Positions 1 through 64,000 of a stretch of DNA of 64,000 bases are shown here, piece after piece. The position numbers and the translations under genes are program-made. The notes beneath the pieces were generated by a model, which saw nothing but the letters and a program-made list of their open reading frames with translations, searched no databases and was not told where the DNA came from. The DNA lies in contig JAFEMH010001450.1 of assembly GCA_022495995.1 (NCBI GenBank), positions 62,001 through 126,000 on the forward strand. Reading direction: 5' to 3'. The DNA comes from Adenophora triphylla var. japonica. Lineage: Eukaryota > Streptophyta > Magnoliopsida > Asterales > Campanulaceae. The number at the start of each line of letters is the position of its first letter. Within the stretch, counting starts at the first letter, position 1.

Positions 1-453
1 TGGCATAACCGTGTAGCAGTATGTGCCCCAAGGGGTTGTGAAGGCTGTCTTGGCTTGGTCTTCCTCTGCCATCTTGATTTAGTTGTAGCCGGCAAAGCCG
101 TCGATGAAGGATTTAACCTCATAGTTGGCCATGGTATCCACCAGGATGTCGATATTTGGCAGGGGGAAATCGTCTTTTGGACTAGCCTCGTTCAAGTCTC
201 TGAAGTCCACGCAGCATCGGATCTTCCCGTTGGCCTTAGTTACCGTCACTATGTTGGAAAGCCATATAGGATATTCAATGACCCTGATGAATCCCGCTCT
301 GAGCATCTTTTCTATCTCCTCTTTCACCTGCAGAGACCATTCGGGCTTAATTCTTCTTAGCTTCTGCTTCACTGGCTTGACTTCCGGGTCGAGCGGTATC
401 CTGTGTTCAACTATGGAAGGGTCGAGGCCAGGCATATCTTTATAGGACCATGA
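1..453 (-). pseudogene. Tat-1 reverse transcriptase, N-terminal part
   Basis: This is the beginning of a retrotransposon reverse transcriptase, which copies element RNA into DNA in cytoplasmic particles. The frame 435-79 reads MPGLDPSIVEH and then the RT finger region with KANGKIRCCVDFRDLNEA, FPLPNIDILVD and FIDGFAGYN. The next codon, where the family has Q, is TAA (plus 79-81). Beyond this stop the same frame continues with IKMAEEDQAKTAF, TPWGTYCYTVMP to the window edge, so a point nonsense mutation is likely. The YVDD-type catalytic motif would lie beyond position 1. Upstream, the frame is offset by one base from gag-protease (see that entry). Family assignment is secure; function is lost unless the stop is read through. 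Confidence 0.9.
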
Positions 454-3400
454 AACACATCCACGAATTCTCTTAGCAGCTCAACCAGAGCATCCTTTTC
501 AGTTCCTTTGAAGAAACTACCAATCTGCGTCTCTTTAGGCTCTTCTGCAGTTCCCAGATTCACACTTGTCAAAACCTCTTCGGCAGCTTGGGCTCGATTT
601 TCCTCTTTCCGAACAACCTGCTTAAAGATTTCTTTAATATATTGTTCATTTAATGTGTCTGCTTCTTTATCTAGTGAATCATTATTAACTGTTTTTAGAT
701 TATTAGTTAATTTATCATTAGTTAAAGTGGCAATCAGGGGATACTCAGAACGGTTCATCATTTCATTGAGAACGAAAGGGAATACAGCATTGGCTACAAC
801 TTCGTAGTCTTCAGGCGTAAGGCCATCAGACGACTCTAGAGACTCGAACTCGACAATGAGAGACTCAGAGGACTTTACATAGGTTGACACAAAGGGATGG
901 GGGACCAATCCAAGCTTGGTGATCATTTCCTCCTTGGTTGCGGCCGGACCCGAGAGAGTTTCCCAATTCTTCAATGGCATTGCTGTCAGTGGCCTCATGA
1001 CTCGGGAATTGCATTGTTTCTGTCCTCCTTCCTCAATCATTGCTACCATCTCTTTGACTGAACCAAAATCAATCAGATCTCGCACCTGGACTTCTTCCCC
1101 GAATAACTGTTGCATAACAGGACCATCACACTCGTCTGAAGGGAATTCCGTAGCTTTGGCTTTCGGCATTGTCAGCTCAAACTCAAACTTTGGGTCTTCT
1201 TGGGTAGTCGGGATCACGGTATTGAGTTTGATAATTTCCATGGTATTGGGGCCCTCATCGTAGGTGACATCATCGAAACTGGTGCCACCCTCAAAGGTGA
1301 GCATATGAATGTAAGGATCTACTCGCGGATCTGCCGCATCCTTGACCCCGGAGAGTCCTGATTCATCGCCGTCTGACGGCTCTACCCAGATGTAGGAGCG
1401 TCTCGCATTCGGATGTGGTGCTGGAGCTGATAGGGAAACCTCACATCCTTCACTAGAGAAAAGGGGTTCAGCGAGTAATTCCTCGTGGAGGACATCCCAT
1501 ACCACGTCCATGCATTCGAGCCGAGTATGACGGTGCTTGTCGACCTTTATCACAAAGATTTCCTTGCATGGCGGGGCCAGAGAGTTGGCTTGAAGAATGC
1601 TGACAAATCTTCGATTGGAGACTGGGGGTTTATGTGCCTGCATCATGGCAATGCTCAGTGTTTCTTTCCAGTCTGCCTCCAAATGTTGGAAACGGCAATT
1701 GAACTTGATGTATCGAACTGCTTCAGGGTCTACCTGCTCGAGTACGTTGACATAGTTGGCATCGCCGGACTCTGAGGGATTCTGATAAGAGTTATCCCGA
1801 TAGTCCCTTGGTCGATTTGAAGGAGGTAGCCCCAGTGCCTGGCTGCGGGCACGCTTGGCTACTGTCTTGGCTTCGTTACCTATGAGGAAACTGTCTCCTC
1901 TGATGACTTCAAGATCTCCCTGCCGGTTAATGAATTTGACGCATTGATGGAGGGTGGAAGCTATGGCTTTCATGTGATGTAGCCAAGGGCGTCCCAACAG
2001 AGCTGTGAATTCGGATGGAATGTCCATCACGTGGAATTTTGCTGGAACCATTTGGGTTTCGAACCAGAGTTCCAGAGTCACCGTCCCCAGGATGGGATGA
2101 GACGTGCCGTCGTAGGCCTTGATAGTCCGGGTAGATGGGATCATGTGCCTTTCATTGATGCGTAGGGCCCGCATCATGCTGAGGGGAAGGACGTTAACGG
2201 CTGATCCGTTGTCTACCAATAATCCGAAGAGTGATATGGTGTTGAGCCGGAGAGTGATGTACAGGGCTTCATTGTGCCCGGAGGCATCTCTTGGCAGGTC
2301 TTCGTCGCAGAAGGTTACCATACTACCATACAGTCGGGGATCGTAGATTTGGTCTTTATCCGGAGAAAGAGAGTCATCAAGCCATCTGTTTCCTGTCTTT
2401 CTCTTGCGAGGTAAAACCTTTGCTGAAGCCTCAGGGTTGTGTTGAGGCTGTTTGTGACGGTTGCCGCCCTTGGTCAGCACATTGATTGAGTGTGAGTGCC
2501 AAACTGGCTTTGATCTTTCTTTGCCGGTAGGTGCTCGGAAGCTGGACAAGTTGAACTTTGGCTGACCCTGCGGGGGATTAGGCTTCTGACTGGCAGTAAG
2601 ATTACCCAGATCTAAGGTACTCTGGTGTCCCAAGATTTGAACTCTGTTGTCAGCAGGACTTTTTGGCCTTCCCACCCCTGTTTGCTCTAGAGCGGCATGG
2701 CCTGGAGGAAGGGAGGACTGGCTGGAGTAGAGTATGTAGTAATCAAACCTTCCGGATGGCTCTCCGAGTGTACCCACACTGGTATCACCGACTTCGAACC
2801 TTTCTTTCAATTTTTGCTGGGAGGAAGCTTTCTTCTTCTTAGGAGGACGGTCCTCGTTTATCCAATCCTGATAGTCCCTTTCGAGACAGTCGAGGCAGTC
2901 ACAGATATCCCACCAAATGTGCTCAACAAATGGTGGTGGATTTGGGACCTCGGGTTGAGCTGTGCTAGAATGACTCTGAGTTGAGCTAGATTGAGGAGAT
3001 CTGCTGCTGGGCTTGCTTGGAAGCAAATGGTCAGATTCTGTCGAGTAGCGAGAGGCATTAGAAGCCGGGGGAACAGGTACGTATTTGTCCTTCAGGGGAG
3101 CCCCTGTCAGTTGGGGGATTGCCAATGTTCCGAAATGACGTGTGGCCTCTTCGATCCAGGCCTGCTGTCCATTCTGGCGTTTCTCGAGAGCCCTGATGGC
3201 TAACCACATTTCCTCCATTGTTTTCAAATCTTCATTCCCCTTACTGATATCTGCAGGACCGGTATCATTCTGAGGGGGGACACCTGACGGCTGTTGTGGC
3301 ATGCCAAACTGCTCCATCCCTGACTGCTGTTGGAATGGCGGTACTTTGAATTGTTGTTTGGGGGCTAGCTGGCCTGTAAGTCGAAGGGCAAGAGTTCCGG

Positions 3401-3740
3401 CGGTGGTGACATAGGAATCTGGTGGTGGCATCTTGACATATCCGGGACGATTGAGAGTGGGGGGAGGATTTTCTTCCTTCTTCACGGTAAAAGTGCCATC
3501 GAGATTGGGACTGGCGGCCAAACCATGGCTTCTAAAGGCCTCCATAAGGTTGTCAATTTGAGCTTCATGTCGCAATCTCATCTGCTCTACCAACTGGATC
3601 CAATACTGGTCTGTCTGAGGGATCTCGGGAGGTGGATTGGTGTTGTCCCCATCGTTACCAGCTGATGCAGACATTCTGAAACCCGGAGTCGGAACAAATG
3701 GTGAAGCTGACGATGCGCTTGACTCTTCCCAACTGATCAA
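411..3740 (-). CDS. Tat-1 gag-protease polyprotein
   Basis: A single open frame of about 1109 codons. Its first in-frame residue is a TTG (3740); the first ATG is at 3674 (MSASAGNDGDN), the more credible start. The N-terminal half is proline/glutamine-rich and low-complexity. I see neither a clear Retrotrans_gag core nor a CCHC knuckle, so gag assignment is positional. The retropepsin is clear near the middle: LLVDNGSAVNVLPL with DNGSA at the usual D-T/S-G position, followed by the ALLGRPWLH block. The C-terminus reads LLREFVDVF and then leaves the family frame. One base appears missing near plus 452-455, since the other frame continues with the family pattern into MPGLDPS. So gag, protease and RT were one polyprotein with no intron visible here. 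Confidence 0.85.
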   Translation of the reverse strand: MISWEESSASSASPFVPTPGFRMSASAGNDGDNTNPPPEIPQTDQYWIQLVEQMRLRHEAQIDNLMEAFRSHGLAASPNLDGTFTVKKEENPPPTLNRPGYVKMPPPDSYVTTAGTLALRLTGQLAPKQQFKVPPFQQQSGMEQFGMPQQPSGVPPQNDTGPADISKGNEDLKTMEEMWLAIRALEKRQNGQQAWIEEATRHFGTLAIPQLTGAPLKDKYVPVPPASNASRYSTESDHLLPSKPSSRSPQSSSTQSHSSTAQPEVPNPPPFVEHIWWDICDCLDCLERDYQDWINEDRPPKKKKASSQQKLKERFEVGDTSVGTLGEPSGRFDYYILYSSQSSLPPGHAALEQTGVGRPKSPADNRVQILGHQSTLDLGNLTASQKPNPPQGQPKFNLSSFRAPTGKERSKPVWHSHSINVLTKGGNRHKQPQHNPEASAKVLPRKRKTGNRWLDDSLSPDKDQIYDPRLYGSMVTFCDEDLPRDASGHNEALYITLRLNTISLFGLLVDNGSAVNVLPLSMMRALRINERHMIPSTRTIKAYDGTSHPILGTVTLELWFETQMVPAKFHVMDIPSEFTALLGRPWLHHMKAIASTLHQCVKFINRQGDLEVIRGDSFLIGNEAKTVAKRARSQALGLPPSNRPRDYRDNSYQNPSESGDANYVNVLEQVDPEAVRYIKFNCRFQHLEADWKETLSIAMMQAHKPPVSNRRFVSILQANSLAPPCKEIFVIKVDKHRHTRLECMDVVWDVLHEELLAEPLFSSEGCEVSLSAPAPHPNARRSYIWVEPSDGDESGLSGVKDAADPRVDPYIHMLTFEGGTSFDDVTYDEGPNTMEIIKLNTVIPTTQEDPKFEFELTMPKAKATEFPSDECDGPVMQQLFGEEVQVRDLIDFGSVKEMVAMIEEGGQKQCNSRVMRPLTAMPLKNWETLSGPAATKEEMITKLGLVPHPFVSTYVKSSESLIVEFESLESSDGLTPEDYEVVANAVFPFVLNEMMNRSEYPLIATLTNDKLTNNLKTVNNDSLDKEADTLNEQYIKEIFKQVVRKEENRAQAAEEVLTSVNLGTAEEPKETQIGSFFKGTEKDALVELLREFVDVFHGPIKICLASTLP

Positions 3741-5171
3741 ACGGTGACCCGGCGCCCGAAACCAAGCTTTGTGAGGAGCTGGGGGGGAAAGACACGAGGG
3801 TTCAGATATTTGGGAATGAAGGGGGGTAGGTGTTTGGGATCAGGGCTCATGCAACATGCAATTATTTGTTCTTGTTTACTTGAAACGTGTTTTATTAAAC
3901 CTAAGCGGTTGGAAAAGATTGCTCTTCTTTTTCGCAAACTACTCTGATTCGTGGATCAGTGGGTCCCATCACTACGCCTGCGGACCCTCAACATGTAACC
4001 TCGAACAAGGGTTTCGTAGGGAAAGCAGGTCCCACCGACCGAAAAGAAAAATGATCCTAAAGTCTGGCGGGTAATCAAGTCTTAACGAGTATTCGATGTA
4101 AATTACGGGCAAAGCTAACGTCAGAGGTCAAGATCGTTTTGAGGGGCTCGACGGAAAGTCGGCATGGCTCGGACTGATAAATGTCCATAATTGACCTTGA
4201 CCTGTCGTTAGTTAGGCCGTAATTAGACATGGCATAATCGTTAATCCTTGATGACTCAGTGTTATGCCGGGAGTCGGTGCATAAGTTGTGCTGGTCACAG
4301 TCAAAATCAAGGCGCCAGTCATGATCTGGTCAAAGTCCGTGATGGAAAACCGGCAGGACTTCGATGGACTAGGGTCCCCGAAAGATATTGACTTGGCATG
4401 CCGACTAAGACTTGACTGGCAAGGTGTATACACAGACAGGGCACGACACGGACCAGACTAAAAATCAACCGGGTCTCGGACAAAGTGTGTCACGGATAAG
4501 TGCATGGTCGACACGAGGCTCCAAGGGATGTTTGGGTAGTCCCGTGCTCGCACCGAGAGGCGTAGTAAGGCCAAACGGGCTGCTACTGGGATTTTCTCGG
4601 GTTAAGGACGTAGTGTGCAGTGTAAGGCCAAGTGCGTGTAGTGTGCGAGCAGTCTATCTTCTTTTTCTGAGTAAAATAGAAATTTTCACATGTATCTTAA
4701 AGAGTATGATGCATGCAAAAAAATGATTTTTTAAAAAAAAAAAAAAATTTGAATTTTTTTTTTTTTGAAATCTTTTTTTTTTTGAAATTTTTTTTCTGAA
4801 ATTTTTTTTTTGTGAAAGCAAATAAATGCATAAGCACATAAGCACATAATTCAAACAATTAAGGAAACGGGTTCGACAGTCAAAATTTTGACTTTTCCGA
4901 GGCGGTCAAAAGATAACAACGCGAAATGTGCAAAACAATCACACATACACACAATACAAACGGTTTCAAGTGCCGGGACGGAAGTTTGACCCACAAACGC
5001 TTTTCCTTTTTTTAAAAAAAAAAAAACAATGATACCGGTACGTGGCTTTGTTAGACCATAATTTATCCCAAGCCCCGGGTTAGGGAGCGGTACAGGAAAC
5101 TTAATGGTTTCCACCTATATACCAAATACCATTTTTTTATTATTTTTTTAAAGATAAAGCTTATTTTTAAA
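3741..5171 (-). other. Tat-1 leader (5' UTR) with homopolymer tracts
   Basis: About 1.4 kb lies between the PBS and gag. No convincing protein is present; a 66-codon frame at 3937-3737 resembles nothing I know. Positions 4722-4812 form a poly-A/poly-T block (long T runs split by GAAAT on the plus strand), with a shorter A/T run at 5007-5029. Ogre-type elements often carry an extra ORF1 in this interval; none is seen. Confidence 0.6.
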
Positions 5172-5189
5172 TCCCCAGCGGAGTCGCCA
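5172..5189 (-). other. Tat-1 primer binding site
   Basis: On the minus strand this reads TGGCGACTCCGCTGGGGA, starting one base after the LTR end (...CATCACA g). This PBS type is what I recall for Ogre/Tat elements (tRNA-Arg). The tRNA identity is from memory, not checked. Confidence 0.8.
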
Positions 5190-5231
5190 CTGTGATGATG
5201 CCCAATTTTTACGTTTTTTGAAAAACCAAAA

Positions 5232-5246
5232 CGGAGTCGCCACGCC
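5232..5246 (-). other. PBS-like sequence inside the LTR (U5)
   Basis: The minus strand reads GGCGTGGCGACTCCG, repeating the first 11 nt of the true PBS (TGGCGACTCCG) about 43 bp before the LTR end. The same TGGCGACTC appears near the U5 end of the Tat-A, Tat-B and D LTRs. Confidence 0.75.
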
Positions 5247-5528
5247 GTTTTTAGTTTAGGGCCAAAACTTTGAAAAATGCCCAAAATGAGAGAAGTGGGT
5301 TCGGAGGTCACGTTACACTCCGGGAAGAACGTTAGGGTTCACCCGGAATGCCTCGTAAAATGAGTCTTCCTAACTTAAAACCATTTGTGTGTGTGTATGT
5401 GTATTTTGCAAAAAGGAGTTTTCTGGAAATAAAAGTTTTGACTGGACTGGACTGAAATTTATCAAAATAATGTGCTTCTGTGGGTGAAAAATGACTGGAA
5501 AAACAAAATGTCCGTCCCTTACATTCTT

Positions 5529-5571
5529 GTCCGCGCGGACCAAAGCGAGAGTCAATCTTGTCCGCGCGGAT
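5529..5571 (-). promoter_or_regulatory. Tat-1 LTR downstream dyad pair
   Basis: A second pair of the same dyad, TGTCCGCGCGGA at 5529 and 5559 (30 bp apart), lies about 1.05 kb downstream of the TATA box in the R/U5 part of the LTR. No TATA box is evident next to it. Confidence 0.6.
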
Positions 5572-6616
5572 GGGACAGTAATATTCCCTTTTCGCAGCTT
5601 TTCAGTCTGATTCTGTAAATTCCAGAATGTCAACTGGAGTTACAGAATCAAAACTGGAGTTGGCACCAGAAAATGATAAGTAAAAACATTTTTGGGATTT
5701 TCATCCATGCTTGTCCCCACTTTCCTTAGGCTTTGATTAGTGATCACTAAACATGATTAGTGGTGATCTACTATATCAAGCCATCCTTAGGGTACATTAG
5801 GACTTGAAAGCATTTCATTTGCTTGGGATGAGGAAAATTTAACATAAAACAAAGATTTATGTATGAAAGTAAATTTAGGTTAAGGGTGTATCAACTTTAG
5901 AGTGGATTTCTAAGGTGGTCATTAAGATGACCATCCTTGAGATCTTTGAACTCAATGTATCAACTTCACCCTTTTTGTAACCTAGGAACCTTAATGATCT
6001 TCATCCATGGAAATTTTTCCAAGGTGAAGATCTTAGGTTAGAAAAAACACTTTCATGGAAGTAAAAACAATTTGGACCTTTTAAAATGGTCATCCATGGA
6101 AATTTATTCCAAGGTGACTACATTTTAGGCCAAATAAAGCCTAATAACACAAGAAGAATGTGAAAGTAAGAATATGGACCATTTAGTGTGATCATCCATG
6201 GAGATGAACTCCAAGGTGACCACACTTTAGGTCAAGAGGTCAAGTAACAACTAGCTAATGTAAGAAGAGAGACAACAATTTAAAAGGAATGTTGATCCTT
6301 ATAGAGAATCATCCATGGAGATGAACCCCATGGAGATCCTCTTGGATCTAGAACAAGAGATGAACAATGAGCAATTTACATCTTTAAAGTATGAGATGTA
6401 TGCATGGATGAGGGAGATTTAAGGTAAGGAGAAGGAGGGTTTACCAATGGTTGTACCCTATCTTCCTTGGATTTGTGTTTGAGGCTTGAATTTTATCAAG
6501 ATTTGTGTTGGGATTTTGTGTTTTTGCTTAGTGTATAGGCTGATTTTTTGGGTATTTTACGAATATAACAGTGAGGGTTTGAACTCTTGTCTTTTTAAAC
6601 TGAGAGAGAATGATTG

Positions 6617-6690
6617 TATTTATAGGCAGAATTTAGGTTACAAACATATCCGCGCGGATGAGACTGAGTCTCATTCTTGTCCGCGCGGAC
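6617..6690 (-). promoter_or_regulatory. Tat-1 LTR promoter: TATA box plus paired CpG dyads
   Basis: TATAAATA on the minus strand (6624-6617). Upstream, about 22 bp away, are two near-identical dyads: TATCCGCGCGGA starting at 6647 and TGTCCGCGCGGA starting at 6679 (plus coordinates, 32 bp apart). The core TCCGCGCGGA is a perfect 10-bp palindrome. The motif is seen directly; its role as a protein-binding site is inferred. Confidence 0.7.
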
Positions 6691-6940
6691 GAGAGTGTAG
6701 GCGTGCCTGACTCTGCAGAAAGCAGCTTTGGCTGCTTGTAATTAATGTAAAGTTGGTCAATTTCTTGGAAATGACTCTTCCCAGCGAGATCCAACCTATT
6801 TTTGATATTCCTTTAAGGCCCTTTTTGTTTAAATTGCCTTAGGAAAAGATCAAAATGCCCTTAGCTGTTTGTTCGACATGGAAGTCGTTAAATTGGGCTG
6901 AAGGAACATTGGCGGTTCAGATTGGGGCACTTACAATGAC

Positions 6941-8544
6941 AGGGTTGTTGGAGACTGAAATTGTTGAAGTGTTGTCACACATGATAGGGCAATTTCCCTC
7001 TTCAATTCCATAGTCCACCAACTGCTGCTTCATCCAAAGGATTTGACAGCAACAACTTCCAGCAGCAATATACTCAGCCTCTGTGGTTGACACTGAAACT
7101 GAAGCTTGCTTATTGCTGGCCCAAGCAACTAGTCTATTCCTGAGGAAATGACAAGTCCCACTAGTGCTTTTCCTGTCAATAGTATAAGCTGCATAATCTG
7201 CATCTGAATAACCTACAAGATCGAAATTCGAATCTTTGGAATATCAAAGTCCAAGGTTAGTGGTTCCAGATAAATAGCGGATTATACGCTTGACTGCAAT
7301 TAAATTTGCTTCTCTAGGATCTGCTTGATAGCGTGCACATACACAGACACTAAACATGATATCGGGCCTACTAGCAGTTAAATAAAGTAATGAGCCGATC
7401 ATACCTCGATATAGGGTTTGATCAACCTTCTTACCTTTTAGATCTTTATCTAGCTTATTGTCGGTGGCCATTGGAGTATCATATGTTTTAGCATTTTCTA
7501 ATTCAAACTTCTTTATCAACTCCTTTGTGTATTTGGCTTGGCTGAGGAAAATACCTTCTTCGCATTGCTTGATTTGAAGCCCGAGGAAGAATGTTAATTC
7601 TCCCATCATGCTCATCTCAAACTTGCTTTTCATTAGCTTCTCGAAACGCTTACAAAGTAACTCATTAGTAGAACCAAAAATGATATCATCAACATATATT
7701 TGAACAAGTAAAGTATGATCATTGTATTTGGAAATTAAAAGAGTTGTATCGATTTTACCGCGTTTAAATCCTTTTTCTAGTAAAAATTTAGAAAGAGTCT
7801 CATACCATGCCCTTGGAGCTTGCTTAAGTCCATATAAAGCTTTTTGGAGTTTGTAGACATGATTTGGAAATTTGGAGTCTTCAAATCCAGGTGGGTGGGC
7901 AACATATACGGTCTCTTGCAGTTCACCGTTGAGGAATGCACTCTTCACGTCCATTTGATATAACTTGAAATGCTTGAAAGAGGCATAGGCTAAGAAGATT
8001 CTGATAGCTTCCAATCTTGCAACAGGAGCAAAGGTTTCATCATAATCAATTCCTTCTTCTTGCCTATATCCTTGTGCAACCAACCTTGCTTTATTCCTTG
8101 TTATGCTTCCATTCTCGTCCATCTTATTCCTAAATACCCACTTAGTTCCTATCACTCCTTGATCCTGACGTCTAGGCACCAATGTCCAGCCCTTGCATCT
8201 TTCAAACTGGTTGAGCTCTTCTTGCATAGCAACGACCCAACTGGAATCTTGGAGTGCTTCATCAATCTTCTTGGGTTCAACTTGAGATAACAAGGAAGTA
8301 TGCTCGTCATAGTTTGATCTCCTTATTTGAACGCCGGAAAATGGATCACCAATCACATTAGAGAGAGGGTGACTGCTGACTTCACGAACCTTCGGGGGTA
8401 AGTCTGGTTGGACTGAGGTTTGCTGAAGATCTTCAATTGGAACATCGTTAGATCCTTCAGCGAAGTCATGGAAGGTAAGTTGACGAAGAGGTTCAATAAG
8501 CTGGATGGGGGAATTTTCAACATCTTCTTCCCTTGGAGCTGCAT
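6941..8544 (-). pseudogene. Copia-1 reverse transcriptase and RNase H (interrupted)
   Basis: The frame 8356-7244 encodes the copia [60 protein letters not shown], the catalytic YVDDIIFGS and the FLGLQIKQ block. After TNLGL an in-frame stop occurs, then the RNase H domain continues to 6941 with WASNKQASVSVSTTEAEYIA. There it is broken by Tat-1 within the region matching SNNPVM in copia-2. Upstream, 8544-8353 is the linker from integrase in a shifted frame. YVDD is intact, but stops, frameshifts and the insertion make it a pseudogene. Confidence 0.9.
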
Positions 8545-8754
8545 CTGGAGTGGAAACTTCAGGTGCGATTTGAAAGGTGCGGTTTGAGGGAATTTCAGTT
8601 GAGGGTGCTAGATTTTACGATTGAGGTTCAGGTGCGGTTCTAGATAGATCACCCGTTTCATTATGCTCAGCAAAATCATCAGCAACATTTGGAGCCAAAT
8701 GTGGCTCAAGGAGAGAATGCTCATCGAATGTAACATGGACAGACTCAACTATTT

Positions 8755-10037
8755 TTAACTAGTTTTATTGAAAACACGAAAAGCTTTTGAATGTTTAGCA
8801 TACCCAACAAAAATACCTTCATCGGACTTGGCTCCGAATTTACCTCTATTTTCTCTTCCGTTGTAGAGGATAAAGCATTTGCAGCCAAAGATTTTAAAGA
8901 ATGCAAGGTTGGGGGTTCTTCCTCTCCAAAGCTCATATGGAGTCTTGTTATAGGTTTTGTTGATGAGGGAGCGGTTCTGAGTGAAGCATGCTGTGTTGAT
9001 TGCTTCAGCCAAGAAATACTGAGGTAGCTTTGCTTCAGATATCATTGTCTTTCCAGCCTCAATCAACGTCATGTTCTTCCTTTCCAAAACCCCATTTTGT
9101 TGTGTAACACCAGCTACGGAGAAATTGTGATCAATCATATGGTCATCACAGTACTGACCAACAACGTTGTTCTTAAATTTTGTTCCATTATCTGATCGAA
9201 CACTAACGATGTCGTCTTCTTTTTTAGTTTGGAGCCGTCTAAATAGTGCGGTGAGGATCTCATAGCAATCGTCTTTAGAAATCATCATCTTAACCCACGT
9301 ATATCTTGAATAATCATCCACCACCACTAAAGTATATCTACTTCCTACAATTCTGGCAGTGGTTACGGGTCCAAACAAATCTATGTGAAGCAGTTGTAAG
9401 CATCTTGAAGTTGACGGAGTGGTCTTGCTGGTGAAAGACGACGCGGATTGCTTACCAAGTTGGCATGCACTGCATTTCTCAGGATGGTGGTCAGCCACTT
9501 TCGGTAAACCACGAACGAGGTTTTCCCTTCCAATCTTTGCTAGATACTTGAAGTTTAAGTGGCTCAACCTCTTGTGCCATAGCCAACTATTTTCGCTCAC
9601 ATTTTTAGCTACAAAACAGAGATTAGTAATACTACATGCAGAATCTAAATCAATAATGTAAATATTACTCTTACGAATCCCTGTGAGTAGGATGACTCCG
9701 GAAACGCTATCTTTGATAAAGCAGTTTGATGACGTGAAGTTGCAAAGCATTCCTTTGTCACAGAATTGAGGAATTGAGAAATTGAAAGGAGGTTGTGCTT
9801 GAGTCCTTCAACAAGAGAAATCTTCTCAATGGTTAGGTTTTTTCTCCTTATTACACCATACCCAATGGTCTTGCCTTTGTTGTTGTCACCAAAGATTACA
9901 GACGAACCACTTACTTCAATGACATCTTTAAGTAATGATCTATCTCCAGTCATATGTCTTGAGCAACCACTGTCAAGATACCATTCATTTTCCTTGGAGT
10001 GACCAGCCATTAAGCAGAGGACATGAAATGTAGACAT
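8755..10037 (-). pseudogene. Copia-1 protease and integrase
   Basis: The protease core is in the frame 10037-9645: NEWYLDSGCSRHMTGD (DSG active site), then NLLSISQFL. A frameshift near 9750 leads to the frame 9750-8755. This has the GAG-pre-integrase block WLWHKRLSHLNFKYL, the knuckle segment CSACQLGKQ, and the integrase core with DLFGPV, SVRSDNGTKF and GVLERKN carrying the D, D and E positions. It ends with the copia block GIFVGYAKHSKAFRVFN. The product would cut the polyprotein and insert the cDNA. Active-site residues are kept; the reading frame is not. Confidence 0.9.
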
Positions 10038-10545
10038 TAAGAACGAGGTCCCCCTTTATTCCTTGGGTCCTGAAGTTAGCAACCTTTAACGACCCACACC
10101 TATTTGACAGAAGGATGTTTACTCTTCCTGGCATTGGATGTGAACCGCAAAAGGCATTCTGTAGCCATGTAACCTAAACCATCACACACAGAGTATTTAT
10201 AAAAGCTACAAGCATCATGAGGTTTTACTAACTCCTTACTTTTCTTAGGAGTTGCAAGTTTGGGAGCAGCGGTTTCAGCCTTGAAAATGGAACTGGCTTT
10301 GGTTTGACTGTGTATTTTCTAGGAATGCTCTTCTTGATTTTGAAGGCAGGAGGAGCGGTCGAAGAAGAAGGACGGTTAGCCTATCAGTTGCCAGCACCAC
10401 CTGTTCCACCAGAAGCGATTGGAGCAGGGATGCGGCCAACTCTATAAGCCATTTCCTCTGAATCTACACTCTCAGAATCCTTTGCTTTCATCTGAGAGTT
10501 CTTCCCATATTGTTTCTTTGGGTAGACATAGTTAAAATTTTGTTG

Positions 10546-12398
10546 TCATTTACCCTTAGAATTAGCATGCTTCCCCTTAGGAATTTCTTTAGTTAGTTTT
10601 AAAATTTCCTCATCCTTTTCACAACAGGATGCACACTTCTCCTCTTCACGAGATCCAAATCCCAGACCCTCTTTAATTCCACTGGGTACTTGGGTATCTA
10701 TAATTTGATCCATGGTGGATTTTGACTTGAGCCACCCATCAATAATCTTTTGGAGATCGTTGATTTGAGTGACCAGGTCATCATTCCGGAGTTGAAGTGC
10801 AGCAACCTTAGTTTCAAGGATGCGGTTTTGATCAGCAAGAGGAGTCATACTTTTGATTTGGTCCTTAAGATTTGAAATTTTAGACCTCATCACAGTTTTC
10901 TCCGTCTTGTACTGAGAAATTTCATCATGAGCTAAACTTAAAGCTTTCTTAACATTTGAGAATTTGTGGATCATCATTTCTGCATCCTTGAACATCCTTT
11001 CATGTTCCACGGGAGAAACCTTTTCCACCACCTTTTTCAAAATTTTCTTCTTTGGAATTGCTTTTGAAGGTGGAGCATTTGTAGGAGGAAAAATAGGACG
11101 TAAATACGAACAATTTCCTATCTTAATGCTTGGAGTAAGTTTGATATTATCATCTAATTTAAAATTTGGAAGTTTAGTAGAAACCTCATCTTCCTCCATA
11201 TCTAGTGACTCGATTGACTCAGTATCTGACTCATCGGAAGCATCTGCAACTAAGCAGAGATTAACCTCTTCGGTTTCATCGTCACTTCCATCATCAGAAT
11301 CTGTTTCAATTCAAGTTGCTAATTCCTTGAAATTCTCTTTCTCTTCAGCAACTATACCCTTGCGACGAGAAAATTTTACAGGAGTGGTTTTCTTTTGCAT
11401 GTATTCATATTTGGGCTGTGGACACTCAGATGCAAAGTGGCCAGGTTTCCTACAGTTGTAGCAAACTAGATCACCTCTTTGCTTTCTATCTGCAGCCTTT
11501 GAAAACGTTGCTGGAGGTTTACCTTTTGAAAATGTTTTTGTGAAAGGTTTTGAGGATTTTCTAAATTTTTGAAATCTTTTCACAAACATGGCAAAATCAT
11601 CATCATCCATCTCGATGAGTGATGAGGTTGTTATGGAAGGATCAGCGGTTTGATTGGATGTGGATGGTTTCTCCTCATGTTCCACTACAGACATGGAAAG
11701 CAATTTGGTTTTTCCTTCAATCTCTTCAATGTGACTTAATTTAAGCTCATAGACTCTAAGATTGGCATACAAGTTACTTAACGACCAAGTAACCAAAACT
11801 TTGGAGTCTTCTAGAGAGGTTGCTTTATTTACCCATATAGAACCTAAAGCAGCTAGGAAAGTCATATTGATTTCCTTATCAGTTAAAGTTTTTCCAAGAG
11901 ATTTACAAGCATTAACTACCTCAACATATCGGTCGTATGTTTGACGCAAGGTTCGTTGGATTTTCTGTTGAAGTTGTTGTAGGATCTTTCAACAGCATAT
12001 AATTTGTTTTCCTTGCATTCGTCATCACCTTCGAGATAGCTCTCTATGGCATCCCACATCTGCTTTGCGGTTTTGAGATACATCACCTTTTGAAGGGTTG
12101 AAACGGGAAGGGTTCCAGAAATGATATTCCTTGCCTTGCTGTCCAAGGCAGCTAATCTCTTCTCTTCATCCGACCACTCGTCTTTTGGCTTTTTGACTTC
12201 TGGAGTTTCTGTATTGGTGGTTGCATCAGTATTGGCCTTCATGGGAACAAACGGGCCATTGATCACGCATTTCACCAGCATTTCATCAATAGTTTCCAAA
12301 TGGATAAGCATTCGGCACTTCCAGATGTCAAAGTGGTCTTCGTCCAAAACTGAAATGTGTGAATAGTTAACAGTTGTCATTGTCTTTGAGTTTGCCAT
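10546..12398 (-). pseudogene. Copia-1 gag
   Basis: The start is the ATG at 12398 (MANSKTMTTVNYSHI); it corresponds to the ATG at 50200 in copia-2. The UBN2-like gag region (DEDHFDIWKCRMLIHLE, MWDAIESYLEGDDE) runs to about 11916. It continues after a frameshift in 11949-11311 with YDRYVEVVNACKSLGK and the zinc knuckle CYNCRKPGHFASEC. A stop after FKELAT is followed by an acidic stretch and a predicted coiled coil (ISNLKDQIKSMTPLADQN) ending at 10546. The protein would form the virus-like particle and bind RNA. At least one frameshift and one nonsense codon separate the pieces. Between 10545 and 10037 the frame to protease is degraded. Confidence 0.85.
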
Positions 12399-12457
12399 AT
12401 CGAATCGGCACACAAGCTGTTAAGCTTGAAAAATAGTGGTTTTAAAATGTGTTAAGG

Positions 12458-12469
12458 CTCTGATACCAC
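12458..12469 (-). other. Copia-1 primer binding site
   Basis: The minus strand reads TGGTATCAGAGC, the standard plant copia PBS complementary to initiator tRNA-Met, two bases after the LTR end CCAACA. Confidence 0.92.
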
Positions 12470-12471
12470 TT

Positions 12472-13966
12472 GTTGGTCCCAAAGGTGGCAACAAGGGTGA
12501 AAAACAGCTAGAGGGGGGGTGAATAGCTGTTACAAATTTTTCGCCCTCTTTTGAAAACTAAACCTCTAAGCTTACAAAACCGCTTGCAGTAATATACTGC
12601 AAGTAGAAATGTAAAATGCACAGCGGAATATTTGAAGATACAAAGCGGTTTTGGATGGGCGGTTTGTAAAGCGGTTTTGGTAGGTGCAGTTTACAAACAA
12701 AGTGAGGTTTTAACAATGTTAACTCCAAACACAATTTCACAATAATGGATAACTACAATAAAGATCAAATAGAGATAAAGGTAGATAATCAGTAAGCACA
12801 AGAAAATAAATGCAGAAAAGTAAGAACACAATATTTGGAGTGGTTCAATCGATAAATGATCTACGTCCACTACCAAGATGGTTAGTCTTGGATTTCTAAG
12901 AGAGATTTTATATTGAGTATATGAGAGATTACAAAGTACAATGAGTAATACTCAGATCTAAAATCTTTTCTATGAAGAACAAATCCTAGACTATAACCAG
13001 TGTATCTCAATTGAATAATCTATGTGATTAAACAAGTGAGGTGTGTGTGTATGTTCAAGATCAAGGCTCTATAAATCTATAAGATGGAGAGCACAATGAT
13101 TCTTGATGTGTATAAGGCTTGATTTCTAGGCTGGGATAATATTTCTTGAAGTAGAAGATGAAGATTCAAAGGACTTAGAATTTCTGGGCAGAGCTTCAGC
13201 TTCTATGAACTCACAGCAAATCAATTTCTCAAGCAATCTTCAAATGGTGAAGATTGGGGGTATTTATACTCAAGCATCCAAGATATAGCTGTTGGACACA
13301 GCTGTTGCAAGGACAGTACTTGATGCTTTCCCATTGGTCTACAGTAACCACTTTTGTCCTTAGGAACTGTAGTTGCAGGCAAAGTTGATTAGACCTCAGC
13401 TGCAATTAAGGTGGTTAGGACATCTGTCACCTTTTCAAGATCCTTGCAGATCTTGTCTGAAAAGTAGTCACGTGACAAGATATGGTGGTTGACATTTGAT
13501 ATTGCTGACGTGGACTCCAACGGTCAAATGTGGTTCACTTCAAGTCTTCAATCATTGGGGCGGTTCTGGTGTGCAAGCGGTTCTGAGTGTAAGCAGTTCA
13601 CCAGAGGAGGATTTTTAAGTGGTTGTAACTGCAAAGCATTTTTCATGAAGCGGTTCACAAGCAGTTTGCACTTAGGGGTTCAAGAGCATTTTCAGACTAA
13701 GGATTCCATCAAGCGGTTGCATGAAGCGGTTTGCTAGGCGGTTTTGATAAGGTAGTCTGAAACTCTGAACTGCATCCTCAGATCCAATGAGTCTTGTGCC
13801 AGTCTTCAAGCCTAATTTTAACCTATTCTATAAAATGGACTTAGCTAAAAAATTGAAGTCTAAGCTTCATTACATAGGGTCCTAAAGTCCTTAAAATAGA
13901 CAGGAGGTTATGGTATCAATCAAATCTAATCTAAAAATAGGAGGGTTAAAATATGCATACCCAACA
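12472..13966 (-). repeat. Copia-1 5' LTR (1495 bp)
   Basis: On the minus strand it begins TGTTGGGTATGC (13966) and ends GGGACCAACA (12472), with 6-bp perfect terminal inverted repeats. TATAAATA is on the minus strand at 13268-13261. The hexamer GCGGTT recurs both upstream (about 13561-13744) and downstream (12645, 12660, 12671) of the TATA. Homologous to the copia-2 LTR at 48206. Confidence 0.92.
13561..13744 (-). promoter_or_regulatory. Copia-1 upstream GCGGTT motif cluster
   Basis: AAGCGGTT-like motifs start near 13578, 13650, 13713, 13726 and 13739, with GCAGTT or GTGGTT variants at 13593, 13618 and 13661. They lie about 290-480 bp upstream of the minus-strand TATA box. These are family-specific repeats in the LTR promoter; binding is inferred. 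Confidence 0.5.
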
Positions 13967-14833
13967 TGAGTACTTCGGACGGATCGAAAGTAGCGTATGA
14001 CGCGTAAATCGAGACAAAACGGAGTTTAGAGAGTGAGAGTGTTACCAATAGCTAGGTATTGACTCTTTGGCTCAGGAGGACGTATACGGGGTACGATTTG
14101 GTGGTTGGAAGGTGTATCGGAAGTGTTTGGCTCGTGTTTGGTCGGAAAACGTGGTTTTCATGCAAATCGAGGCATTTTCGGGGCTCGAGAAGGGGTTTGG
14201 TTGGCAGGAACCATGGGGTATGGCTGAGAGTAATAAAATTTTTGACCTCATTTACTGAAGGGGAGGGGCTATATTTATAGGGGGTGAATTTGAAGAACAG
14301 GCCGGCCGGCCCTTTCCCCATTTTGAGGGACTTTTGAGATATTTTGGAAATTGCTGGGACTGGCTGAGGATTGCTGAGGCTGGCGATTTATCCTGAAGAA
14401 CAGGCCGGCCGGCCAGTTACTCAATTTTAGGGGTATTTTGGACTTTTCACCCTTGAATTTCATTGATGGAGATGTGGGAGGTTGTGCATGTGTGCCACGT
14501 GTCTAGCTTAGTCGCTAAGATTGTGATTTTGCTTCGTTAATCCCAGTTTTGACTATTTTCTAAATAACTGTCCGAGAAAATGTCCGGAACAGTCCCGGAA
14601 AGTCCCGAAAATTGCGTATTTCGAGAAAAGTGGTACTTTTACGTGTGATAACGTGTGTTGAGTACACTTTGGAATCTGGATGCACGAGGCAGTCCTGGGA
14701 AGTCTCGTTGACTTGGAAAGGGAGAGTTAACGGATTCCGGTTAACTTGGAAAGGGCCAGTTAACGGATTCCGGTTAACTTGGAAAGGGCCAGCTAACGAA
14801 TTGTAACGATCCGGATTTAGGTACTCACACACA
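13967..14833 (-). repeat. LTR-F: partial Tat-type LTR
   Basis: On the minus strand it starts TGTGTGTGAGTACC and then AAATCCGGATCG, resembling the Tat-A LTR start (TGTAAGTA.., CCAATCCGGATCG). A minus-strand TATAAATA sits at 14280-14273. Two copies of GGCCGGCCGGCC (14300 and 14403), each preceded by GAAGAACA, lie just upstream. The left end is cut by copia-1, and the rest should be left of the window. The right edge is placed where Tat-A RNase H coding sequence starts. Minor 27-bp direct repeats (GTTAACTTGGAAAGGGCCAG type) lie at 14720-14800. Confidence 0.7.
14273..14414 (-). promoter_or_regulatory. LTR-F promoter: TATA box and paired GGCCGGCCGGCC dyads
   Basis: A perfect 12-bp palindrome GGCCGGCCGGCC occurs at 14300-14311 and 14403-14414, 103 bp apart, the nearer one about 20 bp upstream of the minus-strand TATA box. 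Layout and spacing match the Tat-A LTR (108 bp) although the motif sequence differs. Confidence 0.65.
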
Positions 14834-16504
14834 CCCTAATCTCCATAAAGCTAAACTTTGAGGTAACCAACAATGCCATCGAATACGAAGCCTGCGCCGC
14901 CGGACTAGAGACCGCACTCGAAAGGAATGTCCAAGAGTTAGAGGTCTATGGGGACTCAGCCCTGATCATCAATCAAGTTTACAACAAATGGAAAATGATA
15001 GACCCGGGCTTGCAAAAATACCATGCCTGCATGGAAGACCCCATCGCACAATTCAAAGAGGTCACCTTCCACTAACTTGCTAAGAGACCGGAACCGGTTT
15101 GCAGACGCCCTAGCCACCTTGGCTTCTCTCGTGGAAATCCCCGAAGGGAAGGCGCTAAAGCCATTCAAAGTAGGAAGAAAGGAAATTCCTGCCTACTGCT
15201 GCAAAATCGAACTAGAGCCTGAGCCAATGAGCCATGGTACAACCAAATCTACCAATACCTCAAGAACGCGGAGACCTCTTTCATGAACGAAGAAGGCAAA
15301 TGCAAAGAAGGAATCAAAGCCAAGAGCATCGTGGCCCTAAAACGCCTTGCCTCCCACTTTGTCATCCTTGGGGACATGCTATACAAAAAATGCTACCAAG
15401 GAGCGCTCCTCCTCTGCATCAGCAAGGAAAAAGTAAATGGGCTCACGAATGAAGTCCACAATGGGGCTTGCGGTTTCCACATGAACGCCAGAGCCCTGAT
15501 GCAGATCATCCTTCGACTGGGCTACTACTAGATCTCCATGGAGGCAGATTGCATCCACTTTGTCCGAAGCTGCGACAAGTGCCAATGGTTCTTCAACCAC
15601 AACCATCTTCCCCCTCACGATCTCTATTGCATGACCACTCCCTGGCCCTTTGCCACTTGGGGAATCGACGTCATCGGGAAGATCGCTCCGCCCGGAAGCA
15701 ACGGCCACGAGTTCATCTTGGTAGCCATCGACTACTTCACAAAATGGGTCAAAGCTAAGTCCTACAAAGTGCTGACTTCCAAGAAGGTCGCGCATTTCCT
15801 CAAGGAAAACATCATATGCTGATACGGCATCCCAAACGAGGTCATATCTGACAACGGATCTCACTTCGAAGGAGAATGCGACAGACTGTTGGCCGAATTC
15901 AAGATCACACGCCATAAGTCCTCTCCTTACAGGCCGCAAACTAACGACGCAATAGAAGCAGAAAACAAAACCCTCGAAAGGATCATCAAAAATGACCATA
16001 CGAGGACGAGATTGGCCCGAGAAGTTGTACCTGGCACTTTAGGGCTACCGGACATCAGTCAGGACAACCACGGGAGAAACTCCATTCGCCCTGACCTATG
16101 GGATGGAGGCAGTGTTGCCCGTTGAATTGGAAATCCCCTCACTCTGAGTGTTATTGGAAAATGAGATAAACGAAGTCGAATGGCTCCGAAGTCGACACGA
16201 CGAATTTACCCTGCTAGACGAGCGCCGACTAAAGGCCATGGAGCACATCCGAGCCTACCAAAGCAGAATGGCTAGGGCTTTCAACAAGAAAGTCAAATCC
16301 CGAGACATCAGGGAAGGCGATCTGGTACTCAAAGAAAAGCCTCCCACCCGAACCAACCCGCTTGGAAAATGGGAACCAACATGGATCGGCCCGTTCGTGG
16401 TCCAAAAGATCTTCTCCGGAGGTGCTATGAAGCTGACAGACCTAGACGGCAATCCCTTCATGAATCCAGTCAACGGAAGCAAGATTCGCCGATACATTGC
16501 CTGA
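14834..16504 (+). pseudogene. Tat-A RNase H and integrase
   Basis: It begins inside RNase H (IEYEACAAGLETAL, VYGDSALIINQV). The integrase zinc-binding part follows (HNGACGFHMNARALM, CDKCQWFFNHNH). The catalytic core has WGIDVIGKI (D1), VISDNGSHF (D2) and NDAIEAENKTLERI (E). The C-terminal region 16148-16504 contains LLDERRLKAMEHI, FNKKVKSRDIREGDLVL and GPFVVQKIF, and has no chromodomain, as expected for Tat elements. Frame breaks include stops after LRLGYY (15531), after KENIIC (15822) and after KNDHTR, plus a frameshift before 16148. The enzyme would insert cDNA into the genome; all three catalytic residues remain but the frame is dead. Confidence 0.9.
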
Positions 16505-16903
16505 AGAAAATCGACCTTCCTGTCTCCCCGTCACTTCTAAAAAGTGTCGAACTACGGAGACCTGAGCCCCTCAGTCCGGGGGGAACATAGGCAGCCTTCA
16601 TTGGTTCGGTCTAAAAACACACAAAAATAAAAACAAAATGGATGCCAATCAAGGCTCAGATCAATCCAAACACAAAAATTCCAAAAACTGGACGTCGCCA
16701 AGGCTCAGACAAAAAAGCAAGCAAGAGATCCTGCGTCTCAACAAAGCTTTAAAAGTAAATCACAAATCACCATAATTAAAACACTTCTTGATGAGTACAA
16801 GCACAGTCTACTCTCAAGCTCACTAAAAGACAGCTTAAAATATTTAACAAATAATGTGTCTGCAATGCAATGAATGGAAACTTAGGATGTCATTCCGCGC
16901 CAC
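16505..16903. other. Spacer between integrase and antisense gene
   Basis: About 400 bp without coding capacity, probably the shared 3' ends of the sense pol transcript and the antisense DUF7745-like gene. No clear polyadenylation signal stands out. Confidence 0.4.
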
Positions 16904-18402
16904 TCACGCTTGTCCCCTCGCCATTCTTCCCTTTCTTCCCTCGTCCCCGGCGAGTCTTCTTTCGCTCCATGTGAGCCAACTCTCTCTCTCTCTCCTTCCT
17001 AGATCAGGAGTCCTCCCCGTCGGGTCAAACAATCCAGTAGCTCGCAAAGTTTCATTCGCCCGTGCCTCGGCTCGGATCCCTTCCCTGTGAGTCTGCAAAA
17101 GGGGACCCCTCTCCGTCAGTCGGTCAACTCTGGTCTCGTAGTCAAACAAAGCGTCTCCCATAACATTCCGAGGGTTAGACCAGGCTTCTGTACTTCTAAG
17201 GCTATAACTGAGATGGCAATCTTGCCCCAGGATCGCTTCGCGCCTACTCCCCAAAACCACTTGGGTCTCCCCGATATGCTGCTCGTACCAATCCAGGTAC
17301 TCGGTGGTCAACACAACACTCTCCCGATGTCGAAGGAGTACCACAGGAGGGAAAGCGGAATACTTCCATACCCTCAGAAAATAAAGAAAGGCATCTGAAT
17401 CTGTCATAGAGAAAGAAGCTACCTCCATGGTGGTGATGTCTTTCCAGCCCAGCAAATGCTCCTGCCTCATCCCAAACTGTCGAGCAACGAGCGACGGGAT
17501 ATAGAAAGAGGACCAAGACAGCCCCGAAACTCTGACAACATAGGAACCTTCCTGAAAAGCCATCCTAGTCTCAATCCCCCAGTGAGGAACCCACCAACGG
17601 ATCTGATGCGTACCAAGCTGTGCCATCCATCTCTCCCAGGCGGACTGATCCATATCCAATACAAGAGGCCACTGAGCAAACGTCCACGGACTAAAAGATG
17701 TCGGAGACTCAGGCATATCTTGTAGCCTCTCTCGCAACTACAAGGTGAGCAAAACGGGGCTTCCCCCTCCCATGAGCCTATCCCCTGTCGCCAAGTGATC
17801 AATGCCGTGAAGGGTTTCCCCCATAGCCAAAGGAGCAATATCCTCACCGGCTCGGCAATGCCCCACCACATCCAACAAGGCACCGTCGCATACCCCAAGG
17901 GAGATGACCATGAAAAGCGTTGCTATCATGCATAAAGCAAACACATTCCACGAGACATCACTCTCGTCATTACCCATAAATCTCTCGGGTAGTGCAAAAA
18001 TATAAATATGACCAGAATCAAAAGTCATATATTGCGCTTCTTCCAACAAAGTTCGAAGAAAATATGCGAGCCTCACGCTCACGATCGCACCCCCGATCAA
18101 AGGAAGTGAGATGACCTCCACCTCCGGAGTAGAAAATCCTCAAAGGTGGGCATAATCTCATTTTAGGAGAAGTTATACACATGCCTCCTAACATCCCAGA
18201 ACCTATCAGCAGCCTACAACAACTCCCAAACAAGAACTAACTCCTTAAGGGACCAAACCGAGCGGAGTTGAAATCTCACCTCAAAACCCCATTTACTGTG
18301 CCTCATGTGGTGCCGCATCCACATCTTGAGCCGCTCAAGAAAGTGTACTTGCCTATCCTTCGAAAGCCTCGGCAAAATTCTCTGAACAAACGACAAATCC
18401 AT
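16904..18402 (-). pseudogene. Tat-A antisense gene 1: DUF7745-like protein
   Basis: The start is the ATG at 18402 (MDLSFVQRILPRLSKDRQ). The frame continues through a stop after VLVWELL to AADRFWDVRRHVYNFS and NEIMPTFEDF, then shifts to 18121-17738 (GEDIAPLAMGETLHGIDHL). A 277-codon frame 17737-16904 follows with WVPHWGIETRMAF, VVRVSGLSWSSFYIPS and a basic, probably coiled C-terminus. Tat-B carries a homologue with the same order of blocks (RFWDPFHHLFNFSLNEMVPT type, IIPLILSETLHGLDEL). Proteins of this kind are annotated as DUF7745 in plants; function is unknown. It runs opposite to pol and lies just downstream of integrase. A family-specific dyad pair sits 119-172 bp upstream of the ATG. Confidence 0.7.
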
Positions 18403-18520
18403 GACAAAAATGGAGGTTTTTTGAGAAAATGAGGAAGAAGGCTCGAAATGACTGCAAAATGGGGAGATAAGGGAAATCCAGATTTTTAGTAAATCTTATC
18501 CCCTCTCCAAAAGAAAGAAG

Positions 18521-18574
18521 TGTCCGCAATGACCACTTTGCATGCATGAAATGTCCGCGCGAACCACTTTGCAA
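18521..18574 (-). promoter_or_regulatory. Tat-A dyad pair upstream of the DUF7745-like gene
   Basis: Two copies of a 22-bp unit, TGTCCGCAATGAC then CACTTTGCA at 18521 and TGTCCGCGCGAAC then CACTTTGCA at 18552, are 31 bp apart. They match the units in the Tat-A LTR and upstream of its PMD gene. They lie 119-172 bp upstream of the gene's ATG at 18402. No canonical TATA is seen between. Confidence 0.65.
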
Positions 18575-18841
18575 CCTGGCTAAATTTTTCAGCAACTGTA
18601 AAACAGTTGCTGCCCGCAGCAGGACCTTGCACCCGACTGCTCAAAAGCCTTGCCAAAGCCATTTCCAGCTCATGCGACATGCACAAAAATAAAATAAGCT
18701 AGAAACAATTCCTAGGCCAGTCCCCGGAATCACAGATAAATCATTACATCACAAATAAAATGCTTTGCTATGCCAAATACGAGTATTTTATTACATACAA
18801 ATGTCTGTTACAATACAAAAAAAAAGGAAACAAAAGGAGTC

Positions 18842-20907
18842 CTACTCCGAATCCTCATCATCATCGCCCTCTCTTGACGAAAACTCCTGCATCTTGGCAA
18901 ACCCGGGGGTCACCTCCTCATCATCGGAAATCTCGATCCCCTCCTCGATCGAATACTCGAGGTAGTCCGAAGGGTCAAGCCCGGCAAAAGGATCAAAGAA
19001 GGGAAGCGAGGACGAACCCTCACCCTGCGCACCTGACGGAGGGAAGAACTGGTGAAAGGTCTGCGGCCTCCGAAGCTCCGAAGAAGTCCCCGCGTCAAAG
19101 CTATTCCGCTCCCGAACCGGCACCTCAGGCTGTGGGTCCGCCTCGGCCCTGGAAGAAGGAGTATCCACAGACCTCCTCGAAGGCAATGGCTCGAAAGCCG
19201 CCGCACTCCGCGAAGACCCGCAGGACATCTTCCTCAGAAGCTTCTTTGTAAAAGTTCTCAACCCCATATACCGGTGGGTGAGCACGTCGACGGTTCGCCC
19301 CGAGACCTTCACAACAAACAACAAAAGAAAAGCTCAGCAAAAGAGATACAACAAATACTGAGCAAAAGAAAAATATATACAGAAAAGATGCCAAGATGGA
19401 AAAGAGTAAACGAACTCACCGCAGCATCTGGGTCAACCCGATAGGCGGCAGGAGCCCGCTCTGGAATGGGCACCGATACCCTCCTCCTCGAATCCCCACG
19501 AACGCAAGTAAAGTCTGGCCCAGGTACTGAGACATCCGGAGGACGCGACGAGCCAGTCCTCCCCTCCTTCGCCAACACCTGCGGCGTCCTCAGCTTCCGC
19601 CTGACAAAGGCCGAATACTCCTCGCCCTCCAGGACGAACTCCTCGGCGCTCACGCCTGCCCGGTACCACTCGAACTCCAGCAAGTCCATATCAGCCGGAC
19701 TCATCATGCGAAGTGGCGGATCCCTCTGAGCCATAGGGGGAATATCGGCACCATGCTGCCAGAAGACTCTCTCTCTCCCATATACATCGAGTCGCAAGTA
19801 AGGCCCCACAGAAGCTTCCTCTGTCGCGTCACCCATGGGGCACCATCCAACTCATCCTCGCCATACCGAGTCCAAAGGTACAGCTGACACCCCTCCGTGA
19901 TGTCCCTCTCTAAGAATCGTTGTACATCCGCATATGTGACAGTGATCCTTTCCCGGCTCGTCCTCCTCTTCCTCAAAGAGCGAGCCCAGCACAACATGGC
20001 GGAATACCCGAACAAGGCCTCATCCTGCCAATCCCACAGCTGGCATCGGAAGATCTCATAGCACCACGCTTGCCACAAAAAGCAGATAACGCTTAGAGAA
20101 AAGTAAAAGGAAAAGAAAATAGAGAAATGATGAAATGCTAAACTACAAAAGAAAGTAAACTCATACCTCCAGTGCGAAGTCAAAGCACCCCAGGGAGTTG
20201 ACCGCGCCCCAGCTAAATCTGTCCAAGGCAAAGTAGAGCTCGGCCAAGCCCGCCTCTCCCAAGCAATATCACAAACCCGCTCCAAATCCACCAGACTCTC
20301 GAGCAGAGGGAAAAGAGCGGTAGAGGCATGATTCGAGAACAAAGTCTCGAAAAGGGTAAACCACAGAAATGAGTGCGCCAGCTGCTCCGCCGACACTACC
20401 CCAGTACCCCGGCTATACTCCCCAATGTTGGCAGTAATCTTCGCCTCCACATCATGGTACACCATACCCAAGCCCTTACGGGGCCAAGGTGTAAAGCCAA
20501 GCAGCTCGGTCAACAGCTCATCGGACATCTGGTCCCTCCATTTCACTGACTCCCCCTTGAAGGACAGCCCGGTGATGGCAGCAAAATCCGTGGAAGTCAC
20601 CGTCATCTCCCCCCCAGCTAAAGTGGAAGGTGTGCGTAGTATCCCACCAATACTCAGACAAGGCCAGAAAGACACCCTTGTTCTTCTGCGTCTCCGCCAA
20701 CCCGGCCAAGTTCTCCACGAACACATTCAATCCGGAAGCAATAACCAGCCTCCGAGGGCTAGGTCTCCCATCCCGGGAGATGTCAGGCATGTTCCTCCAT
20801 ACCTCAACCACGGCCTCCAGAGACCCCCACGACTTCATCCTTTCCGCCTTCCTAGATGAAGGCACCTCATCACGCAGGTAAACACAGCAAAAGTACGTCA
20901 ATAACAA
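18842..20907 (-). pseudogene. Tat-A antisense gene 2: plant mobile domain (PMD) protein
   Basis: Pieces in order on the minus strand. 20907-20600 has LALSEYWWDTTHTFHFSWG. A frameshift leads to EMTVTSTDFAAITGLSF, the PMD signature, then FLWFTLFETLFSNHAS and CDIAWERRAWPSS. A probable GT..AG intron follows (about 20165 to 20065; the exon resumes AWCYEIFRCQLW). Then comes YLWTRYGED and, after another shift near 19790, RERVFWQHGADIPPM and the EFEWYRAGVSAEEFV block. A last exon at 19324-18842 ends in an acidic tail (IEISDDEEVTPGF, DDDEDSE). PMD proteins are plant proteins related to MAIL1/MAIN and are often carried by transposons. Tat-B has a homologue. Several frameshifts make this copy a pseudogene. 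Confidence 0.8.
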
Positions 20908-20939
20908 TACTTAATGAATATACAAAAACAAAGATGATA

Positions 20940-21219
20940 ACACATTTCATTCACACAAAAAAAAACATAGACCGTACCAACACGGCAATTTCCCACACAA
21001 GGGTTCGTCCCTCCACAAATACATTTTCAAAAAGAAACCAAAAGGGTCCGTCCCTACACAAATTTTCCAACACAATGGATCCGTCCCTACACAAACTTTT
21101 CAAAACAAAGGGATCCATCCCTACACAAACTTTTCAAAACAAAGGGATCCGTCCCTACACACATTTTTCCAACAAAAGGGATCCGTCCCTACACACAATT
21201 TTTCAAACAAAGGGATCCG
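20940..21219 (+). repeat. Tat-A 3' region array 1, left part
   Basis: Tandem units of about 33-35 bp built on GGGATCCGTCCCTACACA followed by a TTTTCAAAACAAA-like spacer, from about 21000 to 21219. The array continues after the MITE at 21578. Confidence 0.8.
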
Positions 21220-21423
21220 CAGGCCCGGCTTTTACATGGTGCAAGAGGGTCCTTTGCACAGGGCTCCAAATTTTGGAGGGCCCCCATTTTATCTAGGCCC
21301 ATTAGGTATATAGCTTCTCATAAAAAAAAAAAAGTAAAGTTGTGTCGAAAAGTAATGATCAATGTAATAAATTATTTTTGAATTTTATTGCTTAATTTTG
21401 TAAAACTTTAATCTGTATATAAA

Positions 21424-21498
<75 letters not shown>

Positions 21499-21577
21499 TT
21501 TTTGTATTAATTTTTAAACATTAGGGACCCAATATTCACATTTCGCACATGGCCCCTATAATTATTGAGACGGCCTG
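21220..21577. mobile_element. hAT-like non-autonomous element (358 bp)
   Basis: The ends are CAGGCCCGGCTTTT (left) and, on the other strand, CAGGCCGTCTCAAT (right). They are flanked by an exact 8-bp duplication GGGATCCG (21212-21219 and 21578-21585), diagnostic of hAT transposition. It has no coding capacity. The interior holds a (TA)n tract at about 21428-21493 and the GGGCCCCC/AGGCCC style common in plant hAT MITEs. It splits tandem array 1. Confidence 0.88.
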
Positions 21578-21720
21578 GGGATCCGTCCCTACAAGCATTT
21601 TTCCAACACAAAGGGATCCGTCCCTACACGACACATTTTCAATAAGGGATCCGTCCCCACGCGACACATTTTCAACAAGGGATCCGTCCCCACATGACGC
21701 ATTTGCAATGAAGGTTTGTC
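21578..21720 (+). repeat. Tat-A 3' region array 1, right part
   Basis: The GGGATCCGTCCC units continue after the MITE with more divergent spacers (ACGACACATTTTCAA). Degenerate GTCCGT units run on to about 21830. Confidence 0.75.
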
Positions 21721-22079
21721 CTTACACAACACATTTTCAAACAAAAGTCCGTCACAAAAACACGGCACATTTCACACAATTTCCCCACACAAAGTCCGTT
21801 CCTACACGGCAATTTTTTCCACAAAAAATCATGTACATACAAAAACAGCATCAAGGTACAAGTCACCAAAGCATGCATTTCAAGGAGAGGCACTTTATTT
21901 TCACAAATAAGAGCTAAACTCCACATTTTTTGACAAAACTCACATACCCACAATCCCTACACATCCAATTTCAACAAATCAACATCAATTTCACAAATTG
22001 ATCATGGCAACAATAAAAGTCCCAAATTGCGAAAACTAAAACCCTAGTTCTAGCATACACCATTTCAAAGCAAGAATTA

Positions 22080-22270
22080 AAACAAAAATTTTATTTTTTT
22101 AACTCCATTACCGTCCTCCCCCGCAAAGTGTGCACCCTCGCATCCGGATACAATTCATCCGGATTGATTATTGAAGGTGCGAAGGAAGAAAAATTCCTTT
22201 GGAGATCCAACCTCTTCTCTATGGCCTCTCGGCCCCTTTGACGATGACCTCGCCTCAATCTTTCCGCTAT
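22080..22270 (-). other. Possible first exon of the Tat-A PMD gene
   Basis: An open minus-strand segment begins with ATA at 22270 (followed by GCGGAAAG; perhaps a decayed ATG) and reads AERLRRGHRQRGREAIEKR, then SIINPDELYPDARVHTL, stopping near 22080. Its position, 164 bp downstream of a dyad pair, matches the first exon of the Tat-B PMD gene at 42862. No sequence similarity to that exon was recognised, so this is positional inference. Confidence 0.35.
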
Positions 22271-22433
22271 GATAGTAATCTAGCGACTTGGAAGGGTTTT
22301 CTCGAGAAAATTTGGCTCAAAAATTGAATTTTCTTCTCCTCTTCTTTCTTCTCCCTCGACTGGAAATTGAAAATTGAAAGGTAATGGCGTTTTTGAAATC
22401 TGATTCTGGTTAAGAAATCCAAATTTGCAAATG

Positions 22434-22486
22434 TGTCCGTGCGGACCACTTTACAATGTAAGTGTATCCGCACGGACCACTTTGCA
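22434..22486 (-). promoter_or_regulatory. Tat-A dyad pair upstream of the PMD gene
   Basis: TGTCCGTGCGGAC then CACTTTACA at 22434, and TATCCGCACGGAC then CACTTTGCA at 22465, 31 bp apart. The unit and spacing are the same as at 18521/18552. Confidence 0.65.
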
Positions 22487-22674
22487 GCCCAGACAAAATC
22501 CTTCTTTTGCCCTTATAATTTTTGCCCTTAGTCGTCCAAACGCCATTTCCAGCAAAATCAATGCAGTTTGGTCCCTAAACCAACAAAACAAACACCGACC
22601 GTCATCGTAATCCCGGATCTCGCCAACTAAACGGAAAAACAAACACCGGCCGTCATCGTAAGTCTGAACCCCAA

Positions 22675-22810
22675 GGCGCACACGACTTCAAACACAAATC
22701 CCAAGACGTAAACGCCTTCAAACACAAATCCCAAGGCGCAAACGCCTTCAAACACAAATCCCAAGGCGCAAACGCCTTCAAACACAAATCCCAAGGCACA
22801 AATGCCTTCA
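22675..22810 (+). repeat. Tat-A 3' region array 2 (30-bp units)
   Basis: About five tandem copies of a 30-bp unit containing CCCAAGGCGCAAACGCCTTC. GGCG...CGCC forms a small dyad in each unit. Confidence 0.85.
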
Positions 22811-22944
22811 AAATAAACAAGTCATTTCCCAGGCAGCCATCGTAAGCCCGAACTTTTCCCCAGATGACAAAAAACAAACACAAGGTAAGCACGCCTCTCA
22901 AAAATCAAACACAAGGCAAGCACACCTCCCAAAAATCAAACACA

Positions 22945-23150
22945 AGGCGAGATGCCCCAAGGAACAGTCTCAACACAGGGTGAGAGGCCCCAAGGAACAG
23001 TCTCAACACAGGGCGAGATGCCCCAAGGAACAGTCTCAACACAAGGCGAGACGCCCCAAGGAACAGTCTCAACACAAGGCGAGACGCCCCAAGGAACAGT
23101 CTCAACACAGGGCGAGATGCCCCAAGGAATAGTCTCAACTCAGGTCGAGA
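22945..23150 (+). repeat. Tat-A 3' region array 3 (33-bp units)
   Basis: About six copies of a 33-bp unit (GCGAGATGCCCCAAGGAACA plus GTCTCAACACAGG). Because 33 is a multiple of three, the array is open on both strands (MPQGTVSTQGE repeats on plus, LRLFLGASR repeats on minus). I treat this as a by-product, not a gene. Confidence 0.85.
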
Positions 23151-23319
23151 TACCTCAGAATTGCTCTTACTTAGGTCGAACGCCTACAAATAGTTCCCCA
23201 CAGGTCGAGGCCCCTCAAAAATTGTCCTCACACACGAACTACGATCAGGCTTGATTCCCTTTCGGGATACGTAGGAATCTTATCAAAGGGTTTAGCCATC
23301 CGACCTCAGCGGTCACCCC

Positions 23320-23760
23320 AGGACACCGACACGTCCACATCACCTCAGGACACCTTCACGTCCACACAACTTTCACTCAGGAATCCAACACGTCCTCACA
23401 AAATCTCAGTCAGAGGACACGACCACTTCCTCATACACGACAAACTCACCTCACACACGAACAACGATCAGGATTAATTCCCATTCGGGATACGTAGGAA
23501 TCCTATCAAAGGGTCCAGCCATCCGACCTCAGCAGTCACCCCAACACACCGACACGTTCACCTCACTTCAGGACACCAACACGTCCGTCTCACATCAGGA
23601 CACCGACATGTCCACCTCACTTCAGGACACCGACACGTGCACCTCACTTCAGGACACCAACACGTCCACCTCACATCAGGACACCGACACGTCCACCGCA
23701 CTTCAGGACACCAATACGCCCACCCAAATTTCACCCCAAGACAACGACACATCCTCACCT
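23320..23760 (+). repeat. Tat-A 3' region array 4 (CAGGACACCGACACGTCCAC units)
   Basis: Irregular tandem units of about 27 bp based on CAGGACACCGACACGTCCAC and CTCACTT, from 23320 to about 23760. A longer internal duplication, ATTCGGGATACGTAGGAATC, occurs at both 23263 and 23484. Confidence 0.8.
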
Positions 23761-24061
23761 ATGACCAACATGGTCACCTTCCCTCTCCCGACAAGCGATC
23801 CAGATCAGGACCCTTATCTTTATCGACGACCCCACTTTCTTCATAAGTGACGTCGCCAAGGGCTTCTGTAAGTAATCCAATTCGGATCGCTCCCCATCCG
23901 AGCACACGTGAAACACCGCGGACTCACAAAAACGTGATCCCGAAAACCCGTAACCTCCAAAAAGTCCAAAACCACCAACCAAACCAAGGTAGGACCCTTC
24001 CGGGATAAAATAAAATAGAAGGACTTTTGGGGAATTACAAAAAATAGTCCGCCTGCAAAAG

Positions 24062-24212
24062 TGTCCGCAGTGACCACTTTGCAGGGTGAAAATAATCATG
24101 AAAAAATCCCCTTAAAGTCCACAATATTCTCTCAAATCCAGGAAAACCAAAAAATTGGTTTTGCATAAGTGTCCGCGCGGAACATATTGCAGTTTTTCTA
24201 GGCCTATAAATA
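24062..24212 (+). promoter_or_regulatory. Tat-A LTR promoter: dyad pair and TATA box
   Basis: TGTCCGCAGTGAC then CACTTTGCA at 24062; TGTCCGCGCGGAA then CATATTGCA at 24170 (108 bp apart). TATAAATA follows at 24205, 13 bp after the second dyad unit. Confidence 0.7.
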
Positions 24213-24269
24213 GATGTCTCCCCCTCTAATTTTCTACACACCTCCCTTCTCTCCTCCCTCCCCTCAGCA

Positions 24270-24730
24270 AGCTCGGACAACTCTAAGGTGTCCCAAGCCC
24301 CTCCGGCCCTTCCCAAGGCCTCCTGAGCCACCCCGAGGTGCTCCGAAGCCCTCTCGAAGCCCTGTCGAGCCATCTCAAGACGCTCCCGAAGCCCTACCAG
24401 TCCATCCCGAGCCATTCCGATACATTCCAAAGCATCCCGGAGCCCTACCGGTCCATCCCTAGCAATCTCGAGGGACGCCGAACCTCTGCCCGAATACACC
24501 TAGCAATCCCGAGGCACACCGAACCTCTGCCCGAATACACCTAACCATCCCGAGGTACGCCGAACCACTGCTCGAATACACCTAGACATCCCGAGGCACG
24601 CCGAAGCTCTATTCGCAAACACCGGTACATCCCGAGGCACAACGAAGCTCTGTTCGCAGACACCGGTCCATCCCGAGGCACGCCGAAGCTCTGTCGCAGA
24701 GACCGATCCATCCCGAGGCAATCCCGGTCC
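24270..24730 (+). repeat. Tandem repeats inside the Tat-A LTR
   Basis: Degenerate units based on ATCCCGAGGCACGCCGAACC and TCTGCCCGAATACACCTA, about 41-57 bp each. The related LTR at 39626 carries its own expansion of the same unit with a different copy number (40240-40530). Confidence 0.75.
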
Positions 24731-25098
24731 ATCCCGTCCCGTCCCGGAACACTATTCACACTCAATCAAACACATTCCCCAGCGGAAGATAGACACAAAC
24801 CAACATTGGTAAGGCCTCCTTCCTAATCTCTTTCAATTAATTTCAATACTTAAATACATAGCATACAATGTAGACATCCTTTTCAGAATGCATTTTTAAA
24901 AGCACACACACACACAAATTTTAAAGAAAGAGGGGTACCGAAAGACTCGTGTATACGAGGTGACTTGGGTGAGCTCTACTATTCTCTTCCTGAGGCATAA
25001 CCTGACCTCCGAACTCAAAAATCTCATCACACAACAACAAAATAAAAACAAAGCAAAAACCTCCTTTTCTCAATGTTTTGGGTGCAATCAAAAAGGCG

Positions 25099-25111
25099 TG
25101 GCGACTCTCCG
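25099..25111 (+). other. PBS-like sequence in Tat-A U5
   Basis: GGCGTGGCGACTCTCCG about 70-80 bp before the LTR end; compare the Tat-1 PBS TGGCGACTCCGC. Confidence 0.65.
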
Positions 25112-25179
25112 AGAAAAACGCAGCACGGCCTCGACAGCGGCGAGATGCACGGTCCGCGCGCCAGATTCGGGTAATTTCA

Positions 25180-25680
25180 GAAGTGTGTACCTTGATTGCT
25201 TATGATTGCCTTTGGAACTCCATACCTACTAAAGATGCATTCACAAACAAACTTTGCAACAACTTTAGCATCATTAGTCCGGGTGGCAATAGCTTCCACC
25301 CATTTAGAGACATAATCAACCGCAACAAGAATATACACAAAACCATGGGACGGGGGAAATGGGCCCATAAAGTCAATTCACCAAACATCAAAAATATCAA
25401 CAACAAGATTATAGTGTTGGGGCATCTCATCTTTTTTATCAATGCCACCGGTTCTTTCACACCTATCACATCTTTTGCTAAAATCAAAGGAGTCCCGAAA
25501 AAATGTGGGCCAATAAAGTCCCACTTGGAAGATTTTCCTCGCGGTATTTTGGCCACTAAGGTGACCACCACATTGGAGGTAATGACAAAATTTAAGCACA
25601 CTTTCTTGTTCATGTTCGGGAACGCACCTTCTCAAGAGCTTATCGGGACAAAACTTAATCAAGTAGGGGTTATCCCATAA
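25180..25680 (-). pseudogene. Athila integrase, N-terminal and core part
   Basis: It starts with PDKLLRRCVPEHEQ and the zinc-binding region (FCHYLQCGGHLSG, CDRCERTGGI). After a stop, [22 protein letters not shown] gives the first catalytic D, and [18 protein letters not shown] covers the second. There the family's D is N (GAT to AAT), which should abolish catalysis. The frame ends at the Tat-A LTR junction (25180). Confidence 0.88.
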
Positions 25681-25742
25681 TTCTTCACATCCAACCTAAA
25701 CTTTTGTCTTTGGTCTTTTGTGAAGTGGGGTGGCATCAAATT

Positions 25743-27152
25743 TTACACAATATAGTTCACTAGATCCGCATACCAAGGATCATGGACATTCAAGGCAAGG
25801 AGTTGTTCATGCGAGAAGTTCTCATTCACCAGAATCACTTCTCCATTAATATTGTGATAAGCATAGTCCTCTAACCTAGGTAAAGGGTCCGCCACCACAT
25901 TTTCGGACCCTTTCTTATCTCTAATTTCAATATCAAACTCTTGAAGCAAAAGCATCCATCTCAAGTGTCTAGGTTTAGCAACCTTCTTGTTTAACAAATA
26001 TTTCAAGGCGGAATGACCCGAATAGATTATCACCTTGGACCCTAGCAAATAAGACCTAAACTTTTCTATGGCAAACACCACCGCCAAGAATTCTTTTTCG
26101 GTGGTGGTGTAGTTCACTTGAGCATCATTAAGGGTCCTACTAGCAAAATGAATCACATAAGGTAATTTATCTATCTTTTGCCCCAAGACCGCCCCAATGG
26201 CAAAGTCGGAAGCATCACACACGATTTCAAAGGGGTATGCCCAATCGGGACTAGAGAGGATTGGGGCACAAGTTAACTTCTCTTTCAACAAGTTAAAAGC
26301 ATGCAAACAATCATGATCAAATATGAACTTGGTATCCTTAGCAAGTAGGTTACATAGGGGTTTGCAAATTTTTGAAAAATCTTTAATAAACTACCTATAG
26401 AACTCGGCATGCCCAAGGAAACTCCGAATTACTTTCACATTCATGGGAGGGGGAAGCTTAGCAATTACATCGATTTTTGCCCTGTCTACCTCAATTCCCT
26501 TGTTTGACACTATGTGCCCCAAAATAATTCCATGCTTAACAAAAAAATGACATTTTTCCCAACTCAAGGTCAAGTTGGTTTCAGAACATCTTCTCAAAAC
26601 GGATGTCAAGTTCTCAAGGAAACAATCAAAACTATCTCCATAGACGGAGAAGTCATCCATAAAGACTTCTACACACCTCTCAATCATATCCGAAAAAATG
26701 GAGGTCATGCACCTTTGAAAAGTCGTCGGTGCATTGCAAAGGCCAAATGGCATCCTCCTATAAGCAAAAGTACTGAATGGACATGTGAAGGTGGTTTTAG
26801 ATTGGTCCTAGGGAGCTATAGGGGTTTGATTGTAACCCGAGAAACCATCTAAGAACCAATAATACTCATGTCCCGCCAACCTTTCCAAGATTTGATCAAT
26901 AAAAGGTAAAGGAAAGTGATCCTTTTTGGTGGCAACATTTAACTTCCTTAAGTCTATGCACATCCTAAGGCCCGTCACTTCCCGGGTTGGCACATCCTCT
27001 CCACTCTCATTTTGAATGATGGTGAGACGTGCCTTCTTTGGCACAACTTGAACCGAGCTCACCCACTCACTATCGGCTATTGGGTAAATGATACCCGCAT
27101 CCAAGAGCTTAAGGACCTCTTTCTTAACCGCCTCATCCATGTGAGGGTTCAA
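25743..27152 (-). pseudogene. Athila reverse transcriptase and RNase H
   Basis: RT opens with MDEAVKKEVLKLLDAGIIYP, VVPKKARLTIIQNESGED and the Athila-type block GLRMCIDLRKLNVATKKDHF with FIDQILERLAGHEYY. After a frameshift it continues at 26753 with MPFGLCNAPTTFQRCM, the catalytic FMDDFSVYG, and KCHFFVKHGIILGHIVS. RNase H (26306-25743) has [20 protein letters not shown] and [20 protein letters not shown]. Breaks between the pieces include a stop near 26395 and a shift at about 26810. The domain order and the insert between VVPKK and GLRMCIDLRK identify Athila. Confidence 0.92.
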
Positions 27153-27299
27153 TCGCCTTTACCTTTCCCTAGAAGGATTGGCTCCCTCAATAAGATGAAT
27201 TTTATGCATGCACATGGAAGGGCTAATACCCTTGATATCTTTCAAAATCTACCCTATGGCCTCTTTGTGATCACATAGCACTTTTAACAATTTGGCCTC

Positions 27300-28244
27300 T
27301 TATTCTAGGGTCAAGTCGGAAGCAATAATGACCGAAAAGGTCTCACCCTCTCCTAGGAATACATATTTCAAGTTGGAAGGGAGGGGTTTCATTTCAAGAC
27401 TTAGGGGAGTGACAATAGATGGCTTCATCCTCTCATTGAAATGGCCTAGGGAGTGATATGGGCCGTCAGAAGGATGAAAATCATCAACCTTATCTTCAAT
27501 GGCCAACAAGTGGGAACCCACTTTATCCCTAGTATTCTCACCGCCATTCAACAACTTCTCAATCTCATCACACTCTCTTTCAAAGCTCAAGGTCTCATCT
27601 ACACACTCCTCAATTACATCCACAAAATTACAAGAATTCTCATCATCTAAGGACCTATACATGGCATTAAATACGGAAATTTCTATCCTCTCACTAGCCA
27701 CGGTCATAGATAAGGTCCCATTTCCCACATTTATGATTGTGTTGGTCGTAGCCATAAAGGGACGCCCAAGCAAGATGGGTGAGTCCCGGCTACCACCCTC
27801 ACTTTTGGGCATTTCAAGAACCACAAAATCTACGGGGAAAATGAGTGAGTCCACCTGAACCAAAACATCCTCCACAATGCCCAAAGGTCATTTTATGGAC
27901 CTATCCGCCAATTGAAGGGCCATTGTGGCGGGTTTAAGCTCGTACAAACCCATCTCCTCATAAATATAATAAGGCAAAAGATTAATACTAGCCCTGAGGT
28001 CCAACATGGCCTTCGTCTTACTTGAATTACCCAAAGTAATAGAGATTAAGAAACTCCCGGGGTCTTTCAACTTAGGTGGAAGGGTACGTTGTACCACGAC
28101 ACTAGCATTCTCTCCCATGAACACTTTTTCATCTTTCCCATACCTATGTTTCCTTGAGTTGATTTCTTTGAAAAACTTGGCATAAACCGAGACATTTTTG
28201 ATAACATTCAACAAAGGGAGATTGATGTTTACTTTTGAAAACAT
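27300..28244 (-). pseudogene. Athila protease region
   Basis: The retropepsin segment reads KDPGSFLISITLGN, then AMLDLRASINLLPYYIYEEM, then (after a stop near 27888) VQVDSLIFPVDFVVLEM and ILLGRPFMATTNTIINV. The active site, normally D-L-G-A-S in this lineage, is D-L-R-A-S here (codon AGG, plus 27993-27995), so the enzyme is probably dead. The downstream linker to RT runs to 27300. Confidence 0.88.
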
Positions 28245-28281
28245 TCCATCAATTCTGACATTTGGTGATCAAACTTGTTTC

Positions 28282-29980
28282 TTAGAAATCAATCGGGAAA
28301 TAGTACGGGTTAGCACTAGATGATTCCCCCAAATCCTTTGTACTCTTTTCAACTATAACCACATCCTCATCAACATGAGCATCAATAATAACAACATCAT
28401 CATCTACACTATGAGGTAAGGGAGAAGAAGAAAGAGAAAGTACCTCCTCACCGATTTGCTTTCCATTGTGAAGAGTCATGATGGCCTTAGCTTGGTGAGA
28501 TTGGCTTGGAAAGGTCCTCGTTTTGTTCCCTTGGAGGGACTCCGCAATTTACCCAAGTTGGACTTCCAACTTCTTATAAGCTGCCTCACTATTTTTGGAT
28601 GCTTGTTGTTGATCTGCTCTTAATTGTTGATTTTCTGCCCTCAACTCCTCCATAGAAGCCTCCCATGGTTCTTTATTTTGCTCTTGATGGGCGGGAGGAG
28701 CTTGGGGAGGAAGGGGATTTTGTTGTTGTTGTTGATTGCCTCCCCAATAGAAGTTAGGATGGTTCCTCCACCCCGGATTATAAGTGTTGCTATAGGGATT
28801 ATTTTGAGGGGGCCTTTGCCCATATCCTTGCCCTTGGTTGTATTGGGGAGATCTTTGGTCATAGCCTTGGTTTCCTTGCCCATACTCTTGATTTCCTTGT
28901 CCATAACCACCTTGCATGGCATTCACCTGTTCATTACCAAACATCAGGCCATTTAAATAATCATGAGTAGCATTGGAATTTACCCAACCATAAGCACAAT
29001 AATCATTAATCACATTGGCACTTGAAAAAGAAGCACCTTGCATAGACAATTTATCAATTTTTTGTGCCAAAATGGTCATTTGCCTAGCCATACTCATTAG
29101 CATTCAACTCATGCATGCCCCTATCCTTGGCCCTTGTACCCTTTTATTGAGAATTGGCTCCCAACATTTTAAAAAGCGATTGGGTCTCATCCGGAGTCTT
29201 AAGGCCTAGATTGCCCCCCGGCCGCATTATCAACCATAGTTTGATTCGTGGGATCCAAACCATCATAAAAAGTTTGGTGGAATATTAGCAAAGAAAAGTT
29301 ATGATGGGGGCATTGCATAAGGAGCATCTTAAACCTATCCCAAGCCTTATGAAAGGCCTCTACCGGGTCTTGTTGAAACGTGATAATCTTTTGTCTGATG
29401 CTACCTAAGAGGGAATGAGGGAGATATTTCCTAAGAAAAGCATCATGCAATTGTACCCATGTTGTTATGCTAGTAGGGGGAAGGTACATCAACCAATTCT
29501 TCGCCGCCCCTTTTAAGGCAAAGGGGAAGCATTTTAGCCTCAATTGCTCCTCGGTGACACCCGCCCGTCCCGGAAAGCCCGCAACGGTCATGAGATATTC
29601 TTTTAAAAAGCTTAGGGCATCCTCGGAATAAAGCCCATAGAAGTTAGGCAACATGTTAAAATATTACCCTTTATCTCATGGTTCTTTGCCGCCTCGGTGA
29701 GGACAATGCAAGAGATGGCGGTGTCTACCTTAGGTCTAAGAAAGTCATTCATGGTCGGGGGTACCTCTTTCGCCATTTCAAAATTTACTTCTTCTTCCTC
29801 GGTGGAAGAATTACTCACTTCACAAGAATTGCTACCTTCACTAAGTTCCTCAAAAAGCCCATAAATTGAAGTATCCGAATCCATTCCGGAACCACGAGTG
29901 GGAGTTAAGCTCCTCTCGAACCTATCGATGGCGTTGTTCGCTTGAGCCAACCGGGGGTTCAAGGAACGTCGCCCAAACAT
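28282..29980 (-). pseudogene. Athila gag
   Basis: The N-terminus reads MFGRRSLNPRLAQANNAIDR. After a shift at about 29650, the gag core follows: FYGLYSEDALSFLKEYLM, RLKCFPFALKGAAKNWLMYL, WVQLHDAFLRKYLPHSLLGS and HQTFYDGLDPTNQTMVD. A glutamine/glycine/asparagine-rich part (29103-28549) has GQGNQGYDQRSPQYNQGQG and a coiled tail (LRAENQQLRADQQQ). No zinc knuckle is seen, as usual for Athila. The 28479-28282 piece links to protease. Confidence 0.85.
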
Positions 29981-30014
29981 GCACCAAATAAACTAAACCA
30001 AACAAACACCTAAG

Positions 30015-30032
30015 TCCCCGACAACGACGCCA
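30015..30032 (-). other. Athila primer binding site
   Basis: The minus strand reads TGGCGTCGTTGTCGGGGA, matching the tRNA-Asp type PBS of Athila (TGGCGCCGTTGCCGGGGA) with two C-to-T changes. It starts 7 bases from the LTR end. Confidence 0.85.
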
Positions 30033-30038
30033 AAAACT

Positions 30039-31464
30039 TGATGGCTATAAATTAGATACCCACTTCTTGTTATAATAACCCTCGCAAGTACGAGTGTCGT
30101 TGTAGCAACGTATTAGGTAGGGGTCGAATCCACAAGGACTCAGATTGTTTGGAATAATTCAAATGATGCACAATAACAAATAAAAGGACAAATGGGGGGG
30201 TGGTTTCAACTAGCAAGAGATCACAAAAGAACAAGACTTAAAATTAAGACTAGCAAGAACAAGTAAGCAAGTAGCAACTTAGAGCAAAGTGGAGCAAATA
30301 GATTGATCACACAATAATAAGGAAGGATTTCATGGGATAGATTTCATTTAATCAATATACTATACCATTAATTTGAATAAAGATATTAATTTCTACCTAG
30401 GGCTCAATCACAAAGGTAAAGATTGGATTGGTAAGGTGGCCAACACACAATCTACCTAATCCTAACCAATTACTTTCATAACTCAAGTTCATATAATAGA
30501 AAAGATTTAAGCTTTAGAGATTATAAGAGCCAAACCTAATTAGATTTCAATCAAGAAAACAACAAGGATTCATCACCCAAGCAAACGTCAAAGTTAAAAT
30601 CCCCAATTCCATGGGGGAAATCAACACCCAAGAAGTAAAGAAGGCAAATTAGGAACAAACCAAAATTAAGCCCAAGAAACTTGATTAAGAATGCAAGGAT
30701 GAAAAAGATAGCAATTAATTTAATAAAAACATCAATGGCATAGCATATTTAATTAAACTACATCATACCCATGAAATAAAGAAAACTAGCTACTCATAAT
30801 CATGAAGAAAAGCAAGATATTAATTGAAAATATAACTTTAAAAAGCTTCTCTTGATGGATGAAGAAAAAAAACCCCAATATTTCTCTTTCTACACTCTTG
30901 CCTCCTTATTGTCTACTGGATATTAGCATAACCCTAAAAATTGTAACATTTACTATTTATACTAAATGGGCTAAGGATCAAAATTTGATGAAGATTTGGC
31001 CAAATATACAATTAAGGCCCAAAAATACAAAGGAGGGGTCCAAAGATTGCCATTAATTCCTTAAAAGGACACTGAAAATTGCCTTGGGAGCGTGGTGGAG
31101 CGGCTGGGGCGCATGGACTAGGGCGACCGCCAAGTGGCTTGAGCGGCCGTACAAGAGCTTCGGCCTAACTTGGGCGGTCAACGTTGTCTTGGGCGGCCGC
31201 CTTCCTTTCTTCACTAATCCCCAATAAACCCTTGCCAAGGAAATTTCCAACAGGTCCTTGCAGCTCCAAAATGCCTCTAAAGCCCCCATAGTTTGATCCG
31301 CTCCAGATTTCCATCTTTTGTCCTCTTTAATCACCAAATTTCAGCCCCTTTTTTAACCTGAACTAAACAATACTAACAAAGCAATTAAACTATCATTTTA
31401 CTCGAGAATTTTGCTACAAATAAAGTTTAGAACGTATAAATTGGATATGTAAACATATCCATCA
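30039..31464 (-). repeat. Athila 5' LTR (1426 bp)
   Basis: On the minus strand it begins TGATGGATATG (31464) and ends ATAGCCATCA (30039), with TGATGG/CCATCA terminal inverted repeats. TATAAATA is on the minus strand at 30961-30954. A cluster of G+C-rich decamers lies at 31121-31200. No coding content. Confidence 0.9.
31121..31200 (-). promoter_or_regulatory. Athila LTR cluster of GGGCGGCCGC-like decamers
   Basis: GGGCGACCGC (31121), GAGCGGCCGT (31141), GGGCGGTCAA (31172) and GGGCGGCCGC (31191): spacings 20, 31 and 19 bp, 160-240 bp upstream of the minus-strand TATA. Confidence 0.5.
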
Positions 31465-32509
31465 TTGCCCTCCAACCTGGAGCTCGTAATCCAAATCAGG
31501 AGAGGACACTCCACTTCTGAAACAGTTGATGACCTCCCTACCTGTGAGGTCTTCCACGATCTAGTCGACCAACTCCTTAAACCGTGTGAAATAACTCATG
31601 GTACTTTTTGTCTTACCTTGAGTCATGTTGTTTAGGTCGGTGAAAGTCTTTTTACGAACCCCAACCGTCGAGAATCTGTCTAAGAATTTCTTCTTCATAT
31701 AATCCCATGAAGTGATGCAGCCAATAGTAAGGCCACGAAACCAAGTTAGTGTTGCACCTATGAAGGTGCTGATTAGTGTCTTGCACAGCACGTCATCCTT
31801 AGAAGTGACCAAGCACATAGTTGCCTCAAAGTGCTGCATATGATTCAAGGCATTGGTCGTGACTGAATAATATTCTAGCACGGGTAACTTGAACCCGGCA
31901 GGAGGCCTTTGGTCGAGCATCTCCTTGGGCAAAGGTCGAAGGGTGCAGTCATTTTGCTCGACCTTACCGTTGGCCTCCTTTCTATCTGCCTCCATGCTAT
32001 CCAACCTTCTTTTCAAGTTAAGAAGCTCCCTAGCATCCATGTCGCTCCTTTGATGGGAGACAGAGTTAGATTTTTGTCTCTACTCCCGGTGGGGCTACTC
32101 TTTTTGACCGTCTATCATCATGGTTAAGGGACTCAGGCATCTCGAGCAACTCATCTTGCACGTCATGCAAGCTCTGTAATATCCTAGCTCGCTCCAACAG
32201 AATATCCTTCCTACTAAGGTGAGTAGTTGAGGGACCTGCAGTGTCGCATGCAACTATTCGACCCGTTTGGACTTTCTTAGCTTGTTGGCTTACCCCTTGA
32301 TTGGGCATGGGCCTTTTATGCCTTCTCCCATCTTGTAAACCCGCACCGTCAGCCACACTGTTAGAGCGAGTAGCCCTCCTTGTGGGATTGCCCGGCAGAG
32401 GAGGAGGCAAGTTTGCAGTGCGATTTCCAGCACCTGCCTCAACGTTTCTTACTGTATTCCCAAGCATTGGATCACTGGAGGAAGTTGCGGTATGACCATC
32501 AGACACCAT
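31465..32509 (-). pseudogene. Gypsy-E gag
   Basis: The N-terminal part 32509-32066 is polar and unrecognised (MVSDGHTATSSSDPM, KDILLERARILQSLHDVQDE). After a stop at about 32062, the frame 32040-31561 contains the Retrotrans_gag core: PPAGFKLPVLEYYSVTTNAL, HMQHFEATMCLVTSKDD, TLTWFRGLTIGCITSWDYMK, KKFLDRFSTVGVRKK and YFTRFKELVD. A stop follows (plus 31561), but the same frame goes on with IVEDLTGREVINCF to the Athila junction. It is a gypsy capsid-type protein; sublineage not determined. Confidence 0.85.
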
Positions 32510-32572
32510 ATTTATGGTTTGAGTAAAGTTTCAAGGTCTAGCATTTATCGTTTTTCGGCAATGGAACCAAAC

Positions 32573-33218
32573 TGATGACGCAGAAAATGATCCAGATCAG
32601 CCTTAATCCAGCAAAGGTTGATCTCCAAATAAATGACCTGAAACCACGAACAAAAGACTTGCCGGGGTGGTCTCCGGCTAAGTCCTTCTGGCGTGATGAT
32701 GAGATATGGTGTATTGAGCTTATAAACTGAAAATGAATTACTTAAATTCAGAATAGCAAATTAGACATTACCCTTTAACGTTGTATGTTGTTTGATATTT
32801 ATAGTGGTATCATGGGATCATTGTAAATTCCTAGAATCACGGAGATGTAGTGGGCGTAACTGTCTCCGAGAATGTAGGAGGCGGTTACGAATAACGACGT
32901 AGATGGGCGTACGCGTTGGTAGGTCGAGGTCGCTGAGTGTTCGAAGTCGACCTAACTTTGTGCCTTAGCTTGATAGAATTTGTATAAGTAAATGATCGTA
33001 TGTTGGACAAAGCTAGGTTTGGACCAATGATGGTCGGACAATGAGCTAGGTCGACTGATCTATGTTGTTAGGCCTTTTTTATTGTAGCAATTGGACCGTC
33101 CCATTCCACAGTAGTGTCTTTGTGATGTCTGAAGTGTTGGGCCTCATTCGTTGAGTCTGACCCGTCACTTTTATTCCGTTCATTTATATTTTCAATATAA
33201 TGTTTTGGCATTATCTCA
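32573..33218 (-). repeat. Gypsy-E 5' LTR (about 646 bp)
   Basis: On the minus strand it begins TGAGATAATGCC (33218) and ends GCGTCATCA (32573). The following TTTGGTTCCATTGCCG is the likely PBS. TATAAATA is on the minus strand at 32803-32796. The boundaries rest on terminal TG..CA, PBS spacing and TATA position; no second LTR is available. Confidence 0.7.
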
Positions 33219-34006
33219 ATTAGATTTTAGTTTTCTAATATTAACTTCTTTTTGTCCCGCAATATATCGTATTGTTACGAGGTAAGATGGAACGGGACGA
33301 GGATTTTCTGTCCGATGAAGAATTCGGGACGTCTCATCTCGTAAACAGAATTTCATAGCCCCATCCCGTTTTCCCGAATTGAAAGCTCTAATTTCCATCC
33401 TTAAAAAAAAAAAATCTATATTTATGGGCTAACTAGTTATGGTCAAACAGGCCAAAGATTGGATATTTCACCGGGCCAGGCAGGCCAAGCCCAAGGACAT
33501 CACCAGGCTAAGCTTAAAGCTCGTGTGAGCCTAAGCCTCAAAGCCCATCTTGAGTGGGCCTTGAGGTCTTCACTCTTATAATTGGGATTGAGGATCCGGC
33601 TTTGGTGGGCTTGGGTGGGCCTTCAAATTAACCCTTTGTTAATGCCATTGGTCAGATTAACAAACATAGGCAAGGCCCAATAACAGATAAATAAATAAAT
33701 TGATAAAATGATAGATCTAAAAGTACGAAATTATTTTTATGGTTATCTGAACAGAGGAACTGTTGTTGTAATGGCCTATGTTGATTGCATATTTTCATTT
33801 ATATTCGCTATTTCCTTTATTTTTTAAATAATAATAATAATAAAAATAATTATATTTTTAAATAAATGATCTCCCAAAACACTAATGAAAAACTTAATAA
33901 AAATTGGTATGGAATAAACTTTAATTGAGTGCAAGTGAAATACGTTTAATATAATAAGAATGCTCTCAGTATAGGTATTTAAAGGGGGGGGGGGGGGAGT
34001 TGGAAA
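33219..34006. other. Unassigned AT-rich sequence
   Basis: No gene recognised. It contains GGGCCTT/AAGCCC-rich stretches (33470-33620), an A/T region and a G homopolymer at 33984-33997. Confidence 0.4.
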
Positions 34007-34009
34007 TAA

Positions 34010-34177
34010 GGCTCCGTTTGTTTGGGGAAAAATGTTTTTCGAAAAATATTTTCCTCATTTTTCGATGTTTGTTTCGCACCAGAAAATGGGAAAAAATTTA
34101 TTTTTATCTTATTTACCGGAAAACATTTTGTCGAAAATCATTTTCCGGAAAATGTTTTACGCTAAACAAACGGAGCC
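34010..34177. mobile_element. Tourist-like MITE (168 bp)
   Basis: Terminal inverted repeats GGCTCCGTTTGTTT at the left and AAACAAACGGAGCC at the right, flanked by TAA on both sides (34007-34009, 34178-34180), the PIF/Harbinger target type. The interior is a palindrome of TTTTCGGAAAATG motifs. Confidence 0.85.
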
Positions 34178-34180
34178 TAA

Positions 34181-35372
34181 GTTCCGTTTGTTTTGCGTAA
34201 AATAACTTACGAAAAATGATTTCCTGTAAAATGTTTTTCGGAAAATGAATTTTCTGTAAAATATTTTTCGAAAAATGAGATAAACATGTTTTCGATTGTT
34301 TGATAAGAAAAATATTTTCCAAAACAAAAAAATCATGTGTTTAATGAAAATATTTTTCGATAAAAACACAATTTGAGATAATTTGAGTGGGGGTGGGGGG
34401 GGCAGGGGTTGAGGGCAGGGGTGGTGGTGTTGAGTGGAGTGGAGTGAAATGGGGTGGGGAGTTATTAAAAATAAATTTTAAATGACTAAATCTATTTTTG
34501 ACCGGGCAGGGGGTGGGGTGGGGGGCAGGGATGGTGGTGTTGAGCGGAGTGGGGTGGGGAGGGGAGTTGTTAAAATAAATTTTAAATGATTAAATTTTTT
34601 TTTGCCCGACGAGATGGGGTGGTGGTGGTAAGCACCGAAAAATGGAAAAAATGTTTACGCACTTTTCGCGATAAATGACTTACGGACTTTTAAAATTACT
34701 AAGTAAAACATTTTTCGAAAATTGATAACATTCTCACTCACCTAACTTTTCATACAACCCCCCACATTACCCACCCCACTCACCACCACCACCACCCACT
34801 GCCCCCCGCCACCTCACCCCCACCCCACTCACCACCCCACCGCCTGCCCCCCCTCGGGTCAAAAAAAAAATAATCATTTAAAATTTATTTTTAACAACTC
34901 CTCACCCCACTTCACTCACCACCACCACCCCTCCCCCACCCCCCGTCAGGTAAAAAAAAAAATCATTTAAAATTTATTCTTAACAACTTCCCACCCCACT
35001 CAACTCACCATCACCACCCCTGCCCCCCATCCCCCACTCCCCCACCCTACTCCCGTCGAATAAAAAAAATTAATCATTTAAATTTTATTTTTAACAACTC
35101 TCCACCCCACTCCACTCCACTCACCTCCACCCCTGCCCCCTCCCCCACTTCACTCAACATCACCACCCCTGTTCCCCCACCCCACCCAACTCAAATTATC
35201 TTAAATTGTATTTTTATCGAAAAATGTTTTCTTTAAACACATGAAATTTTCTTCGAAAAAAAAAATTCTTATCAAACAATCGAAAATATGTCTATCCCAT
35301 TTTTCAAAAAACATTTTACAGAAAATTCATTTTTCATCATTTTTCACTAATTATTTTACGCTAAACAAAAGT
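34181..35372. mobile_element. Long fold-back MITE with G-rich and C-rich arms
   Basis: The left end GTTCCGTTTGTTTTGCGTAA pairs with the right end, whose complement reads GTTACTTTTGTTTAGCGTAA. TAA flanks the left end and CTAA the right. The arms continue with matching GAAAAATG/TTTTCGATTGTTTGATAAG segments. The inner left arm (34385-34630) is G-rich (GGGGTGGGGGGGG, GGTGGTGGTG) and the inner right arm (34750-35200) is the C-rich complement (CCACCACCCCTGCC), with repeated TTTAAAATTTATTTTTAACA between. A PIF/Harbinger relation is likely from the shared ends with the neighbouring Tourist MITE. Non-coding. Confidence 0.7.
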
Positions 35373-35619
35373 AACCTAAATAAATAGTCATTCCACCGCC
35401 GTATGTTCCAAACTAGGTAATTCGGAATCTAAATCAACCCAACTTTATAGCCCACTGTTTGGCCCTTTTGGGCAGATATATGTATTATCTTGTCATATCT
35501 TTGATTGGTTAGTTTGTGAGTGAGTGCCTTCTTCTTTTCCGACTGGATTCCACTTGTTTTGCCTCATCCAACCAAAACAACCCACCATCTCAATCATCAA
35601 ATTTCACCCACAATATATA
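35373..35619. other. Unassigned spacer
   Basis: About 250 bp with no recognised gene or repeat. Confidence 0.4.
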
Positions 35620-35895
35620 CTCCCTCCGTCTCATTTCAAACTTTACTTTACCAAAATAGATGTTCCGTTAAAAGCTTTACCTTTTTTAAAATGACAAAAA
35701 AAAATTACTATTTCACTCACTCATTCTCTCTCCTATTTCACTTTTATACTCACAACACTTTTCAAATTTACTATTCCCTCCACTCATTCTCTCTCATATT
35801 TTACTTCTACACTCGCAACACTTTCTCCACTTACCTTTTTTCTTAATTTGCGTGTCATCTTCACTATCACGAAGCTTGAAATGGGACGGAGGGAG
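35620..35895. mobile_element. Stowaway-like MITE (276 bp)
   Basis: Ends CTCCCTCCGTCTCATTTCAA and, on the other strand, CTCCCTCCGTCCCATTTCAA, flanked by TA on both sides (35618-35619, 35896-35897). This is the Tc1/mariner-type Stowaway signature. Non-coding. Confidence 0.88.
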
Positions 35896-36089
35896 TATTC
35901 CTTCCACCTTAAATCATACTTATTTTCCTTTTTATTTGTCCTACCTAAAATTGAACTACTCGAAATAATGACAAAAAATCTTCAATATTTCTCCTATTAA
36001 TTCTTTATTACACTTTACTTTTATAATTACAACACCAATCAACTTATTATTCATCTTACTCATTCTATCTCATACTTTATGATCGAGTC

Positions 36090-36830
36090 AAAATTAGATT
36101 TGGTCAATCTAGTCGAAATTAGCAGATCGTAAACCTGGATTTGCATCAAATAAGCCTGAAATAGATAAACAAACAATACAACTAAGTTAGAGCTTTACCA
36201 ACGAATGTCCTCTAGGGTGAGAGTAAGTTTTGGGGGGAAAATAAGAAAAGAATTAAGAGAAAAATATTAGAAAATAGAATATACCTGATTTGGATTTAAG
36301 GTCTCTTATTTATAGGTGATCAGTGGAGTAATACTTAAAAATAGGAATTAGAACTGGAGTTGTATTAGGAAAGCGAATCCTAGCCGGGATTAGAATCCTG
36401 GGGAAACTGAAATCCTTATTGAAATAGGATTGCCCGAGCACAACCCTGCTCGGTTGATGGGTCCTCTCCTCGGCTTGAGCCGAGGACCAAGGTCCCTAGA
36501 CAAAGTTGTCAGTGAAGTACTCTTCTTAAGAAACGTGCTCGTGCTCGGTTGGCCTAACGAGCTCACCTTTATGCCAATCATCATTTGACCAGCTTATTTC
36601 CCATAGTTTCTGAGGGGACTGGGTCCGAGCTCATGCTCGTTAGTTGGGGCCTCCACACGAGCCTGCCCAAGCTGATACTTGGGCCACCACGTACTAGGAC
36701 CCGAGCAGGCCTCCACAGGCTAGGACACGAGCAGGCACTTAGGTTATTCCTTTCAGTGGCCTCCTATTTTATACTAAAGGAAGGGGGGAGTATAGAAAGC
36801 ATATAAGTCGACAACATGCTCGTTTGGGTT
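36090..36830 (-). repeat. Probable LTR of element C (boundaries approximate)
   Basis: A minus-strand TATAAATA at 36314-36307 and two CpG dyads upstream of it, CCGAGCA/TGCTCGG (36434-36453) and CTCGGCTTGAGCCGAG (36470-36485), resemble the LTR promoters elsewhere. It borders a Transposase_28-like frame on the plus strand, as in the antisense-gene layout of the Tat elements. Ends not resolved. Confidence 0.45.
36434..36485 (-). promoter_or_regulatory. Element C dyad pair
   Basis: CCGAGCA then CAACCC then TGCTCGG, and CTCGGCTTGAGCCGAG. Dyad centres are about 34 bp apart, 120-175 bp upstream of the minus-strand TATA. Confidence 0.45.
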
Positions 36831-37082
36831 GTTGGACACAACCAAATGGGCGGAGGTGGAATGCCAAGAGGCTTCGTGAGGGCAAAGCACGTGGGGGACA
36901 TTTGGTGCCTACTTTGGTGCATTTTGATTTTCAAAGGGCGCCATCATATCTTTTCATCATTACTGAGCGGGAAACGAGATTTGACATTCCTTCTTGGGAA
37001 GGCGCGCTCTTAAATGCCAGCACTGTGGTCGAGTTCCCAACCCGTTAACTCGATTGTGACCCGCGAACTGAATCCGGGTTGG

Positions 37083-39590
<2,508 letters not shown>

Positions 39591-39625
39591 CTCCTTGTTT
39601 TGCTAAATCTTTTCTTTTGGCTTTT

Positions 39626-40530
39626 TGTAAGTACCCCAATCCGGATCGCTCCCCATCCGACACATGGGAAACACTGCGAACTCACACAAATGTGATCCCG
39701 AAGACTCGTAACCTTTATAAAGCCCAAAATCACCAACCAAACCAAGGTAGAACCCTTCCGAGATAAAATAAAACAAAAGGACTTTTTGGGAATTACGAAA
39801 AAAAAGTTCAGTCTGCAGGAGTGTCCGCTCGGAAACTTTTGCAACTAGACATCATCATGGAAAAAATCCCCTTAAAGTCCATAATATTACCTTAAATCCG
39901 AGAAAACCAAAAAAATGGTAATGTCATAGGTGTCCGCGCGGACACTATTGCAGTTTTCTTGGGCCTATAAATAGAGGGCTCCCCCTCTCATATTTTTCAC
40001 TCCTCCCTTCTCTCCTCTCTCCGCCCCGCCTTCAGGCTCCCCTCTAAGTCCTTCCGAGGCAATCCCGGTCCCTTTCGGTCCTTCCCGGGGCCTTTCGAGC
40101 CCTCACGAGGCGCTCCGAAGCCCTGCCGAGCCGTCCCAAGATGCTCCCGAGCCATTTCGAGGCACTCTCGAAGCATCCCGAAGCCCTGCCGGTCCATCCC
40201 GAGACATTCTGGTTCATCCCGAGCCATTTCGATCCATTCCGAGGCATCCCGGTTCATCCCGAAGCCCTGCCGAACAATCCAGAGGCATCCCGATGCACGC
40301 CAAACCTCTGCTCGAGTACAACCAACAATCCCAAGGCACGCCGAACCTCTGCCCGAGTACAACTAACAATTCGAGGCACGCTGAACCTCTGCCCGAGTAC
40401 AACCAACAATCTCGACGCACGCCGAACCTCTGCTCGAGTACAACCAAAAATCCCGAGGCACGCCGAACCTCTGCCCGAGAACACACCTAGCACTCCCGAG
40501 GCACGCTGAAGCTCTGTCCGCAGACACCAG
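39626..40530 (+). repeat. Tat-A-type LTR (LTR-A2), 5' 905 bp, interrupted by Tat-B
   Basis: Begins TGTAAGTACCCCAATCCGG and follows the 23867 LTR through the dyad units (39822, 39931), TATAAATA (39966-39973) and the internal array (40240-40530). It breaks at GCAGACACCAG where the Tat-B LTR starts. Its 3' part is expected to the right of the window. It lies in the element C gene region. Confidence 0.85.
39822..39973 (+). promoter_or_regulatory. LTR-A2 promoter: dyad pair and TATA box
   Basis: TGTCCGCTCGGAA then ACTTTTGCA at 39822; TGTCCGCGCGGAC then ACTATTGCA at 39931 (109 bp apart); TATAAATA at 39966. Confidence 0.7.
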
Positions 40531-40568
40531 TGTAGCGATGCGTGGAAAAACTCAGGTTTTCCGAACTA

Positions 40569-40902
40569 CTACCTCCGTCCCACCTCAATTGATCCACTTT
40601 CCTTTTTGGGACGTCCCACCTCAATTGATCCATTCCTTAAATGGAAAGTTTTCCATATATTTATACCCTTATCATCTCCATATATTTACAAAAAAACCAT
40701 TCATTATACCCACTTTAACTTACTATTCCTCCCACTCATTCTCTCTCCTATTAAATATTTTTAACTTTTATATTCTCTCTCCTATTTCCTACCACACATT
40801 TAACTTTTACATTCTCTCTCCTCTAATTTCTACCCACTTTAATAATTTTTCTTAAAAACCGTATCCCACCTCAATGGACCAATTGAGGTGGGACGGAGGG
40901 AG
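40569..40902. mobile_element. Stowaway-like MITE (334 bp) in the Tat-B LTR
   Basis: Ends CTACCTCCGTCCCACCTCAA (left) and, on the other strand, CTCCCTCCGTCCCACCTCAA (right), flanked by TA (40567-40568, 40903-40904). It lies just inside the U5 end of the LTR. Confidence 0.88.
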
Positions 40903-41610
40903 TATTTGTTTTTGTTTTTAGAGTCGCCACCTACATTATTGATTGAAAATATAGAAAAATCATTTTTTGAAAGATTTTGAGTTCGGGGCTTAAGTTATGG
41001 AGTGGGAAGGTCAAGGAGCACTCATTCCACCCAATCCGGAGATTGGTCTTGCTAAAAGGGGGGTTTTCAAAGAAAAAGACATTTTTAAATAAACAAGTAA
41101 AAAGATCCATTTAACGAGGTTAAACGAAATATAGGATCGATTGCTTCGAGACCGTCCCCATGATTTGGAGAGGCTTTAGGCCGATCCTAGGTTCACTATG
41201 CTATACCACTCCAATAATCAATTAGAAAGGAAGGAAGATTACCTTTTTGAGAAGAGATTCGGACAGAGTTTTGACTCAATCCTAGATTTGGACTTCAATG
41301 TTTGGTTATCAACAAGGTTGATAAACAAACTTTAGGTGATTTAAGGTGATTTTTGTAGAAATTTTTCAGGAAGAGAAACCCACAAAATGTGTGTGTATGG
41401 TGTTTTGATCAGGGATCCGGGGGTTGAAATACTAGAAATCATCAAGTATTTATAGGAGGTTGGAGAGGTAAATGTGGATTGGGATACCACACTAGGAAGG
41501 TTCCAGAACTCAAATGTTATTGGAGAACCGGATGATGATAAGTACCAAGAGAGAGGTTGAAATCGACGAGGAAACTAGTTTTTGCATGCCTGCAGGAGCT
41601 TAGTCTCGAC

Positions 41611-41646
41611 TCTCGCGCGAGATAGGCTATGTCTCACGCGGGACAA
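41611..41646 (-). promoter_or_regulatory. Tat-B LTR dyad pair
   Basis: TCTCGCGCGAGA (perfect palindrome) at 41611 and TCTCACGCGGGACAA at 41632, 21 bp apart, about 160 bp upstream of the minus-strand TATA box. Confidence 0.6.
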
Positions 41647-41989
41647 GGCTGCTCTGGATAATTTTGTCCTCCCCTCGTTATCTCGTATGCATTTTAGTCC
41701 AAACTAACGGATGGTCGAGCCGCATGGCTTCCTACGTATCTCTATCGGAGAATCAGACCAAAACGTAGTTCGACTCCAAAACACGACAAGGCTACTTTAG
41801 GTATTTTGAAAATTATTAGAAAATCGAGGAGATTTTATTTTTGAAAAGGCAAATTCATACTGAGGAATCAAATCAAGACCCAATTCTGAATATACATGTC
41901 TGTCTGAAGATTCGCCTGTTTGGGCTCCGAACCTATGGGGAAATATGTTAGAAAACAAAGGCTTACCTGTCCAGTCCTTTGCATCCTGT

Positions 41990-42370
41990 TGGTTTTGTGA
42001 CGATTCGCATGTCTGGGCTCCGAATCAGGCTTTTGTCGGGGATGACGATTCACCTGACAGGGCACTGAATCGGGCTTTTGATGACGATTCACCTGTCTGG
42101 ACGTTGAATCAGGCTTTTCGATTTGACGATTCACTTGTCTGGGCTCTGAATTGGGCAATTTGATTTGACGATTCACCTGTCTGGGCTCTGAATCGGGCTT
42201 TTTGATTTGACGATTCACCTGTCTGGGCTCTGAATCGGGCTTTTTAATTTGACGATTCACCTGTCTGGGCTCTGAATCGGGCTTTTTGATTTGACGATTC
42301 ACCTGTCTGGGCTCTGAATCGAGCTTTTTGATTTGACGATTCACCTGTCTGGGCTCTGAATTGGTCTTTT
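41990..42370 (-). repeat. Tat-B 3' region array (42-bp units)
   Basis: About eight copies of a 42-bp unit (GACGATTCACCTGTCTGGGC plus TCTGAATCGGGCTTTTTGAT). The minus strand is open through the array as RQVNRQIKKPDSEP repeats because 42 is divisible by three. It corresponds in position to the Tat-A arrays. Confidence 0.85.
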
Positions 42371-42660
42371 TGATGGAGTGGTTTACTGTCTTCGACCAAA
42401 CAAGCGGTAATTCGCCTATCTGGGTTCCGAATTATGCTGAATGAATTGATCTCTGGATCAATCATTTCGGGTGACTGGATGCTGTATCGGGTGATTGTGC
42501 GCATGCCAGGTTCGGCTTGTTCCGTAACTTGCGGTACCAATTTCTTCATGTTTCCTTGCTAGGGTATCATTTCCAAGGGTAAATGGGTCAAAATTTTGAA
42601 TTTTGACGTTGCGTAGACGCTTATTATCGAGGACAATTTTGTACTTTTCCAGGGGGTTTG

Positions 42661-42694
42661 TCTCGCGCGGGACAACTTGTATCGCGCGGGACAA
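42661..42694 (+). promoter_or_regulatory. Tat-B dyad pair upstream of the PMD gene
   Basis: TCTCGCGCGGGACAA at 42661 and TATCGCGCGGGACAA at 42680 (19 bp apart), 168-201 bp upstream of the ATG at 42862. An AATAAAATA stretch (42709) follows. Confidence 0.65.
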
Positions 42695-42861
42695 GCACTG
42701 TCGAGGCAATAAAATATCAGCTGTATGTGTATTTCAAAACACCCATTTCAAATTTTTCTCTACAAGTCCGAACCAAAGGCATTTTCTCTGTGATTTCTTG
42801 TGTGGTGTTCGTTGATTTCTCTCTTCAATCAATCTCACAATCTCCCCTTCTTCCATCATCC

Positions 42862-43797
42862 ATGGCTCAAGAAAGGAAAAATTCGATTTTTGGGAGTCAT
42901 TTGCTTGGGAAGGATTATCCCCAGGACGACCACACGTTCGATCGGCCTTCGCATATCTCCCATGCTATCCGCGAGGGTTTGGTAAGAATGTCTTTCTTTA
43001 TCTCATTTCATGCTTTTCATTGCATCAAACCCATTGCTTGAAATCCCCAAATTCATCCATTTGGTCATTTTTCTAGAACTTGGTTCTATTGTTGCATGTT
43101 TTGAGTCTCGTTGATTTTGTTAGATGTTGTTGTTGCATTGGCGTGTGTATGAGTTCCTTACATATCTTGGATTGTAGGAGGGATCGATTTGGGTAGCCAA
43201 ATGCATCCTTGAACATGACTTTCTAGTGTGAACGCCAAGTGTTTGATGAAATGCCTCAATGAAATTTTTCTCTTATTTCCTTGAAGTTTTTGCTAGGGGT
43301 GATTTCTGACATTGCTCCTTTATCTTTTCTCTGTTTTGCAGCCGTATAGGGTGTCCAAGAACTGTCGTGGTAGTGCCAAATTTGCCAAGCTTTGTGGGAC
43401 AAAGTCAAGGATTTGAACGGAGTCCGGGCTAGGGTGGCTCAGATGCGGCTCCTTAATTTTGTTGATAACATCCGGGGGATGAGGCGGACTCCTTAAGTCC
43501 TTCAAGCTATTAGGGAGAGGTGGTGGTACACTACCCACAGGGTCCACCTTCGCTTCGGGGAAGCTACGATGACCTCTACTGATTTTCTTGCTATTACTGG
43601 GTTGGAGTTCACCGGCGTTGCTCTTCCGAAGACCGAGGGCTTCAAACCTGTGAATCCAGCTGAGTGGCGACGGTTGATTGGCTTTGCCCCTAACAAGGTT
43701 AAGGGATTTACTGCTGAGTTGTCGCCTCTTTGCGATCAACTCTTGGCCTATGCTGATAAGCCTAATGCTGAGACGGATCGGTTGGTGAGGCGTTGAA
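42862..43797 (+). pseudogene. Tat-B antisense gene: PMD protein, 5' half
   Basis: ATG at 42862 (MAQERKNSIFGSHLLGKDY, ending AIREGLV before a GTAAGA donor at 42981). After an apparent intron (3' end TTTTGCAG at 43341) an exon carries several stops. In its final frame it reads VLQAIRERWWYTTHRVHLRF, GEATMTSTDFLAITGLEF and NPAEWRRLIGFAPNKVKGF, the PMD signature also in Tat-A (VTSTDFAAITGLSF). It is cut at about 43797 by solo LTR-D and continues at 45384. Role of PMD proteins in transposons is unknown. Confidence 0.8.
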
Positions 43798-44153
43798 TGT
43801 GCGCTCGCCCGAAAAAATTGGTAAAATGAAGGAGTCGCCACGCCATGCTTTTAGAGGTGCACTTTGAAAAACCTTTTGAAAGAGAATGGGTCCGGGGGTC
43901 AGGTTACGTGTTGGGAAGAACCGAGAGTTCACCCAACACGCCTCGTCCGTAGACGAGTCTTTCTAATTTAGACATCCAAATAATTCAAAAAAATGTGCAA
44001 ACAATGATAATAGGCAAGTGCGATAAACATGAATTTTATTGAACAAATGAGATTATTACAACTTGTAGACCAATTGATCAGGGAGGCCACATCCCATTAC
44101 AGCAAAGAGAACAGATTACAACTGAAACCAAGTCTTCTGCAAAGGACCACTTA

Positions 44154-44422
44154 TGTCGCGTGACACAGGACTCCTCATGTCCAAATGTGTCGCGTGACAC
44201 CAATAGTCACCTTGCAGAGACTTACAACACTCAGATTACAGAGATCTCTAATGAACACAAAAGCACAATTACAAACTAGATCTGAACATAAGACAACCTA
44301 ATCACATCAACTGAAAGATAAACTAGCTAGCTAACAATTTACAACTGAAGGTTGATCCCTGCAGATGGGCACGATGTGTCGCATGACACAGGACTCCTCA
44401 TGTCCAAATGTGTCGCGTGACA
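44154..44422 (-). promoter_or_regulatory. LTR-D downstream dyad pairs (duplicated block)
   Basis: TGTCGCGTGACA at 44154 and 44188, TGTCGCATGACA at 44377 and TGTCGCGTGACA at 44411. Both pairs are 34 bp apart with the same intervening GGACTCCTCATGTCCAAA, so one pair is a copy of the other (offset 223 bp). Confidence 0.65.
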
Positions 44423-45045
44423 CATGTTTACCATCTGCAGGAACCTTACAACTGAGAAACAGATCCAACAGATACCAAGTTAAATCAGTCAATTATACCA
44501 GAATCAATCAGAATAACATGAATCAGATACAGATCAATCAAAGGAGTATGGATATGGGAAATCCACACTCCCTTGACATCCAAATTGCAATTATAAATAG
44601 ATCACATCATGAACATGCAATTGGACTCAAGTAAACACGATTTAAACAGAGAGATTGCAGTTGCCACTTGATAATCTGAGGCAGATGGAGCCTGATTATC
44701 AAGTGGAGAAGAAGGAAGCACAATGAAACAAATAGAAGAGAGAGAGAGGGAAGGAAATGTCACCCTTGTAGTCCTCAACTTCCACACCAAGTTAGGTGCA
44801 AAAGCCTTCGATTCAACTTCTGAAGTGGAGATCTAGACACGAACTGAGAGCTGAGGTGAGGTCTTCAAGGTGTTTGGGGAAGTAGGAGGGTAATTGGGTA
44901 GGAGGTGTGTGAAGGATGAGGGAAATAGAGGGTAATTGGGTGGTTTTTGGTGATGGAGGAGGAGAGAGAGAGGTTCTGGGGTAATTTGTGCAGAGTGACA
45001 TTAGGAAGTCGAAATTGGGATCTCAAACTGAGAGGAGTAGGGTCT

Positions 45046-45148
45046 TATTTATAGCTGTTGGGTCTTATTTATAGCTGCTAATCATGGTAACCTTATGTCG
45101 CACGACACTCTGTAACCACTTTCCAAGGCTTCGAGTTGTCGCATGACA
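45046..45148 (-). promoter_or_regulatory. LTR-D promoter: dyad pair and two TATA boxes
   Basis: TGTCGCACGACA (45096) and TGTCGCATGACA (45137), 41 bp apart, sit 23 bp upstream of the nearer minus-strand TATAAATA (45073-45066). A second TATAAATA lies in a 20-bp tandem duplicate (45053-45046). Confidence 0.65.
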
Positions 45149-45383
45149 GGAGATGCCACCAACCGTTTTTGACGCCAAATCTGATTCTGGAACATTCTTG
45201 GATAATACCTGAAAAGTCCAAAACAGATTTATTCCTCTTAGGTCCCTTGGTATGAGCAAAGTACAAAAAAGTACTTCCTTCGCGAGAAACTTATGAAATG
45301 TTTCCGGAAGTCTCGAAATAGACCGGGAATTTACCAAAATGCCCCTAAATGCAATTTTATCATATTAAAATGCATCTGGAAAG

Positions 45384-46726
45384 GTCGCGAATTGGATTGG
45401 CGTACTTACAGGCGTGCTCTCTGGTATATCTTATCAGAGACCATCTTTGGTAACCATTCCTCCACGGCCTGCCTTGCTCTCTTAGGGCTGCTGGAGGATC
45501 TGGACCTGGTGAGGACCTATGACTAGGGCTCAGCCGGGCTGGCTTTCTGCTATTATGCCATGGATGAGGCATGTAGGCATACCAGGGATACCATGTTAGG
45601 GTATTCCTACGCTTGGGAGGTATGTTTTCTGTCTTTCCTTGTCGTTTATCTGTACATTTTGCATGTGCTTTGTACTGAGTCTGCTCTGTTTTCTAGTACA
45701 GATGTGGGGGTACGCCATCTTTTCATTGCACAAGATTGAGCTGGATGATCGTGATCCTAAGTTTTCGAATATCAGGAGGTGGAGCCATTCCAACCGGACC
45801 GTGGACGAGGAGGCGGGGGAGGACTGGACCCTGACCATTTAGGAGGCGTGGGCCTTGCTGGATAGCTTCGAGTTTGAGCGGGTGGGCCTGTACCTGTGGG
45901 CCTTATTGGAGTGAGAGGTTTACCGTGTATGGGACGTCACCAATGTACAAAGGATCTTGGTATTACTGGACGGGGATACCATGTATATAGGTGAGAGAGT
46001 CTTCCCTCAGCATGGCCGGGGTTCACTTCCACGGAGAGTGCCGGAGGATCCGCCCAGGGCGATGCATCCTACCCATTTTATCCCTGATGGGTATTATGCC
46101 AATTTCATGAATGGCTATGAGGCGACAGATTGTGTGGTCCGAGGGGCTTCATATGAGGAGTTCTTGCCTCACTTGATGGGTCCCCTTTTGGTAGGCGGCA
46201 GGCGGTCACGTGCTCGAGCTTCTTCTTCTGCCTCTGCATCAGGCTCGTCAGCCCCAAGCTCTTCATCACAGTATGCGGGTCCTGTACCTCTTGTGCCGGA
46301 CTATGGTCCTCCGAGCTACACATAAATGATTGGAGGTATGCAGATGGTGGGTCATATTGCAATCTCGGATCAGATTCCGAAGGGTTATCGTCGCCCTCCC
46401 TATGCATCTTCGATACATTTCTGTTTATACTGTTTCCCGTATCGTCCATATATGTGTTTATGTCCAACTTCCTCTGAGTATCTCTCTTTATCTAATAGGT
46501 CATTATGTCCGCGGAGGATTATGACCGCAGTGCGAGTAGGATAGCCAGCTTGATGGCCATGGTGTCGGATCTGTCTGAGAGGCTGTTTCAAAAGGCAGCT
46601 TCGGCAGCGTCGATGATAGCCTCTGCAGTGACCCCCTCTTGTGGAGCCAAGCGATCAAGGAGGGATGGTAGCCCCGGCGGCGGTGATGAAGGAGGTGTTG
46701 GCAGCTCGAGGAATTTGATGGCATGA
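45384..46726 (+). pseudogene. Tat-B antisense gene: PMD protein, 3' half
   Basis: It resumes with GRELDWRTYRRALWYILSE, TIFGNHSSTACLALLGLLED and CYYAMDEACRHTRD. A clear intron follows (GTATGT at 45621 to TCTAGTACAG at 45700). The next exon begins MWGYAIFSLHKIELDD and, past a stop, GDTMYIGERVFPQHGRG, AMHPTHFIPDGYYANFM and CVVRGASYEEFLPHL with a serine-rich tail. A last exon at about 46505-46726 reads DYDRSASRIASLMAMVSDL and ends SSRNLMA. These blocks match the Tat-A copy in order (AWCYEIFRCQLW, RERVFWQHGADI, EFEWYRAGVSAEEF). Stops after TYD (45526) and after DWTLTI (45842) mark it as decayed. Confidence 0.8.
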
Positions 46727-47058
46727 TCCCCTTTTTCTTTCCCCCCATTTATCTCTTGAGAACTTGTAAATATTGGCCGGGTTGGCCCAGACAATTTTCT
46801 TTTCTTGTACCTGTTAGCAAGTAGGTAGCACAACAACAAAATTTTCTTAATTCCTAATCCTAGGTCTAATTAATTTTTTAACTTTCTCGACTTCCGTGGT
46901 GGAATGAAACGACCAATTTAGGTCAAGATTTTGAGCCTTGCTTTGATGCCTGTACTGCATATTAGGAACTATATTTGCAGGTTTCGAGACTTGCTTCGTC
47001 AAGTCGGGGCTAGATCATTCATTTGTGCAGGAGGGCTGCTGATTTTTCCGAAGGGTTG

Positions 47059-47154
47059 TATCGCGCGGGACAAGGTGTCTCGCGCGAGACATGCTACTCA
47101 GGAAGAGTTTTTTTCTTCTTCGAACAGGATTCTGCCAGTTTTCCCTTATATAAA
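47059..47154 (+). promoter_or_regulatory. Tat-B dyad pair and TATA box upstream of the DUF7745-like gene
   Basis: TATCGCGCGGGACAA at 47059 and TCTCGCGCGAGACAT at 47078 (19 bp apart), then TATATAAA at 47147, 100 bp before the ATG at 47254. This is the most complete promoter layout for an antisense gene in the window. Confidence 0.7.
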
Positions 47155-47253
47155 CACCCTGTAATCCGGCCAGATAACTCATTCAGTCCTCTCAAACTAT
47201 AGAGATATCTTGCTAGGGTCGAATTCTTGCCTTCTTTTCCAACCCTGTGATCC

Positions 47254-48205
47254 ATGGCTTCCAAGGAGATCGTTCCAACGTCCATGATTGTCGATGATTT
47301 TTCTCTGCCGCCCGATGTAAGCGAAGCATTCAAGCTAGCATCAAGGAATTTTGTGAGATCGTTTCATAATCGATCTCGCAATAAATTTATTGCAGAATTT
47401 GGATTCAGAATCCTTTTCACTTTGAAGAACCTCCAACCGGATTGGAATCTTCTGCAGGGTGCTGCTAAATTTTGGGACCTTTCCATCATCTCTTTAATTT
47501 CTCTCTTAATGAGATGGTTCCTACTGTAGAGGAATTCGCTACTATCTTGGATATGCCCTTGACCGGTGAACTTGTTGTTCCTAAATTCGATGGGAACCAT
47601 TCGGAATCTTTGAACGAATTGTTACGAATCCCCCTTGACACTTGCTATGAGTTGGTTCACCGCAGATGGGTAGATTGCTCTTCTTTTTTTGAACGCTTTA
47701 GCAGAGATTCGGATGACGAGGCCTTCCATGTTTTCAAATGGAATTTCTTGTCTCTTTCTCTTTTTGGAGATGTTTTGTTCACATGCCGGGGATGGCTTGG
47801 TTGACTCCCAATTGGTGGAAATCGTTCTGCAGGCTAGGAAACGTTCTAGGAACATCATTCCATTAATACTCAGTGAGACCCTTCATGGTCTTGATGAGCT
47901 GCATAAGACCGGTTCCATGACTCAAGGGGAGTCCTCTTCTGTTGACTATTTGGCTCAGGGAACATCTCAAGTTGGTATCTCCTCTGTTGGATTATTCTCC
48001 CTTTATGTATCATATGAGGAAGTTGCCGATCAAGGATCTTTCGGTAGATGAGTGGGCTAATTTGATTGCAAAGGCCACCACTGTAGATATTATTTGGTGT
48101 CCACCTTATTGGAGGTTGAACAAGTATGTTGCCAATGCCATGGGATTTGACAGGGTTGTGCTTCCGGGTCTGCGAGATTCCTCTTTCTATTTCCCTAATC
48201 GGGTG
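47254..48205 (+). pseudogene. Tat-B antisense gene: DUF7745-like protein, interrupted by copia-2
   Basis: ATG at 47254 (MASKEIVPTSMIVDDF). The frame reads FGFRILFTLKNLQPDWNLL, then shifts to PFHHLFNFSLNEMVPTVEEF and ATILDMPLTGELVVPKF, to RNIIPLILSETLHGLDELH, and to LSVDEWANLIAKATTVDIIW, CPPYWRLNKYVANAM and LRDSSFYFPNRV. The gene then meets the copia-2 LTR at 48206. The homologous Tat-A gene has NEIMPTFEDF, MGETLHGIDHL and WSSFYIPSLV. It lies downstream of, and on the same strand as, the PMD gene. GGGTG (48201-48205) is the candidate copia-2 target duplication. Function unknown. Confidence 0.75.
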
Positions 48206-48419
48206 TGTTGGATATGCTTATTATAAACCCCTCCTATTACTTGATTTGATTGATACCATCACCTATTTGATTTTATATGGACTATAGGATATTATGTATG
48301 AAGTTTTATACCTTCAATTTTTAGTTAAGTCCATTTTTATAGTATAGTTACTTAGGCTTGAGTAGGATATAATTTCTAAGTGTTTTGGCTCAAGAAAAGA
48401 CTGAAGACTGAACCATGCG

Positions 48420-48780
48420 GTCGATCACACATTTGCGGTCGACCACACTCAAGTCCTTAGCCAAATTGAGTAGATTTAAATCCTAAGTACTTTGGCTCAA
48501 GAAAGGACTAAGTCTGAACCATGCGGTCGACCACACTGCGGTCAACCACACGGCTGACCACACATCTGAAAGCTAGGCTCAGAAATGCTTACCTTCATGC
48601 GGTCGACCACATAGTATGTGACTAACCGCACTCCCTCCAGTCCTAGGCCAAATTGAAGATTTAAGATTTTGATGTTGGTATAATACAAGGTAAACCTCAG
48701 TGCAAACCGCAGACCATGGCAGACCGCATTACATTCCAGACCGCATGGCTTGCCAGACCGCACATCATTAAATTGAAGAT
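48420..48780 (+). promoter_or_regulatory. Copia-2 upstream cluster of GCGGTCGACCAC dyads
   Basis: GCGGTCGATCAC, GCGGTCGACCACAC, GCGGTCAACCAC, GGCTGACCACAC and GACCGCA variants at about 48420-48780, 250-600 bp upstream of the TATA box. GTCGAC is the palindromic core. Confidence 0.55.
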
Positions 48781-49569
48781 TGAGAATTTAACTCTGATCA
48801 CAACTCAGAGTTAACTCAGAGAATTATACCGTTACAGAATTCACTCAGAGAATTTCAAATTGGTGACAGCTGTGATCTATCATATAAAGGACAGGCAAGT
48901 ACACCACCATGCCACTAACTCTGCAACATGAAGACAAAAAGGAAATGTGCTCCAATCAGACATCAACAACACATTGTCCTTGAAGCTTGCCCAGCAAGAA
49001 ATTTCAACGGCTACTTTATTTTCAAGGCTATAAATAGACCTTGTGATCAAGCCTGAAGATTTGCTAGAGAGCCAGAGATTTGCTGGAGACGTTATAATCC
49101 TCAAGAAGTGTTGAAGCTCAATATCTCCAAAATCATTTGAATCTCCAAACACTTCTTCATCTTCAAAGCTTTCAAGAATATCTTACCCAGAAATCTCTCA
49201 AGCCTTGTAACCACTCCATATTCATCAAGCTCTATCATTTATTTTATAAAGACCTCTTGAATCTTGCACACACACATACACTGGTTATTGTCAAGGATTA
49301 GCTTCATAGAAAAGGATAGTTAGATTTGAGATTGATTGATTCTTTGTATTCCTTTGTAACAGCTACTCAAATCAAATATACTATCTCCCTTAGAAAATCC
49401 AAGACTAACCATCTTGGTAGAAGACGTAGATCTTTAACGATTGAACCTCTCCAAATATCGTGTCATTTACTTTCTGCACTTCATATTTCAAGTTCATAAG
49501 TTTTATTATTGTTCCTTGTGTTTGATCTTCACTTGCATCCAACCGCATATTGAATTGTGTTTATAGTAC

Positions 49570-49930
49570 AAATCTGCCTAAGCCATTTTCAACCGCGCGG
49601 TTGACCACACTTTCACTTTTGCGGTCGACCACACTATCTTTCAACTACTAAGCTTTTAGACTTATAAATCTGCCTTAGCCTATTTTCAACTTTGCGGTTG
49701 ACCACACTTTCACTTTTGCGGTCGACCACACTATCTTTCAACTACTAAGCTTTTGTACTTATAAATCTGCCTTAGCCTATTTTTCAACTCTGCGGTCGAC
49801 CACACTTTCACTTTTGCGGTCGACCACACTATCTTTCAACTACTAAGATTTTGTACTTAGAAATCTGCCTTAGCATATTTCAACCTTGCGGTCAACCACA
49901 CTTTCACATTTGCGGTCGACCACACTCTTA
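49570..49930 (+). repeat. Four 97-bp repeats, each with a dyad pair, in the copia-2 LTR
   Basis: Units start with AAATCTGCCTTAGCC and hold two GCGGTCGACCACAC-like motifs 24 bp apart: 49597/49621, 49694/49718, 49792/49816 and 49888/49912. Period 96-98 bp, four copies. Confidence 0.85.
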
Positions 49931-50125
49931 TTTTACTACTAAGATTTTATACTTAGAAACTTCCGCTGTGCATTTTACTTGCTTGAAAGTTGGTTTTAAC
50001 TTGACCACACTTTCAGCCCAAGTAAGCCAAGGTTGAATTTTTGAAAAGATTAGAAAATTTTTATACAGCTATTCACCCCCCTCTAGCTATTTTCTTACTC
50101 TTGTTGCACCTTTGGAACCAACAAG

Positions 50126-50137
50126 TGGTATCAAAGC
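50126..50137 (+). other. Copia-2 primer binding site
   Basis: TGGTATCAAAGC, two bases after the LTR end; the initiator tRNA-Met type PBS (copia-1 has TGGTATCAGAGC). Confidence 0.9.
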
Positions 50138-50199
50138 TTTCACCTTTATAAAAATATTCTTTGTTTTTCAAGCTTAACAGCTTGGGTGCCGATTCGTCA

Positions 50200-52296
50200 T
50201 GGAAACTTCAAAAGCTATGGCAACGATTAACTATTCACACATTCCTATGTTGGATGAAGATCACTTCGATATCTAGAAAGCTCGAATGCTAATTCATTTA
50301 GAGTCAATAGATGAAAGGTTGGTTGATTGTGTAAATGATTAACTATTCACACATTCCTATGTGGGATGCAATTGAAAGCTACCTTGAAGGCGATGAGTTA
50401 TGCAAGGAGAACAAGAAGTTCGAGGTTGAAAGGAAATACAGCAGCTTTACAAGATGACCAAATGAAACTCTACATCAAACCTACGACCGCTATGTTGAGG
50501 TAGTAAATGTTTGCTTATCTCTTGGTAAAGAGTTAACTGATAAAGAAATTAACATGACATTCCTTTCTGCTTTGGGATCCAAATGGGTGCACAAAGCTAC
50601 TTCCCTCGAAGACTCAAAACATTTGAATAGATGGACTCTCAGTAACTTATATGCAAACCTTAAAGTTTATGAGTTAAAATTACAACATAATGAAGAGGTC
50701 GAGGGAAAGGGAAAATCACTTTCTATGTCTGTTATTGATCATGTGGAGAAACCCTCAAAGCCTACCTCAAATCCTAGTATTTTAACTTCTTCTCTCATCG
50801 ATATGGATGATGAGGATTTTGCCATGTTTGTAAAACGTTTTCAAAATTTTCGTAAAAATTCAAAACCGTTTTCAAAAGGTAAATATCCAGCAACATCTTC
50901 AAGGGTGAGTAACTCAAAGAAAAAGAGTGGCCTTGTTTGCTACAATTGTAGAAAGCCCGGTCATTTTGCTTCGGAGTGTCCTCAACCCAAATATGAGTAT
51001 TTGAAAAAGAAAACTTCCCCTTCGAAATTTTCTCGACGAAAGGGAATGGTTGCTGAAGAAGAAGAGAACTCTAAAGAACTTGCTACTTGGATCGAAACTG
51101 ATTCTGATGAAGAAAGCGATGAGAGTACCGAAGAGGTAAATCTCTGCCTCGTTGCTGAGGATGCTTCTAGTGATTCAGAAGATGAAGTTTACAATGAGTC
51201 GCTCAAAAAGAGGAATGAGGTGATTTCAAAGAAAATCAAGTTTGTGGCTGATAGTGTGGACTATAGCAACTTTAACCTCATTCCAAGCACCAAAATTGGT
51301 AATTGTTCATTTTCTCGCCCCATCCTTCCACCCAAAAATGAAACACCTTCAAAAGTTAAGTCAATCCCAAATTTTTCAAAAAGGGTCAATGAGATTTACC
51401 CCATGGATCAAGAAGAGATGTTTAAAAAGGCTGAAGTGATGATCTAAAGGTTTGAAAATGTTAAGAAATCTCTATCACTATCAACTGATGAAATTTATCA
51501 GCTCAAGACGGAGAAAAGTGTGCTAAAATCTGAAATCAAACTTTTGAAAGAAAAAGTCAGAAGCATGACTCCTCTTGCTGAATCAAACATCACTCTTGAA
51601 ACTAAAATTGTTGCACTCAAAACTAGAAACGATGACTTGGTTGCTCAAAACACTTATCTTCAAAAGATAATTGATGAGTGGACCAAATCTCGTATCACTA
51701 TGGATCAAATACTAGAATCTCAAAAAGCCAATGGAGAAAGAGAAGGCTTGGGATTCCAAACTAGTGACAATTTTAAGTGTGTCTCTTGCTGTGAAAAGAG
51801 TGAATTTTTTTCTGATCAAACTCATGAAAACCCTAAGGTGAAGCAATCTTATTCAAAGGGTAAAGGACAGGAACCAAAGGCTAAACTTAACTTCCACTAT
51901 GTCTACCCCAAGAATCAAACTGGGTATGATTCCAAGATGAAAGAAACGGAAAAAGAGGAAAATAGCCATGATGAAAATTATCATGTGGTCGACCGCATCA
52001 TACCTCCGACCACATACCGAGCTTCCACAAGCAAGGCAAGTGTTCCTTGGAAATCTGTGGTCAACCACAAAAAGAAAATTTTTGTCAAAGCCAAAACCTC
52101 TGGCCCAGTAAAAGATGTGAAGCCTAAGGCTAGTAAAGAGTTTATCAAAACTCAGTGTGGTAGTAGTTTTCACCATTGTTCTGTGTGTGATGGTTATGGT
52201 CACTCGGCTGCTGAATGCCTTTTAAGATTCACACCTAATGCTCGAAGACAAAATCCACCTTCGATCAAACAGGTGTGGGTTGTTAAAAGGTGCTAA
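50200..52296 (+). pseudogene. Copia-2 gag
   Basis: ATG at 50200 (METSKAMATINYSHIPMLDE). About 70 codons of the UBN2-like region present in copia-1 are missing; at the junction a 26-bp copy of nearby gag sequence (50225-50250) reappears at 50337-50362. The frame 50554-51447 has YANLKVYELKLQHNEE and the CCHC knuckle CYNCRKPGHFASEC. After a stop at 51445 a coiled-coil part follows (LKEKVRSMTPLAESNITLE), then a lysine-rich tail and a second Cys/His cluster CSVCDGYGHSAAEC, ending at 52296. Stops at 50276 and 51445 and the deletion make it non-functional. Confidence 0.85.
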
Positions 52297-52359
52297 CCCC
52301 AGGGCCCAAAAGAATAAAGGGGACCTCGTGCTTAAATGTCCATTTTTCAGGTCCTCTGC

Positions 52360-53586
52360 TTCATGGCTGGATCTTCCAAGGCAAATTCAAATGAATGGTA
52401 TCTCGACAGTGGCTGTTCAAGACACATGATCGGAGATATCACCTTGTTGGAAGATGTCCGTGAATAAAGTGGTCCATCAGTAATGTTTGGGGATAACAAC
52501 AAAGGAAATACAATTGGATATGGAGTCATTCGAAAAGGAAATATCACTATAAAAGAAGTCTCTCTAGTCAAAGGACTCAAGCATAATCTTCTCTCCATAT
52601 CTCAATTTTGTGGCAAAGGATTGCACTGCAACTTTACTTCAACAAATTGCTTTATCAAAGATGGCACATCCGGAGTCACTTTGCTCAAAGGGATTCAAAA
52701 GAGTAATGTTTATATTATCGATTTTAATTCTGCTTGCAACATTACTAATCTCTGTTTTGTAGCAAAAAGTGTGAGTGAAAATAGTTGGCTGTGGCACAAA
52801 AGACTTAGTCATTTGAACTTCAAGTATCTATCTAAGATTGGAAGAGAAAGTCTAGTTCGTGGTCTACCCAAAGTAGCTGATCACCACGATAAGAAGTGCG
52901 CCGCATGTCAACTTGGCAAACAACCTAAGGCATCTTTCTCCAGCATGACCGTGCCTTCAACTTCAAGACGTTTGCAACTACTTCACATCGATATGTTTGG
53001 ACCTGTCACCATTGCAAGCATTGGAGGAAGTAAATATACTTTAGTTGTGGTGGATGATTACTCAAGATATACATGGGTCGAAATGATGATCTCCAAAGAT
53101 GATTGTTATGATATTTTGACCTCACTCTTTAGACAGCTCCAAACTCAAAAAGAAGATGACATCGTTAGTGTTAGATCAGATCATGGAACAGAATTCAAAA
53201 ATAATGGTGTAGCTCAATACTGTGACGACCATGGTATTGACCATAACTTCTCTGCTGCTGGAGTTTCACAACAAAATAGAGTTGTGGAAAGAAAGAATAG
53301 AACGTTGATTGAGGCTGAAAAGACAATGCTAGCTGAAGCCAAGCTACCACAATACTTTTGGGCTGAAGCTACCAACACAACGTGCTTCACTCAAAATCGA
53401 TCTCTCATCAACAAGACCTACAACAAAACCCCTTATAAACTTTGGAGAGGAAGAACCCCCAACATAGCCTTCTTCAAAAATTTTGGATGCAAATGCTTTA
53501 TTCTATATAATGGAAGAGAGCATCGAGGTAAATTCGCTCCTAAAGCAGATGAAGGTATTTTTGTTGGGTATGCCAAATATTCTTAA
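52360..53586 (+). pseudogene. Copia-2 protease and integrase
   Basis: The protease reads NEWYLDSGCSRHMIGD (active-site DSG at about 52409) and continues past a stop near 52466 to MFGDNNKGNTIGYGVIR and NLLSISQF. Integrase follows in the same long frame: WLWHKRLSHLNFKYLSKIG, CAACQLGKQ, HIDMFGPVTIA (D1), SVRSDHGTEFKNN (D2) and NRVVERKNRTLIE (E), ending GIFVGYAKYS with TAA at 53584. All catalytic positions are kept. Confidence 0.9.
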
Positions 53587-53673
53587 GCTTTTCGTGTTTT
53601 CAATAAAAATAGTTTAAAGATAGTAGAATCTGTTCATGTTACTTTTGATTAACATTCTCTCCTTGAGCCACAT

Positions 53674-55614
53674 TTGGCTCCAAATGTTGCTGATGATTTT
53701 ACTGAGCCTAATGAGACAGGTGATCCTCCTCAAACTTCACCTAGATCAGAAAATCACTCAACTCAAGGAAATCCAACAACATCAACCGCACCAAATTTTT
53801 CAGAACCAACATCAGAAGTTCCTACTGAAGATGTCCATTCAGAAGATGATGCAGTTGAATCCACCCCCATAAATTCCATAGAGCCTATACCTCAACTCAC
53901 TTACTTTGATGGCTCAAATAATGTAACAATAGAAGACCTTCAACAACAATCAACTCAACCAGACTTACCTCCAAAAATTCATGAGGTTAGAGATCACCCA
54001 ATTGATAACATCATTGGTGATTTGTTCTCTGGGGTTCAAACAAGAAGTTCTCACTATGATGAGTACACTTTGCTTATATATCAAATTGAACCAAAGAAAG
54101 TTGATGAAGCACTTCAAGATTCAAGTTGGGTTGTGGCTATGCAAGAAAAGCTCAACCAATTCGAAAGACGTAAAGTTTGGACTTTAGTTCCAAGACCAAA
54201 GGATCAAGGAGTGATTGGTACGAAATGGGTGTTTAGAAATAAGATGGATGGGAATGGAAGCATCACTCGAAACAAAGCAAGGTTGGTTGCTCAAGGATAT
54301 AGACAAGAAGAAGGAATCGATTATGATGAAACCTTTGCCCCGGTTGCAAGACTTGAAGCTATAAGAATTTTCTTAGATTATGTCTCCTTCAAAAGATTCA
54401 AGCTTTATCACATTGATGTGAAAAGTGCATTTCTCAATGGTGAACTTCAAGAGACAGTATATGTTGCACAACCTCCTGGATTTGAAGACAACAAACATCC
54501 TGATCATGTCTACAAACTCCAAAAAGCTTTGTATGGACTCAAACAAGCTCCAAGAGCATGGTATGATACTCTATCTAAATTTCTTTTAGAAAAGGGCTTC
54601 AAACGAGGTAAAATCGACACAACTCTTTTCATGGCCAAATATAATGATCATACTCTACTTGTTCAAATATATGTTGATGATATCATTTTTAGCTCTACTA
54701 ATGAAATTTTGTGTAAGCATTTTGAGAAGCTCATGAAAAGCAAGTTTGATATGAGCATGATGGGAGAACTCACATTCTTTCTTGGGCTCCAAATCAAGCA
54801 ATGTGATGAAGGCATCTTCCTTAGCCAAGCAAAATACACTAAAGACCTAATCAAGAAATTTGGACTTGAAAATTCAAAAGCATACGACACTCCTATGGCT
54901 ACGGGTAACAAATTAGACAAAGACTTGAAAGGTAAGAAAATTGATCAAACTTTGTATCGAGGTATGATTGGCTCCTTACTATATCTAATTGCTAGTAGGC
55001 CAGATATCATATTCAGTGATTGCATTTGTGCTCGCTATCAAGTGGATCCTAGAGAAGCACATCTTACAGCTGTAAAACGTATTATTCGTTATCTATCTGG
55101 GACTATTAACCTTGGACTTTGGTATTCCAAATAATCATCTTTTGATCTTATAGGTTACTCAAATGCAGATTATACAGCTTGCACAATTGACAGGAAGAGC
55201 ACTAGTGGAACCTGTCATTTTCTTGGAAATCGACTTGTTGCATGGGCCAGTAAGAAACAAGCTTCAGTTTCTGTCTCAACAACGGAGGCTGAATATATTG
55301 CTGCTGGGAGTTGCTGTTGTCAGATACTGTGGATGAAGCAACAACTAGTTGACTATGGTATTCATGAAGGAAATTGTCCAATCTTTTGTGATAATACATC
55401 AGCCATTGCAGTGTCAAACAACCCTGTCATGCACTCTAAAATCAAACACATTGATATCAAGTATCACTTTCTCAAGGATCATGTCGAAAAAGGTAACATT
55501 CATTTAGAGCATATTGGTACTGATAATCAAATTGCAGATATCCTTACCAAGGCTCTAGACTCCAAGAGATTTGTGTTCTTAAAAGGAGAAATGGGTATGT
55601 TAGAACTCAAGTAA
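53674..55614 (+). pseudogene. Copia-2 reverse transcriptase and RNase H
   Basis: The frame 53674-55134 carries the linker and [63 protein letters not shown] (catalytic) and [16 protein letters not shown] at 55132 splits it from RNase H (55135-55614), which reads GYSNADYTACTIDRKSTSG, STTEAEYIAAGSC, CDNTSAIAVSNNPVM and DILTKALDSKRF and ends MGMLELK. The GYSNAD segment has N where GYSDAD is usual. Except for that stop the region is nearly intact. Confidence 0.9.
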
Positions 55615-55700
55615 AAATTGTTCATATTTCTTTCTAACAAACTGTGTGTTTTAAGTTTATGTTTAAGAATAGGTCAAAAGAATGGCCCATTCCATTCCAT

Positions 55701-55743
55701 ACGGTCGACCGCACCAAGCCTAACAAAGTCACGGTCGACCGCA
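55701..55743 (+). promoter_or_regulatory. Copia-2 dyad pair upstream of the accessory ORF
   Basis: ACGGTCGACCGCA at 55701 and again at 55731, exactly 30 bp apart. GGTCGACC is a perfect palindrome. It lies 117-159 bp upstream of the ATG at 55860 and 87 bp after the end of pol. A degenerate GACCGCATG lies at 55782. Confidence 0.65.
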
Positions 55744-55859
55744 TAAGGTCTTTTTGCATGCTTCAAGCCTATTCATCTTGGACCGCATGTTTCTGACTTG
55801 ACCACATTATTTCTAGGTTTTATAGAAGCCTGATATATGGTTACCCTTATGACTCAAAA

Positions 55860-56288
55860 ATGTCATGCTCAACCGTATGTTTAAAGGACATGCAGGACAC
55901 TAGTCATTTTATCCATGGTTGGGTCATTGACCGCAAGGACTTAGGTCAAGATGCTTTGGGGAGAGTAATGCTTAAGGCTTTCAGAGAATGTAGAGTCCTT
56001 CCATTTTTCAACATGAAGCAATCCATTCATTTTTCTGCTCTAGTGGATCAAATCTTTCATTATGCCAGAGAAATTGTAGTCAATGATGACAAAGGAAGAA
56101 GAGTCAAGCTGATCAACACTCAGATCAATGGCATTCCTTTAGATATTGATTATGAAGACATTGCTCTAGTTCTGAACCTGAATTATTTAAGGACTGACCC
56201 TATGGAGCTAGATCAGAAAGATTTGGATGATCTCTCTTTATCCCTAATTGACAGTAAGGCAGTGACAACCACTCCAAGAAGAAAATTT
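55860..56288 (+). CDS. Copia-2 accessory ORF, truncated by CACTA insertion
   Basis: ATG at 55860 (MSCSTVCLKDMQDTSHFIHG). The protein has FRECRVLPFFNMKQSIHFSA, DQIFHYAREIVVNDDKGRR and INGIPLDIDYEDIALVLNLN, and runs without a stop for 143 codons until the CACTA end at 56289. SIRE/Maximus elements commonly carry an extra ORF after RNase H, but I do not recognise this sequence. It has no signal peptide or obvious membrane segment in the visible part. The open frame and the dyad pair ahead of it suggest a real element gene with its own promoter. Confidence 0.65.
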
Positions 56289-56329
56289 CACTACAAGGAA
56301 AATCCATTTTAGCTACGGCAAATTTCGTA

Positions 56330-56790
56330 GCTAAAATGAAGATTCCGTAGCTAAATTGGGTTTAGAGACGGATTTATTCCGTAGCTATTCCGTGGGTGCA
56401 GGTTTGTCGCTAAATTGGGCGTCGCTGTTTTGTAGCTGTTTTAGAGACGGACATGTCCGTCTCTAAATCAGAGACGGATACGTCTGTCTCTAAATCAGCG
56501 ATGGATACGCCCGTCTCTAAATCAGCGACGGATACGCCCGTCTCTAATTCAGCGACGGATAAGCGCGTCTCTCCGTCTCTGATTCAGCGACGGATACGCC
56601 TGTCTCTGATTCAGCGACGGATACGCCCGTCTCTGATTCAGCGACGGATAAGCCTGTCTCTGATTCAGAGACGGATAAGCCCGTCTCTGATTCAGAGACG
56701 GATACGCTCATCTCTAATTCAGAGACAGATACGTACGTCTCTAAATTAGAGACAGATATTAACATATCTGTCTCCAAATTAGAGGCACGT
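56330..56790. repeat. CACTA subterminal repeat array
   Basis: A dozen or more units around TCAGCGACGGATACGCCCGT and CTCTAAT, mostly 27 bp apart, plus TTCCGTAGCTAAAT units at 56320-56400. Such subterminal arrays are the binding region of the TNPA-type protein in CACTA elements (established for En/Spm). A short frame through them (56453-56749) is not a gene. Confidence 0.85.
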
Positions 56791-57017
56791 TTTTTTAATT
56801 CTAATTTGAATAGATTGCTAATCTTCATTTAGAGACGGCGAATGATAATAACACAACTTGAAACAAAATAATAACATGCATATACAGTTACTTGTTTTAC
56901 AAAAGCACATCATATAGTTGTTTGCTAAATAAAAACAGACATGGAAGTAGCTAGGTAATGACAAAAAAAGTTTAAGTCATAATGTTGTACCAGCCCAAAA
57001 TATAAAACTAAACGAAT

Positions 57018-60000
57018 TTAAGAACCAAGTTTTGACCTCATGAATTCCTCCATTGCATTCAATCTTTCTCGCATTTCCTCATAGACTTTACGAGCCTCTT
57101 CTGCAGCACGGTGAGCCTCATCAATCATCATTTGAGCCTCTGGACTTATAGATGGAGGAGCCTTGCTAGACACGCTGGAAGGTGAAGACCCTGTTACAGC
57201 CAAAAAGGTCTTTGCTGTTCCGACACCCAAAACACGGCCTTTTTTCACACCCCCAACACTCTCAATCCACTTATCGCCTTCAAATGGAATGCTGGTGACA
57301 TCTACCGTAACAACTCCATCTACTCTTTCACCTTCTTCACTCACAGGTTGAACATCAACTTTATATTGCTCCTAAATCCATTAAATATTTCATACTAACT
57401 ATAAAAAAGGCCGTAGTGAAAAAATATTTGACTAAAACAATAAATGAACTTACAAGAGCTTCCGTGAGTTGTTTGTTGGCAAAAATCGGATTTCCATTCT
57501 CGTCCTTTTGGAGAGATCCATCGCGAGACTTTTTTCCATTATATTTGATGATCTCTTCTAGAACATGTATATCCTCACTGGGTCTTTTTTGTTTCTAGGT
57601 TCAGCCAACAGAAAGCAAAAAGAAACAACAAGTCAAAATCATTGACTTAACTTTCTTAAGTATCATATAATGCATATAAAATAATAAATTATCATCAGGT
57701 GTATTGAGTGGGTGTTGTTGTGGATATAGATTTCCTGGCAGGTTGTATAATATATTGGAAGGAACAACAAAACAAAAACTTTTCAAGAAAAAGCTTCAAA
57801 GAAAATTCAAAGAACATAGGATCGCCAGCTGAGGCGGCCGCCCTGGTAATGTATGAGGCGCCACCACCGGGCAAGAGCATGTTGCCTTAGTTTGCTGAAG
57901 TTGTTTTGCTGAAGTTGTTTTGTTGAACATTAGCAACAACATACATGCAGCTGTTAACTTATAAACAACAAAAACATAAAAAGTTTAGCCTATCAAATGA
58001 TAAATGATTAAACCTTAATGTGTAAATGATGCTTAAAGAAGTCTATCATATTCGCCAAAACTACTAGAACTACATATTAAATTTAAGTAGGTTGTATGCC
58101 TTTACAAACATACAAGCTGCTTATGGATTCTATTGCTTCTTAGTTAAATCAAAAACATACAGAACTATACTTGCCCATAATATTTTGTTTGCTTTCCTCC
58201 TCAATGTTGTTGCCCAAGACCATGAACAGAAAACCAGTTGTGTTGTGCACACAAGTTAAAAGAGAAAAATAGTGCAGGAATATTTTCATCATATTTTTGC
58301 ACATTTATACGCCCTCCACCCCATAATAAGAGTCAAGCTTTCCTTTCTGTCAGTCCCAAAAAACTGTCACGTTTCTAAATAAGGAAATAGTCTTGGTGCA
58401 ATTTTACCATGATAAAATCAATGTACAATCAGATAGATAGTTCAACAAGCTTCTCATAGATTTAAGAACTTAACAGATAAGTTAGTGTAGTGAACAGCTA
58501 TTTTAGTGGCAAAACTAGGTTTATTAAAGCAAAATTAGTTTCCTGCTGTTGGTACTAATGAAATATGCAAGAGAGAAAGAACTCCATTTTGAGTATGGCT
58601 CCCACATACAAGGTAATATCAACTAAGTAATCACGTCATAAATAGCGAAAAGTTTCATGTCAAAAAATATTTCTAGATGTTCAACTGGGGATAGATGGAG
58701 TAAAGCATTGCACCAGAAAAAAAATAAGAGAGTAAGACTTTAATCTAGTCTTTTATTTTACCCTACTTTGTAAAAATACTTGGTGACATAAAAATAAGGA
58801 TCAGATGATGTGAAACTGAAGCTTAAGTCAATGAAAATTGGTCACTTCAAACTCCATCACAAAATGAATGTCCATTTTAGTTCTTGATCAAGAACAAAAA
58901 TGCGCATTCATTTGGGACGGCAGGATTACAATATAATGGATACATATACTGAATATAATATGAGAACTTCATTGTGCAGCTCGACTTAATAACATGTTGG
59001 CTATCTATAAATGGGTGTTATCATTTGGCTATCTTTAATAAGGGGCGTGTTGAGCTTCAGAGATTACAGAAAGAAAACAAGCAAAAGGCAGCGCATGTGT
59101 ACAATATTGAAATAATATCAAGAAGAAAATGCAAATAAGGTACTCATCATATCATGAAAGGCATCAAGAAAGCAGCCAACCAGTATATGTGAGCAGCAAG
59201 ACCAATTTCTGTGATGCATCATATTGAAAATAGCAAGACCAATTTCAATAATCGTACGAGTATACCAACATTGAGCATAAGTAAAGCAAGTTGCAATCTC
59301 CATATGTATTGACATATTGAAATAAGCAAGACCAATTTCAATACATGAACGCAATGAAAGTTACCTCCTTATGTATATGCTGCTGGAAGGATACAGAACC
59401 TCCACCATGTGTGGCTTTTGCTATGCCACCTTCACCTCCACATCGGTTTTTCTTTGCAATTTTAGATTTTGACACATTCTCAGCAACTGCCCAATGTTCC
59501 ACCCACTTCTCCCAAAGGCTAGGCGGCATCCAGCTTGATTTTTTTTTCAATCTCCCATTTTCTCTTCATCTTGTTTATGTTGTTCCTATAAGTATTGGTT
59601 CCATGGCTACAAAATCCTTGATAAGCCTGCTGTTGTGTTTGTCCAGCATGAGAGTACAAGCTCTATTCACAAAGCATACAAATATATACTCATATATTAA
59701 TGCAATAATATAAAGCAAAAATAAAGAATAAGAAACATTTACTTATGGGCTTTACCAAGAACTCAGCAAACCACAATTTCTTGGTTCTTTCGGGGACACT
59801 AGACCACCTTGGATAAAAATGATCTTGATCAGAGCAATTCTTTTTCACAGTCCTCCAAAATTCTCGTGCATGTTTTTTGTACAAGTAGCTATAGATATGA
59901 GAAATAGAGAAAGAGTGAGAAGCAATTACAAAAAACAAGAGCAAATAAGTATGGACAGGAACTAACAAAGAGATATGAACCTAATTATAGAGCAAAAATC

Positions 60001-60336
60001 ATGGTATTTTTGTAAAAAACATTTGATAATAATTAAAAAACAAGAACCAGATAACACTTGCCATCCACTTTGCGATAGTGCAGTTATTTCTTTGTTGGTA
60101 TCAGTATCGACCTCGGGTAATATACGGCATACTTGAGTGCCAACAACCTGGATGATAGAGTTTTGTGCCTCTGAAGGAGATTGAGTAGGTTGTTCTGTGT
60201 TACCATTTGAGCTTCCAAATGCTTGTGTGTTATCAATTCCTGTTGTCAATGTGTTCCCATTACCTGTTGAGTTTTCTGATGAATGCGAAGGTGAAAACCC
60301 ATGAAAAAGAGCTCTTTGTATACTTGACTGTGACAT
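57018..60336 (-). CDS. CACTA TNPA-like gene (Transposase_24-type), multi-exon
   Basis: Start MSQSSIQRALFHGFSPSHSS at 60336. Exon pieces on the minus strand: 60336-about 60060 (TQVCRILPEVDTDTNKEIT, SQSGWQ); 59920-about 59750 (REFWRTVKKNCSDQDHFYP, RTKKLWFAEFLVK); 59600-59365 (KMKRKWEIEKK, WMPPSLWEKWVEHWAV, AKKNRCGGEGGIAKATHGGG); 57600-57430 (VLEEIIKYNGKKSRDGSL, NPIFANKQLTEAL); and 57372-57018 (GVVTVDVTSIPFEGDKWIE, a coiled segment RAAEEARKVYEEMRERL, end EFMRSKLGS). The block order is that of plant Ptta/En/Spm Transposase_24 proteins, which in En/Spm act with the transposase and bind subterminal repeats. The 57603-59365 interval is intronic AT-rich sequence with little else. Exon limits are approximate. 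Confidence 0.7.
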
Positions 60337-60642
60337 AGTTTTATCTAGGGAAAAAATATATCAGTACAATTGTAATATTTATATAAGTAAAACTGAGTAT
60401 ATAAGAAATTGAACATATATAATGAGTAAACGTTAAATAAATAAGATATGATTGCTAACAATTTGTAATACTAACTTAGCATACTGAAAGTATAATTAAA
60501 CAAAATACAAAACAAATGAAGATACTCAAACTTCTTGATTATCTATATGATCATACCGGCAATCAAAAGAACACGAGAGTCCATACACAATTTATTAAAC
60601 TTGCAACTACTTAAAGCTAAAATGGCAAGTGAGCATTGCAAA

Positions 60643-63600
60643 TCAGTGCACAAGGGCATCCTCATCATCTGACTCATATTCGCCATCCTCTAAATCATTG
60701 TCAACTTCATTATCTTCTTCGTCATCGTCATCGTCTACTTCTTCTTCACCTCTTTCTTCCTCTTCAGAATCTTCATCGAGGTTAATGTATGTCTCCTCGT
60801 CATCAACTCCAGTGTGAAGGATGGGATTATCCAGGTCCGCTCCACCATCAGTAACAGGGGTAATAACAGGCATAATACATTCTTGGTAAAAGGCATTATG
60901 TAATGACTCTTCGTTGTCCATAAGAATATTTTCTTTGTAGGGTACATCAATTCTACCTCTAGCTATTGTCTTAAAAACAGCCCACCAATGTCCATGCCCT
61001 TGTTTTCTTGAAGGGTATTCAGTAAAGTAACATTGGTGAGCTTGGGATGCTAGCACGTAGGTGTCTTTACCTCTATATTTCAAGTTTGAATTGACATCCA
61101 CAATATCACACATTGGATTCAGTTTTATACCTTTTCCAATTGTTGGATCAAACCACTTGCAATTAAATAGAACTACCTTTTTACCACCCAAATAGCCTAA
61201 TTGAATGACCTCCAACAATTTCCCATAATAGTCAACATCTGAGCCTTTTACAAACACGCCACTATTCATTGTTGTCCTATTTCCACCATAATCTTCCGTA
61301 TGAAAGGCATATCCATTAACAAAGTAGTCATTAAAGCGTTGGACATCAAGAAGACTTGGACCCTCAGCCAAATGAGTAATACCAGGATACATCACTTCAT
61401 CATTTGGATTTTCCTCGATCTATCAATAAAAGAAATAAAGCAACATTCAAGATTTTTCAAAGTGAAGTTAAGGATACAAATTACTTATGTGAAAGACCTT
61501 ACTTACATGGCGTTTAAACCATCTATAAAATGCATTATCTTTCTTGACCTCTAAGAGTTGGCGACTAATGTTTGGGTCCTCCTTCCGCACATATGCTTCG
61601 AACAACCTAGAATAAATTAGATTTAGGATAACTTACAGTATAATGTATTATTTATATGAGTGAACCAAGAAGATGTTTTAAGAATAAGAACTCACGGAAT
61701 ATATGTTTTTGTGACCTCTTCACGGTTAAGGAGTACGTATGTGCGAGCATTATGAAATTCAGATTCCGTCAATTTGATATGCTTTTTCTCTTTGATTGGG
61801 TTTCCAAGAAAGCGACCAGGATATTTGAGAACAGAAATATCTTTGTTATTCAGAAGCACACCGCCATCATTGTTCCTACCAACACTTGTTAACTTGGTGG
61901 AAACTTCATCATCGAGGTAGTAGCTACAAAAATAAGATGCTTCGCTCATCAAGTACCCTTTCACAATTGAACCCTCCACTCTAGCCTTGTTCTTAACCTT
62001 CATCTTTAAAGTGTTTAAAAACCTCTCAAATGGGTACATCCACCGATATTGTACTGGACCTGCAACCCTTGCTTCATATGCCAAGTGAATAGGTAAATGC
62101 TCCATTGAATCAAAGAATGTTGGAGGAAAAATCTTCTCAAGCTTGCAAAGCGTAACAACAATGTTTTTCTCAAGAAGCTTTAGATCCTCCTCACGTAAAA
62201 CACTAGAGCATATGACTTTGAAGAATTCACTCAACTCGGCTAGGGGAGCTAATATGGCATCAGGCAACAAGTCACGGAAGGCAATTGGAAGTAGCCTTTC
62301 CAAGAACACATGGCAGTCATGACTCTTCATCCCTTGCATCTTTAAAGTTTCTAAGTTAGCACATCTAGCCAAATTGGAAGAGTAACCATCTGGTAACCTC
62401 AAAGTCTTCACCCACTTTAACACCTTCATTTTATCTTCTCTTGAAAGTGTGTATTGTGCCTTAGGCTGAATAGGCTTTCCCTTACGATCCAGGGTCAGGT
62501 TTAAACCTCGACGATTGCAAAGCTTTTCCATATCCATCCGAGCCTTTTTATTATCTTTACTCTTAGCCATATCCATAATTGTATTAAATATGTTATCAAA
62601 AACATTTTTTTCAATGTGCATCAAGTCAAGATTGTGGCGAACAAGGTTTGTCTTCCAATAAGGCAAGTCCCAGAATGTGCTACGCTTCTTCCAGTTGTGA
62701 GATTCCCCAAAACCAGGGTGATTGAAATTGGCATTCGATGCACCCCACTTATCTTCCCCTATATGTGAAAGTCTTTCTAAAATCTCATCACCTGACAAAC
62801 GGGGAGGGGCTTCATCATGCTCGACTCTACACTTTGTAAAATGTTGCGAAGAATTTCTGAATTGATGATTTTGGGGTAAAAATTGCCGATGACAGTCAAA
62901 GAAACATGGTTTCTTCCCTTCGATAAGCCTGAATGCCTTCGTAAGCTCCATACAGTAAGGACAAGACAATTCTCCATGTGTACTCCAACCAGAAAGGTAG
63001 CCATATGCAGGGAAGTCACTGACTGTCCACATTAAGGCAGCCTTCATTTGAAAATTCTGCTTTGTTGATACATCCCAAGTTTCAACACCAATATTCCACA
63101 AACCTTGTAACTCCTCGATCAATGGTTGAAGATATATGTCTATATTCTTACCCGGTCCTTTGGGACTAGGTACAAGCAACGTAAGAAACATATATTCTTC
63201 ATTCATGCATAACCCTATCTTTTTAACAATCTTACAAGTGTCATCCCAACTTCTGGCCATCGTATTTTTTTTCTGGTAGCAACTTTTGAATGAAGTCCAT
63301 AAACTGGTTATAAGTTCTCACACTCACATTACCCTCCGTCTTTATGTTCAAACACTCTGTAGCAGCTTCTACAATTGACGGCTTGCTACATTCAGAAACA
63401 GGTTCACGTGCAGCATTTAACATATCTAACCACTCTTGTACTACTTTTGTTGGTTTCTCAGTAATGGATTTCGGAGGCCAAGAAAAATTTGGCCCTGCAG
63501 CATCCATAACCATATCAATCATACTAGGAACATTTTCATCCCGGGTCATGGATGCCCCCTGTTGATCAACAACGCTAGGATGAAAATTTTTCTCAAAACT

Positions 63601-63915
63601 TCTATTAGGCTCATCTACCATTGATTCACCATGTGATGTCCACACTTCATAATTTTGTTTAAAACCATGCTTATAAAGGCGATTGTACAATTCATGTTCC
63701 AGTAAAAACTTGTTATTGTTACACCCGACACGAGGTCTCTTTGCAGCTCTATTAGAACTTGTAGCACAGGGACATCTTATACGACCTTCAATAAGATGTT
63801 CTTTCCTAGACTTTGCATATTTTACAAATTTATCCAACCCCTGTAAAAATTATGGAGTAACATTCCCACTTTCATCTAAACGTTGATACATCCAACTCCT
63901 ATTCTTATCTGACAT
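60643..63915 (-). pseudogene. CACTA transposase (TNP2 type), internally deleted
   Basis: Start ATG at 63915 (MSDKNRSWMYQRLDESGNV), the Transposase-associated domain; a TAA at 63850-63852 interrupts it, then FVKYAKSRKEHLIEGRIRCP. An A-run near 63270 (GAAAAAAAATACG) shifts the frame. After KIVKKIGL the protein jumps to CMNEEYMFLTLLVPSPKGPG, then QPLIEELQGLW, SDFPAYGYLSGWSTHGELSC and the DUF4218 region (MKSHDCHVFLERLLPIAFRD, YPFERFLNTLKMKVKNKARV). After an intron (about 61690-61400) a DUF4216 exon 61395-60643 follows (LGGKKVVLFNCKWFDPT, ASQAHQCYFTEYP) with a long acidic tail. About 130 residues usually found between the KKIGL and CMNEEY blocks are absent, so activity is unlikely. Confidence 0.85.
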
Positions 63916-64000
63916 TTCAAAGATGGATATAACAAAAGCTAGTATATTTATCCACACAAAACAACCAATAAATCAATGCAACAACTAGTAGAGTAAACTC
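63916..64000. other. CACTA sequence upstream of the transposase start
   Basis: AT-rich, non-coding; window edge. Confidence 0.4.

Follow-up and report, generated by a model that had tools for sequence, protein, structure and literature searches.

Retroelements and accessory genes at the locus

The window, that is the whole stretch of DNA analysed (64,000 nt of Adenophora triphylla var. japonica, GCA_022495995.1, contig JAFEMH010001450.1, positions 62,001-126,000 of the forward strand; all coordinates are window-relative), carries several LTR retrotransposons with short CpG-rich dyads in LTRs and ahead of accessory genes (Table 1). Lineage names were assigned provisionally, from the primer site and the accessory genes. 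Tat-1 consists of a gag-pro ORF and an LTR on the minus strand, DUF7745 and plant mobile domain (PMD) genes on the plus strand, and then the other LTR, which lies left of the window and is 98.0% identical to the one listed (5190..6935). Tat-A extends from an integrase-end-like ORF reaching 16504, recognised by eye and without a Pfam match, through minus-strand genes to an LTR from 23864 onwards, and the order in Tat-B is the same. As in other Tat elements, the accessory genes of Tat-1 and Tat-A are antisense between pol and the 3' LTR; the Tat-B pol falls outside the window. The PMD-like genes of Tat-B and Tat-1 were recognised by homology to the Tat-A copy, whose Pfam matches (E 1.1e-5 and 8.3e-5) are both under the curated cut-off, and which probably comprises an exon 1 at ~22.2 kb and a repeat-rich intron. 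An RVT_2 match (E 7e-78) was obtained for copia-2, the LTR/primer junction of which, CA-AGTGG-TATCAAAGC, is close to the published CA/ATTGG + TATCAGAGC; its 3' ORF matched no Pfam family and is related to that of copia-1 (tblastn E 9e-10).

Table 1. Dyads, LTRs and accessory genes located in the window.
Feature	Position	Strand	Details
Tat-1 LTR	5190..6935	-	starts TGTAAGTGCCCC, runs up to the TGGCGACTCC primer site at 5189
Tat-1, second dyad pair	5529..5570	-	31-bp spacing again; ~1.1 kb downstream of TATA, same LTR
Tat-1 LTR promoter pair GTCCGCGCGGAC / ATCCGCGCGGAT	6648..6690	-	31 bp centre to centre; TATA 6624-6617 lies 23 bp downstream
copia-1 LTR	12467..13966	-	related to copia-2; 10 copies of AACCGCY in two LTR clusters
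LTR-F, GGCCGGCCGGCCTGTTCTTCA twice	14300..14414	-	103 bp apart; proximal 20 bp upstream of TATA 14279
Tat-A DUF7745-like antisense gene	16904..18402	-	broken; blastp vs Tat-B copy E 1.5e-6, 4e-6; Pfam sub-threshold, E 0.017
Tat-A pair ahead of DUF7745-like gene	18513..18575	-	units 31 bp apart; second site degenerate; ATG 18402
Tat-A PMD-like antisense gene	18842..22300	-	homology to Tat-B copy; PMD match in 19704-20910
Tat-A pair GTCCGTGCGGAT / GTCCGCACGGAC ahead of antisense PMD-like gene	22425..22487	-	31-bp spacing
Tat-A LTR sites	24052..24192	+	degenerate, centred 24066; TGTCCGCGCGGA centred 24176; TATA 24205
Tat-A' LTR sites	39814..39945	+	centred 39828 (2 mismatches); GTGTCCGCGCGGACAC centred 39937; TATA 39966
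Tat-B LTR pair	41610..41646	-	21-bp spacing; TATA 41454 lies 156 bp downstream
Tat-B pair ahead of antisense PMD-like gene	42658..42694	+	19 bp apart; ATG 42862
Tat-B PMD-like gene	42862..46325	+	broken; split by solo LTR-D (43794-45410)
LTR-D, two further pairs 3' of TATA	44154..44422	-	44154/44188 and 44377/44411; spacing 34 bp in both
LTR-D promoter dyads TGTCGCACGACA and TGTCGCATGACA	45096..45148	-	proximal 22 bp upstream of TATA 45073
Tat-B pair ahead of DUF7745-like gene	47056..47092	+	19 bp apart; TATATAAAC at 47147; ATG 47254
Tat-B DUF7745-like gene	47254..48204	+	cut by copia-2 insertion; Pfam DUF7745 E 0.0014, below cut-off
copia-2 LTR U3 dyads, TGCGGTCGACCACA and variants	48416..48611	+	5 sites, before TATA 49029
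copia-2 LTR dyads 3' of TATA 49029	49596..49924	+	8 sites in four pairs, 24 bp within pair, ~97-bp tandem repeats
copia-2 pair CGGTCGACCG ahead of 3' ORF 55797-56312	55700..55743	+	30 bp apart

Distribution of the dyads in the window

Dyad pairs were present in seven of the ten LTRs of the window, and not in nearly every one as claimed in the preliminary description: copia-1 has one GTCACGTGAC and AACCGC repeats, the Athila-like LTR a single GGCGGCCGCC, and LTR-G no dyad; between LTR-G and the TRP28-type gene, too, no dyad in common was found. The further claim of a separate motif for each family stood in that most motifs are specific to the territory of one element, but strict specificity is contradicted by Tat-1 and Tat-A, which share the core TCCGCGCGGA although their LTRs resemble each other only in short stretches. 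A position upstream of a TATA box was recovered at 20-23 bp in five LTRs, whereas the distance is 156 bp in Tat-B and hundreds of bp in copia-2, and additional sites lie 3' of the TATA inside the LTRs of Tat-1, LTR-D and copia-2.

A scan of the window for exact matches returned TCCGCGCGGA at six places, TGTCCGCGCGGAC at three forward and one overlapping reverse position, TCTCGCGCGGGACAA once, TGTCGCGTGACA three times, GGCCGGCCGGCC twice and GGTCGACC 11 times, always inside copia-2. When mismatches were allowed, the core common to Tat-A and Tat-1 (A/1) had 11 matches against a null of 0.9 (10 within Tat-1, Tat-A or Tat-A'), the B motif 6 against 0.1 (5 within Tat-B), the D motif 8 against 2.7 (6 within LTR-D) and the copia-2 motif, at up to three mismatches, 18 against 0.45 (17 within copia-2); the F motif, with 2 against 0.9 in the window, was not above chance. 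Two Tat-A sites, at 24066 (distal LTR) and 18528 (DUF7745), differ at more than three bases and were identified by eye on the basis of the flanking sequence.

With overlapping palindromes counted separately, the window holds 48 CpG-rich ones, where a Markov model gives a mean of 17.8 (sd 4.1), and 13 paired-dyad groups against 0 across 50 shuffles. With a palindrome set chosen blind to the dyads, a CpG palindrome was found within 250 bp upstream of the TATA in seven of ten LTRs (shift mean 1.36, P = 0.0008), these ten boxes having been picked from 18 after the sequence had been seen, and the ends of LTR-G and Tat-B not being fixed. Over all 18 TATA boxes a palindrome edge fell 15-30 bp upstream in 4, with 0.17 expected (P = 0.0001), and three of six accessory-gene starts were near a palindrome of the blind set (P = 0.033), one of the three being an unrelated AT-rich palindrome. 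When a model was built from only the two Tat-B LTR sites, its four best matches elsewhere in the window were the four accessory-gene sites, which also scored above 40 of 40 shuffles.

An origin of the dyads by chance, or as a side effect of mutation in CpG-rich and repetitive LTRs, would agree with the LTR-F count and with a simple tally of repeated CpG 6/7-mers 5' of the TATA boxes, which did not exceed the background in the window. Against this stand the window statistics, the 50 shuffles without a paired group, the transfer of the Tat-B model and the genome copies of Tat-B, Tat-A and Tat-1-type sites described below (18-mer and pair controls 0), and we consider it scarcely credible.

Copies of the dyads in the genome

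In the genome of the species (2.48 Gb) the Tat-B 18-mer had 1038 matches and its reversed control 0. An element's own dyad had been said to precede accessory genes in Tat-A, Tat-B and copia-2, and pairs were located at all of these; in the genome, 66 of the 80 exact Tat-B 18-mers examined lay at a DUF7745 (39) or PMD (27) promoter, as assigned from matches of the dyad-free flanks, and 20 of 20 Tat-A loci were LTRs, which bears out the link to promoters and disfavours random placement. Within the window, the first 18-mer of the Tat-B DUF7745 pair and the second site of the Tat-B PMD promoter have the same sequence. The partner site was found at +19 in all 39 DUF7745 copies, and at -19 in 26 of the 27 PMD copies and -18 in one; a TATA-like box lay 53-57 bp past the pair in 35 of the 39 DUF7745 copies. 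The remaining 14 of the 80 were elsewhere, nine of them with TTTATAA 79-173 bp downstream, and these nine may belong to another LTR. Eighteen of the 20 Tat-A loci had a pair of sites separated by 107-110 bp; TATAAATA (TATA) was 23 bp beyond the end of the proximal dyad core in all 16 loci having both. Tat-1-type pairs numbered 1439 (control, 0), and among 50 listed pairs the spacing was 31 bp in 42, 33 in 6, 32 in one and 30 in one, with differing spacers. The copies are related by descent, so that their number is not independent evidence.

Partner sites showed 0.11 differences per base, not uniformly below the flanks (0.03-0.5), and within-site covariation was not detected among the copies (P = 0.99 and 0.46). 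Between Tat-A and Tat-A', 4/5 dyad CpGs were kept vs 7/17 other CpGs, a non-significant difference (P = 0.31).

The pairs might also form RNA or single-strand hairpins that act on the genome RNA or give rise to small RNAs and silencing. In RNA folding, seven of 11 pairs beat 200 of 200 shuffles and three more outscored all except 3-7 of them (z -2.1 to -7.6), pairing between partner sites reached 0.71-0.75 of positions (0.79-0.88 with G-U), and palindromes of maize Sirevirus LTRs are small-RNA hotspots according to the available text of PMC5311732 and PMC10760457, citing Bousios 2016. Any two palindrome copies, however, pair with each other by construction, the Tat-A DUF7745 pair did not fold (z +1.07), and a constant TATA distance is unexpected for a hairpin; the genome-copy tests do not separate operator from hairpin. 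Hairpins are, in our estimation, improbable.

Motif change between related elements

A prior prediction mostly held: the Tat-1 DUF7745 gene, outside the window, has a dyad pair 31 bp apart ~110 bp before its ATG, and the copia-1 3' ORF has AACCGC 59, 75 and 91 bp upstream; the Tat-1 PMD gene, also outside the window, has a single dyad without a partner. The motif differs together at LTR and accessory gene, being AACCGC in copia-1 and GACCGCA in copia-2, and GACCGCA was absent from the 10-kb piece holding the copia-1 3' ORF. In-frame pieces of DUF7745 were 39-55% identical between Tat-1 and Tat-A, which share a core, and 31-41% against Tat-B; with only three elements, plain descent explains this too.

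Comparison with described systems

The Grande accessory gene is reportedly transcribed from its own promoter, going by the title of Gomez-Orte et al. 2013. As a Tat-type element whose accessory gene has a separate promoter and encodes a nuclear protein, Grande would resemble the present elements, as far as the partial sources indicate.

The preliminary description knew of no account of such motifs for SIRE elements, yet this half of the pattern is already published: palindromic CpG boxes that differ between elements and lie upstream of the LTR TATA and before ENV were described in Sireviruses by Bousios et al. 2010 (PMC2829016, partial text), reportedly specific to Sireviruses among Ty1/copia, in at least eight copies and with a CGG-CCG core except in Tnd-1. 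In copia-2 the palindrome is likewise repeated upstream of the LTR TATA (5 sites), and the element as a whole has more than eight copies (17 matches); the core occurs in CGGTCGACCG at 55702 and 55732 and, with one change, in the LTR TGCGGTCGACCACA, and the pair ahead of the 3' ORF has as its core the Vitis consensus CGGTCGACCG. The sets described in the available text are Ty1/copia only, whereas Tat sites have other cores (CCG..CGG in Tat-A/1; B and D lack CGG-CCG), form fixed-spacing pairs and precede antisense genes; Tat-1 has three sites before the accessory genes and four in the other LTR, against the at least eight of Sireviruses in linker plus 3' LTR. As far as literature searches show, the use of one putative operator syntax both at the LTR and at the antisense genes is new for Ty3/gypsy Tat elements.

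Retand elements (Vicient 2025, PMC11963269, partial text) also have antisense ORFs in the region from pol to the 3' LTR, with a proposed regulatory role, and family-specific tandem repeats; they differ in encoding TRP28 instead of PMD/DUF7745, and operators were not found in the available text. The parallel drawn with the VANC proteins of VANDAL transposons holds in logic and no further: short non-coding motifs differ between related elements there too (Hosaka et al. 2017, PMC5735166, partial text), but binding and demethylation were demonstrated, the elements are DNA transposons and YAGTATTAY is non-palindromic. The PMD proteins MAIN/MAIL1 are tied to a promoter motif, DOWN; they are host genes, and direct binding is not shown in the available part of that work (PMC7156037).

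Putative operators and their candidate readers

The dyads recur at promoters in many genome copies, paired and at set spacing, with the motifs at the LTR and the accessory gene changing together; they are probably DNA-level promoter operators through which the accessory genes and the LTR are jointly controlled. A dimeric sequence-specific protein would bind the two similar sites at fixed spacing and act on the core promoter at a set distance downstream. Since every element carries copies of its own operator both in the LTR and at the separate promoters of its accessory genes, gag-pol transcription and these genes, which in Tat are antisense, would be switched jointly as a small regulon. Protein binding, the dimer, coordinated control and the sign of the effect are what we infer from this arrangement. 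The sites 3' of the TATA are unexplained, and they count against operators, as does the distance of the Tat-B and copia-2 LTR dyads from the TATA. The unpartnered dyad of the Tat-1 PMD gene, the 14 Tat-B 18-mers located elsewhere, the conservation and covariation results and the findings for LTR-G and the TRP28-type gene weigh on the same side.

An element-encoded reader and anti-silencing circuit is proposed, in which a PMD or DUF7745-like protein encoded by the element would bind the dyads, autoregulate, and activate or de-silence the LTR, protein and site co-diverging in the manner of VANC/VANDAL. Both accessory genes are kept in three Tat elements, each behind the element's own dyad, LTR and accessory-gene motifs change in step between related elements, and the core-sharing Tat-1 and Tat-A are closer in DUF7745 than to Tat-B, for which descent suffices; DNA binding is predicted for the TRP28 proteins of Retand, and a Grande accessory protein is nuclear (PMC11963269, available text). 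On the other side, the PMD ORF had 0 PDB matches and the DUF7745 ORF two, non-significant, at E<=1, with no DNA-binding homologue, and in the available text of Bousios 2010 (PMC2829016) four Sireviruses without ENV keep their motifs and distant elements have nearly identical ones. This circuit is, to us, quite conceivable but tentative, and we give the same standing to a PMD-type protein of the element as reader.

Host transcription factors could instead bind the dyads, either different factors for each family or with CpG palindromes as a class of host site. Sirevirus motifs compared with PLACE gave mainly stress-related sites, although no common binding factor was found (PMC2829016, available text). 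In a comparison of 22 hand-chosen sites with 11 consensuses, the CAMTA CGCG-box fitted 5/7 Tat-A/1 and 3/5 Tat-B sites and the ARF core TGTC occurred in 13/16 A/1, B and D sites, but none of the 11 fitted all five motif groups and none fitted F; moreover, several different factors would have to share one layout. A host reader, like host binding in general, is also conceivable, if slightly less likely than a protein of the element.

That PMD, DUF7745 and perhaps TRP28 proteins at large are LTR-retrotransposon regulators reading paired CpG dyads in their own LTRs and promoters, with protein and operator co-diverging as a counterpart of VANC, is doubtful at present. If the PMD superfamily did read operators, host MAIN/MAIL1 would be domesticated operator-readers. 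Whatever the reader, the pairs extend a regulatory syntax reported as peculiar to Sireviruses to an unrelated superfamily, the Ty3/gypsy Tat elements, and would tie LTR and antisense accessory genes into one regulon; this opens an inexpensive, well-defined binding assay for PMD-type proteins and a route to arms-race operator turnover in LTR elements.

The window also contains, from 56289, what we take to be a CACTA-type element. CACTA subterminal repeats are likewise short and CpG-containing, lie at the element ends and are bound by TnpA, CACTA differing from the elements above in being a DNA transposon.

Paired CpG-rich dyads at LTR promoters

The window consists of plant LTR elements nested in one another, in which LTR starts, primer sites and TATA boxes were positioned from sequence. 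Ten LTR TATA boxes were taken, those of the Tat-type elements Tat-1, Tat-A, Tat-A' and Tat-B and those of LTR-F, copia-1, the Athila-like element, LTR-G, LTR-D and copia-2; these lineage names are presumed labels, not derived from trees.

The window held 48 CpG-rich palindromes, against 17.8 expected (sd 4.1). With the 39 palindromes selected by a fixed rule, seven of the ten TATA boxes had at least one within 250 bp upstream (shift mean 1.36, P = 0.0008), as did three of six accessory-gene starts (P = 0.033), one of these three being unrelated. When similar near-palindromic CpG 12-mers lying in twos, 14-120 bp apart, were sought blind, 13 groups came up in the window and none in 50 Markov shuffles. 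It is scarcely credible that the dyads (short CpG palindromes, usually paired) are a chance by-product, even though repeated CpG 6/7-mers upstream of TATA in the window did not exceed background, as that explanation would have it. Twelve groups lay in LTRs (Tat-1, two; LTR-F, one; LTR-D, one; copia-2, eight, which are not independent because they are partly tandem repeats), and the thirteenth preceded the copia-2 3' ORF; the Tat-A and Tat-B pairs were missed because more mismatches are needed to see them. CpG conservation between two Tat-A LTRs pointed in the expected direction and was not significant.

The gap from the proximal dyad to the TATA box was 23 bases in Tat-1 and Tat-A, 22 in LTR-D, 20 in LTR-F, 20 in Tat-A' (where the palindrome is longer) and 156 in Tat-B. 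Site centres were spaced at 31 in the two Tat-1 pairs and in the two ahead of Tat-A accessory genes, at 21, 19 and 19 in Tat-B, at 41, 34 and 34 in LTR-D, at 24 in copia-2 (four times, in tandem repeats) and 30 ahead of its 3' ORF, at 103 in LTR-F and at 109-110 in the Tat-A LTRs. The Tat cores can be read, in three families only, as TGTC-N4-GACA (LTR-D), with N6 in Tat-A and N8 in Tat-B.

Motif change between elements

The preliminary description assigned each family a dyad of its own. In the related copia-1 and copia-2, the copia-1 LTR has ten copies of AACCGCY and that of copia-2 has 14 of GACCGCA, both motifs forming a U3 and a U5 cluster, and neither was found in the LTR of the other element; 19 of the 22 GACCGCA copies in the window belong to copia-2. 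LTR-F and Tat-A have a common layout with unrelated motifs. In these two comparisons the motif is swapped and the layout kept, but strict family specificity fails for Tat-1 and Tat-A, which have one core.

Transfer of LTR motifs to accessory genes

The plans of Tat-A and Tat-B mirror each other, comprising an antisense DUF7745-like gene, an antisense PMD-like gene, tandem repeats and the LTR. Their PMD pieces matched each other by blastp at E 5e-7 and 5e-6 and their DUF7745 pieces at 1.5e-6 and 4e-6 (small database), and Pfam matches of these accessory genes were under the curated cut-offs. The PMD ORF had no homologue at E<=0.001 in a large protein collection, a PDB sequence search of the PMD and DUF7745 ORFs gave nothing useful, and the copia-2 RT and Tat-1 gag-pro ORF had no relatives among viral contigs.

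All four of these accessory genes have a dyad pair bearing the motif of their own element. A matrix built from two Tat-B LTR sites placed the four Tat-B accessory sites at ranks 1-4 outside the LTR, exceeding 40/40 shuffles. The matrix from two proximal Tat-A sites returned the four Tat-A accessory sites at ranks 2, 3, 6 and 7, the other ranks down to 8 going to Tat-1 sites (1, 4 and 8) and to a hit in coding sequence (5); that from all four Tat-A LTR sites was weaker (two accessory sites at ranks 1 and 3, equalled by 2/40 and 8/40 shuffles). For copia-2, the top four hits of the LTR matrix were two gag sites followed by two sites before the 3' ORF.

Recurrence in the genome

Tat-B, Tat-A and Tat-1 type motifs were counted in the 2.48 Gb assembly containing the window. 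The Tat-B 18-mer with at most one mismatch gave 498 + 540 matches (reversed control, 0). Among 100 exact places listed, 80 were examined, two of the remainder being the window itself, and were classed by their flanks with the dyads excluded from the query: 39 were DUF7745 promoters, 27 PMD promoters and 14 other. The partner lay at +19 in all 39 DUF7745 promoters and at -19 in 26 of the 27 PMD promoters (-18 in one), with a TATA-like box 53-57 bp past the pair in 35/39 DUF7745 copies. Nine of the 14 others (L002, L010, L017, L019, L036, L038, L044, L061, L063) had TTTATAA 79-173 bp downstream and are possibly a further LTR family with the same dyads.

The Tat-A 16-mer gave 288 + 323 matches, one figure per strand, with palindromic sites liable to be counted on both (control, 1 + 0). 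All 20 loci examined were Tat-A-type LTRs, 18 having two sites 107-110 bp apart, and the distance from the proximal site was 23 bp in the 16/16 loci having both that site and an exact TATAAATA. There were 1439 places with a perfect TCCGCGCGGA pair whose gap was 10-40 (control, 0); in the 50 of them listed the centre spacing was 31 in 42, 33 in six, 32 in one and 30 in one, and the spacer letters varied. At 15 loci, partner sites diverged by 0.11 per base and the flanks by 0.03-0.5. Since the copies have common descent, they represent recurrence and constraint, not independent events. The promoter syntax, probably one of operators, is real and genome-wide.

Sequence left of the window

A prediction for this sequence was set down before it was read. 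The Tat-1 DUF7745-like gene starts at contig position 57240 (tblastn E 9e-67 to Tat-A), with two TCCGCGCGGA ahead of it at a spacing of 31 bp. The pair prediction failed for the Tat-1 PMD-like gene, because a single dyad precedes it and the partner is absent. The other Tat-1 LTR is 98.0% identical and has the two pairs again with the 31-bp spacing; one pair has lost a CpG at each site and the second is altered in one site. The copia-1 3' ORF is related to that of copia-2 (E 9e-10), with upstream AACCGC copies at 59, 75 and 91 bp and a further five at 298-440; GACCGCA was absent from the 10-kb piece holding this ORF. The three nearest AACCGC copies (L082) follow a regular 16-bp step.

Possible readers of the dyads

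The dyads are probably operators that act at the level of DNA and place LTR and accessory promoters under joint control. Alternatively, the pairs could act as RNA hairpins: seven of 11 pairs folded better than all 200 shuffles and three better than all but 3-7, but one does not fold. Covariation and a hairpin-versus-dyad test on 66 partner sites favoured neither reading, and we consider hairpins improbable. For dyads acting as operators, an element-encoded protein is a candidate reader, slightly ahead of a host factor; that the PMD-type superfamily at large are readers of their own LTR and promoter dyads, co-diverging with them between families, is a bolder and rather unlikely proposal. G-box, E2F, FAR1, ERF, DRE, HSE, LBD and TCP readings were dropped, their consensuses occurring in 0/22 listed sites.

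Relation to published elements

The preliminary description knew of no such arrangement in Tat or SIRE elements. Its SIRE part is contradicted by Bousios et al. 2010 (PMC2829016), which describes palindromic CpG motifs upstream of TATA in 13 Sireviruses (CGGTCGACCG in Vitis) and before ENV in nine ENV-bearing ones (77/79 linker copies), proposes regulation and states that no common factor was found. No earlier report of Tat operators was found in the literature searched, outside which most subscription papers fell, and the Tat part of the syntax appears to be new. A Grande accessory gene is reported to have a promoter of its own (Gomez-Orte 2013), 57% of Ogre elements carry PMD and 23% of Retand elements carry Transposase_28 (PMC6317226), and PMD-A1/A2 are located in Gypsy elements (Ikeda 2017, PMC5418596).

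Other features of the window

The Transposase_28 ORF with LTR-G was set aside, as LTR-G and its accessory promoter have no dyad in common.

Positions of individual features in the window
Feature	Position	Description
Tat-A dyad flanks	18513-24192	TGCA arms (TGCAAAGTG...CACTTTGCA), unit ~31 bp
snoR71 (Rfam)	29296-29402	match barely over cut-off in gag region of Athila-like element; may be chance
LTR-G CGAGC copies	36080-37100	11 in 1 kb against 1.2 expected
LTR-G CGAGC/GCTCG array	36430-36830	upstream of TATA; Transposase_28 ORF adjoins on other strand
rpoC2-matching peptide	38900-39100	strong match near Transposase_28-type ORF; probably a chloroplast DNA insert
LTR-D solo LTR	43794-45410	GGCGT on both sides; inserted in Tat-B PMD-like gene
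LTR-D inverted repeat	44140-44215	76 nt, imperfect, holding downstream dyad pair (fold z -5.2)
copia-2-type dyads	51984-52069	TGTGGTCGACCGCA and TGTGGTCAACCACA, 72 bp apart in copia-2 gag coding region; top hits of LTR-trained model
CACTA element	56289-64000	tnp2, DUF4218 and DUF4216 matches; GAGACGG/CGTCTC subterminal repeats; end inside copia-2 3' ORF
CACTA palindrome	56440-56467	28 bp
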